A stretch of 64,000 nucleotides of DNA from NCBI GenBank assembly GCA_018389105.1, contig JACATO010001095.1:62001-126000 (forward strand), given 5' to 3'. How positions within the stretch are numbered: position 1 is the first letter of the stretch; every line of letters starts with the position of its first letter. Made by a program: the position numbers and the translations under genes. Shown in pieces: positions 1 through 64,000 of this stretch. The notes under the pieces are model-generated. The model worked only from the letters and a program-made list of their open reading frames with translations. It did not search any database and was not told where the DNA came from. This DNA is from Nautilus pompilius. Lineage: Eukaryota; Mollusca; Cephalopoda; Nautilida; Nautilidae.

Positions 1-1477
1 AAGACAAAGATTCAAGCAGTGTCAATCAGCTACATGCAAGAACAATGGGAGAACACTTACAAAGCAACATTTTGAAAAGTTACAGTAGGGTGCCCCAAAT
101 ACGTGCAGCGGCGATGGAGATGAAAGGTGGTTATTTTCATGAAAAACGTTTTTCATTTACAACAAAAGGTAGAAAAGGCGGGTTACGGTGTCGTCGTTTG
201 GCGAAATGCTCATTTTAAACGCTATATATTGCTGCGTGTTTTACAATTACTCTAAATAATAGGCATTATTAATATTAGTATTATTATTATTACAGGTCAT
301 CGGCAGTGAAAGAAAACGAATGATATAAAGTATTTAAAAAAAAAAAACGCTGAACGGCTAGTTGAAATGAACCTCTTAAAGAATCGTTCAGAAAAATCCT
401 GATCGTAACTGTTTGTTTTACCTCAGTCCAGGTCTTTAAAACCACACCCGCATCCTGAGAGATCATACATCAATCCGCAGTGACACGGGCCAGAAGTCCT
501 TACTTTGTTGCTGGGATACTTTAAAGTGTCCGGCCAGGTAATCTGTAATTCTAAATTTTTAATAAGCAGTAATGTTTAAAAATTGGTTTTCAAAAAAACA
601 AATTACGATTCCCTGTCGACGTTTAGCTGTAAGAAATAAATTAAAAGGATGCTAGAATAACACACCTGGCAAACCCCGCGCAGAACACTTCTGGAACCCG
701 CAGACCGACGAAGACTGTGGTCTTTGTTGGGTCCCGGCGTCGCGGCCGGCCCCTCTCGAACAGGCGGCGCTTTTGGAGCAGCACAGACAAACGCTACAAG
801 AAATGGTGTTTGCGTGTTAGTCACAAGATACTGTCAATTCCTTGTTATTAATAATAATTGTAAGATTTACCATAGTTTAATCTAATAACCATAAATAAAT
901 GGATGACTGGAAATCTTAACAGTACCATTCAGTATGAAGGCTACCCCCTCCTCTATAGGCTGGCCGCCAAAGTTCACGCACGTGCGAGAGGCTACATAAC
1001 GCAGCTCAAGTTGAGGCAAAGCATCTTTTCTTGGGAGCAGAGATTCAACAGCTAATGTTGTTGTTGTTTTAACAACTCTGATAAAAAAGAAAAACAATTG
1101 TTTTTCCCTTTTTCTTCTGCTTTCCACTAGATAAGACTAGCAATGTTTTCAAAGTGAACGAAATCTGTTGGCAGATAGCCGTTCTTGTGACAAACTCCGT
1201 CTTATCGGTGAGAGATGGCGGCGGCAATAGCAGTGCTGGCTGCTGAAAAAAATTGTTTCTTCCTTTATTTACAGACAAAACAGTCACTGGATCTTCCCGG
1301 AAGGTGATCCGTCGGCAAGCAGAGGTCAAGGACGGTCCATAGCTGAAGAAACTTTATCTAGAGAAAATATTAGAAAGAGCAGTGGGGCTGTCTCCCGGAG
1401 CCCACTAAAAAAATTCTTTAAAAACGACTGGCAGGCCCGTTTTTATTATTATCACCATCAAGTACCTTATTGTTTGC
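1..1477. other. Unassigned CpG-normal DNA
   Basis: No gene recognised. A GC-rich patch lies at 690-780 and a YY1-like AGATGGCGGCGGCAATAG at 1213-1230, whose ATG opens only a short frame. Confidence 0.4.
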
Positions 1478-1560
1478 GCGGTGCGGTGATCCAGTAGTAG
1501 TAAGCCAGCAAACTTCCAAGGTTGAGGACCCGAGTTCGAATCCCGGTCAGAATCCTTAAC
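1478..1560 (+). repeat. tRNA-derived SINE head (candidate)
   Basis: GCGCGGTGCGGTGATCCAG begins a tRNA-like stretch with an A-box-like GTGATCCAGTAGTAG and a B box GAGTTCGAATCCC (from 1533). The cloverleaf is imperfect, so a SINE rather than a working tRNA gene is favoured. Confidence 0.5.
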
Positions 1561-3879
1561 ATCGTTCCTTTTCGCTCTTCTTCCCCAGCCAGCCACGTGC
1601 GTTTCCTCGCACAACTAAAACATGAAGGGGTGCAATAGAAACTTTATGCGGCTAACGTGTGCACTCTGTTCTCCTCTACTTGGTTTAGGAAACTGAAAGC
1701 AGAGCAGAGGTGTTCTTTCTGCTGGATGCTTTACCGCAGAACCTGTCGTCCGGATGGCGTAACTAAGACGCCAGGTACACCGGCGATTTTGTTTCTCAGC
1801 CTTCCTTCCGTCTACTACTAATAAATGGAAAATCTTGTGGCTTACTTAAGAATAACATTTTGAAAATTTAGCATAAGGAGCGGGAGTCCTCAACCCTAAT
1901 TTTCTGAAGTTCCCTTTTCGAAAATAGAATTCCAGCCGTCCAACAAACAGGATTGTGACGACGGGTGGACAACCTTGGCAAAGTGAAAATATTTTTGATC
2001 AGTTACAGATTTCCTGGTCAGGACGAAATACCCACAGCGGCTCTTGTGTGGGGACTGGTGGGGGAATAAAGAAGGGCTGGTGAGCAGCCAGCCTCACCCC
2101 AGCTTTGTACGGGAGGCTGGGCTTCACAGATCAAGTTGTTTTGTTTTTTTTTCAATTTAATTATATTCGTTGGAAAGCAAACGCAATTTCACGGGTAATT
2201 ATAATTGTTTGCTTAATGTGCTTTATTTTAATAATATTTTTAATCCTATACATCTGATGTGACTTCATTCAAAAGAGGAAATGAGATTTATTGTCGGAGA
2301 CTACAAACCTAACGATGCTTTACTCTCGTATGCAGCGACCCGACTGTAGTTGTTTTGCTCGCCGTCTAGGTTCAGCCAGAACGGTCTGGTGCGGTGTTTC
2401 AGATAAAATTACTCGCCGATTTGGCGTTGCACAGCGTACTAACTCTCTGTTCTAAACTTCTCGAAGGTTTTCCGCCCCTGGCTAGCAAAATATTGTTGTG
2501 TTTCCCGAGTGATGTAACAAAAACAGCGCGTCGCTGTTCGCCTTCCCGGAGGACGGTCGGAGCCGCTTCCTCCAGCCTCTCGGGTAACTGAACGCGTGTT
2601 ATTTTTAGTACATTTGAAACGGTGGCAGGGGACAAGCTTCCGAACGGACAGAGCAGACTGGGCGGGTGGAGGAGAGGGAAGACTTTTGACATTTTCGAAA
2701 GGGGAGCATTACGCTTGCCAAATCTTTCGTGAAACCAGAGAGCTGCAGCCAGGCGGCGCGAAATTATGAAGCCGGAGAAAAGGAAACATGTCCCACTGAG
2801 AGGCGATATTTCGGCAATCAGAAAAATAAACGCCAGCTCACAGGTGTCCGAGTCTACGCCACAAAACTCGGGCGGCCAGGGAGGGAATGGACCACAGCTC
2901 CACCCCGCCTACACGGAGCAGTTTGGGCAGACTCGGCCCGAGGTTGCGATCTCTAGCCGGATAGCGTTGCATTTAAAACATGGCCGTGATAACATTGGCC
3001 GTGAAAGTTACTGCCTCACCGAGAGAGAGCTGCCCGTGCCAAGACACCGCGACGGCCGGGCTAGCTACCCCCTGTTTGTTTAATTCAATTCCTCGGCAGA
3101 GGGCGGACTATTGCGTGCTGGCAGCTATCCCCAAATCGGACCCATCTCTTCACCGTATCTGTTTACACGAGATAACCTTCGTTTCGACATCTCGGCGCAA
3201 AGAAAAGGTGGAGCAAAACAAAGCGCGAGATAGGAAGATGAACGATGGAGACTGTAGGGCCGCGGTACCAGTAACTGGCAGAAGTAGCACAGTACAGCTG
3301 TTGCTAAAGCCAAGCAGCTTCTACGAACATCTTCCACGCACAACGCACATATAAACCTGCAAAAGATGGTCCGGAGCGAGGACAACGAAAATTATCCAAG
3401 TCTTCATCTACTTTTAGTGATGGTGTCCACAAAAGAAACTAAGATCCAAGAGATTGCAGAAGTAATCAAACTATTTTCCCTTCTTTTTTAAAACCAAAGA
3501 TAAGAAAAATACTTAATATTTTATTTAAAAAAACTTTAACTTTTAAAAATAAATTATAAGAGACAATTTTTATTGTAAAACTCGTCTTTAAATTCTATTT
3601 TAGAGAGAGAGAGAGAAAGACAGATTACAACTTTACAAGTCAAAAGTAGTATTTGGAATTTGTTCTTGTAATGCTTTAAAAAGTAAATTAAGATTCTTTA
3701 CTGAAAACAACATTCTAAAACAAATTTTTTTTTTTTTTTTTAACTTGATTTTAAGCCAGAGTTTTAAAAAATCCAAAGCCTCCGTGTGGGAAAACAATCT
3801 GTGTAAAGGAAATTATATAATCTGAGCGTTTTCTTAAGGGAGATGGCCAGGACAAGTTAGTCATTTTCACTGCAGGTTG
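1561..3879. other. Unassigned DNA with GC/CpG-rich patch
   Basis: 2,300-3,350 is richer in GC and CpG than its surroundings and has overlapping open frames (2766-3083, 105 codons; 2980-3354, 124 codons) without recognisable motifs. It could be the promoter or first exon of an unseen gene, or a decayed repeat. Confidence 0.35.
3603..3619 (+). repeat. (GA)n microsatellite
   Basis: Short uninterrupted GA tract. Confidence 0.7.
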
Positions 3880-3972
3880 AATCGACCGGAGAGCGCCAAC
3901 CTCACGCGAATATCGAACCCACGTCGCCCGTATGAGAACCGAGCACCTTAACCGATCGACCACTCGGCTCCC
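3880..3972 (-). repeat. tRNA-derived SINE head (candidate), minus strand
   Basis: The minus strand starts GGGAGCCGAGTGGTCGATCG, a Leu/Ser-tRNA-like A box with GGTTAAGG, followed by GTGGGTTCGATATTC as a B box. The acceptor-stem 3' strand does not pair well, pointing to a degenerate SINE rather than a tRNA gene. Confidence 0.55.
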
Positions 3973-5499
3973 AACCCTACGTTCAGTAATTAAGAACAGA
4001 AGATTCGAATTATTTGGAAAAATGAATGTAGAAGTTTGACAGCTGCAGATCAGAAAAGTATCAGTGCTTGTTAATTAATATCTTGAAATACGAATCTACG
4101 TTTTAAATAAAACATTTATTTAGATTGTGGGGGGTGGATTTTACTTATGCTAGGATAGAGTGGGAAAGTTGTCTAGAACAAGGGGAAGAAAAAGGCTGTT
4201 AGCTGTAATGATACAGAAATTTTATATTCACATCTTAATTCAAGGCCATATTACCCTGATGCTCAATAATTATTCAGAACGTCACAGTTACGGATCGCGA
4301 CTACTTTTCTCTGTGCGCTCAGGACGTTCTATCAGATGTTATTAGTTTATTCGCACCACGGCCAGCGGACAAATGCTTGTAAATTAGTTTTTAAGTAGAA
4401 ATTAACAGTTGCCCGTTCCTTATCTTGGCTTTAGATATTCTTCTATCGATGACAGTTATAGTTGCCGACCTGAGGTATTCCGTACATCAGAACCAGTGCA
4501 CCGGTTATCTCAGGAACGCTGTTTGTCTGGACGATTTCGGGACGCCTCAGGAATCTCCAAAATGAAACGTTATCGGGAAGTGTCAGGCGACGGTAAATTA
4601 ATGGCCGACTTCAAACGACCGTCCTCATGGCCCTGTCCCACTACAAAGCCTTCCTCGCTCTCAACGACCGCGCATTCTGACGCCTACGAGCCCCGGTAAC
4701 CAGCTAGAGAAACGCCGGAGTTCTGGTTATGAACTTCTGGAGCCAGAGACTGTGATGGCAGACTCCCGGCTACACCAAATACCTGCCACGCCAGATACAA
4801 TGCATAGCACTCCGTTTATTTAGACAGACTACGCCAAGAATGCTCGCTCGACAGTTCCGCTATATTTTTCTTAGCATCTCCTATATACATAAAAAAAAAA
4901 AATATCGACAGGTGGATCATAGAATCGTTCGCCCCCCCTTCATCTTATCACCAGGCATCTCTCATCGCATTTTCACAGTTGCTACACAACCCTGATTCAA
5001 ACTAAATACTACTGTTTCCTTCTCGCCCTTGCGTAATGCATTCCTCCTAGTCGAAGTTGTCAGCTGGGCGCTGTAGCTGAATTAAAACACAAACACTGTC
5101 GGCGTAACGGATATTTGAAACTTCGACAAAACAAACACGAATCACTTCAACTCTAAGTGATGCGGAATGTGGTCTTGGAAACAAAAACTGCAGTTACACG
5201 AGAACAGGCTTTTCTCTTACGATGCTCTGAGTTACGATAACCGCGCTCCAGATGCCACAAAAGCTGTAAGTAATTAACTATTAGTGGTCACAACACAATC
5301 AACGATAGCCCTTTAGGAGCAACATGTTTCTGAGTAAGGAACATCGTTATCATCTGTTGTTAATTACCTGCCCTGCCTTTATACTGGTCATTCGGCGAAA
5401 TTCAAACGGCACTACTTACTATCCCTGCATACATACAATGTTTATTAAGGAGTTAAATATTAGTAAGCAGTGATTACGTTTGTTTTATCCGTTTTGGCC
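3973..5499. other. Unassigned DNA
   Basis: A 96-codon plus-strand frame (4409-4699) has no recognised motif. Part of this stretch may belong to the Tc1 remnant that follows. Confidence 0.35.
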
Positions 5500-5760
5500 A
5501 AGCGATTCAGTGTCCACGGGTTGCTCAAAATGATAGCGCTCCCTCCTCATCTGTCAGTCTGCAGAACACTCATTGTGGTACCGTTCACCTTGACAATGCT
5601 AACCCTCAGTCGTCCATCAGCGTTCCTTAGGTGAAATCTCGTTTCATCTCAGAAAAGAACACCTTGCCAACGCTACCTAATCCAGTGTCCGCAGTTGTTG
5701 ACCTGTCGAAGCCGCAATTGGCGATGTTGAGTGTAGAAGGAACATTTATTTTTCAGTTAA
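5500..5760 (-). mobile_element. Decayed Tc1-like transposase fragment
   Basis: The minus strand reads WRFDRSTTAD, then VFFS, ETRFHLRNADGRLRV and a stretch ending GGSAII, broken by a frameshift and stops. This matches the VLFSDESRFHLRNADGRVRV...GGGSVMVW block around the first catalytic Asp of Tc1 transposases. Termini were not found. Confidence 0.65.
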
Positions 5761-8700
5761 TCTGGGAGCAGGTAAACCTTGCCTGATTGTGATACCGCTA
5801 ACAATTCCTTGACCACACTGCATCGTTTGCTTGTACGAAATATCAGAAGCGTGTCATGACATAACTGAGGGGCCTTTCCCCCCGCCAACTTTTATACCTT
5901 ATTTCGTGCTGCACGCGCAGCATACCTTTCATTGCACTGATGTTTTTGATAGACACACCACGGCAATTGGTTTTACGGTAGTAAGCTTATAGTCTCTTTG
6001 ACCATTTTTAAATATCGCTGTTTTAGCCTAAACAAGTGTATATACAAATTCCACTTTTAGACTGGTGAATTTCTAATGTTTGTTTCAGTGTATATCAAAT
6101 ATCATTTTAAAAAATGTGAACCTTTAATTGGTGCTTTAGCACCGTTTTTTATGCTAAAAATTAAATTGAATATAGCTATATTGTTTGTTACAAATTTAAC
6201 AAAAATACTATGAAAAACTGACGAGAGATCTTCGTGTTAATTTTAATTATTAATAGTCCTGTTTTCATGTTACCGGCCAACCTAAGATTTCTTATTCAAA
6301 CAGTCACTGTGAGAGCATTCTGACCAGGGCTGCTGAAGCAGCGGGTGTCCATGTACTGTGTAATTGGAAGCACTTATTTGTTTGTCTGTTGTTTTTCGTT
6401 TTGTGTACATAAAAGTAAAAAGCTTTTGAGAGGTTTTGTATACTATTACAACAAGCAGTTTAATTTTGTTAGCCGAAGCACAGACAGGACTGGGTTCGTT
6501 TCGTACGCAGAGACGTATTTTATTTTATAAGTGCGTAATTTAATATAAGAAAAGTATTCTAAGAGAATAATATATAAAGTTTCAATTTTATTTTATTTAT
6601 ATTTTTCTCCCTTTTCTCTTTTACAGAGTTTTGACGTTTCTATGACAGCAAAATTACTCTTCGTCAGTCATTTCAAAAGACTGGTTGACAGATGCTTTGC
6701 CAAACTTACCGGGAAAGACATCCAGTTTTAGCTTGATGTATATTTAAAAGGCAGAAACACATTTAAGATTTTTAAAAAAAGAAGTTGTGCATAACTGTTT
6801 AGTAGTAAATCTCCACCAGCCATTTGATAAGCCAGATACTGTTGATATGGTAGACAAAATCAGATAAACTTTACTAATGGATTCTGGATGCTTCTTTTTA
6901 ACTCTGTGCCTTATTGCGGACAAGTCCTGTTCCCATCCTTATCGCAATAAATCTTAAAATTGACATTCCGTTGCTCGGATTACACCAAAAGTGTTTTAGT
7001 CCGGTATAAAATTACATCTCTTAAGATATCTGTCAGTATGGACAGACATGCATATAATCCCCGGCTTGTGGCTTCTCGTTGATTTTATTACCGGCCGAGA
7101 AAAGAAAAAAAATATTAGTTTATTTAGTTTATCATCCAGAATACGCAACCCAGCAAAATTGTTATTAAACATTTAAAATATCGCATAAAATATTTTGAAA
7201 TTACTTAATACTATTTAAAGAAAAAAAGAATTCAAAGAGATCTTTAATTCTACGTATCTACATTTTTATATTTTCGCGTCCCCTTGAAGAGATGCAGAGG
7301 CAAAATTATTTCCTGCTAGCGCTGAAAGTTTGGCACTTTATTAGCATTCATAGCACGATGCAGATAAAGACGAAAGTCACGCCCCTCCTTTTATATCATT
7401 GTTGCACACTTCATGCATCTTTATTTATGCGAGACTGCAAATTCGATTTTAGCGTAACATCCATGGTCATGTGATCAGCAAGTCAAGTAGACAAGGCTCC
7501 AACACTGATCGTGCATCACTATAAAGTAAAAGCGAAAGAGGCAATCCATGTGGCTCCGGAACCACAACACTAAGTACAGCTAGTATTAGGGTTAGTAAAT
7601 CGGGGCATCAGCGTTAACTGACAGACAGATTTAATTATCCCAAATAGTAATGCCTGATTGAATAAATGGCGCTGTGGGCTAAAGCAGTCATCAGGGACTA
7701 TATCAAGAAACTTAAGAATTGATAGTGTGGGTTCACCACCAGCCCAACCCACTTTGCAATAGAAACGCCATTACGCTCAAAAGCAGTGGTAATTGTGACA
7801 GTAAAGGATCGCCGAAACGTAGATTCATTGGTAGTTTTCTCTTACCACTAACAAGACAGATGGAAATACCCTGACTAAGCCTCTAGTTTCCAAAACTTTT
7901 TGCCGAATGTTGCTAATTTCTCCATAAATTAGCACGACCCAATGTAGTATAGAAGGAAACATCCTGATGCTCACTATACATTCGTCCAGTTCTGCCACTT
8001 TGCCGACAGCTAATTGGTTGTTCTTTTTAAAATCAGTGTTACTATAAGTTGCATCATTATTCTCTTTTTAAATTCTATTTAAAACACTAATTTAAAAAGA
8101 AATTAATTAAAAATAACCGTGATAACTCTTACTTGGCGGCCCAGCCACGCCGAAGATTTCCAAACTATATATAGAAGAAAACGGCACGGCTAGAACACTC
8201 TTTGTGCTTGAAATCAGAGCTTGGATCCAAATACAATTGAACGGTAGTTCAGGGTGGGTATCGGATCACCTGCGATGAGTATGCTCAGCAACAGAAAACA
8301 GTTTGATGTCAACACACGCGGTGTTTGTTTTCCTAACCTTCAGGCTGAACGAGAAAACATCCACCAACCGGTTTACACTAACACTTCATATAGATCTAAT
8401 CTTTCCAGCTTATAAACCGAGGCGCGCCTCGCTACCGCACTGCGAACCAAGCAACAGTACTTCGCGTTCCAGCCCGCGATTTTCCACCAGTGGCCTGTTT
8501 GGTAAAAAAAAAAAAAACCCAACAATTCCACTTATTAACCAAAACAGTCGGGATAATGAGAAATCGATTAGTTATACAGCGATATCGATATCTCGGATCA
8601 TTCCTTCCCTAAATGGCATGTTGCCTACCTACTATGGGAAAACGCAGTCCCCTTTTTTGTCGAGAACAGTAGCATTCCACTGTTAACTAATCTAAGACAC

Positions 8701-10313
8701 ATCTGACCACTGAAAACTAACATACTGCACCCTTTTTAGTGGTGTGGTGCGTGAGATGAAGTGTGTTTGTGTACCGCGCCGAAGAAGCGGCAGTGGGAAA
8801 TTAGCAAGGCCGGGCCGTTGTGGCCGAAGGCGTACACCCCCCACCAAGAGCCAACATCGGACTAGAGTTCTGTAATACAGACAACAGAAGTCACTTTAAT
8901 TCGTGAATTTATCCTGTCAGTATAGAAATAATTTTAAAAATTAACATCTAAAATTTTTGAACACCAGTGTATTTTCTAAATAAGCTTTTCTTAAAAAGAA
9001 CAACTTACAGTAATTTAATTAAACATAAGATACATTTAGTCAAAGAAAAAAGCAACAAACAAACATGAAAAGAGAAATGTTTATATAATCTGTGTAATAT
9101 TACACACACCAAGCTTCGCCGGTCTGCTTTGAATATGCTGATGCCAATGCAAATAAAAGATGATGAATGTCATCCAGACTTCAACACTGAGGCAGCTGTT
9201 CAGTCGAGGGAAAACAGAATTATAACCTATTTAAAATACTTCACAAGCAGGAACGGAGCAGAAAAAATGTTGCCAAGTTGATAAAATCTTTGCATATCTC
9301 ACCGTTGGCCTATTTCTCTCTTAACTTGTACGGAATAACACGGACATCTTTGAACCAACAAAACCAGCTGTACATACACGCAGGCTAATCACTTCCTCGT
9401 CTTTCTATCCTCCTGATTCGGCCAATTACCACTCGTTGTTTCCAAAGAGAAGTATACACACTTGTTATCATTTTTATCATCTCGTAAGTAAGAGTAATGT
9501 CCGTTTCCCCTACAAGCTCTTCGTTCCACCAGACACTGGTACGGTCCCTATACCCGCTACCGCCCTCCTAGTTCTCACTGAATCCGGACGGAGGAAACTT
9601 GTTAAACATCATTTGTTGCGGGTGCATGCGGGTACGCCTCATTAAAACGCCAGAACTTCTGTTGCTAACTCCCGTCTTTCTAGCCTGGTGGCCCGCGTCA
9701 CCGGCTACTGAGGCTAGTATCCCACGCCGCCCCCACAGATGGCGGAGGTGGTGACATCCATCCACCTGTGTCTCGCCGCTTCTTATTGAAGTCACCGAAA
9801 ATAACACCTTTTTCATTGTCGTTCTCTCAAACAGCTTTTTTTCTGTAATTATTTAAAATTATATTTAAAAAATTAGTTTTCTAAGCGCGCGTGTAATAAA
9901 GAAAATTTTTTGCATTAATTACTCAATCTCCGTAAATATGTTTCTCTCAGCGCTAATAAGCATTCCGAATATTTGTTAAAATACTGTAACAGCTGAACCA
10001 GATTATTTTGAATTTTCAAAGATTTTTATAGAGAACCCTGACTTCCACTACTCATTACAGATGTATCTGTATTGATAATGTAAAACAAACATTTCAGTCA
10101 GCAGACTTAGAGCACTTTCATATAATTCACTCACAAATAACAAGGTAGAGATTTTTTATATTAAAAATACGAATGTGTCCTCGTATTTATCCAGCGATGT
10201 ATTATTTTCTCTTAAATTTTTTGGGTTACGCATTAAAATATCATGCACTTGGAAACTTTAATGAGCAGTGGACCCATTTCAAGTACGACATATTAGGGTA
10301 GATCAAATATTCG
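5761..10313. other. Unassigned CpG-normal DNA
   Basis: No gene recognised. Frames at 8303-8686 (127 codons) and 9436-9816 (both strands) lie in slightly GC-richer patches but have no recognisable domain or splice support. Confidence 0.4.
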
Positions 10314-11315
10314 GAAAATGTACACTTCCTTTACATTCCCAGTAGTATCTGTTAAATCTAAACTGAGCCAATTGATCGTGATCAAAATTACGCTTCATTG
10401 GTGTAGTAAATGTTTTGAGAGCCTATTTGAACTCAACCGCGAAATAACTAGGAACGCACAATTTGGTGAAAGTTGATCCGAGTTTTTCCGCATCATGCCC
10501 TCGGATGCCATTCCTTAGAGATTTGTACTGACTACTCCCCCGCACAAGTTTACAGCTGCACTAATCCTTACAACCAAAGACAGACAAGAGGAAATGCCAT
10601 AGTGGTGTCACAAGAGAGGTGTTGAACTGGTGCTGCAAGCAGGGCCTTTGATGCAAGCAAGAGACATTTGGAAAGCACTGGCTGTGCTAGAAGATGCGTC
10701 TCTGCCGCAAAAAGTCAGCCCACCTGTTATAAAGAAGACTGTTCATACTAGAAGTGATGAAAAGCACAAAGCTGTGTGACCAGGGCAGAACAGAGCTACA
10801 CAAGCCATGAAAATCCTTGACAAAGGCAGTCACACATGCTTTCTGTAATTACTAATTCTCAATTGACGAAATAAAAAAAAATTTGCAAACTCCCAATAAT
10901 TAACAGGAATATGCCAATGCAGTTAACTGAAGGTTTAATCTTGTGCTTCAGTGAAGACTAACCTAGAAGACCCTGGGGCTAGTCAGATTACCAACAACTA
11001 CATCACATCTAACAGTACAATAAATATTTTAAAGAAATTTAAGTCCTTTTTTTTCCCATAAATGAGACAAACGCACAATGAGGAAAAAAATTCCTCTAAT
11101 ATGAGACTGCATCAAAGTGTAATAATGATCATATCCCCAAAGATTAACAAAATTATATTTTCTAAGTGAAAAACCACAAAGAAACATAAAAAACGAAACC
11201 AGTTCCCACACAAAATCTGAATAAACGGACGATATTCTCGTCCCAGCCAGAATTTTTACATCTATTGAGATATTTTAGTCAGGCTGACCATTCTGACTTT
11301 TCCACACAATGAGAA

Positions 11316-11332
11316 CTCTCTCTCTCTCTCTC
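11316..11332 (+). repeat. (CT)n microsatellite in left duplicate
   Basis: Counterpart of 31232-31248; the runs have the same length in both copies. Confidence 0.7.
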
Positions 11333-12225
11333 AAACACAAGGATTAAAATACATCAATCCACACACCTGTTACATTTCGTTTTGTTAACGGAACAAAAAT
11401 CAACCGTTCACAATCCATTTTCAGTCTTCATGCCGTAAAAAAAAAACAGGAATTTATGCAGCATCCATATAATCCACAAAAATCCTGACTTCTTACTAAA
11501 ATATAATTTCACAAGAAATAGAAGGCAAACAAGTAGTCAAAGGGAGAGTACTCTGGTTATTTATATCAAATTATGGAAACACCCGCACGAAAGATTTAAT
11601 TTCCGTTTCTGTTATTTATCAGGGTGACGCTACAATATTTAAAATACCAAATACCACACCCGTTATGTATCATTAGTGAGATTACCATATAATCATTTAC
11701 AATTTTAGAGTATGGTCCCAGAAAACGTTAAAATACTTGCTTGTTTATTACGTTTTTAATATATAAATTATAAAAACAATTTTTATCTAAAATTGTTCAT
11801 CAGATAATGACGATAAGAAGAATGTGCGAAATAATCCGTTGGTTTTCAACAGTAGAATTCCTAGTGGAGAAGATGTATACATCACAGGTTCACGCCGTGT
11901 ATGTGCTGGTTAGGGAAGTATCAGGAGGAAAAAAAAAGAGATTGAGGTTGCAATCGCTCTCCAAAATTCGTTTTCATCTTTTCAGTTACGCCAAGTAAAT
12001 AAAATTAAAAGCAAATGCTAATTTAACAATTTTAAAAGTTCCAAATTTACACAACCACTTATTTATTTTCAAACGTAATTTCCACCAGATACGAAATAAT
12101 CCCTATTGAATGACAGTGCCCTGAAACAAAACAATTTATTAGCCTGTCTCAAATCGAGGACAGGTAACAGGTTATTGTTATGGTAATGAAAAAATATTTT
12201 TTTTAAAATTTCAACTACTTAGCCA

Positions 12226-12231
12226 CACGTG
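12226..12231 (+). promoter_or_regulatory. E-box CACGTG upstream of orphan exon 1
   Basis: Palindromic E-box 129 nt before the ATG, the left counterpart of 32141-32146. E-boxes are bHLH sites; autoregulation is only a possibility. Confidence 0.3.
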
Positions 12232-12359
12232 ACTAAGTCTCGTAATCGCTATTCGACCGGACATAGTAGTTGGCGGAAAGTTCGACAATAAACAAACCAA
12301 CTCAAACCCTCCCCACCACCAATATTTTCTGGTCTTCTACTCTATGAGGGGTTTCTAGC

Positions 12360-12578
12360 ATGTCAACTGCGCCGTCTTTCGAGCAAACTGTCCAGACGAC
12401 GGCAGAGGAAGACAGTGGTTCGGAGACACACGGCTATACGAAGGATGCCATTTTCTCAGTTCTGGAGGCGAACTTACCCCGAGGCTACTCCTCAGACGAC
12501 TCCAACAGCCTGTGTGGGGCCGGCTTACTGATGAGCGAAGCATGTTTTTCTCCGAACAGCCATTCTCTTAATGGCGAG
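12360..12578 (+). pseudogene. Orphan duplicate of SOHLH2 exon 1
   Basis: Encodes the same 73 residues as the intact exon and keeps donor GAG|GTAAGT. Downstream only degraded exon 6 and inverted exon 7 remain, so it cannot make full-length SOHLH2 by itself. In theory a transcript from it could splice over 24 kb into exon 2 at 36,677, serving as an alternative first exon; there is no evidence for that in the sequence. Confidence 0.7.
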
Positions 12579-12722
12579 GTAAGTATGTGGGCACAATGAC
12601 AATAAAGTTGCCAACAGTGAGCTGTAAGTCGGGCCGAAATGTCAGTTACTGTCTGCGCTATTCGGCTGCTTAGAAATCGGTGGAGACGAAGGTAGTGATG
12701 TTTTACCGCTTTAATACGAATT

Positions 12723-13011
12723 GCTTGTTACGGTTTCGTGCAACTTTATTATCGTTAATAAATCCAGCTAATCAATTTATGCGCAGAATCACGTTCTTTA
12801 TATGTACCAAATTAAGAGTTTAAAGAAAGGATTACTATAGACTTCGGTTTTTTTCTTCATTTAGCAGACTTTTAGAATGACATCGGTTTCAAATTAATCT
12901 GCAACTAGTGAAAAAAATTTTTCTTTAAACTACCGACTATTGCAGGGACGCTATCTGTCCAGGTTTAGTTTAAGTTAATATTGAGTTATTTCCCTTACAA
13001 TATAACACGTC
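12723..13011. other. Junction segment between duplicate block and exon 6 relic
   Basis: CpG-containing, AT-rich DNA. The first bases (GCTTGTT, then CTTTATT and AATAAAT) faintly resemble the start of SOHLH2 intron 1 after 32,650, suggesting diverged homology beyond the near-identical block. Confidence 0.3.
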
Positions 13012-13447
13012 ACCAAGCATCAACCACTACTGCCAATGCCTTAATCACACCACCACCAAGGAAAAACTCAGAAGGTAGCAATATATATTTATTTATTTCT
13101 TTTCATTGTTTACAGAGCAATGTTAGGAATTTGTCATGTTTTGTAGGACATGAGTGAGCTACGGGTTGTATTGTCATGGAGATGGGCAATTTTTCCATTG
13201 GTGTGATATGAATTCTTTTTTTTTCTAATCATTTGTTAAAATAGTAAGTTGTATGTATCATAGGGAAAATAAATCATAAATATCCTCATCATCTCTCTTC
13301 CATTGAGGTTTCATGCTTGGAAGACTTGCCTCAAAAAATTCCAATGCCTGCTGCCCACACTTCTCATGTGTGCTGCTTAGGCACAATATGATACAAATCC
13401 TAATGACATACTATGGACCTTTATTTATCTGTGTAACAAAGAAAATT
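13012..13447 (+). pseudogene. Degraded copy of SOHLH2 exon 6 end plus intron 6
   Basis: Aligns with 40,217-40,691: the exon end AAACTCAGAAGGTAG, the intron block with ATGGAGATGGGCAATTTTTC, and the block with TTCATGCTTGGAAGACTTGC. It has internal deletions in the exon and after the donor, and scattered substitutions, so it is clearly older than the exon-1 duplicate beside it. Confidence 0.85.
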
Positions 13448-15318
13448 CAATAAAACGGTTTGTTGAATTAAGATGCAAATTCACAATATATCTAATTGAA
13501 GTTAAGCCCAAACTAGAGAGAGATCTGAATATCCAGTTCTTTAGGTTTCATAACTTGAAATAAACAAACACTTTTTCACATGCATTTGAGTTGTTGAATG
13601 AAGTTTTTTCTTATTTTCCAAACCTTAAAGACTTGCAGGATCCTTCGTATGTTTTTTTTTTTTTTTAACTCAAAGGTCAAGTAAAATCATCTACAAATCT
13701 TCACAATGAAGTTAAACATTAGGGGTATGGTGCTTTAACATTGACTATTTATCGACAAGCAGCAATACCTAGCTATAGCTTGGTTTTGGACCTGAAAATG
13801 ACAGAATGATGTAGCCTGATGTTATTTGGTGCAACAATCTTATCATTCCATCTTTGGAGCAGTTTCCAGAGAGATCAGTTAATGAAAGATCTTGCAGAGG
13901 GTGCCAAAACTAAAATGATCAATGTTAAATCACACATCTTGCTTGATGTAACTGCTATCTCTGGTCAGAGATAGTCCATGAGACCCCACTATGAAATCAA
14001 TTACACTGGTAATTTACACATTAGACATGTGATATTTCACATACCACCTAACACCAGCACATTTTCAGACTATGGCACATTGTAGCCAGTTTCTCATTGA
14101 TGAATCAATTCAACCTTTACTTTGCTGATGGTCTTGTTTGGCAGAAATCAAACCAACATAAGGTTGACTGTAATGAGACAGAACATTTTGGCAGTTGTGG
14201 TGTTCTAGTGTAAAAAATGTCACATGGCCATGAAAGCAGAACATTGCTACAAGATTCAGATGTCTGGACTGTACATGAAATAAGTGCGATACTGTAGTGC
14301 AAGTTGGGCAGTCATACACTCTACTGAAGATCATTTGATTATTGTCGTCATTATGACATCACTAAATGCTAACAATGTCCAAATATTGCACAAAATGAAT
14401 AAAAATTTTATAGATCATTTTGGATTGTACAAATGTTATATCTTCAGAAAATGTCAATCAATTTGATTTTAAAATTGCATTAATTAGCAATATTTTATTT
14501 TATTTTTGCTTTTATCTTTTAGGTTAGATTTTTTATCATTGTGCAGTATTGCAAAAAAAGTAACCAAACTTGAAAAGTAGCTTGCTTCTAATCATGTTTA
14601 TTACCAAAGTCACTACTAGTGGGTTTTATCTGAATTTAACTTTTTTTGCTTGATTAATTTCTTTGCAAATTACTTAAAGAAAATATTCACACAGTATTAT
14701 TTTCTGCCACCGAAAGCTCTGATCACCAGGTTTTGTTGGCCTATTAGTATGGTAGCACACTATGCATTCTGCAAAGAGTTTCTTCCTGTAACCTTTCTAA
14801 AGGTTTTTCTTTAAGAATTTTTTTAATGTAGTCATTTTAGAACTAGCTGGAGACTCCAATATATGAGCCAACTATTTACCACCTTTTGGCGAGTCCTTAT
14901 AATCAGCTTACATCCTTACTAAGGATGAGAGTATGTGGGAGTGAGAGCATATTCATTTACTTAGTTTACAAATGGTTTCCAGATTCCTTTGTTTATGCTT
15001 GAAAAATTTTTTTATTATCATGCATATTTATTTGCAAAAGAAAAATTTGCTGCTTTAATATTTTTAAGCCCCTCACACTACTATTCTTTATTTCAGAATA
15101 TCCAATTTGCTGCTTTCCATTTATATGTAAACGCAAAAACAATGTTCTCTCATGCTAGGTTTGATCACACACCTACTGCCTCAAGACAAAAACTAGTGCT
15201 CAAAATTTTAAAAATTATTTTGAATTTGAGCAAAGATTCTAAAAATAATAATTTTTCAGTGACCACATATTCCACTTCACCACCATTTAGTTGGTATAAT
15301 CAGTTTATGTATATGATT
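13448..15318. other. Unassigned CpG-poor DNA between SOHLH2 relics
   Basis: No gene recognised. A 110-codon open frame (14989-15321) and overlapping minus-strand frames (14110-14334) match nothing known. It may contain diverged SOHLH2 intron or old repeats. Confidence 0.4.
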
Positions 15319-15557
15319 TGAATGATAATGGTAAAGATATTCTTCATGGGTAAGTGGTCACTTCTAAACATTTCTAAGATCTGCTTACCTGGTTTTGAAA
15401 TTCCTGTAGCAATACAGCAGTGACTATTTTCAAATGATCTACACACACCCAGAACCGATGCCATTGTCAGTCTTGCAGCCACGTATATACAGCAGCATTA
15501 CTTTTTAACTGGTCACAGCTTTCTTTTATCCTTTCTCTGGTGAAATGAAAAGGAAAC
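15319..15557 (-). pseudogene. Inverted, degraded copy of SOHLH2 exon 7
   Basis: Reverse complement of about 40,728-40,970. It keeps the intron 6 acceptor, the basic-region start and the exon 7 donor, but carries many substitutions and small indels (for example in the RGRKTD loop). Orientation is opposite to the exon 6 copy at 13,012, so the old gene copy was rearranged as well as deleted. Confidence 0.85.
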
Positions 15558-15979
15558 AACAATATCCAGAGCATTCTTAAACATTTTACAGAACCAGATT
15601 CCACAAACTACTCAGGAAAATTGGAGGGACTTGTCTCAATGACTCTAAAAAGCTATGCTAGTGGAAGTTATAACTCTTCAGATTTGATAGATGCCACTGC
15701 CAGATAAATTGCAGCTTTTTCATGCCAAAAGACCCAGGGTCCATGAGGTGTAGGAATGGCAAATCAAATAAGTAATTGTGATAAAACAATTGATGGTTCT
15801 ACCCACATGAAGTTTCACCAGATGAGTGGGTGGGTACCAAGGGCCACATTCCTTGAAGTGTCCAAGACTCATTAACTGGAAGAATTTGTTTGATCATGAG
15901 GATCCAGGGGATCACAGAAAAATGCAGCTGGCTAATTCAGAGAGAATGAAGTAAAAATCTCTACAATGGAATGCAGAAA

Positions 15980-18470
15980 ACTCTAGGGAAAAGTAGAGGG
16001 AGGGAGGGAGACATGGATTAGAAAATCCCACTTCAAGGAAGACCAACATTTTGTGTGTATGAGATAGACTTTTCAAAGAAACAAGGAAAAAGACTAGAAC
16101 ACACTGCTTTAAAAAAAATGCAGCAAAAGAGTTGCCTGCAGACTTGGAAACTAAATCTGAAATCTATTAAATATATACTTAGAGGAAAAAATTCCAAGTT
16201 TATGATGTCTAACACCCCCCCCCCCAATCTCAGAACACAGACAGACAGACCTTTCTGTACAATCTGGGTGTTGGGTGTTCTGGAAAACAACTTCATTGTA
16301 TTAGAAGACTTTAACAGCCACTCCAAGCTGGAGCTACGAAGAAACTGTAAAGAATTGGGAAACTGGTAAGTTGATATCCACCACCCCATTCTCATTAAAA
16401 GACCATGATGATCCAGCAACATTACTCCAGGAGATGGCATTCAATATCAACACCAGACTTGGCTTTTGATACTGATGATACTGCAAATTTGTAAGAAGGA
16501 AAGGAAGTGGGTGATTAACTTGGTGGGAGTGACCATTAACCAATTTTACTTAACACTAGAATCAAGATGGAATTACAAAAAACAAACAAGACTTAAAACC
16601 CTCTTCACAGGAAATATTTCTCAATAATGTCAAAGCTAAGTTACACACAGTTGGCATAATGAGTCAACCAGTCTCACTTCAGAGATGTTAGAAAACTGGA
16701 AATTGATACAACAGCTGAGAGAATGGAGAAATCATCAGATGTCTTTGCATACAACTAGAAGATTGAAAATTCCAGCCCAGCAAAAGAAACAAGGTCAAGG
16801 GAACAAAATGTTACAACAGGAGAGGCTATGAATGCAAAAAAATTGTAGCTATCAGAAAACTAAAAGGTAGGCACTCGGACCCACTGTCACTAATGAATGT
16901 ACTGCAACATTTTGGACAACAAGCCAAAGATGCACGTCTAGCAGTATTCAGTATCATGTGGAGTCTGGAAAGTCTATAGTCAGAAACATTTATCATTTTC
17001 AATCTAAAGACGAAAAGAAGAAAACCAGAGCAACCAGTAATCAATCTATTAGTTTTGTAGATAAATGTACGGAGAAAATTTTCCAAAGTAAACTAATTTG
17101 CTAGTTAAAGAATCATTGCTGGCCAATAGAAGATCAAATAGCACATGTAAACGATAGATGTCTCCAAGAAATGTTTTAGTAGTTTGGATAACTGTACAGA
17201 AGAAATTTAACAAATTGTGGAACCAAGTACTATTTCTTAGGCTTCAGCAAATAAGAAGGAATCAAAATGTACCAGTGGATTACCTTGTTTATTAATAATA
17301 GAACAAGAATCACTCTAGAAGATAAAAGAGCAGGCTCATAAAAATGAAACAAGGAAACCCTTGTGAGTACTGCCCAACTTTATTTTTGGTATTTATCAAT
17401 GTCTTAGCTAAAATTCAAAAAAGAGTGAAAGTAACTTTTTGTGCTAATGAGCTAGTTCCTTAGTACACACAAAAAGGACATCAAACTACAATATGAAAGT
17501 AGTACTGAATGTAGTTTACATATGGGCAGAAGTCTCCTTAATATAAATAAACCAAAGTGGCAGATACATCTAAATTATCCACAGAAAAGGCAGACATCCA
17601 AATTAATGCTTGGAATACCTGTCCCAGGAAATAAAACTGACTTATTTAGATTTCATGTATAATAAGCACTTAACATAGTACAAGAATGTTTTAAAAATGG
17701 CAGCTCAAAGTAGGCAAGAAATGCCCAGCAAGTGTTTGTAGAAATTACTTGGAGCCATTGCCAAAATTGAGTAGTTCTTGAAAAGGTGGTGCTAATGTGA
17801 ACTCTTAGTCAAATTGTAAAAACAAAGTAAAAATGAGAGTTTGAAGATTATGAGGGGGGGGGGGCTATGATGTCCACAACAATCCATTGGATCCCTTTAT
17901 GACATTGAAAAGTTATATCACCTGGCTAGAAAAAAAAAAAAGTAGCCAAGCACATTAGTAGAAACATTCAATAATATGAGGTTAAGACCATTATTAAAAT
18001 AATCTACAAACAAATTGACAGCTCAAACTACCAAGCTAATGGACAACTGCCATAAATTCTGCACTGATAAATGCTTGTTAATGAATACATCTTGTCCAGT
18101 TCCATTAAAAAATTTCACTTGCAATGTTTAGAACACTAGTGTGCATGAAGGCCAAAAGTGCTGATGCAACCTTTACCTCATTTTTTGTGCCAAAAAAATA
18201 CTACAAGATTTTGTTTGTTGATTTTTGTTTTTTCTTGCCCATTGTCAGAATTTATTATGGCAAGGGTTGCTTTTATATCCTCAGGAGACTTCCTTGTGGT
18301 CATCTGCTATGATTAATTTAAATTTCTCTGGAAATGGTCAGCAGCCATGAGTGGTGTCATCCTATAGTGCAGAAAATACCCCACACTGAGTGGAGACAAA
18401 ATCTGGAAGCTTGAGACATTCTTGTGATAAAGACAGGAATAAAAGATGCAGTAATGTGACCTGCAGGAGA
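15980..18470 (+). mobile_element. Decayed LINE (non-LTR retrotransposon) with endonuclease and reverse transcriptase remnants
   Basis: Plus-strand frames in order: LQEDQHF and VACRLG (endonuclease start), then NNFIVLEDFNSHSKLE (the GDFNSHS endonuclease motif, 16,280-16,340). Next are DDPATLLQ and WNYKKQ, then INNRTRITLEDKRAGS with PTLFLVFIN (RT palm, 17,290-17,400). TYLDFMYNKHLTW (the TYLGV...LTW block, 17,640-17,670) comes last. Many stops and frameshifts interrupt it. The order fits a single element of about 2.5 kb; the clade (Jockey/CR1/RTE group) is not fixed. Confidence 0.75.
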
Positions 18471-18539
18471 AGGATGAGGATATGAGAGGCCAGTTTGTAT
18501 TGTTTGATTATTAATAAGTTTAAATTAACCTGCATTTGT

Positions 18540-19460
18540 TTTGGTCCCTACTGACTTGACTTGTAACAGAATTCATTTTGCTTTTTCCTTAACTAAACGT
18601 TGCCATTTGTTATGATCTAGTACCAGGTTCAATGTTTGCTTTCTTTACATTTTTGTTTTAAAACATTTCTATATCACAACTTAAGTCTTCATTTGCTGTT
18701 TTTACCTTCATTAAATTTGCTATGAAACTATTTTGGGATTCTGTATTTTCCATTCTACTATGACCACTCACTCCATCTTAATTGAGCTTCCATTTGTGAT
18801 GGTTTAATGCTGGATATAGTGATTTGGACTATTTCTTTGTTTGGGACATCATCTTTCCATGAAATACCAAGTATGCATCTTGGGTATCTGAATTATATAG
18901 CATATAGTTTGTTTGTTTTCCCCATGTATTGTATGAATGTTTCAGCTAAATAAATAACTGTTTAATGCAATTGCATGATGTACACTGAATTTTTTTTTTT
19001 TTTTAAGTTTTGATGCTACATTTATTCCATAATTTGGATTTTAGTTTACCAAAAGAAAAGGCTGATTTCTTTGTTTAGATTATTATTGGGGGCCACAACA
19101 CTTCCTAGGTATTGGAATTGCGCATGTGTGTTTCTGTGTCTGTCTGTCTGTCTCAAAGGGAGAAGGTTGATACAGTATTTCAGTTTTCTTAATGTTAATT
19201 GGGAGATCCAATTTATTTACTACAATAAAAAAAAAAAAAACTGATCACATTGCTGTCTACAGAATGTGCTAAAAGAGCAGAGTCATCAGCAAATAAAAAT
19301 TCTTTCATGTATTTCTCTGATAGACTTTAATCAGTTGAGATGCATTGCCATACATTTCACTGGAATTATTGTATTAGGGCATCCAAATTTAGGGTAGTGT
19401 CACAGCTCTTGTATTGTATCATATCAAATACTTCATAATCAATGGCAGATTTAAGGCTAG
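18540..19460 (-). mobile_element. Decayed LINE 3' portion, second family
   Basis: Minus-strand frames give ADDSALLAHSVDSNV (the FADDAAL catalytic box) and LDLPINIKKTEILYQPSPF. Near 18,760-18,880 lies the C-terminal block DVPNKEIVQ with SQMEAQLRWSEW (compare DKIPDTEVL and QLRWAGHV). This matches the LINE family often annotated in genomes as craniofacial development protein 2-like. It lies tail to tail with the plus-strand LINE. Confidence 0.7.
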
Positions 19461-20700
19461 GATTTAATGGGATGTGCATCTACTCATCTATAGCTCAAAA
19501 TGCTAACTTATATTTTGGTATTTCTGAGGAAAACAAAAAAACCACAGTGGGTTTTTGTAAGCCATAGCTTGCATTTTAGTGATACCCATGGCAAGGCCAA
19601 ACAAACCTTGAATGAAATGTTGTAAATCAGACCTGCTTGGTTACATAAAACCATCAATCTCAATTTCTCAATCTCTCTGTGAATAAGGGAAGCTCCATTA
19701 AGCATTTCATGGGAAAAAGGAAGCAAAAGCAGTCCATAAGCATGTTTAATAATAATCAAAACAAGCCAAATAAGTTTACATAAATAACTTGGAGACAACA
19801 TGTAGTTTTCAGATGTATTTGGAGAAATGTTTTTTTGAAATTTTTATTTAAAAACATTCAAATAAAGAGCCTGCCACCCTTGTCAATCAGTGGTTTCAGA
19901 ATACCAAATAACTACCAGTCATGTAAAATCAAAATCATTTGGAACAAACATCCACAAAATGTACACCACTGAATACAACTTTGTGGTTGTGCAATCAGAG
20001 TTAATTTTAAAGAGGCTTGATGTTTGATTATTAATGCATAATGTATTATGAATTGATTTTTTTTCTTTTTCAGTTATGCAAACTGAACATTATAAAGTAG
20101 GTAGTAGGGACAAGAAAAGTAATCAACAGAACAAGCTACCAGTAGTCTACTGGGAAATGCACAGCAAACATTTGCATGCTTCGAAGAAACAATGATGCAT
20201 TATCAGAAAATAACTTTAACAGGTCAACAGGTGTGTGGAAAAGCATTTGAATGTTGCAGAGAAAAGATAATTAAAAAAAAAAATTGCATTGTTGATTTCA
20301 AGCAGAGACTTTAAAATAGAAATATCTTGCAACTTTCAGAAAGTGTTTTTTTGTGGAATTATGACCTAGTTATAGAAATGTGTGAAAAGACTGCGTTCAT
20401 ATTTTTTTTTTTTTGTGCATTAAATAAAAGAAAAAAGGGGACATCCAGTAGAGAAAATTCATTGTATTTGTAGATCACTACATGAAATAAAATGATTCAC
20501 AAGTTTTCAACTTCTGGATATAATGTTAAAATAAGATGATAATAATCGCTTATGACATTGAGGACAACTAAAAACTTATTTGTATAGCACAATGTTGAAA
20601 GTGTGCTCTGGAACAGCTGTAGTTCTAGGTGAGAGCCAATACAATTTGAGGAATCATAACTTTTAATTCAATTTCTCTGGTGGCCTGTAAATGGTAGATG
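19461..20700. other. Unassigned AT-rich DNA
   Basis: No coding gene or named element recognised. A 97-codon minus-strand frame (19508-19801) lacks any recognisable motif. Confidence 0.4.
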
Positions 20701-22050
20701 CATCTTTGAGTCAAGGAAGATTTTTGTAATCTTGAGTTGAAATTGCAATTTGAACTTGTCCAAATCATCATAAATCTGTGAACATACTGTCAGTTGGATT
20801 TTGGTACCTCATCTGGCATAAAAGAGCTCTTCAAAAGATATCAAAATATGTAATTTTATCAAATTGATAATCATGTCAACAATTTCACAGAAAAAAACTT
20901 CCCGATGATCTTTTAGTTTTGAAAATATGTGGACTTCTGAAAATGGCAAAGACCATCTGCATATAGCTTTTTCAGAATCTGAAACTGCATTATCCCAAAT
21001 AGTCACTCATCCCTCAACTGTGTTTCACAAATTTCACACCGCCTTCAAATAACATTCTTTCAGACTGAATAAGACCAATAAACTTATCAATAATTCTAAA
21101 AATCCTCATCAAGGCTATTTTCAACAATATGAAAAATTTAGTTGATGCAATTTTTCCCGGAAGCTTAATGCTTTAGATTTTGCAACAGCAGTACCTGATT
21201 GCTCTTGTATGGTTTTCAGTACTTCAGGTAGGATCCCTAGCTGTGGTTATAGTGCTTCTGAAAAATGGAATTTAACTGAAATGATTAAGACTCAATGGTC
21301 GTACATGTTTTAGGATATTCAGAGTTTTGGAAAATTTCATTAAAAATTTGTTCTTGTATCAATGCTAAAAGGTGAATCATTAGGGAGTTTTCAGAAATAG
21401 CATCTTAAGTGGCTAAATTTAGTACATGCATTTGGCAATTGACACTTCTCTGGTTTACTCTTTTTCAAAAGGAGTTTCAATTCCTTGAAAAGTGTTGGCA
21501 CCACCATAGCATTGAACTCAACAATTTTCGATATTACATCCAAAATGCAATAATAAATTATTGATCAAAGTGAAGATGTGCTCTGAATCACATTGATTTA
21601 ATGAGTACACTCCCAAACACACACACACAACACTTGTGCTTTCAGATCATTTGATAGTGTCTGCATAATGACATGCTGTGTTCTGTTGACATCAGCTGTT
21701 TCATTAGCAAGAAGAGTATAATACTAAGTGGCTCTGATATCTGAAGCAGAATGACTGAGAATTTCGTGACTCATCAGCTAAATGTCTCTAGTGAAAGATA
21801 TTTGTGTTTTTTTTGGCTTTAGCCACCCTTTGAGATCAGGATTGTCTTCCTTCCGCACCTCAATCCAAGCAATTGGTGCAGATTTCCAGACATTTTGATG
21901 TGGCCAGATATTGCAAGGCCTTGTCACACTAAGTCTACAAATTAGTGAATGTTTTCATGAGCATCTTCAAAGAAATCTTTTTTTCTTTAAATGCTTACTG
22001 TGAATTCTCACCAAAACATTTTTGTTCTTCAATTAGAATTAGTAAAATGA
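20700..22050 (-). mobile_element. Decayed hAT-like transposase
   Basis: Minus-strand translation shows QGLAISGH, with CRGQG-type context lost. Farther along comes LLANETADVNRTQHVIMQ (compare the VLADETADVS-KEQ block after the zinc finger in ZMYM1/P52rIPK-like hAT transposases). A later stretch around 20,850-20,950 (HREVFFCEIVDMIINL) resembles the HF-C-FI block of GTF2IRD2/FAM200-type elements. Stops are frequent and no termini were found. Confidence 0.45.
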
Positions 22051-22420
22051 ATCAAATTTCTACACTCTTCATGTGAAAATTTTTCTTTTCAATAGTTCAC
22101 ACCATTTTTTTAAAATGCTGCTTCTGATTCATTATTAACTTACATTAAATATCTCATTACTTTCAAAGCTTTGAGTCATGCTTGAAAACAATACTGGATT
22201 CAATAAATCATCATGTAATAGTCAATTCAAAATATGAACTTAAACTCTCATATCTCAAACAATCTTTAAAATATTTATTCCTAATGAAAGCCAAGGTGAG
22301 GATAAGATGCTCATATTCCAAAATGTATAATAGACTAAAAATATAATGTAATTTAATTAAATCAGAAATATTTCTACAAAATTTTTAATTAAAATGCTAA
22401 AATGAAAATAAGAGCTAAAT

Positions 22421-23614
22421 CAGGGTGATCAGAAAGTAACTATGCAATGGAGTATATTTGTAATCATTTTTGATTCCTCTCCTCGTGCTCTGTTGTTTTG
22501 TACTGTAGTTCCCAAGATGACCAACAGGTATTTGCAGTAAATTTGCAAAAGTGAAACGTGATTTTTGTGTGATTGTAATTTTTGTGTAATGGTTATTTCA
22601 AATGCCAAACAAATCTTTCTCATCAAGAAAGTGTATGCAAATAATGGTAAAATTAACAGTAAATACACTGAGTTAAAAACAAGATCTTACAACAATTTCC
22701 TGATGCAAAGTTTCTGAACAGAAATACTGTAAGGGCATTGATTAGCAAATTTGAAGATACTGGTTCAGTTGAGGATTATCAACAATCAGGTAGGCCAGAA
22801 GTGTTGAATGAGGAGAAGCTGTCAAAAATTTTGGACGCAGTGCTTCAGAACCCTTCAATAATCGCTGCATCGACTTTCCCAACAAGTGAATGTTTCATAC
22901 AGGAGCATGCTTTAAAGGAGTTAAAGTTTTACTCATATAAAGTGAATGTTGTGCATGAATTGGAAGTTGCAGACCATGGTAAGCAAGTTGAATATTGCAA
23001 CTGGCTTAAGAATTTTATTGATGTAAATGGCAATGACATTGGATAAAACATTTTTTCTGATGAATGCTGGATCCATTTTTCTGGATATGTTAATAGCCAA
23101 AATAATAGAATTTTGTCTACTTCTAACCCTCCTGAACTGTTTGAGAAACTGCTTCATGATTTCCTGATGAAAAGATCAGTGTATGGGAAATGCATTATTG
23201 ACCCTATATTTTTTGAAAAACAACCAATTCAGAGTGTTATTGTAACAACATACTGTAGACGCCTACTTCCAGCAGGATGGAGTCACTGCTCTCATCTGCT
23301 TAATTGATGAAACTGCTGGAAGAAGTGTTTGGTGATCAGCTGATATCGAAAGGAATTTGTCCTGCAAACACTCCTGACTTCCCATCCCTGGACTTTTACC
23401 TATGGGGAGCAGTGAAAGCGAAGGTCTTTGAGAAATACTCCATTTCATTAGAGGAATAGCATCTGAAGAATTGCAAATGTTTTTGAAGAATATGAAAAAA
23501 AACGTGGAAAATGTTTAAACATGAGTGGGGCTCATTTTGAGCATTTATTCTAATACATGGTTTATTGTAATAGATAATGTGTTGAAATACTTCAGTTACT
23601 TTTTGATCACCTTG
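22421..23614 (+). mobile_element. Mariner/Tc1-superfamily transposon, end to end, transposase decayed
   Basis: The termini are inverted: left CAGGGTGATCAGAAAGTAAC, and the right end, reverse complemented, reads CAAGGTGATCAAAAAGTAAC. A TA follows the right end. The 1,194-bp length is normal for mariner-like elements. Inside, a helix-turn-helix region has ISKFEDTGSVED and QSGRPEVLNEEKL (22,738-22,860). Later come the catalytic-domain blocks FSDECWIHFSGYVN and TSNPPEL, with the first catalytic Asp in FSDE. Stops and frameshifts break the frame (for example after NDIG near 23,043), so it is inactive. The TA on the left is not intact. Confidence 0.85.
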
Positions 23615-25029
23615 TATGAAGTTTAATATAAATATAGATAAGTCTTCCAAAAATTTGCATTAGATTTTTCCCCTTTTTGTTTTCATGAATTCTTAACATC
23701 ATTTAAGGTAGTAATATCAAAAATATTTCCTGCACTAGTTTGGAATCCCAAGTCTTTTAGCCAGCTGTAATTCCCCCCCCACTTGTCTATAGCTTTGTTT
23801 TTAACCCTGACTTACAACTATAATGTATAATTATAAATTTAAAGAATATAAGAATTTATAACCGAGACATGAATATTGATTGAGTTTGTAGTCAGAGGAG
23901 CAAACAGTTTTAATATGATAGGGGAGAATTGTATGCATTTTCCCAATTCCATATTGGGGTAGCTGCTGTTCTCTCTACATTCTATGTTCCTGCAACTTGA
24001 AGAATAACTGTCAAGAGTGAAAATTTCTATAATCAACCAGCAGAATTCAAAGAAAAAAGGTACTGATATAAAACAGTTTGTTAAAAAAACATTTCAAATG
24101 TGTCGTTTTCAAGGACAACGTCAAGTATTACTACATTATGTATATAATGTACATTTTAAAATGTTCTTGAAATACTGCATAAGGATACTAAAAACAATTT
24201 TAATTCTAACTTTATCATTTAATTATTTTAAGATATAGTTTTATACTAAAATTACAAACTTCTCTATGGCAATCATCTTTATAGGCAATAATTTTAATTT
24301 TTTTTAATTGTAGCCACACTTTGTTGTAGTTGTCTATTTTCATTTATACTTTTGTTTGTGGGATGTTGAGCAATGGCAGTCATTTATACTCATTTTAACC
24401 TACAATATCAAAAATTATACAATAATGTGCCACTAATGATATGATTCACCATTTAATCCAAAGCTAAAAACTAGAGATAAATTTCAAGTTTCCTGTTAAT
24501 CAGGACAAAGATAAAAGCAGCAAGAGTGGATACCCAAACAGATGTTGAGAATGGTTAAAGTATTTTAACTTTGCTGGTTATTTAGAACAACCCATCAACA
24601 TTTTTTTTTTTTTTTTTTGTCTAGTACATCTTTTTTATGGACACTACATCACTGGCCCTAAAAGCTAATCACAGCCTTACAAAAATTGGAACAATACTTT
24701 ATTTTAAGATCCCTACAGCATGTGACTACCATATTAATATGATGGCAAAACCGAATGTCTTTAAAACAATATGCAAATACATTCAGTAGAATATATTTTA
24801 CCATTGTAGATGAAAATGTCAAAAAAAAAAAAAAGTAGAAAGGGAAGTATTGAGGTTTCTGTTAGAGAAACACTACCTTTTATACACACTAAGAGGTTGC
24901 AAGGATGGCAATGCTAGCAGTAGCTTTAAAAAAGACAACTTAAAGATACTGTTCAATTTTAGGGTTGATGATAGTGATAAAACAATACCATTTTAAGGAA
25001 TGCTACATGTCTGAAACTTCTCAGAATTA
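23615..25029. other. Unassigned AT-rich DNA
   Basis: No gene recognised. Long A and T runs (for example 24,601-24,618) and short frames without motifs. Confidence 0.4.
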
Positions 25030-26235
25030 CCTGCTGTACATCAAGTAATTTATTCAGGACATCATTGAACCATACTGTGACTTTCATTGTGATGAAGTGA
25101 GGGACAGCAACAACTGGGAAAATTTGTCTTGTTCTACATTATGCCTAATAGAAAGCCAGCTGAATGACTGAATTATTCTGTGCAAAAGCATTACAGGTGC
25201 AGCAGTATGCCAAAATATCACTGAATCTTTGACTAGTGCTAGCCTGGATGTTCAACTCAACATCTATGACCATGGATGGAACCAGTAATATGGCAGGACA
25301 CCAGTCAAACTATGCTGCACTGTTTGGCTTTTAGCCATGACTTAGTGTTTTGTAAGAGTTGACAATTATTGAAGCTAGTTCACACCATGTTAGGCCTTCT
25401 TAAACAAATTGTAATGTTTGAAAAAGCTTTTCAAAGAAACTTCCATACAAAAGGTAAATGTACACAAAAGCAAGACAGCATATAACAGAACAAAAAAATT
25501 ATTTTGAGACATGGAATTGGTTAAGCACTAAAATATACACAACTTTGATGAGATATATGAACGAGCCCTTACTCAATTGCCTTGATGCCTCTTGGTAATC
25601 TGGCTGGATGGAAAGATAGCAGTCCATATTCCTCTCAAGCTGAATATGCTTTAGGCTGAAGCAAGAAATTGCAAGGACCCATTCAGGGCATTGAAGGTTT
25701 TAGAATTGTGACTCGTGTGAAGTCATTTGCTGTCAAGAATGAGAAGGATAGCAGAGCTAGCAAACTTTCCCAACAGTTTACCATGTAATTTGGGGACCTT
25801 GTAAGTCATTCAGGTCCCTGAGCCCAATTCCTTCATCCATTACATTGCTTGATCAACCAACTGCTAACACTATCATGAAGTATAACAGAAATTTTTATGT
25901 CTCCACCTTCATTCCGGCAAAAAATTAGATTAACAACAAGCCTGATATTCTCCCTGGGACTTTACCAGATAGGAGGAAAAACCTGTCAATGTAACCAAAC
26001 AGCAAAAATCCTTAATCTGCTCACTTGTAGTTGAGACAGTAAATTAATCTCTGAAACTAATCAAGATCACATTGTGAAGTTGTATAAGAGAGGACCACTT
26101 GAACACATTCATCTTGATAAGCACAAAGAACTGAACATTGCCAAAACTATTGACATGTATGTATACTAAAAGACACCCTGGAAGTATTATTGGACAAGGG
26201 ATTTGACAAAAGCAAACTAAACTATTTTTAGTTTG
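25030..26235 (+). mobile_element. Decayed hAT-like transposase, C-terminal half
   Basis: Plus-strand frames run from a CDEVRDSNNWENL block through SASLDVQLNIYDHGW (compare GLDV...GQGYDG in ZMYM1-like hAT proteins). Near 26,045-26,160 LKLIKI and EDHLNTFI correspond to the LKLIKTYLRSTM-x-ERL-x-LA dimerisation region. Interrupted by many stops and frameshifts. Confidence 0.45.
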
Positions 26236-26299
26236 CAATGTTGTTTTGTCCTTTGCAGTTACTATGCATGTAGAATATTTTAGTGCCAGTCTTGTTTTT

Positions 26300-27850
26300 A
26301 TTTGAAGTGTTTGCTTGAAACTTTAAGGCTTCAGAGTGAGACTTCCAATCTACTTCAGGTTCTCTCATGTTGACTTTCTGCCCATCCACTAACATCTAAA
26401 TAATAGATCTGATAATGGCATATTTGCTATGATTTTTACATTTAGAAAAAAAATATCAGTAGTTGTGCTTCCATTACAAGTCAGATTTTCAAATAGTTTG
26501 TAATCTTATTTGGATTATGCTAGCTGTTTAAAATGAAATATTTGTAACTTTCACATTCATGGCAATTGTCTTTGTTGTTAAAAAAAATTATTTAGGCATT
26601 TTTTAAAGTCATAAGGTAATTGTTCAAGTTTCCAACATTATTTGTTTTACTGTTTCACCATGTTTATAGATTTCTAATGGAATGTTGTCTATGCCAAGCA
26701 ACTTACCTGATTTACTCATCTTTGCTTTTTTCAATTTTGAAAATTATAGGTAGAATATCAAGGTTGGATGTAAATGGAGACGTTTCTGTGGTGTTAAAAA
26801 CTTTGGAAAGAATATTTTAATTTATGAAATAAGCCTTATTTTCTATATTGTTTTTTATCTTACATCATACTTGTTTTATTTCTAGTCAAACCCAACTCGG
26901 AACTTCCTTAGTATGTCTGTCCATAGACTACTTTTAAGGACATAACTCAGTTTTTTTAATCCATTAAATATATGTGTCAGCTGCTTTGTCATCACACCCT
27001 TCATTTTTCTTGTTTTTGTAATTTTGACATTTCTAAATTTTTTTTTTTTTTTAAATCTTGTATTTGGCCCACTTAATGCTTAATGACATTTGTTTATCTC
27101 TTAAGATTTGCTTCTTTGAAACCAGATTACAATTAACTGCATACTTTTATGAATACCAAGAATGAGGAGAACAAACGAAAATGAAGTGATCCTTGCTCAG
27201 TTGAGTAGTTTTTAGAGTTTGATAAATTGCTCAATTTAAAGTTTTTAATTTGTACATATCAAGCCTTTTCATATTAGCAGATTTTAGATTTCCTTGCTGT
27301 GTTTGATTTTTAGATTGCTTTTGGAAGCATATCTGTATAATAGTCTGCTCTTCATGCCCATGCACAATTGAAGTCTTGCATCCTAACTAGAAAAGATGTG
27401 GCATAATAGGTGTCATTTGTTAGATGGTAGGAGTTTCCAAGTGTAGTACCATTTGTCAGGTAATTTGAATTTTTGTAATAGCTAGATCACATTCAATGCA
27501 GAATGTCAAAACCATTTAACCATTTGTGTTAAATGGTGCCTTTAGAAAATCTTCCTAGGGTTTTGCTCCAGGTATTTAAATCAGTTTGAAGTTGCCTAAG
27601 ATCATTTGTTAAATGTATTAGATACAATAACAGTATTTTTTTCAATTTGCACACTAAGTGGGAGTCTGAACTTTAGTTTTGATAGCATTCTACATGAAAT
27701 CACAGGAGTAATACCAGCATTTCTATTTAATGTTTCAAAAATTCATATTTATACTTGATTTCTAACAGCAGCAACATATCTGTTCTCTTGTTGATACAGT
27801 TATGATATTCCAAGAGGCAAATTCAGTTTGAAATTTGCATTTTTGCCACT
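26300..27850 (-). mobile_element. Decayed LINE 5' portion (endonuclease to start of RT)
   Basis: On the minus strand near 26,650-26,810: FNTTETSPFTSNLDILP, then KLLGIDNIPLEIYKHGE (compare the K-G-KSPGIDNIPAELIKHGGE entry to the RT domain). Upstream on the element, 27,000-27,560, lie diverged endonuclease C-terminal blocks, and FASWNIITV near 27,810 resembles the endonuclease start. It could be the 5' part of the same family as 18,540-19,460. Confidence 0.6.
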
Positions 27851-28994
27851 GAAGTGGAACCCTGACTAGTAAGATCCTAAGGGTAAAAAATTGAAAGGAC
27901 ATTTGTTTACCCTTTTTATTAAGGATTTCCCAATCCTCAGAGAGCGCTATGTAATTGTTTAAGTAGGACCTTAAGTTACTGCCATTCTCCATAAAGTCCC
28001 ATGGCCATCAAACTCAAACTGCCTGCAAGTAAATGTTGGCCAATAATATCCCACTTTACAGAAAATTGCTACATCAAACATTGGACTGTCTTTGCAATTT
28101 GCTTATAGTGGGGCCAGAATTTACAAATTTTCCTACTCACTTTAATATTATTTTGTTTCTCTAAAGACCAATAAATGATCTTGACAGTAGGAAAAACCTA
28201 GTTGTAGAGATTTGTCAGGGTTACCTTACCTTCTTTCATTGGTTAAATGAAAGGTTATACCACCTCTTTACATCATCTGGTAAAAAGGATAGTTGTAGCA
28301 TTTTATAGACCTAGCAACACCACAACATAGACATGATGAACTTACCCCATAGGGTGACTAAACAGTTGCAGTATCTTGGGGCAAACCATCCTATCTGATG
28401 GCTATTCAATTCTTCCATCCACCACTCAGCGATGCACCTGATGGCAGCTATAACCATTTCAGTAAATCAGGACCATAAATTACAGCGAAGTTCATTAAAG
28501 TAGCTTAGAAATGGAAACAGTTACTCAGCTGTTTCAAGAAAGCAGCATGTTCCAAAGGATTCTCCCAAACAGGTCAGGAAATAGAATTATGCATAATGTT
28601 CAGATCAGTGTGTTCAAAACAGTAAAATGGGTTATCTGGCTGGTTTATGTTATTTAGAAAAATGGAGATTATCATCACAAAATCACTAATAAATGGGTGA
28701 AATGGTTTTTAATTGAATCACTTCCTGCTTTCTAATAGAAGTGTAGCAGGGATTTATTAGAAAACAGGATTGTCTGACTATTTGAAGAATATTCAATGAA
28801 CTTTGAATTCAAATGTTGATGCTGCTCTTGCACAGACTGCTTAGTAATGTCTTTGTCAGTCTATACTTGAAGGTGCTGAGGAAACCTTTTTGATTCCATG
28901 TGTAGTTAGCAACCAAAATCAATTTGTTACCACCACTAAAATACTTGGCATAAGCAGCTAGGCCAAGCATCATTCTATTAAAATTTTGCATATT
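27851..28994. other. Unassigned AT-rich DNA
   Basis: No gene recognised. A 60-codon minus-strand frame (28809-28991) has no motif and may belong to the neighbouring repeat. Confidence 0.4.
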
Positions 28995-29240
28995 TAAACC
29001 TACTCCTGCTGCAGTCTTTTCTAATCTTCAGGTTACGATACATCTACCAGCAGATATCTATGCAGGTAGTGCTTCTGAAATACTGTGGCAACTCAATATT
29101 ATCAGTTTGGGTTGCTGAGCTTTCAGATGGAACTACACTTGCATTTTGAAGCAGTCGTCATTGCCATGGTGGGTTATGGCAGCTAGGGTCTTATTTTAGA
29201 CCATGGAAAAAAAGAGATGCATGCAATTTTTAGAACTAAA
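28995..29240 (+). repeat. Unclassified interspersed repeat, copy A
   Basis: Colinear with 41,940-42,310 over several blocks, in the same orientation. Family unknown; diverged. Confidence 0.4.
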
Positions 29241-29247
29241 AATATAC

Positions 29248-29275
29248 AGCTGTGGCCAAAAGTTAGGCATCACCC
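29248..29275 (+). mobile_element. Solo Tc1-like terminal inverted repeat
   Basis: CAGCTGTGGCCAAAAGTTAG followed by GCATCACC resembles the outer end of many animal Tc1 elements. No matching right end or transposase was found within the next kilobase. Confidence 0.35.
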
Positions 29276-30112
29276 TAGATCTGCAATGTCAGTTTATCAA
29301 CACTATTAAGTATGCAGAACAATGAATGGTATGTATTTTAGTACAATAATATGGTATGACACAAAAATTGTCTATGGCTATACTTATTATCTAAGCACTA
29401 GGTTTTTTTAAGGATAGGAATATTAACATTAATAAACCTGAGGCCTATCTATATGGTACATGAAAGAAACTCAGTAAGTACATTTCAATTTAATTGGTAG
29501 CATTAAATTTTCATGCTTTAAAACAAAAACCATAACAATCAGATTTAGGTTTTTGAGGGTTTACATTTTAAATTTCAGTTCAAATGACATGTTAGTATCT
29601 GCAAATCAAATTTAATCTCACAATTTCTTGCTGGAATATTTTGATAGTGTCAAATCAATAAAATTTTGAAGTGCAGGCAGAAACAAACAATAGCCTTCCT
29701 GGAATTTCACCAATGCTCCAGTAAAAAAAATCTTTACACCAAAAAAATGTGCCCAATAAAACATTACACTGCTAATTCCAAATTGAGAAATACGAAAATC
29801 TGGATAAACAAGGTGAAAACAAAACTGATGTCAACAGCATTCTACTATAGACAAAATAAAGTGGCTTCTAACAATCCATAATTTGGTATAAACAATACTG
29901 ATTTCCAATGAAGTTAGTTTTAAAATATCAAAGGTGAAGTTTTTGCCATGCAGTTTCATTCAATGAATTTCAAAATAAAAAATATAAAGTAAACCATATC
30001 AGTGTTAATATAATTAACTTTGACCTTGTTGAACAGCATCCTCAATTAGTCGAGCTTACCAAGCAGGCTTCATATCTGAGTACTTAGATATATTCCTCAA
30101 AGTAGTTTTCAT

Positions 30113-30143
<31 letters not shown>

Positions 30144-30226
30144 ATGTACATAGATTTGGTTAGAAGAACCATTCGTAAAGAAAAATCAGGCACTGGTCTA
30201 ATTTAGAATTACATTGAGACTTTCCT
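29276..30226. other. Unassigned DNA before right duplicate
   Basis: No gene recognised; a 26-nt A-tract lies at 30113-30138. Confidence 0.4.
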
Positions 30227-30385
30227 GAAAATGTACACTTCCTTTACATTCCCAGTAGTATCTGTTAAATCTAAACTGAGCCAATTGATCGTGATCAAAA
30301 TTACGCTTCATTGGTGTAGTAAATGTTTTGAGAGCCTATTTGAACTCAACCGCGAAATAACTAGGAACGCACAATTTGGTGAAAG

Positions 30386-30694
30386 TTGATCCGAGTTTTT
30401 CCGCATCATGCCCTCGGATGCCATTCCTTAGAGATTTGTACTGACTACTCCCCCGCACAAGTTTACAGCTGCACTAATCCTTACAACCAAAGACAGACAA
30501 GAGGAAATGCCATAGTGGTGTCACAAAAGAGAGGTGTTGAACTGGTGCTGCAAGCAGGGCCTTTGATGCAAGCAAGAGACATTTGGAAAGCACTGGCTGT
30601 GCTAGAAGATGCGTCTCTGCCGCAAAAAGTCAGCCCACCTGTTATAAAGAAGACTGTTCATACTAGAAGTGATGAAAAGCACAAAGCTGTGTGA
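30386..30694 (+). other. Unrecognised 102-codon open frame in right duplicate
   Basis: Open frame upstream of SOHLH2 beginning MIRVFPHHALG. The left copy has a 2-nt difference in its middle (near 10,611) that breaks the frame. It matches no known family and is probably not a gene. Confidence 0.2.
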
Positions 30695-32140
30695 CCAGGG
30701 CAGAACAGAGCTACACAAGCCATGAAAATCCTTGACAAAGGCAGTCACACATGCTTTCTGTAATTACTAATTCTCAATTGACGAAATAAAAAAAAATTTG
30801 CAAACTCCCAATAATTAACAGGAATATGCCAATGCAGTTAACTGAAGGTTTAATCTTGTGCTTCAGTGAAGACTAACCTAGAAGACCCTGGGGCTAGTCA
30901 GATTACCAACAACTACATCACATCTAACAGTACAATAAATATTTTAAAGAAATTTAAGTCCTTTTTTTTTCCATAAATGAGACAAACGCACAATGAGGAA
31001 TAAAATTCCTCTAATATGAGACTGCATCAAAGTGTAATAATGATCATATCCCCAAAGATTAACAAAATTATATTTTCTAAGTGAAAAACCACAAAGAAAC
31101 ATTAAAAAACGAAACCAGTTCCCACACAAAATCTGAATAAACGGACGATATTCTCGTCCCAGCCAGAATTTTTACATCTATTGAGATATTTTAGTCAGGC
31201 TGACCATTCTGACTTTTCCACACAATGAGAACTCTCTCTCTCTCTCTCAAACACAAGGATTAAAATACATCAATCCACACACCTGTTACATTTCGTTTTG
31301 TTAACGGAACAAAAATCAACCGTTCACAATCCATTTTCAGTCTTCATGCCGTAAAAAAAAAACAGGAATTTATGCAGCATCCATATAATCCACAAAAATC
31401 CTGACTTCTTACTAAAATATAATTTCACAAGAAATAGAAGGCAAACAAGTAGTCAAAGGGAGAGTACTCTGGTTATTTATATCAAATTATGGAACACCCG
31501 CACGAAAGATTTAATTTCCGTTTCTGTTATTTATCAGGGTGACGCTACAATATTTAAAATACCAAATACCACACCCGTTATGTATCATTAGTGAGATTAC
31601 CATATAATCATTTACAATTTTAGAGTATGGTCCCAGAAAACGTTAAAATACTTGCTTGTTTATTACGTTTTTAATATATAAATTATAAAAACAATTTTTA
31701 TCTAAAATTGTTCATCAGATAATGACGATAAGAAGAATGTGCGAAATAATCCGTTGGTTTTCAACAGTAGAATTCCTAGTGGAGAAGATGTATACATCAC
31801 AGGTTCACGCCGTGTATGTGCTGGTTAGGGAAGTATCAGGAGGAAAAAAAAAGAGATTGAGGTTGCAATCGCTCTCCAAAATTCGTTTTCATCTTTTCAG
31901 TTACGCCAAGTAAATAAAATTAAAAGCAAATGCTAATTTAACAATTTTAAAAGTTCCAAATTTACACAACCACTTATTTATTTTCAAACGTAATTTCCAC
32001 CAGATACGAAATAATCCCTATTGAATGACAGTGCCCTGAAACAAAACAATTTATTAGCCTGTCTCAAATCGAGGACAGGTAACAGGTTATTGTTATGGTA
32101 ATGAAAAAATATTTTTTTTAAAATTTCAACTACTTAGCCA

Positions 32141-32146
32141 CACGTG
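32141..32146 (+). promoter_or_regulatory. E-box CACGTG upstream of SOHLH2
   Basis: Palindromic E-box 129 nt before ATG 32275. A bHLH factor such as SOHLH2 could bind it, but one hexamer is weak evidence. Confidence 0.3.
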
Positions 32147-32274
32147 ACTAAGTCTCGTAATCGCTATTCGACCGGACATAGTAGTTGGCGGAAAGTTCGA
32201 CAATAAACAAACCAACTCAAACCCTCCCCACCACCAATATTTTCTGGTCTTCTACTCTATGAGGGGTTTCTAGC

Positions 32275-32493
32275 ATGTCAACTGCGCCGTCTTTCGAGCA
32301 AACTGTCCAGACGACGGCAGAGGAAGACAGTGGTTCGGAGACACACGGCTATACGAAGGATGCCATTTTCTCAGTTCTGGAGGCGAACTTACCCCGAGGC
32401 TACTCCTCAGACGACTCCAACAGCCTGTGTGGGGCCGGCTTACTGATGAGCGAAGCATGTTTTTCTCCGAACAGCCATTCTCTTAATGGCGAG
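32275..32493 (+). CDS. SOHLH2: SOHLH2 coding exon 1
   Basis: Starts at ATG 32275 (MSTAPSFEQTVQ) and ends at donor GAG|GTAAGT, phase 0, 73 codons. It encodes an acidic, Ser-rich N-terminus with no recognised domain. An identical 73-codon copy lies at 12360-12578. This copy is the functional one because only it is followed by exons 2-11 in order. Confidence 0.8.
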
Positions 32494-35400
32494 GTAAGTA
32501 TGTGGGCACAATGACAATAAAGTTGCCAACAGTGAGCTGTAAGTCGGGCCGAAATGTCAGTTACTGTCTGCGCTATTCGGCTGCTTAGAAATCGGTGGAG
32601 ACGAAGGTAGTGATGTTTTACCGCTTTAATACGAATTTGACATGTAATGCTTGTTTTTGAAACTGGCTCTTTATTAATAAATTTAACTTAAAACTTACAT
32701 TCACTATATTAATTTAACGCATTTCTTAAATATTGTTTGAATAAAAACAGCAGAATCAGTCGATTAATACAAAGTCGTTTGAAATAGTTATCCATTATTT
32801 TTTTTTATAAGATATCAGTAGTAGCCCTTTTGATAACTATAAATATTTGAGGAAAAATTTCGTTTAAGGAAAAATTTACTAACAGTTTAAAGAAATAATG
32901 CACAAGCAATTTTGTTATTCAATTCCTGTGCGCAGTTTATCTACTAAATTCGAGTCCCATACCGTTTTGTACATGTTTAACTTCAGTTTTAAGAAAAGTT
33001 TGTTTTTGTTTAGTCTCAAGTGGAAACTGATAAATACCTTGGTATGAGAAACTCACACCATACGAGACTGGTTTTACATTCCAAAACAACTGATCTCGTT
33101 TATAAATTTAAAACACTTACGGAAAAGCATCCGCCAACCGTATAAACTTTACTGACTACCATTAACAGTTTGTCAGTTAAAACGTCTAACGAATTTTTCA
33201 ACGCAACTGTGTAGAAGTGGCTATTCTTCTAAGATGTCCTGATCGAAAAGACGAGTTTTAGATATGACACTCCTGGTGTAGGTTGGGAATTAAGCGTAAG
33301 CTGGCAGAAGGTTCTCTTGCCCGGGTAGAATCACGTGCCACTTAAAAATGCCACCAAAGGGCTTCGTTAATATAAAGAACGCGATTCTCAATTTCACACT
33401 AACAGTTCATGCAGGAAGACAAGTTAACTAATGGTCTCTCCTGCCGAAATTAGCAGCTAGTGTGAAATATTATAAATTCACTTTCAGCTCCTATTAAAGG
33501 AAAAATTTTAAAAAACACCTTGCCAATTTCAGTTCTCTATTCGCTCCGTGAATGTGCCAGTTTCTCTTCACCATTCCAGTAAATGGTCTCTTAACTTGTT
33601 CCAGGCTCTATCTTGAACTACAAGCATCATTCCTGCACAGCACATTCTAGATGTGGCCAAATCAAAGCTTTATGAGGAAGATCTATAATTTGTTTTTACA
33701 TCTTATGGGCCTCTTCATTTATTTTCTCCAATTTTTATATCTGAAGAAATTACTACCAGATCTATCTCCATGTGCTACTTTTCTCACTCTTTAATAAAAA
33801 CTACAATAACTGGTGCTATTTCGATGTCACTAATAAATGAAACAAAATTAGATCAGAGACTGAACTTAAGGGAGAGCTGTCATGCACCTTTTCTTTAAAA
33901 AGAAAAAAGTAAAATTTTTAATGAATGGACGGTTTATAGTTTACCTGTTTCTAACGATTTTAAATAGTTACCGTCTATCTACCGTTAGATTTAGAACCAT
34001 AAAATGTCGTTTTATTCTCTAATGTATGCAATTTTTTTGTTGTTTAACGTAATTAGACACTGGTTTTAATGCCGATAATTTTTACTCCCGTGAATAACTA
34101 GTAAAATATCTCCACACTTTGCGAACCAATCTTTAGCTGACGAAATTAGACTGAATATATGTATAGAAACCTTTAGGTTGTTTAATATCGTTAGCCTCAT
34201 TTTTATTTTCAGATTTAAAATTTAAAACTGATTTATACTAGCAGATCTGCCACCAGATACAGCTTTACGATATTTTTTTGTAGACGATTGAGAGATCTCT
34301 AACTGGTTCATTTAGAACTAAAATAATTCACGCTGCACCACACTAACAAACTTCTTACTCGGTCATGACTAATTCCCAGCCAATATTAAGTTAGTCTGGA
34401 ATAAGGTGTAGTTATTGGTAAATTACAAATATTGCTATTTATTGGAAAAAATTCACCCATTGCACTGGTAACCTCCTTCGTACGTTAAATTTATTAGCTA
34501 TATCAGTAGCGAAGGTTGAGTATGTCGCGGTCCTACCTACCCCAAATCTCACTAATAGCAGCTGCTAGTTATAGGAAATTCTTAAGACACTTGTAATACT
34601 CAGAAATAAGCTAACATAATATCAATGCACGCATACATTTTTTAGATGAAGTTTAGTCACTTCAGTCAGGACTACATGTAATCTATTGTTTAAGTATCTT
34701 TTACCGCTAATGAAGACAACTCGAAGTCTCAACCAGTTTCGTACCTACTAAAAATACAAGGCTTCACATTTATCTGTACAATCTTGGATATCAATCATCT
34801 CAAGGAAACTTTCCCTCCAAGTTTCGCTATTGCTTCTAGAACACAAGTTTCGCTTTAGCATACAAACTAATTTTTTTTTTAATTTGAAATTAAAGCACCT
34901 AGATTCTACTTAGAAAACAGAATTTAAAAAGAGAGACTAAATTTAGAGCGCGTGTAGTTCTAGAAAAGTGCTCAAACCTGACTAGCGTCAAGAGTGGTAT
35001 CGCACAACAATAGAACAGCCCTCGAGAATCCCCAGCGCCCTCTGGTAACTGAAATTTCAAATTAATTTCTACTGGCAGCAGCGATGACCTCAATAAGTTT
35101 TAGCCAGGTCAGTCTTATCGTAATTCGAATCCTTAAGCGTTTAATTTTGAAATATTCAACACAACAAAAAGCTTTTTTTTAGGTCTCTATGCTAAATGGG
35201 CGAAAATGTGTAGTCATTTAAATACGAGACAACTGTAGGCGGTGTATTCACGGCTGACCGCCCATTCCACGGGTTTCAGAAGTTTTTACCTGAACTACGT
35301 AGAAAAATGGATAATTTATACGATAGAAACCTTACTTTCCTTTCAGTTGTGTTGAGAAGGGGTTACAATTAAAGTAATAAAAAAAAAAATGTATGATTAT

Positions 35401-38400
35401 GGAAGAATGACAAATTATTAGTCACCTGGAAATAGCCACCCATTGTAAAAAGAAAGGAGGGGAAAAGATGAAGGTTTGAAATGAAAATGATGACGATTAA
35501 TATTTTACATCAACGGTTCCAAGAGTAATTGTGATAGATTAGAGATAATTCACTTACACACCAGTTTGGTTATCATAGTTTGTTTGCCAGCAACAGACCG
35601 CTGCCTGGGATCTGGCTAAATCACCATCAACCTATGCGATCAAAATCAATAGGCTATCACGGTGACGCTGAGTACCGTAGTTGACCGATTTGAGGGAATT
35701 ATCGCTGATTCTATACCTAGCGAATGGATAACTCGAAAATTACTTGCCTTTCTTCCGCAGCAGAGGATTCGGAGTTTCCGACTGTTTAGCTTCTTTTGTC
35801 GCTTTTCGTCCAATTGTTACAGATGAAATCGTGATTGGAACGTGAATTCCACGAAGCAGACGACAATTTGTTATCTGCACGTGCTTTTGGGGAGGAAGGC
35901 GGGCTTTCCCTGGCCAAACGCTACGTTAAGAGGACTGATTGGTCAACTATTGAGCGGAGTCGGGGAGCATTCATTGTTGGACTGTAGAACTCTGGCGTGT
36001 GCACCCCACCATACAGCGGGATGCTTTAGCATACTATGCACGTGTTTTTCAAGATAGATATAAATCTGTGTGTTCTTGCTTTTTCAGAGAAAAATTAAAA
36101 TCCCATTATTGGTGAAGTTGAGATGTAATAATTAAGTGTGGTTTGGTGTCCAGATTGTGGCGAACTCTCCTGTAGGGTTTGTCATCTCGCTCCCAATACA
36201 AACCTCACGTTATATCATTGAATCATTTGGATACAGCTAGTGAGACTGGAGGCATTCAACATTAATTTCAAAATAGAAAATGCTAATAATCCAGGCGTCT
36301 GTTCACCACTTCCCCCGCTAAATGCCATTTGATGTACAAAAAAACATAAACATTGCTCAGATTTTAACCAGGAAGTTTAATTCGAGCATGTTCGAGTTAG
36401 AATGGACTGCGGACAAAAATTGGAAATTTTATACTTTTCAGACTGCGTTACTTACTAAATATTTCGTGGAAACAAATCCCGTTTCGCTCTAGTGCAGAAC
36501 CGAGCGGCATTTTGGTATCTACTAATTTATGATGGATAATTAACAATGTTTTTCTTAGTGGGGGTGGGAAGCCTCGACTACTTTTGTTTTCTTAAAATTT
36601 TAAACCTGATGTTAAGTGTTTCACGCTGACAAACCGAAACACCACGTGAATTATGGTTTGATTTTGTTTCATTTAGAACAAAGAGATACCTTCGGCATCG
36701 CTGGTGGTAGGAGACGCTTTCAGCACGAAACGTTTGCAAGAGTTGATAATGCTGCAGACGGTGGAGCACGAAATACAGGTGTGCGTCACGGAAGATGCGT
36801 TTAGGATGGCGAACACAACGGTGTACCAGCTAATTTGGCTGCTGATGTCGGTACCTGCCAGTCAAGACACATTAAGTCTCACCACTTCCATCAGGTTGTT
36901 TCCTGTCATTGAATCTGAAAATTTTCCATTTTTATTTTAAATTAAACTTTAGTTCTATTTTCTACATTTTCAGTTTGACTTTTATTTGTTCATCCTATCG
37001 GTGAATGTTATAATTGACCTGGTTGGCGCCATTAGATTCGCCCAGTTTGAAGTGGACGGTAAAAGCTTCTTCCTGACCCCAGCTGGCCAAACGTCCCGCT
37101 AAAATAAAGAAACAGTGCAAAGTGATAGACGCATTCAAGCGAGGCTGCAGGACGTCCTCATTGGGGATTAACACGATTACTAAATGTCAGCGTGGTAACA
37201 AATGTTAATCTACATAGCGGTCTTGCCTCCTTGGAGTAAAAACAAACAAACAAATCAACACCTGGTCATTTATTACCACTCAACGCAAACAAGAGCCGAC
37301 ATTTTTACATCCATACGTTTTCTGAAAAAAAAATGGCGTTATGAGAGTTTGGTACTTAGTACCCCTCCTAGACAGACAAACAACTGTTGGGCTTTCTCGA
37401 CTAATTAACGAAATTGAATTGATTTTTTAAAAATTATCAGTCCACCAGTGGTTGGCTAAAGCAATTCTCCGTGTTACTGTGCTAAAGCCCTTGTTTGGTG
37501 CTCAGTTCAGATTGAAACTTAATTTTAAAGTAGACTGTTTATCAGCCATTTCACGTAGGCTATTTTGAACTGTGGCGATGTACATTAAAGCAGAGTTTTT
37601 GTTTTCTTTTTCTTTGTAGATTAGAGGAACTTTCTAAAACTAATTGGAGGCAAATGTGCACCCAAATTTAAAAAAAAAATAAAAATCAAACAAACTTCTG
37701 GTGGTGAACAATAATTATTAAAAAAAATCTTATTGTCAGTAATATCCAGAAAAGTCATGAAGGAGATTTGCACTAATATGTTATTACTAAAAAACCTAAA
37801 AGAAGATTGTACTCAATTGAGTTATTGTATAAATTATATACACTTGTAAGAGCTTAATCAGTGTTTTATATTCTGTAATTCAGCTGTCAAAAATATCAAA
37901 ACTTAACTGCTCTGCTCCATACATTCTCACAAAAGCTTTTGTTTTGTTGCTGAAAAATAAAATGTATTAATACAAAACAAGTCATACCAAATGAATTTTT
38001 AAATACCCTGATTAGTAGTCAGAGGGTTAGGGGGGGTGCAATTTAAACAATTTGCAAAGAAAGTATTTAAGTAAATTATGAGTTAAAGATTCTGTTATTC
38101 TGTTTTTTTTTTTTAAATGAAAATATCAGTGATGATGAAGAGTACAATCTCTAGTAAATTCAATGAGTACTGCATAATATTTGAGTGATGTTAATGGGTT
38201 TGAATGTATTGGTCAGTCATTGTGTTGCTGTGATAAACAACAACTATCTTTCAGATATGCCAGTAAGTGCAACCGCAACACAGTCATCTTGGGAGTGGCA
38301 GATTCGCCACTGGAAGGTAGGTGTTTCTTTATTTCTTTTATTTTTCTCTAAGCAACTTTACTGCTCATCTACAAAAGCTACTGGCCTCATCCTTTATGGA

Positions 38401-41400
38401 TGAACCAAAAATTTCTCTCATATTTGTTTTTGTGGTCAGTCAACCTCAGTCATTGCAATCTTTACATATTAGTGATGTCGTATATGACAATATGGAGGCA
38501 CAGTTGGCATGTGATGCTGCTATCTTAAAATATTTCACACAAATTTGTTCTTGTTGGAGGAAGCAAAACATGTGAATAGAATCCACACACACCAAATAGT
38601 TTCTGCTGCATCACTACTGTGTATGCCTACCTCACATTTTGGATACATGTTCTTAAGAACCATAGAGAGAGGATGCAGCTTGTGGGTAGGATTAGTTGCT
38701 GCTAGTCTTTCTGTTGGTATCTTCCAGCAATGCAGTGGTTGTAGCAACATAAAATCTCTGGATCATGAAAAGAGAGCATGGATGTTCAAGAACTTGATAG
38801 ATCATTAAAATATTGTCATTTCTACAAAATAAAGTTGCTATTGTAGTAGCATGAATCTGAATCTTTTCATGCTCTAGATGTTGGCTCCATGGTGAGGAAC
38901 TTGTTCTGTTCATAGATGCTGTGTTTAGCTGACATTTGTTCAAAAGCAGTTAAAGATTATTTGGATATTGTATGGCTTGATGTTGAAGAGTATGCATTTC
39001 TTTGAAAGTACTGTTATGTGAAATATCAAAAATGGAACATATTGTCAACTAATCATGATGGGAAAGGCCACTATAATTATGAGAATGCATTACAAAATTT
39101 GTACCTCCTTTAACTGACTCATGGTTTTCGTGTCATTTTCATAACACAAGAAGCAATTGATATTCTTTGCAGTGATTATAAATTCAAGTCATAAATAAAA
39201 TAAAATTGTAGCACACACTCCATCTTATTTTCATTGTGTGGTAACCAACTATTTCTCTGATCTGTCAAGATCAGGATGGCCAATGGTTAGACTATTTTGG
39301 AAACAATGAAGGCTAAAATTGTAAAAATTCATTAAACATTTTGCATAAAAGGTGTGAATATGTTTTTTAGTCTTAACTTTAGCATGGATTAAACCTTATG
39401 ATTTGAGATGGCTCAAACTCTGAAGAAATAATTTTCATTTTTCTATTTTCTCTGCTTTTAATAGTTTTGTTCATTATATGAAAATTAGATTGTTGCTTTA
39501 TGCACCAAATATGTTGTAGGAATTACAAACTTGTGGAAGAAAAATAAGCTTCTCAAATTTTAAACAAAACTAACGATTCAGAAATACACTAAAAAAATTT
39601 TTTTTCAACTAAATCTTGTTTATTAAAAAATTCCAAGCAAAAATGTATTTACCAGTTTAGGCGAAATATTTTCTAGTTCCAAATCATGAATCTGTTTTCT
39701 TTCTTTTTCAGTTGATCTCCATCTTCATGGTATTGATGAAATTGCAGTGCAACCAGTCACCAAAGTGATGGTGAGAAAGAAATACACTAGGTGGACATCA
39801 GTACTTCTGTCCAAAGGTAATTAGCATCGTTTTTAATTATACTATGATTGCATGGACCTCATTCTATATTCATTTTATAATTCATGCACTAGATTGCCAA
39901 CTTAATCTTTTTATTGTATGCAGAAAATGATGATTTGGAGACTGCAGAGGTGGATTCAGTATCCACAAGTATACAGCAACCTACAACAACTTCAGAAGTA
40001 GATAAAGACACATACTTATCTAGGTAAAGTTACTAAAAATATTCCTTTAAAATATCTAAATTTCGTTTTTGTTTTAAAATGTTTTTCCTTCAGAAATGCA
40101 CTGTTACTTACCAATTTTTATCCACAGGTATGCTTCTGTGAACACTACACTCGATCTAAAAGCTTCACTGTCAGAGCTCCAGAATTTTCCCACCTTGCAT
40201 ACCACTCACCTGGAGTACCAAGCATCAACCACTACTGCAACCACCATTGGCATGAATGACCACACCACCAAGGAAAAACTCAGAAGGTAGTAGGATCTCC
40301 ATCTCTCTGGTTTTTCTTTAGCAATATATATTTTCTTTCTTTCTTTTCTTTGTTTACAGAGCAATGTTTGGAATTTGTCATGTTTTGTAGGACATGAGTG
40401 AGCTACGGGTTGTATTGTCATGGAGATGGGCAATTTTTCCATTGGTGTGATATGAATTCTTTTTTTTTCTAATCATTTGTTAAAATAGTAAGTTGTATGT
40501 ATCATAGGGAAAATAAATCATAAATATCCTCATCATCTCTCTTCCATGGAGGTTTCATGCTTGGAAGACTTGCCTCAAAAAACTCCAATGCCTGCTGCCC
40601 ACACTTCTCACATGTGCTGCTTAGGCACAATATGATACAAATCCTATTGACTTACTATGGACTTTTATTTATCTGTGTAACAAAGAAAATTTGGTATGGC
40701 TAGTTAGGTAGTTACTTAAAAAATTTGGTTTCCTTTTCATTTCACCAGAGAAAGGATAAAAGACAGCTGTGACCAGTTAAGAGTACTGCTGCCATACATA
40801 CGTGGTCGCAAGACCGACATGGCATCAATTCTAGAGATGTGTGTAGATTATTTGAAAATAGTCACTGCTGTGTTGCCACAGGAATTTCAAAACCAGGTAA
40901 GCAGATCCTAGAAATGTTTAGAAGTGACCACTTACCCATGAAGTATATCTTTACTATTATCATTTAAACCATCCGCATAAACTGGTTATACTAGATATTC
41001 TGACTGAAATAATTTTTAATAAGGTTTTTTAAAAAATCTGAAGTTTTCTTTGTGTGATATCACAATTAAATGTAGAAGGCATAGCACTTTTTCCAGCATA
41101 AATTTTAACAAAAATACACAAGTTGCTAATTTTTTTGCTTGAAATGATTAAAAAATATACATTTCTTTTTGATTTTTTTTCCCAGTACAAAGAATACTTT
41201 TTCTTAATTATTTCAAAAATAGAAAATCAGCCATGTATTATTATTTCACAACTACATACAAAAATACTTTTTTGAAATATGAATAAATGTGCTTTCATTC
41301 CACAGATAACTGACATCCTCAGCAAGGAATGCAAGCTGACTGTGAGGACTTGTGCTGACCAGAAGGCAGTAAGGCGAGGCAGCAAGCGGTCGGCCCATGT

Positions 41401-44400
41401 ATCAGAGTCTCCTTCATCTGGTTCCAAAATGACTTCAACAGTAGAAAAAAAGTGAGAGATTATACAAACATTGAAAAATACTATTAAATAGGGAAGTGTA
41501 AATCACTCCTTGTTTTTTAAGAAAATAGTGTTTCAGTGATTTGTTGAAAATATATGAAATGTTTTAGTGCAGATATTTGAAGAATATTGTGAGAGAACTT
41601 GTTTTATTTTATTTACTATTTCAGCAACAATGACTCAGTTCTGCAACTCTGCTCAAACTCAGAAATGTTTTCTTATGCTGGTTCTGCACAGGCTGGGGAA
41701 GACATTACTAAGGATGCTGAAGAAAACATGATGCATGGAATTCCAAAGAAAGGTAACAACCAAAACCAACTTTCACTGCATCAGGAAATGGTACTTTTAT
41801 TTCTTTATATCTACATAATAAAGTTAAATATTTTATAACGAACCTCATATCTAAAGGGTTTTCCTTAATTTCAACAGTGCTGTCATGAGTACCAAGATCA
41901 AGTGCTGTTCTATTTAAATATTATTTGATAAATATCCTGTTTACACCAGCTCCTGTTGCCGTATTGTCTCTATCTTTGGGCTATAAGAAATCTATCAGCA
42001 GATTTGTACAATATTTGTTAAAGATCCCCATCTTTATGCATCCCCATTTATGCAGCTGGTCAAAAATGTACTGCCATGCCTTCTTCATCAGTAATACTTT
42101 GAAATGCCTGGTTGATCAGAGCTATCAGTGTTGACAAGTTTGTTAATGGACCTGTGCTGTGACAGATGAATGTATACCAGCTACCACTTAAGGATAGTTC
42201 CATCTGAAATTCTCAGAACCCAGATGTTTTGAAGCAGTTGCCATTGCTGAGCTGAGTTGTTCTGGTAGCTTGGGTCTTCAGTTAGTCACTGGAAAAATAT
42301 AGAATCACTCATTCTTTAGTTACATTGACTGTTAAAAATAATCTGTGAGCAAACCTCATGAACCATCACCAACTTTTCAAAAATGATTTAGTGGCATCCA
42401 TGTGAATTTTTTAAAGCAATAAAGTTCCATTTCAAGTTAGATGCCATCTAAAACACAAGGCAACACAACATACTCTAATAAATGCCTATATACTGCATTA
42501 GTATCCATTTGACACAGATATGAACACAAAATATAATCACTATACATTATAGTACTATGAAATAAAAAGTAAAAAAAAAAAGTCACTTAAAATGCTCCAT
42601 TACATTTCTATACATTTTATTAAGTGTCTATATGCCACGTAGATTTTACTTGCAGCTATGGCTTATCAACTACATTTGGACCCTAACTTTGACTGACCCT
42701 ATATTAGCAGCCGCATAGCCATTTGACCTGAACCTTTTTCCATTCATTTTTCTTTCCCGAGGTCATGCAATCACATCAAGATGAATATTAACATTAATAA
42801 ACAAGGGTAATGTTTGTGAATCACAAAAGCAAAAATTCTCTTTACTCTGATATAGCTTTCAAAAACTTTAGTTTTGGGGATATATATCTTAAAGTTTAAT
42901 AATTAATACATACTGTCTGTTTCTGTTAGTACTTTCAAAAATAATTTTAAAAAATTAGAAATAGCAAGACACTGTTTTTTTTTACTTCAGAAAATAATGA
43001 AAATTTCAAATGCAGCATAAAACGTCCCAAGCAACAGCAGTCTGAAGTAGTGAACCAACATAACATTGGGTACATGTACACACAAGCCGCACTTCCAAAC
43101 AGCACTAATGTCTATGACCACCAATTAGTCAAAGAAGAGAGTATGGGTAAGTTGTTATAAATTTAACTTAGCTTTGTGATACATACACCATAATAGCTGC
43201 AATAAATTTTAGCCATGCTTTTCATTTTATTCAAATTTTTTTTTTGTTGCACAAATGTTTTTCATTTCTAAAAGAGCAATATTTGCAGAAAATTTTTTAA
43301 TTTCACAACATTGCAAAATTACAGACTTTAACTGTTACTACAGAATTAGAACTGACATTTAATGGTCATATGTTATTTACAAAAGAGGTTTCTCCAAGAA
43401 TGTCCCATTACTTTATTATTGGATCTGTTTTAGCAATCTTTCCCTGTTTCCATCATCAGAATTTTGCTTTGAGGACTGTTTTGGTGTGCAAACCCATTGG
43501 TTAAGTTTTTGATGTAATAGTGACTGGAGTCATAGGGCATGTAGTGACTGGTTACATGCACCCTTTTTGAAATTCCAGAGCATCCCAGAAAGGAAGTTGG
43601 TTATTGCTTTCCATCCCCATGTTACACATGACAGCCAGATGAATATTGTTCAAATGCTTTAACAATTGGTGTAATCTCTCTTATCACATAGCCAGATAAA
43701 GAAGCCAATATGAACAAAGAAACAAATGGTCAGCAGAAAGAGTTGCTTGGTGCAGAACTGGAAATGCAACAACTGATATCCAGCTTTCTGAAGAATGACT
43801 ATCCTACACATTTTATCTAAAAAACAATAGTTAAACAAATCAACACATCTATTACAACAGGACAACAAAAACTTGTAATTCCATACATTAAAGGAACCTA
43901 TGAACATTTTACTTGATTCTATAAGGCAGTATTTTTCAACCTTTTTGGTGGAGCGGAACCCCAATGAAACATTCCAGAGGCTCGAGGAACCCCTGTGCTC
44001 ATATTTGATAAAATAAAATGAAATTAAAATACTCATGTTCAGATTTATTTACAATAAAAATATAAACTGTAAAAAAATTACATTTATTCAAAGAGATTTA
44101 TTCACAAAAATTCAATGAGAAACTTGAGCCTGGTGTTTCTTGCACAACTCTTTAAGATTGGGTCGTGTATTTGACAGACAAACACGAAGTTCATCTTCCA
44201 CGGACATCAATTGTGCTCGCTTCTTGTGCTTGATGGTTGTCAGAGCTGAAAATCCAAACTCACACAAGCATATAATAATAAAATGGACTCTCGGATTTGA
44301 ATTCAAACTTGCGGAACCCTGGTTGAAAACCACTGCTATAAGGACTTAAAGATCAAAGTTATTCACAAAAGTACTGTAACATTAAGAAATAAATTAATGT

Positions 44401-45348
44401 ATTTGGTTCCAAAGCAAGAGCTGCTATCAATCAAGAGTATAATTTCATTGTCTGTTACTTTGATGAGACAGGCCCACCAAAACCACAATAAGAATGCAGA
44501 AGACTCTTGCTTGGCTTGGTCAGTATTAGTGGATAATGGATGGTCATGTGATCACAATTTCAAGTAGACAGTGATTTTCCTTAATTGGGCAGATGTCATG
44601 GTGGTTCATTTGGCCAAAACACTGCTAAGTTTATTTTTGATATGGTTTTTGATCAACCAACATGTCAAAACTAGCTCAAGCCACTTATTCAATGGAAATG
44701 TAGAAACACTTGCTGCAAAAAATCTATTTAAAATTAACATTACTGCACTAAAAAACAATCCTCATTAATGGTGACAGGGAAAGATTGCTGAACTATAAGT
44801 TTGTTTGTTAGGTCAGTTACTGCTAATAAACTGATGGGGAAATTCCAAAACTAACCTTTGTTAAGAGACTTTAATTTTGTGGTGGTTTATATTACATTTC
44901 AGTTCGAATGGTTAGTGGAGGAACAGAAGATTCAATGAACTTCCAAGTTTCAAATATTCAAATGTCTCCAGCTCCAATATACCAGTCTATGGGTGATAAT
45001 ACATCCAGAGTATTCCAGCAAGAAGTTCTGTCAGCTGATGGTTTCCCAAGCACTTACTTGGGAAACCACAGCTCAATGAAACCTTCAGACATGGGCAGAG
45101 ACATATATAGAACAGCCTTCATGGAACCACCACCAATGTTCCCATACTACAACAATCTCCAGACCAGTACAATGTGCCAAACAGAATATACCACCACCAG
45201 TCCTGTGGTGCCAATCAGCTACACTGCAAGATTCCCAATGGAGAAATATGAAGATTTAGACAGACAAGCTAAAACAAAAATTGATGAGAACACAATGCCT
45301 GTGGCCCCTAAAATTCTATCACAAGAAATAGTTTCTAACAGTTCATAA
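32275..45348 (+). CDS. SOHLH2: SOHLH2-like germ-cell bHLH transcription factor (11 coding exons)
   Basis: Joining exons 32275-32493, 36677-36894, 38255-38316, 39712-39816, 39924-40023, 40128-40286, 40749-40896, 41306-41451, 41625-41752, 42991-43146 and 44903-45348 gives 1,887 nt (628 codons plus stop) with GT-AG introns and matching phases throughout. The bHLH lies at about residues 280-330: basic region KEKLRRERIK, helix 1 SCDQLRVLLPYI, loop RGRKTD, helix 2 MASILEMCVDYLKIV. This and the preceding ASLSEL motif match vertebrate SOHLH2, as does the N-terminal segment VVGD...HGIDEIAVQP (residues 83-194). The family drives germ-cell differentiation from the nucleus by binding E-boxes. The protein is longer than human SOHLH2 (about 425 aa) because of a low-complexity C-terminal tail. 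SOHLH1 is less likely because SOHLH2's N-terminal domain is present. The family call is strong; expression and exact 5' end are not seen. Confidence 0.9.
33594..33870 (-). mobile_element. LINE fragment (CR1/Jockey-like reverse transcriptase) in SOHLH2 intron 1
   Basis: Minus-strand translation gives KALIWPHLECAVQE, which matches the YKSLVRPHLEY-x-VQ block downstream of the catalytic region in CR1-type reverse transcriptases. ISDIEIAP, upstream of it on the element, resembles the YINDI block. Frames are broken by stops; only a small 3'-ward piece of the element remains. Confidence 0.45.
36677..36894 (+). CDS. SOHLH2: SOHLH2 coding exon 2
   Basis: Acceptor TTTCATTTAG, donor ATCAG|GTTGTT. Enters in phase 0 from exon 1 and leaves in phase 2. 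It encodes residues 74-145, including SLVVGDAFSTKRLQEL and IWLLMSVPASQD, which align with the SOHLH2 N-terminal domain. It lies in CpG-normal DNA, unlike exons 3-11. Confidence 0.82.
38255..38316 (+). CDS. SOHLH2: SOHLH2 coding exon 3
   Basis: A 62-nt exon with acceptor ATCTTTCAG and donor GGAAG|GTAGGT. Read in the phase set by exon 2 it gives YASKCNRNTVILGVADSPLE and leaves in phase 1, as exon 4 needs. The other open frame (beginning MPVSATATQ) does not fit the phases on either side. Confidence 0.8.
39712..39816 (+). CDS. SOHLH2: SOHLH2 coding exon 4
   Basis: Acceptor TTTCTTTTTCAG, donor AAAG|GTAATT; phase 1 in, phase 1 out. It encodes DLHLHGIDEIAVQPVTKV and the following basic stretch ending at KYTRW. 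This aligns with the GHGMD...EPLT...W stretch of vertebrate SOHLH2. Confidence 0.85.
39924..40023 (+). CDS. SOHLH2: SOHLH2 coding exon 5
   Basis: Acceptor TTGTATGCAG, donor TCTAG|GTAAAG; phase 1 in, phase 2 out. It encodes an acidic Ser/Thr-rich linker (NDDLETAEVDSVSTS) between the N-terminal domain and the bHLH. No motif is recognised. Confidence 0.8.
40128..40286 (+). CDS. SOHLH2: SOHLH2 coding exon 6 (start of bHLH basic region)
   Basis: Acceptor TTTTTATCCACAG, donor AGAAG|GTAGTA; phase 2 in, phase 2 out. It holds the ASLSEL motif shared with vertebrate SOHLH2 and ends inside the basic region (TKEKLRR). A degraded copy of its last part plus intron 6 lies at 13012-13447. Confidence 0.88.
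40749..40896 (+). CDS. SOHLH2: SOHLH2 coding exon 7 (bHLH core)
   Basis: Acceptor CATTTCACCAG, donor AACCAG|GTAAGC; phase 2 in, phase 0 out. It encodes RERIKDSCDQLRVLLPYIRG and MASILEMCVDYLKIV, the DNA-contacting basic end, helix 1, loop and helix 2. An inverted, mutated copy lies at 15319-15557. Confidence 0.92.
41306..41451 (+). CDS. SOHLH2: SOHLH2 coding exon 8
   Basis: Acceptor TTTCATTCCACAG, donor GAAAAAAA|GTGAGA; phase 0 in, phase 2 out. It encodes the segment after the bHLH (ITDILSKECKLTVRTC) and a basic Ser-rich stretch (RRGSKRSAH) that could serve as a nuclear localisation signal; that role is inferred from composition only. Confidence 0.8.
41625..41752 (+). CDS. SOHLH2: SOHLH2 coding exon 9
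   Basis: Acceptor TTACTATTTCAG, donor AAAG|GTAACA; phase 2 in, phase 1 out. It encodes a polar, acidic stretch with no recognised motif. Confidence 0.75.
41940..42310 (+). repeat. Unclassified interspersed repeat, copy B (SOHLH2 intron 9)
   Basis: Shares colinear blocks with 28,995-29,240, for example TTTTGAAGCAGTTGCCATTG here against TTTTGAAGCAGTCGTCATTG there, plus the block TATCAGCAGATTTGTAC and the block around GGTAGCTTGGGTCTT. No open frame or terminal repeat was recognised. Confidence 0.4.
42991..43146 (+). CDS. SOHLH2: SOHLH2 coding exon 10
   Basis: Acceptor TTTTTTACTTCAG, donor ATGG|GTAAGT; phase 1 in, phase 1 out. It encodes a Gln/Asn-rich stretch (KRPKQQQSEVVNQ) ending in VKEESM. 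LVKEES resembles a psi-K-x-E sumoylation site, but this is only a motif match. Confidence 0.78.
43927..44335 (-). mobile_element. Short non-autonomous hAT transposon copy with perfect 8-bp target duplication (SOHLH2 intron 10)
   Basis: Ends are inverted: the left starts CAGTATTTTTCAACC and the right, reverse complemented, starts CAGTGGTTTTCAACC. Both are flanked by the same octamer CTATAAGG (43919-43926 and 44336-44343), the 8-bp duplication expected of hAT elements. On the minus strand it keeps the C-terminal end of a ZBED5/SCAND3-type hAT transposase (44112-44333; LCEFGFSALTTIKHKKRAQL). At 409 bp it is an internally deleted derivative that would need a transposase supplied elsewhere. It contains several CpGs in an otherwise CpG-poor intron, consistent with recent insertion. 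Confidence 0.85.
44903..45348 (+). CDS. SOHLH2: SOHLH2 last coding exon and stop
   Basis: Acceptor TATTACATTTCAG, phase 1 in; TAA stop at 45346-45348. It encodes about 147 residues rich in Ser, Thr, Met, Pro and Tyr, typical of a disordered transactivation tail. No known domain is visible. Confidence 0.8.
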
Positions 45349-45603
45349 TGTTTTGTTTGTTTGTTTTTTCACTGTTGTTGCTGATGCTAAAGAAATTAGT
45401 TGTATGGTGATATGTTTTGTTTTGTTTCAGGAGGTTTATAAGGCAATTATTAAAAGAAAGATATTTGCTATTCCCTCTTCATACATTCTTTACAGCTGTG
45501 ATAATGTATACCTTTATATATTGGAATAATTGTTCAATAATAACTTATTAAAATGTAATTTATTTTCTTATAAATTAGATCTCAGATGCAAGAAAAGATC
45601 TTG

Positions 45604-45609
45604 AATAAA
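45604..45609 (+). terminator. AATAAA poly(A) signal candidate for SOHLH2
   Basis: Canonical hexamer about 255 nt after the SOHLH2 stop. A variant ATTAAA lies earlier (about 45,548) and further AATAAA copies follow, so the site actually used is uncertain. Confidence 0.4.
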
Positions 45610-46052
45610 ATATATGAAGTGAAAATGTTACAGCATTGTTTGTTTTTTTTCCTCTGGGCAAATAAATGTTGGTGTTAACAGTATTTAACTTAGCTATTGA
45701 TAAGCCAAGTGATCTGATAAGACTGAGAACCTTATAGAACAGGATCAATTTTGTTCTTTTAAATAAATCAATAAAATTAAACACCTAGTTATAGTAACTA
45801 CTAAAGTAAACTGTTTAAAGTAATGCTTGTCGAATTCTCAGGCAGTTGTCCAGTACTTAGCTAGAGATTATTGCTGCTCTAATTAAATTATCATTCTAAA
45901 TGTAATCAAGATTTAAGTATTAAAAAAAATGTAACTTACTTCATAAAACTATTCATCAATCTAATAGTACATTTTTTCTTTCTAAAAAATCTTTCCATGA
46001 TTAAAGAAATTTCCTGTTTGAATATATTTTTCATATCTTAAGGAAATTAATT

Positions 46053-46058
46053 TTTATT
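46053..46058 (-). terminator. AATAAA poly(A) signal candidate for SRXN1
   Basis: The reverse-strand hexamer lies about 165 nt past the SRXN1 stop. The region is very AT-rich, so chance matches are likely. Confidence 0.35.
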
Positions 46059-46221
46059 TAATTTTTAAATAAAGATTTAAAAATTTTAAAAAATATTTTT
46101 CTAAGATGGTCAGGCTTATCAAGCTTCTGCACAATATAATAATGTAACAGTAGCTGGAGGCTTTGTATTTTGTTTTTTTCTGTATCAGATCTGATGCATG
46201 ATTTTTTCCATAGTATTCACA

Positions 46222-46431
46222 TCAAAGTAAGTCTGGTGTAGAGCCACCAAGATAGGTCCTTAGATCTGTAATAGTAGATTTAAATAGCTTGCATGGAATA
46301 GTTTCCATCTTTAATCTCTTGTAAGCTTCATAGCGATGACATCCTCCAAATGAATAGTAGTAGTTGCCTCCCTCTCTTCCTTTCACCCAAAGTACATCAA
46401 TAGGTGGCACTTTACTTCTAGTTTCTTCATT
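46222..46431 (-). CDS. SRXN1: SRXN1 coding exon 2 (catalytic)
   Basis: Begins [18 protein letters not shown] and holds the GGCHR catalytic signature. Ends in the family's STPDL motif followed by TGA at 46224-46222. Confidence 0.93.
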
Positions 46432-47336
46432 CTGCAAAATATGCGAAAGGATAACTCTTTCCTATGTTCCCAGCATTTTTATTTGTTTGCTAGTTAAGTG
46501 CAGATAAAGTATAGAAAAAAAATTAAACTGGTTTTAAATTATTTACAATGGTACATTTGTAACTAAGAAAAGAAAATTATTACACCAAACTATACAGAAG
46601 AAAAGGGAAATATAAAAGTAAGATGTCAAAGAAAATGTCTATTTATCAAAATGTTGCTACAAGAATTCAATCGTCAACTTAATTTATTTCAAATGGCTAT
46701 TTCAAAAATAATTTGAGGAAAATATAAATAAAATAAAATAGATATGTCAGCTATTTTTAACTTCCAGCAGCACAAATGGTACAAATACAGAATTCGAGGG
46801 CATTTACAGTTAGATATATTCATTAGGCTGTTTCTGGTAAACAAATTTGAAAATAAACATTTTAGTGTTAATTTTATGTCATTCGACTATTAAAAAATTT
46901 TTACGTTTATTGAAGGAGTTTACCTTCTTAACAGGTGAAATTAAAACAAAAACAATTGCTTAAATCTAATTTTAACGACTGGTGCAGGTAGGTATCTTTC
47001 CTTTTGAGGTCCTACAGTAATTTGTATTTATTTGAATTATTCTCTTTGTGGATCTTTTAAAGTAATTACTAACAAGTATCAAGCAGCATACGTACGTACC
47101 TGTAACACCCTTATCAGAGAACGAATTTTATCTTCGTCTAAAACAGGGAGAATAGGTCGGATGATAACACTCATCGGCACATTGTAAAACACTTTGATAT
47201 GCGCCGCTTGGATCGTATCGTCCAGTGTTTCCATGCTGTCTGTTACTGTCTCAAATGACCTGGGGTGAAGGGTCAACAAACCCACATTTAGTTTCGACTG
47301 CAGTAAGATTAAACGTTCGATACTTGTACTGAACAA
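46222..47336 (-). CDS. SRXN1: Sulfiredoxin, two coding exons
   Basis: Sulfiredoxin reduces cysteine sulfinic acid in hyperoxidised 2-Cys peroxiredoxins using ATP. Exon 1 is 47336-47100 (donor CAG|GTACGT, phase 0) and exon 2 is 46431-46222 (acceptor ATTTTGCAG, stop TGA). The 148-codon frame contains [20 protein letters not shown] and [14 protein letters not shown]. It also has the catalytic motif [10 protein letters not shown], whose Cys corresponds to human Cys99, and ends LGGSTPDLL; all match human SRXN1 (137 aa). The first ATG (47336) adds 34 residues before Met35 (ATG 47234-47232), where homology starts soon after, so the shorter 114-aa form may be the main product. An antioxidant-response element lies just upstream at 47372-47382. 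Family identity is very firm; the start is not. Confidence 0.93.
47100..47336 (-). CDS. SRXN1: SRXN1 coding exon 1
   Basis: Encodes the non-conserved N-terminus and the first conserved block ([20 protein letters not shown]). The intron follows ...IRVLQ in phase 0. The 34 residues before Met35 contain Arg, Lys and hydrophobic residues and could be a targeting peptide, but they may also be 5' UTR. Confidence 0.85.
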
Positions 47337-47371
47337 TGAAATATTACCAGAATCTGTATATATAAGTATTC

Positions 47372-47382
47372 TGCTATGTCAT
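47372..47382 (-). promoter_or_regulatory. Antioxidant-response element (Nrf2/Maf site) upstream of SRXN1
   Basis: The minus strand reads ATGACATAGCA, a full match to the ARE consensus RTGACNNNGCR. It lies 36-46 nt upstream of the first SRXN1 ATG and about 140 nt upstream of the conserved-length ATG. Mammalian SRXN1 is a known Nrf2 target through AREs. A TATA-like run follows it (about 47,356-47,369), which would place transcription start near or inside the long-form start codon. Confidence 0.5.
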
Positions 47383-50300
47383 CGTAGAGAAATAGAATAC
47401 TGTCATTTTACCCGGAACAAAGACTCTGCACTGTGGAGAGTTTTATATCCAAAGGGTTATAACTCTGTCAAATATACTTGTAAATAATTTACCACGAATT
47501 TTTGTTTTATTTCAAACTTGGAACTTTATAAGATTTTAAACAAAAGGGATAAATTAATTTAAATGTGATTAATTTATGTTTGACAATGGGGTTTATAGAA
47601 AAGGACAAGCTTCAAACAGAAGCTCCGTGACATGTTGAGCAGTTTCTACAATTCCTGCCTTGAACCGAAGCTTTTGCGATTGAGAAAGGTTACAGCTGCT
47701 GCATCATCTCTTGGTGCCGTAGTCTTTACTGAAACTGAGTCTGCGATTCCAATACCTTTTTATCTTAAGATTATAAAGGTTGGTTGTTTTCTGGGAGGTA
47801 CGTCAGGAGAAGATAACTTTTTTACATCACAGTTCATATGTTTTTTCAATCCAAGTTTTTCACTAATTACAGAACATTTTTAGAGGTTTACTTCATATTT
47901 AATGAAGAATAGAGCTAGATATTTATAACTGCCGATAAAACAAAATATTTTAATTTGTACTATTTATTAAAAAAAACCCATTTGGATATATTAATTACCA
48001 CCAAAGTTTTATCAATTTTCATTTTTAAGCACTAGGTGGCGCAATAACACTTGCAATGGCGGTTGTTTACGAGTGAAAGGTATTTGAGTTCTTATAAAAA
48101 CTACATGCCAGATTCTTGTTCTTACCTTTACTCCATTTAATTTATGCTAAAATGTATTCAAGTAATTTTTGTTTTACACGTAAAAAATAAAGTTATATGT
48201 GAATAGCTCAATATAAAATAATAATAATTTATTAATTATAATGGGAGCATTTTAAATAAATCATCATTTATACCATATTATTATGTCTGTGCTGATTTGA
48301 ATCAAATTTTAATCTGAATGTAGAACTAAAGTTTCTCTAGAAAAAAATCTTTCGGAACCTAAACATGAATAAATTAATTCAGAATTACAGAAGATTTTTT
48401 GTTGTATTACCACCTTTTTGAATTTCAATGTAACGGATTTTTTGCATTAAGGTTCTTTTATTTATCCTGCTGTTCTTTATTCTTATTCTCAGTAAGCAAG
48501 ATACAACTGACCATGGGATGATTATCGATTATTTTTACTTTTTAAATTTAATTGATAATTTTTATAAATAAATGCTTTTTAAAAGATCATTATTGGAAAA
48601 ATTACAGCTTTGTGTTCGTTGATTTAATGAAATATTAAAAAAAATATTTAAATATGAAATTTCTAGTCGTGAGTTAAATGTGAAATTTTAAGTTCTAAAA
48701 TTTTTGTTTGTCTAAGCGGATATGCTGTACCAGAAAGTAAATAAAGGCTATCTGATGCACAATGAAATCATGAGAACAAACAAAAAATATTTCTCTGTCT
48801 AAAATGGTAATAACAGGGTAATTGATCGCGTGAGAAACATAATCAGAGGGAGATAATTACCGCTACCTTACGACCGATAGTAAATTGTCCTGATAGTTCC
48901 AAGACAGCATAAAAGGACGATTTATAATATGCGACAAAAGAATCAGTAAGTTTATAACTTGTATGTAAAACCTTTCTGAATCCAATGTTATAAGATTGAT
49001 ATATGTTGTTTATAATTATCACTTGTAAGTACTCGTTAAATTTTTAAATTATATGCAATATAGCAACTACAGAGTGCAGAACGTATCAAGACCTGAAATA
49101 ATATAATTTAGTTTAATTGAGAAAATTGTATTCAACTCCTGCCTCTCCAAAGAAAAGCATTTATCAATACAGTTTTCATGATTGATTGACACTATCACTA
49201 TTAACCACCATTCAGGAGTTTATTCAATTTATTTACAATTCTATTAGTAAGCATTTTTTTTTCTTATATCAAGCCATACCGAAACAGCCAACTTTACTAC
49301 TTGTTCAGTCAAAACTCTTAATGTGAAAACTTCTACATGATTTCCCCTCAAACATCTCAAATCCAAGCTAGGTGACTTTAACATTTTAAATCTTTCTTTA
49401 TACTCTGTTTCTAGGTTCAAAGCATTCATTCTAAATGCCTTTTCACTAATTCAATAGCGCTTATTAAATATGAACTCAATTCTTGCGCATCATATTCAAG
49501 ATGTGGCAAACTCTTACATGAGTTAAAATTTATTTTACATTTGATAATTTAATTATTCCTAGAATTCTATTATCTTTTATTAGCAGTGAAAATTTAATGC
49601 TTTTTGCTTTTAAGAATTTTGTTTTTAATGACACTAAATCAATCTTTTGAAATCATTTTCTTAGAGTCTGTTCCATATATCAGTGGGTTATAATTTTCCC
49701 TGTTTCTCTTACTATCATATTTTTAACTGCATTTTTCATTTGGCTGACCAATCTAATAAATCGTTTGAGTTCATCTGAAAGTTTTTAATATTATTTTTGG
49801 TATTAATTCTAGCATAGATTTCAGAATCATTTGCAAATAAATTTATATTTAGATATACCATACTATCAATAACATTATGTAAATAAAAAACAAGAGAGGA
49901 TGCAACATTGAAACTGTGACACATTACTAGAGATTTGTTGTTATGAAGGTGCTACACCATTTAATACAATACAGTTTTCTATTTTTGAAGAGGCTAGGTG
50001 TCACTTTTGCTAAGGATAAATAACTTGCTATGCATTTTGTAAGTAGAAATTTATCCAAAGCTTGATTTTCTTTTTTAACTAATTTAGTTGTTTTCCAAAA
50101 TTTTAGATTTTTAACTTTAAATCTATTTTGAGAATTGATTAGAATTCTTCTTTTTTTTTTTTTTTAGTAGGAGCCATTAAACTAATTTTGATCATTTGAA
50201 GGATTATGAAATTGTAGTTCTGTTCTTTATTTCGTTTTGTTTTCTTTAGGTATCATACATCTATATAATATTAATTTTAATGCTAATTTTAACATTGCTG

Positions 50301-50911
50301 TATTTGATTGTGCATCCCAAAATTTTTCTAATTTGTCTAGATTCTGTAAATAAATCTTGTGATTTAAAATCTTTCATCTGACAATAAAGAAATTTTCTTC
50401 AATTTGGATTTTAACTTATTCACTGAAAGCAAAGAAGCAAAAATATATCAATATTTTGTGAGTTCCATGTGTCCATAAATTGGAATGAAATAGCTTCCCT
50501 TATGGAGAAGATATAGCATAAGTTCTTTGTGATGAAATAAAACATCTAAAACGGTGGTAAGATCCAGAAATTTTAATTCTGGTGAATTAAAAGCACCAGA
50601 CTTTGAAAAAAAAAATTGTTAGACAAAGCATAACATCAAACAGTTACATATGGAAGAAATGGAAATATTAAACAGGCTGTGATGGAGCCCTCACAAATCA
50701 AGAGCTTTGACGATTACACATGCAGGTGCCAGGTGGTTAAAAAACTGCTTTATTGAAAATAGATCATTTGATCTCAGGGAAGAGGGTTTTGTCAGGAAAC
50801 TATCTTAGGGAAATGTGCTCTTAAAAATACAATTGTTACACTGGTTTTAGATTTATTTATGTTAACTGTTTAACACAGCTGTTTGCTAATGATTTTTTTC
50901 TTTTTTCTCAG
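47383..50911. other. Divergent SRXN1-VHL intergenic region
   Basis: No coding gene is supported here apart from the LINE remnant listed separately. A VHL 5' UTR exon is probably present because the first coding exon begins at a splice acceptor. One candidate ends at about 48,079: a YY1-like CAATGGCGGTTG followed by donor GAAAG|GTATTT. That assignment is a guess from motifs. Confidence 0.4.
49190..49930 (-). mobile_element. Decayed CR1/Jockey-like LINE reverse transcriptase
   Basis: Minus-strand frames show LFANDSEIYARINTKNNIKN (the FADD catalytic box with Asp changed to Asn) and NDLLDWSAKW. Next comes PHLEYDAQEL, then YKERFKMLKSPSLDLRCLRG, in the order found in CR1-type reverse transcriptases. 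Several stops and frameshifts separate the blocks. The remnant covers the RT palm to the C-terminus and lies in the probable VHL 5' intron. Confidence 0.65.
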
Positions 50912-51270
50912 TTTGACAACAACAGCGTTTAGACTGATGGCAGGTGAGAATGAGGAAGAAAAAAACATAAGAGAACCTCTAAAATCAAAGCAGTCTAGAA
51001 TTAATTCATTTGTGCGATTCATTAATAATACCTTGCGTAAGGTTGACATTGTGTGGCTGAACTATGAAGGGATCAGAGTTGTATACAAGACACTACAGCC
51101 GCATCAGTATGTTGATGTCAACACTTTTGTAGGACATCCATGGATATGCCGTGATGCTAACACAGGAGACAAACTTTTGTTCCAGCTAAAAGAAGTTTAT
51201 GAACCTTTACCTTGGACAAGTAATGATGGATGGCCTCCAAAAAGAAAGATAGTCACTATCACTATTCCAG
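50912..51270 (+). CDS. VHL: VHL first coding exon (beta domain)
   Basis: Acceptor CTTTTTTCTCAG at 50911, then 25 nt of 5' UTR and ATG at 50937 (MAGENEEEK). Ends at ATTCCAG|GTAGAA in phase 1. A longer frame upstream (MLMIFFFF...) reads through the polypyrimidine tract and is not coding. Confidence 0.92.
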
Positions 51271-53097
51271 GTAGAAAAAATTATAATGCTGTTTGTGACA
51301 TTTTAGTACTGCATTGCATAATAAGACAATTTTATTCTTTTTTTTAAAACATGGATTTCTGTCACAATGTATTATTGAAAAAAAAATTAAACATCTTTGG
51401 TATATATGAATTTCTTGAGAATAGCTTAAAGTTTATTTTAGTTATAGTTCCAAACAAGGAGATTCTAAATTTTCACACTGTCTAAACTGTTACCATTGAA
51501 GATATTTCTACTTGTTTTCACCTTTTAAATTTATTTTAGTTTTATTAATTAAAAATTGGTCAACATTTGTGGGTTTTGATTAGAGTAACTTGATTGGTTG
51601 GAAGAGCTTCCTGACCAAATACTTGATTATGATTTTTTTGCACTTACTCTATTATTGAGAAATAAAATCAGGATAAACTGGAACATGTCATATTAAGAAT
51701 TAAGCATAGTACTCGAGCAATCTGTAGCCTGGGTCAGCTTTTTTCTTGTTTTTTATTTTTTTTATTTTTTTGCTATGGGAAAATTACATTATCTACCTTT
51801 TATCATCAAACCAAATTTTAAAAAATATCGTCAGAAAGATAGCAGCAAATGAATTATAATTGATCATTAATCAGTTTGGTTGAACTAATCATCAAGCCTT
51901 AAATCATAATGCTAGCTAGCAGTACTGATATTGAGTTCTGTAGAAAATATTGTTTCTATTATTTTATTAAGTTATAATGATAATGAAAGCAGAGATTTAA
52001 AATGTGCATCTGTTTAAAAAATACAAAGGCGACATAGAAAAGCTGTTAAGCATATCTACATATGTACAAAATATGGATTGCATTACTAATGATGTTACTA
52101 CAGTATATTATACAGTAGTTAAATATACTGACTGCTAAAAAATTCATAATATTGAGAAAACCCCCTAATCTGGAGGTGATGTTGCATTAGAAGAGTGTGT
52201 GTGAAGCAGGATAGATCATTGCACTATTGGCAGCAGTATTTGCAGATAATCACAGTCAGCAAGCACAACTCTGATTACAAACAGGTACTGATTAACTGAT
52301 GCTTTTGGCAATGTATAGCAGAGTAGTTTAGCATGTTATAGCAGCCCCAGTCACAGCTGTCTCCACTCAATTTTCTGCTTATTAATATTTGCAACTAGTC
52401 AACTAACAAGCAGATAGGAAGCCATTGAAACATTTTTAAGGCTTTCATGTGAATATGCTTTTTAGTCATGGTGTCCACTCAAGGTATTGAGCTATTTGAA
52501 AGATATCAGCATATCGATTCTCTGTAACATTTTCACATTCCAAGAATATGAAAAAAAAAAAACAAATTAGATTTATAGACATTTAAAGGGACCTAAGATA
52601 AAGGATTTTCTTTTTTAAGAAATAATTTTTGTGTGGACCATGACAAACTCTTTTGCTATCTATAATTACTAGTACTCAGGATCATAATTATAAACTGTCT
52701 AAAGTTTCACTATAGCTTCATATTTTAAAAAAGAAAAATTAGTAATCAAATTATAAATAAGTATAAATTCCCTGTGATAGTAGTAGATGTTGATGAGTAT
52801 TGGGTCCTATGATGATGATGACTGCCTCCTAATAAGTAAAGTTAGCTAAACTAAAATGTATATACTACTAAGTATCAGCATTCTGTTGGATATGCTTTCA
52901 TTATGTATCTGAAATTTTGAAGTTTTATATCATGTTTGCCTATTTTTTAAGTCTTTATAATACTTGTATGTTTTTTAGTGTACTCATTGAAGGACAGGTG
53001 TATGCAGATTATTAGGAGGATTATCCACCCAAATCAGATTAATAACCTGGAACTCCCAAAGACATTGAAGATGGATCTGCAGACTATGTTTTCCTGA
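50937..53097 (+). CDS. VHL: von Hippel-Lindau tumour suppressor (pVHL), two coding exons
   Basis: pVHL is the substrate receptor of the elongin B/C-CUL2 ubiquitin ligase and binds prolyl-hydroxylated HIF-alpha. Coding exons 50937-51270 and 52979-53097 give 150 aa. The beta domain shows FVRFINNTLRKVDIVWLNYE and VGHPWICRDA; residues matching the HIF pocket Trp88, Tyr98, His115 and Trp117 are kept, and Ser111 is Thr. The alpha domain has the elongin C-binding BC box VYSLKDRCMQIIRRI with its key Cys. The intron splits the Val equivalent to human V155 in phase 1, exactly as human intron 2 does; human intron 1 is absent. The C-terminus stops soon after the BC-box helix (KTLKMDLQTMFS), shorter than human. 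The start resembles the human p19 form (internal Met54). Confidence 0.95.
51271..52978 (+). other. VHL intron
   Basis: AT-rich intron with a GT start and a polypyrimidine-AG end. No gene or recognisable transposon was seen in it. Confidence 0.7.
52979..53097 (+). CDS. VHL: VHL second coding exon (elongin C-binding alpha domain)
   Basis: Acceptor TATGTTTTTTAG; completes the split Val codon and continues YSLKDRCMQIIRRIIHPNQ to TGA at 53095-53097. Confidence 0.93.
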
Positions 53098-53207
53098 TTT
53101 TATAAATGTATCACAAGCATCCAATAGTTGTGCTCAGTGCATTGGTATAGTGATTTTGTAATATGTAACTGACTGTCAAATTTGTACTGATTCTGACTAC
53201 TTGTGTA

Positions 53208-53213
53208 AATAAA
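53208..53213 (+). terminator. VHL poly(A) signal AATAAA
   Basis: Canonical hexamer 111 nt after the VHL stop, giving a short 3' UTR. Confidence 0.6.
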
Positions 53214-54199
53214 ATATGCCGTTTACTATAATACAAAAAGTGAAAGAAAATAAAGTATGTGAGTGCATTTGTGCATGTGGGTACTTACTATGAATATTTA
53301 GAACTTTAATAAGATTTAATAAAATACAGTATTTCTGAACTATGCTGTTTATCAACCATTTGAGAATTTTTTAAAAAAAATGTCATCATTAATAAAGTAT
53401 GCTAATGGTAATCTGTGTATTTTTTTTTTATTTCTCCTACCACATACACTGCTGATAACACATTCTAACCAGACCAAAACAAAGCATTCAATTGAATGGA
53501 GTTCAGCAAGATGAAAGAAATCAAACAGCATTTTAAACTTGGTGCACTGATTGATATTCTTGTAAATTCAAACCCTAACCCTCAATAATCTGTATTTTGT
53601 AGGAAATAACTGAAAAATAGTTTCTTATAGTTTAATTTGCGTCATGCAGGTGCTTCCAGAAATTGGATAAAAATAGTTTTATATGTATTTCTATTAATAG
53701 ATATTCAACATCATGGGTTAATTCAAAGAAAGCTTTTGTATGGAAAAACCATTCTAAAGGTAGTTTGGGAATGCATTAAAAGTTGTCATGGATATACACA
53801 GAGGCATCAAATGTCATTATGTGAGAAGAGATAAGTGTCTGTGGTAAAGAGTTACATTTTTCATCCTTTTTTAAATTATAGCTACTATGTAGTTTGTGAT
53901 AATGAAGTGATATTATTTTCAACCTAAACCTTAATTTTTTAAAAGTATAATTTGTAAAAAAAAAAAAAAAAAAATACAAAGTATAAATACAAGAGTTTTA
54001 AAAAAATTATGCAATTTGATTGGTTTATTTAGAAAACTTGACTAATTGAGATCATTTGCTTAATTTCCAATTTTTCCAATTGCACAGAGATACAACTATA
54101 GAATTTATAAATAACAAAAGCTCTGAGTGGCTGATAAACTAAGATTTCTGCAGTATTGCAAGTGATTACATGATGTAATTTATCTGTTGAAAAATTAGA

Positions 54200-55300
54200 T
54201 ATTTAGTTCAGTTCATTTATTACAAGGTGGGAATTCTTTATGGCTTATACATGTCCTCCAGGAAATAAATTTCTTTTTCAACATGCATTTAAAAATTCAT
54301 CTTGTTATTAGCTGCCACTATGTGCAGTTAATTCCATTTAGTCAATTCTATTACTCTCTCTTTTTCCATTTTGGGTTGTAATATTTAGCCAATTTAAAAT
54401 TATGACCTCAGTATTGCTAACTGTAAGTAATTGAAAGAATTTAATACTGTCCATATAATCAAAACCCATATTTATTTTTGAAAAAAGCCTGTAGATTTTT
54501 CATTAATAGGTCAAAATCTAAACTAGGCATATTGATATTTTTAATTACTGTACATACTCTAAATTCTAAGTTGTGAAAGTTTTCTAGAAAATTTACGGAG
54601 TACTCTCCAATAATTCAATAACTTATCTTAAAAATGGATTCATGTTTATTCAATGCAGTGCATTCAAGGTGTTGATGAACTAAGGATGTTATATAAATGA
54701 ACTAAAATGTCTGGTTCAATGTTAAATTGGTTGGTTAATTATTCATATCAATTTTATTATCTTTATTGTCAGCCTAAAACCATTGCTCTTTATGTTTTAG
54801 TGATTTTGTTAGTAACTTTAAATCTTTTTATGAAACTACATTTTTCAATTCAGAGAGTCCCATATAATTTTTCCTACTTTTTGTTGTACATTTACTAATT
54901 TTAAGATAATTTTCATTTTGTTGCTGATCATTTTAATAAATTGTTCAGGTTTAGCATTATCCCTGATGTACATTTTAGTATCATCCAAAAACGTATTTTT
55001 ACATTTTTTATGCTACCAACATTATTTATGCAAAGCAAAGATGAGTTGATCCAAAACTGAACCTTTTAGCATACCTATATGAAGATAAAACAGTATATAT
55101 GCTTTTAAATCATGTTTTACTTTTAGGAAAGTTATTTATCCATAATGAAAATGTGTCACTTATTCCCTTATCTTTATGTATAATATTTTATTGTGGAACT
55201 TCAATGAAATCTTTACTGAAGTCTTAATTAGTAATATCCACCTAATTCTTAGCTTCAGGCAACTAACCTTGCTATTTCAAATACACTACTTTAGATTTTG
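54200..55300 (-). mobile_element. Decayed CR1/Jockey-like LINE reverse transcriptase, second copy
   Basis: Minus-strand frames give NSSLLCINNVGSIKNVKIRF, then LDDTKMYIRDNAK. These match the LLFLVYINDLP...FADDTKIYR region of CR1-type reverse transcriptases. A more degraded stretch resembling the HSLKLAK...NRV C-terminal block lies near 54,300-54,420. Stops and frameshifts are many. Confidence 0.5.
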
Positions 55301-57120
55301 AGTACACCGCATTGAGGGGGAAATGTTGGTACACAAAATGTATGACTATTTATAAATAGAAAATTGCTTTGTTTGCCATTCTATGTCACTGCTTTCAAAA
55401 AAGAAAATACATTTCCAGTGTTCAGATGAATCATTAAGAGAAATGTATTAACATTTTTTTTTCTTTTACACACACTCTAGTTTCACTTTTCAGATTTCAA
55501 ATTTTTCCATTATAAACAAAACTCCATAGGAAAAATCTCCCAAGCAGTGTTTCTATGTCAATTTGTTATTTTTATATATATCCAAAAAAAAATCATTAAG
55601 GAATAGATCTGGTTCTTTTAAAATGATTTAATAATTTTATTTTCATAAATTCCATTGTTTCTAAAACAATGTCATGTTTTCCAAATTTTCAGATATTATT
55701 TTTAAAGTATAAAGGTTTGATATTCATTTCAGAAAAAGAAGAAAAAAGTTAAATAGTTTTTTTCTTGTGTTTCACAAAAGAAATGGCCATATAATTTGTA
55801 GATTAGGTTAAATAAATCTTTGAATCTCTTTGATTTCCATTTGGAAAAAAAAAAGAAAATATATTTAAAATGTTCTAGTAAAATAGACAGAAAAATGTGC
55901 TACAATTATTTAACAGGTTATCTGAAACTATGTCAGTAATGCAAAATTTTTTAAAGATAAGCTATCAAATAATATTGAAAAATATTACATCAACTGATAT
56001 TCTGCTCCAAAACAATTTTTAATCCTTTTATCGGTTTTGAAATTTTAAGCAATTTTATTGTCAATCCTATAATATTGCAACATATAGATAAACTAGCTTA
56101 GAACTTCCAGATTCAAAAAAAAATCTACCATTTTGTTACCATATTAGAGAAGCAACTCTTGAATACTACTTTAAAATGATGCTACAAAAAAATATTGAAA
56201 ATTGGTTGGAAAACGTTTTCATGGCTCACAGGGTGGATGTGAGATTCAAAAGAAACAAATGCGTTGATCTAGTTAAACTAAGAATGGATAGTTAAAAAAG
56301 AACTCAATGCCAAATTATTGGTATGGAAAAAAGGAATTAGATTAACAGCTAATCTCTTTAGTTTGCATAATTTTATCAATTGAACCCCACGTAGCTAACT
56401 TTAGAAATGAAGAAGAAAAGTTGTTTTATTTTTGGTGTTAAGAAAAACTCTTAGTTTCTAAATATCTATTTATTTATCTTGGCTGGTTTTTAAGACTTTT
56501 CCATCTGTGAGTGTTTGTGGTTAGATGCAGTGGGTTATACATTTTGAAATTTTAGTGGATAGACCAGACTAGACTGGGCCCCATAAGGCAGGTTTGTGAA
56601 AGTGTCTATGAGTGTCAAAAGCTAAAGAATAAAATATTTTTTTCATGTTATAGGAAATACACTGAGAGAATATGCCTTTTGTCATGGAATCTCTTTAAAT
56701 AATCACCGAAAAGAATGTTAACAATAAGATATCTCCTGAATCAAGTGTTAACATATTTACTGAGCACCTAATTTCTTCTTTATTGCAACTATGAGTACAG
56801 AATACAGCAAAATTATTCCATTTTTTGCTTTGCTGAAATCAGAAAAAGTGAAACCAATTTTAAGAAAATGGTTATTAACACTAATCTTACATTTAGAAAA
56901 TAAATAAAAGCATTTTATTACATTTTATCCCAATTTTCTACAAAAAAAAACTCTTATTTTTTAAATGATGATCTTTTAGAAGCTACTCACGTTTTTATAT
57001 CGATAGAATCTTTTATTATTACTATATATAACTCGCTGTCAACACAATTAGGGTAAATATTTAGATTTTATTACAAATGCGTATGTATGAAAAGTGTTTT
57101 GTTTTGCTTTTATTACTACG
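55301..57120. other. Intergenic, nothing recognised
   Basis: AT-rich, CpG-poor DNA with many short homopolymers. No gene, RNA gene or named repeat was seen between the LINE remnant and the PRRC2 promoter. Confidence 0.5.
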
Positions 57121-57126
57121 TTGCGG

Positions 57127-57192
57127 AAAGCATTATGGGATATAATGACATCATCGTCATTTACATACTCATCGTAGTTGTTCGCCATTTTG
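57127..57192 (+). promoter_or_regulatory. PRRC2 core promoter motifs (ZNF143-, CRE- and YY1-like)
   Basis: GCATTATGGGATA (reverse complement TATCCCATAATGC) resembles the ZNF143/STAF site. TGACATCA (57146-57153) is one base from a CRE. GCCATTTTG (57184-57192) is a YY1 core in reverse orientation. All lie just before the inferred first exon at the left edge of a CpG-normal stretch, as at many TATA-less housekeeping promoters. Motif matching only. Confidence 0.5.
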
Positions 57193-57319
57193 GTTGAGAC
57201 AGGATTTGCGTTGCAGACTAATATAGAATCGGAAGATTATCTTTCATCATCCGTCCTAACACAATACTTTTATTGAATTGTTTTTAACCTTCAAGTATCA
57301 CCCAACAGAACGGGCCGGT
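57190..57319 (+). other. PRRC2: PRRC2 5' UTR exon (putative)
   Basis: Noncoding sequence between the YY1-like motif and a strong donor (GGCCGGT|GTAAGT). No in-frame ATG suitable for PRRC2 lies in it. The transcription start is estimated from the promoter motifs, so the left edge is approximate. Confidence 0.45.
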
Positions 57320-59010
57320 GTAAGTATGAATACGTTTCCTTATTTCTTCGCGATTCTGCTAGCATTTTTTTTCTATTCTGGCATTCATCTTTGTTGCTTC
57401 GGCCTTATGACGATCAATTGAGTCAGGACTGCCATTGCGTTCGTATTTCAGCATAAAGGGTATGCGGTCGTTTTGCAGCGTGCTTATTTGAATTTGTTTT
57501 AAGTAAAGCTTAATTGTTTGGAAACATTCATATTTCTAAACGTTTTATTTATTTAAAAAATTTTTTAAATGCTTAAATTATTCTATAACAGTAATCTACG
57601 CAATGGGTTTGTTTATCGTCGAATGTCTATCGCATCAGTAATAAAAATGTCCTTTTATTTATAAGAAATTGCCTTCCTTGGAGCGTGTTTCTGATTGACG
57701 TAGTGATTTGATACATCGTCGTCGTGCAGTGGATGTTATCAAATAGCCATTGCAGCAGTCTTTGACTTAGCTTTTAGGCGCAAGGTTCCGGAAGTGAAAG
57801 ACTGCTTGTCAGTTACACCCCAAGGAAATAAGTCGACTAACTGTCAACAATTCAAATTTAGGACTGCATCCACATTCTTCTACCTAGCTAAATATTGTGT
57901 GCTTAATTTAAAAAGGCTTTATTTATATCATGTGTTGCTTAAAAAATAAGTAAAGCGTATTGCATTTGTAAATGACTATTTGATTGAATATTATTTTTTA
58001 AAATATTTTTTTTATTAGTATACTTCGTGCGATATTTTTTTTTTTTTAAAAAGGGAACTGCGAAATTAGCCTTCGATAGTAAATAAGAACGTTCTGGAGC
58101 TGTTCGAAATTATCCCTAAATATTAGAGAACTACAAAATATAAAAAGAAAAAGGAAATGTTCTAGTTACATTATTTTCGTGCCCTAATTTTTTGTCTAAT
58201 TTCTATAACACACACACACACACAATTCGATGGCATTCTTTTTGCAAAATGAATACCATCCAAAAATAATTTTAAAAAAAGGAAGAAACATTGATTGGTT
58301 GGCTCCGAATTATTTCCCTTTTTAAATACTTGGGACAATGAGTGCCCTCGAATTCTTAATCACTTATGATCTTTTTTCCACACTTCATTTGTGAAGTAAT
58401 CTGCTTGTTTCTCAAGTGTTTTGCTCTGAAGAGCTGTTTCTTTGAAAAGAATGGTGTGGAGTTTGGTAATTGCGAAAATAACTTATTCTATTCAAAAGCA
58501 TTCCAAGAATAATGAAATTGATCTATTAAGACATTAGTTGGTCCTAAGTACACCTACAATTGTTAGCTAACATTGTTTTCTGTATGAATATTTTCTTTGT
58601 AGTCAAGTAAATAAAGTTGTTGAAAGGAAGGCAAAAGTTTTCAAGTGAATAATTTGAGCTGTTTTTGTTTAAAAAATATTTAAATACAAATTTGGTGTAA
58701 AAGTATAAATAACTCTATGGGGAATAAAAATATCTAATAGTTGTGATTATTGAGGATGAAGGGATTTTGCTAGAAAGTTTCATTTATGTATTCATTATAA
58801 ATCATGTCATTTAGACTTTGTTTTTGTTTTGAAAGAATAATGCAATGCTCATTTTTGTTGCTGTTTTAGGAAGAAATTCAGTTTGGACTTATTGTAATCA
58901 GCAGTAGTAGCTTGTATCATTTATGAAAATCTCAAGGAGACATCTGACTAGTTACTATTAATGTAGTCATTTTTTAATGTATATAACCAAGAAATTGTTT
59001 TATTTCCAGA
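57320..59010 (+). other. PRRC2 intron 1
   Basis: CpG-normal near the promoter, then AT-rich. Contains an (AC)n microsatellite at 58209-58223. No other feature was seen. Confidence 0.6.
58209..58223 (+). repeat. (AC)n microsatellite
   Basis: Short AC tract in PRRC2 intron 1. Confidence 0.7.

Positions 59011-64000
<4,990 letters not shown>

Follow-up and report, generated by a model that had tools for sequence, protein, structure and literature searches.

The window, by which we mean the whole 64,000-nucleotide stretch of Nautilus pompilius DNA analysed here, carries two copies of a 2.4-kb block, at 10314-12722 and 30227-32637, both on the + strand and therefore direct copies, with a spacing of 19.9 kb. 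By alignment and by search of the assembly, the right block stands at the 5′ end of a presumed working gene, and the left block, 99.75% identical to it, at the 5′ end of what is probably a pseudogene of that gene; that the blocks contain promoters is presumed from their position. Downstream of the right block, the bHLH exon of the presumed working gene occupies 40749-40896 (+), as placed by its splice sites and by a Pfam HLH match (E=6.6e-7) on the open frame 40720-40908, and open-frame analysis puts the presumed last coding exon in a frame at 44875-45345 (+). As a query against the assembly, the last-exon region (44850-45700) returned only itself among the matches listed. The gene is presumed from its sequence to be a SOHLH2-like bHLH gene; the name SOHLH2 came from the first-pass annotation and is plausible, since the bHLH sequence resembles that of the SOHLH2 family. 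Tail to tail with the bHLH gene, on the − strand, lies a frame at 46225-46461 that is presumably a sulfiredoxin, for which no Pfam match was found, and past both lies a VHL-domain frame (Pfam) at 50874. According to PMC6529535, cephalopods have both Sohlh genes. Our literature search returned nothing on SOHLH2 in Nautilus, and the papers listed for SOHLH2, pseudogenes and duplication appear to deal with other subjects.

Self-BLAST aligns the two blocks over 2412 columns at 99.751% identity; mismatches number 2, and the 3 gaps take up 4 bases in all. The five differences lie at about 10612 (a 2-base indel), 11055, 11086, 11187 and 11577, and the substitutions amount to 2 in 2408 aligned sites. 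This bears out the first-pass annotation, which had noted near-identical 2.4-kb blocks with some half a dozen differences and had held that the likeness reaches noncoding DNA; indeed, DNA upstream of exon 1 and the start of intron 1 both fall inside the aligned block. Four of the five differences lie in or beside runs of at least three equal bases, a context that accounts for 35.9% of block sites, and the differences may be consensus errors, in which case the true identity would be higher, up to 100%. No difference falls within the final 1145 bases of the block, about 140 bases of intron 1 included; given five differences, the long clean run within the block is unremarkable (permutation, p=0.24). 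Searched against the 727.6-Mb assembly, the block gave two matches only, both in this window.

The edges of the blocks are sharp, with near-complete identity right up to them in the alignment. Beyond the edges, local alignment of the flanks scored not clearly above the background set by random pairs. The downstream flank came closest to a signal, its score being reached by 20 of 300 random pairs over 60 bases and by 14 of 297 over 300 bases, with weaker results at other lengths; by eye, a 7-base match, GCTTGTT, can be seen 11 bases out of register just past the right edge. Neither target-site duplications nor terminal repeats were visible by eye at the edges, and a mobile-element origin of the block was dropped on that ground.

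Within the blocks, the coding part of exon 1 lies at 12360-12578 (+) on the left and at 32275-32493 (+) on the right, and the two are identical. In both copies the frame is intact: it opens with an ATG, runs for 73 codons and is followed directly by a GTAAGT donor. A candidate exon 2, whose 3′ end is a guess, lies at 36677-36850 (+) behind the acceptor ATTTAG. It opens in phase 0, the same phase in which exon 1 ends, so that splicing to 36677 would in principle be open to both copies of exon 1.

The 17.5-kb interval between the blocks contains older pieces of the same gene, as a sensitive comparison of 12723-30226 with 32638-46000 revealed. The piece nearest the left block, P2 (13012-13447, +), starts 289 bp after it and matches 40217-40691, that is, part of the exon ending near 40286 together with the next intron; it differs at 16 of 436 aligned sites (96.3% identity), with 5 indel events (17 mismatches in BLAST), and contains a clean run of 178 bp (permutation, p=0.004). 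P3′ (14818-14978, −), recognised by BLAST and shuffles, is an inverted copy of a presumed exon at about 41263-41449, alike at 119 of 153 ungapped sites (77.8%) with many gaps, or 64.6% counting gaps in BLAST. P3 (15294-15557, −), recognised by BLAST and translation, is the inverted bHLH exon with flanking intron; it matches 40728-40991 with 24 substitutions in 262 aligned sites (90.8%; 25 mismatches in BLAST). P3′ and P3 form one inverted segment. The coding frame of the left copy is broken by frame-breaking indels in the bHLH exon copy (P3), by stops in P3′ and by the inversion itself. Further along, a dispersed repeat with approximate limits 22421-23592 (+), defined by its assembly matches (tens of them at least, at ~74-94%), has inserted in the pseudogene; we take it to be mariner-like, a guess, and its open frame at 22672-23043 gave sub-cutoff HTH_32/DUF4817 matches only.

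Toward the right block, three short, weak colinear pieces at 28972-29437 (+; 69-71% identity, with one 20-bp exact piece) match 41920-42802; these are weaker proof, as the gene segment that they match is itself similar to a dispersed repeat (C1092, ~61-68%). A remnant of the last coding exon follows at 29673-29836 (+) as two adjoining BLAST pieces matching 45095-45292 at 68% and 77% with gaps, the better with 16 substitutions in 72 sites and the remnant overall about 70-78% alike, and it ends 390 bp before the right block. The tail of the interval (28900-30226) is single copy in the assembly apart from three 38-41-base matches. It also includes a run of 26 A at 30113-30138, 88 bases before the right block, possibly an old retroelement tail. 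The order of the remnants between the blocks is thus that of the gene up to the last coding exon, bar one local inversion. Furthermore, noncoding DNA was copied too, with upstream DNA and intron 1 in the block and intron in P2 and P3, which argues for an unprocessed duplicate rather than a spliced cDNA.

Controls support the remnant matches. The interval gave five further matches at E<=5e-6, compared with a best control value of E=0.014 for the reversed interval and 0.018 for 60 kb of the same scaffold. Markov shuffles reached the observed score in 0 of 1000 cases for P3′, 0 of 1000 for the last-exon remnant and 0 of 300 for the 28.7-29.5 kb piece. Other comparisons were null: 13448-14817 against the gene showed nothing above chance, 12 of 60 shuffles scoring as high or higher; 29837-30226 against the gene's 3′ flank was at background, with 94 of 188 random stretches scoring as high; and 12723-13011 did not match either of two 1-kb gene pieces from 32638-40216, where the corresponding counts were 54 of 188 and 19 of 188. 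The gene stretch 32638-40216 left no clear trace in the left copy, with short BLAST matches at best E=4e-4. A search with Rfam gave 0 matches at the gathering score.

The pieces differ widely in how far they have diverged, with substitutions at 2 of 2408 sites in the block, 16 of 436 in P2, 24 of 262 in P3, 34 of 153 in P3′ and 16 of 72 in the better last-exon piece. Under the assumption that one duplication lies behind all pieces, on which these tests rest, the divergence of P3 and P3′ is unequal (Fisher p=3.6e-4; two alignment settings used), as is that of the block and P3′ (Fisher p=3e-41). Pieces of one duplication are expected to be about equally old, and since these are not, the pattern points to patchy exchange, most recently over the block. 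P2 is mostly intron and yet closer to the gene than the exon pieces are, which, together with its clean run, suggests mosaic exchange and not constraint. Among the listed pairs above 90 bits in the 184 kb scanned, outside one tandem array, only the block, P2 and P3 exceed ~78-79%.

The account that we favour, and hold to be fairly probable, is an old tandem duplication whose left copy decayed while its 5′ part was homogenised by ectopic recombination between the copies. The succession exon 1...last exon, exon 1...last exon, as read from the sequence, is that of two head-to-tail gene copies with the left one decayed, and fits an old tandem duplication of the whole gene. A whole SOHLH2-like gene would have been duplicated in tandem long ago, giving rise to an upstream copy at ~10.3-29.9 kb, which would then have decayed to a pseudogene through frameshifts, the inversion and repeat insertions, and through loss of a part that begins in intron 1 and reaches midway into the exon that ends near 40286. 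Presumably, the 5′ part has been homogenised repeatedly, either by gene conversion or by unequal crossing-over within a short array; the presumed promoter/exon-1 block would be the latest tract, and P2 and P3 would carry traces of earlier partial exchange. The left edge of the block may be the original duplication junction, and the right edge would mark the point where homology stops because of the deletion in the left copy. The left copy is thus a probable SOHLH2 pseudogene, and recent homogenisation with the working gene probably accounts for its near-identical presumed promoter/exon-1 block; we infer that exchange, and not a second duplication, made the blocks identical, and the direction of exchange is likewise a matter of inference. 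The block edges count against this account: without clear homology outside them, the tract must end at the limits of homology, and a fresh duplication of the block would give the same edge picture. The lack of a match between 29837-30226 and the gene's 3′ flank, and of a clear counterpart of 32638-40216 in the left copy, likewise tells against it. Of the processes that the first-pass annotation had put forward, recent segmental duplication or gene conversion, the one favoured here is among those named; the decayed SOHLH2 copy between the blocks had been missed, and with it in view the locus does not look like a lone 2.4-kb duplication. Well-known examples of interlocus gene conversion are gene and tandem-pseudogene pairs such as CYP21A2/CYP21A1P and GBA/GBAP1, in which, as in the one assembly considered here, near-identical and diverged stretches form a patchwork along a single pair.

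An assembly artefact, in which one of the blocks is false through a mis-join or through two structural alleles placed end to end, is the first alternative to be weighed, and we consider it unlikely. The differences at runs of equal bases resemble consensus error, and the assembly, if it is that of PMC8257504, was made by merging two drafts according to that paper, a procedure that can leave false joins. Against this, each block heads a gene copy of its own, the placement expected from tandem duplication, and a decayed gene copy with a block at its 5′ end would be hard to obtain by mis-joining. Furthermore, stretches of 3.5 kb from both flanks and from the start of the interval, and 7.5 kb from its end, were used as queries, and for none of them does the assembly contain a full-length match other than the stretch itself, so that no allelic second contig is seen at these places; within the interval, the queries take in everything but 16223-22700. 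There are no runs of N in the 184 kb scanned, and a repeat of 2.4 kb would be short by comparison with long reads, provided that the assembly was made from such reads. The suggestion in the first-pass annotation of an assembly artefact from two haplotypes is accordingly disfavoured, since no second copy of the tested flank and interval stretches turned up at full length and the blocks lie where tandem duplication predicts.

Alternatively, the 2.4-kb block could recently have been copied by itself, through copy-paste repair or template switching, and have landed ~20 kb off beside old SOHLH2 fragments. The sharp edges, the near-complete identity and the flanks without clear homology are what such an event would leave, but its placement would demand a coincidence in either direction, with the same orientation kept: were the left block the new one, it must have landed at the expected place of exon 1 of the decayed copy, 289 bp before P2, and were it the right one, its landing site must lie 390 bp past the remnant of the last exon. 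Nor would such an event account for the unequal divergence of P2, P3 and P3′, and we judge it about as unlikely as an artefact. Strong purifying selection on both blocks as promoters, for which the presence of exon 1 and its upstream DNA inside the block might speak, is scarcely credible, given that only 2 of 2408 sites differ, and none in the last 1145 bases, yet two coding-exon remnants differ by 22%, so that constraint alone is insufficient.

The left block may still act as an alternative promoter and first exon, with its donor at 12578 in phase with 36677. Tandem duplication can yield alternative first exons and promoters, and here likewise there are two first exons that in principle could be spliced to one exon 2. 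If transcribed, the left promoter could feed the exon 2 of the working gene, leading to the same protein; another outcome would be a non-coding RNA running through the inverted bHLH exon. The left copy likely has no function beyond that of a pseudogene with perhaps a live promoter. One could also imagine a pseudogene kept under the germ-line promoter of its parent, whose transcript would be antisense to the parent through the inverted bHLH exon, such that the gene and an antisense or small-RNA regulator would be co-expressed; we regard this as highly improbable. The inverted segment and the bHLH-exon region have four exact stretches of 22-36 bases in common, and only one of these, at 40850-40871, lies wholly within the bHLH exon, the others crossing exon ends or being intronic.

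The locus may be compared with that of BRCA1 and its pseudogene. At BRCA1, according to PMC8268747, there are 14-kb duplications, a pseudogene 28 kb upstream and recurrent 37-kb deletions. As in human BRCA1/ψBRCA1, an upstream tandem partial copy has the promoter (here presumed) and first exons duplicated, with direct repeats tens of kilobases apart; in contrast to BRCA1, the copy here was seemingly once a whole gene, most of which is now badly decayed, near-identity being confined to the 2.4-kb 5′ block. The direct repeats of BRCA1 recombine (PMC8268747), whereas recombination at the present locus is presumed. With their spacing of 19.9 kb, the direct repeats here should make loss or gain of the interval through unequal exchange more likely, as described for BRCA1 (PMC8268747). 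The favoured account, if true, would mean that a 19.9-kb interval prone to recombination lies upstream of the gene for a germ-cell transcription factor. It would also offer a clean natural case of concerted evolution that is largely confined to promoter and exon 1 and leaves the remainder of the duplicate to decay. For annotation, exon 1 can be placed equally well at either of two sites, and the promoter of the pseudogene may be live.

The scans of the surroundings and of the assembly gave three further observations. A 267-bp stretch at 7448-7714 is 99% identical to C1408:364827-365093 and ~70-76% identical to three other places, and probably represents a low-copy repeat that was copied recently. 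A tandem array with a period of ~55 or 110 bases lies some 27 kb upstream of where the window begins (C1050, window-relative -27614 to -26887). Finally, a COX1 search of the assembly gave 117 matches on many contigs, most of them with TGA and other in-frame stops, which points either to numerous nuclear insertions of mitochondrial DNA or to mitochondrial fragments left unplaced.
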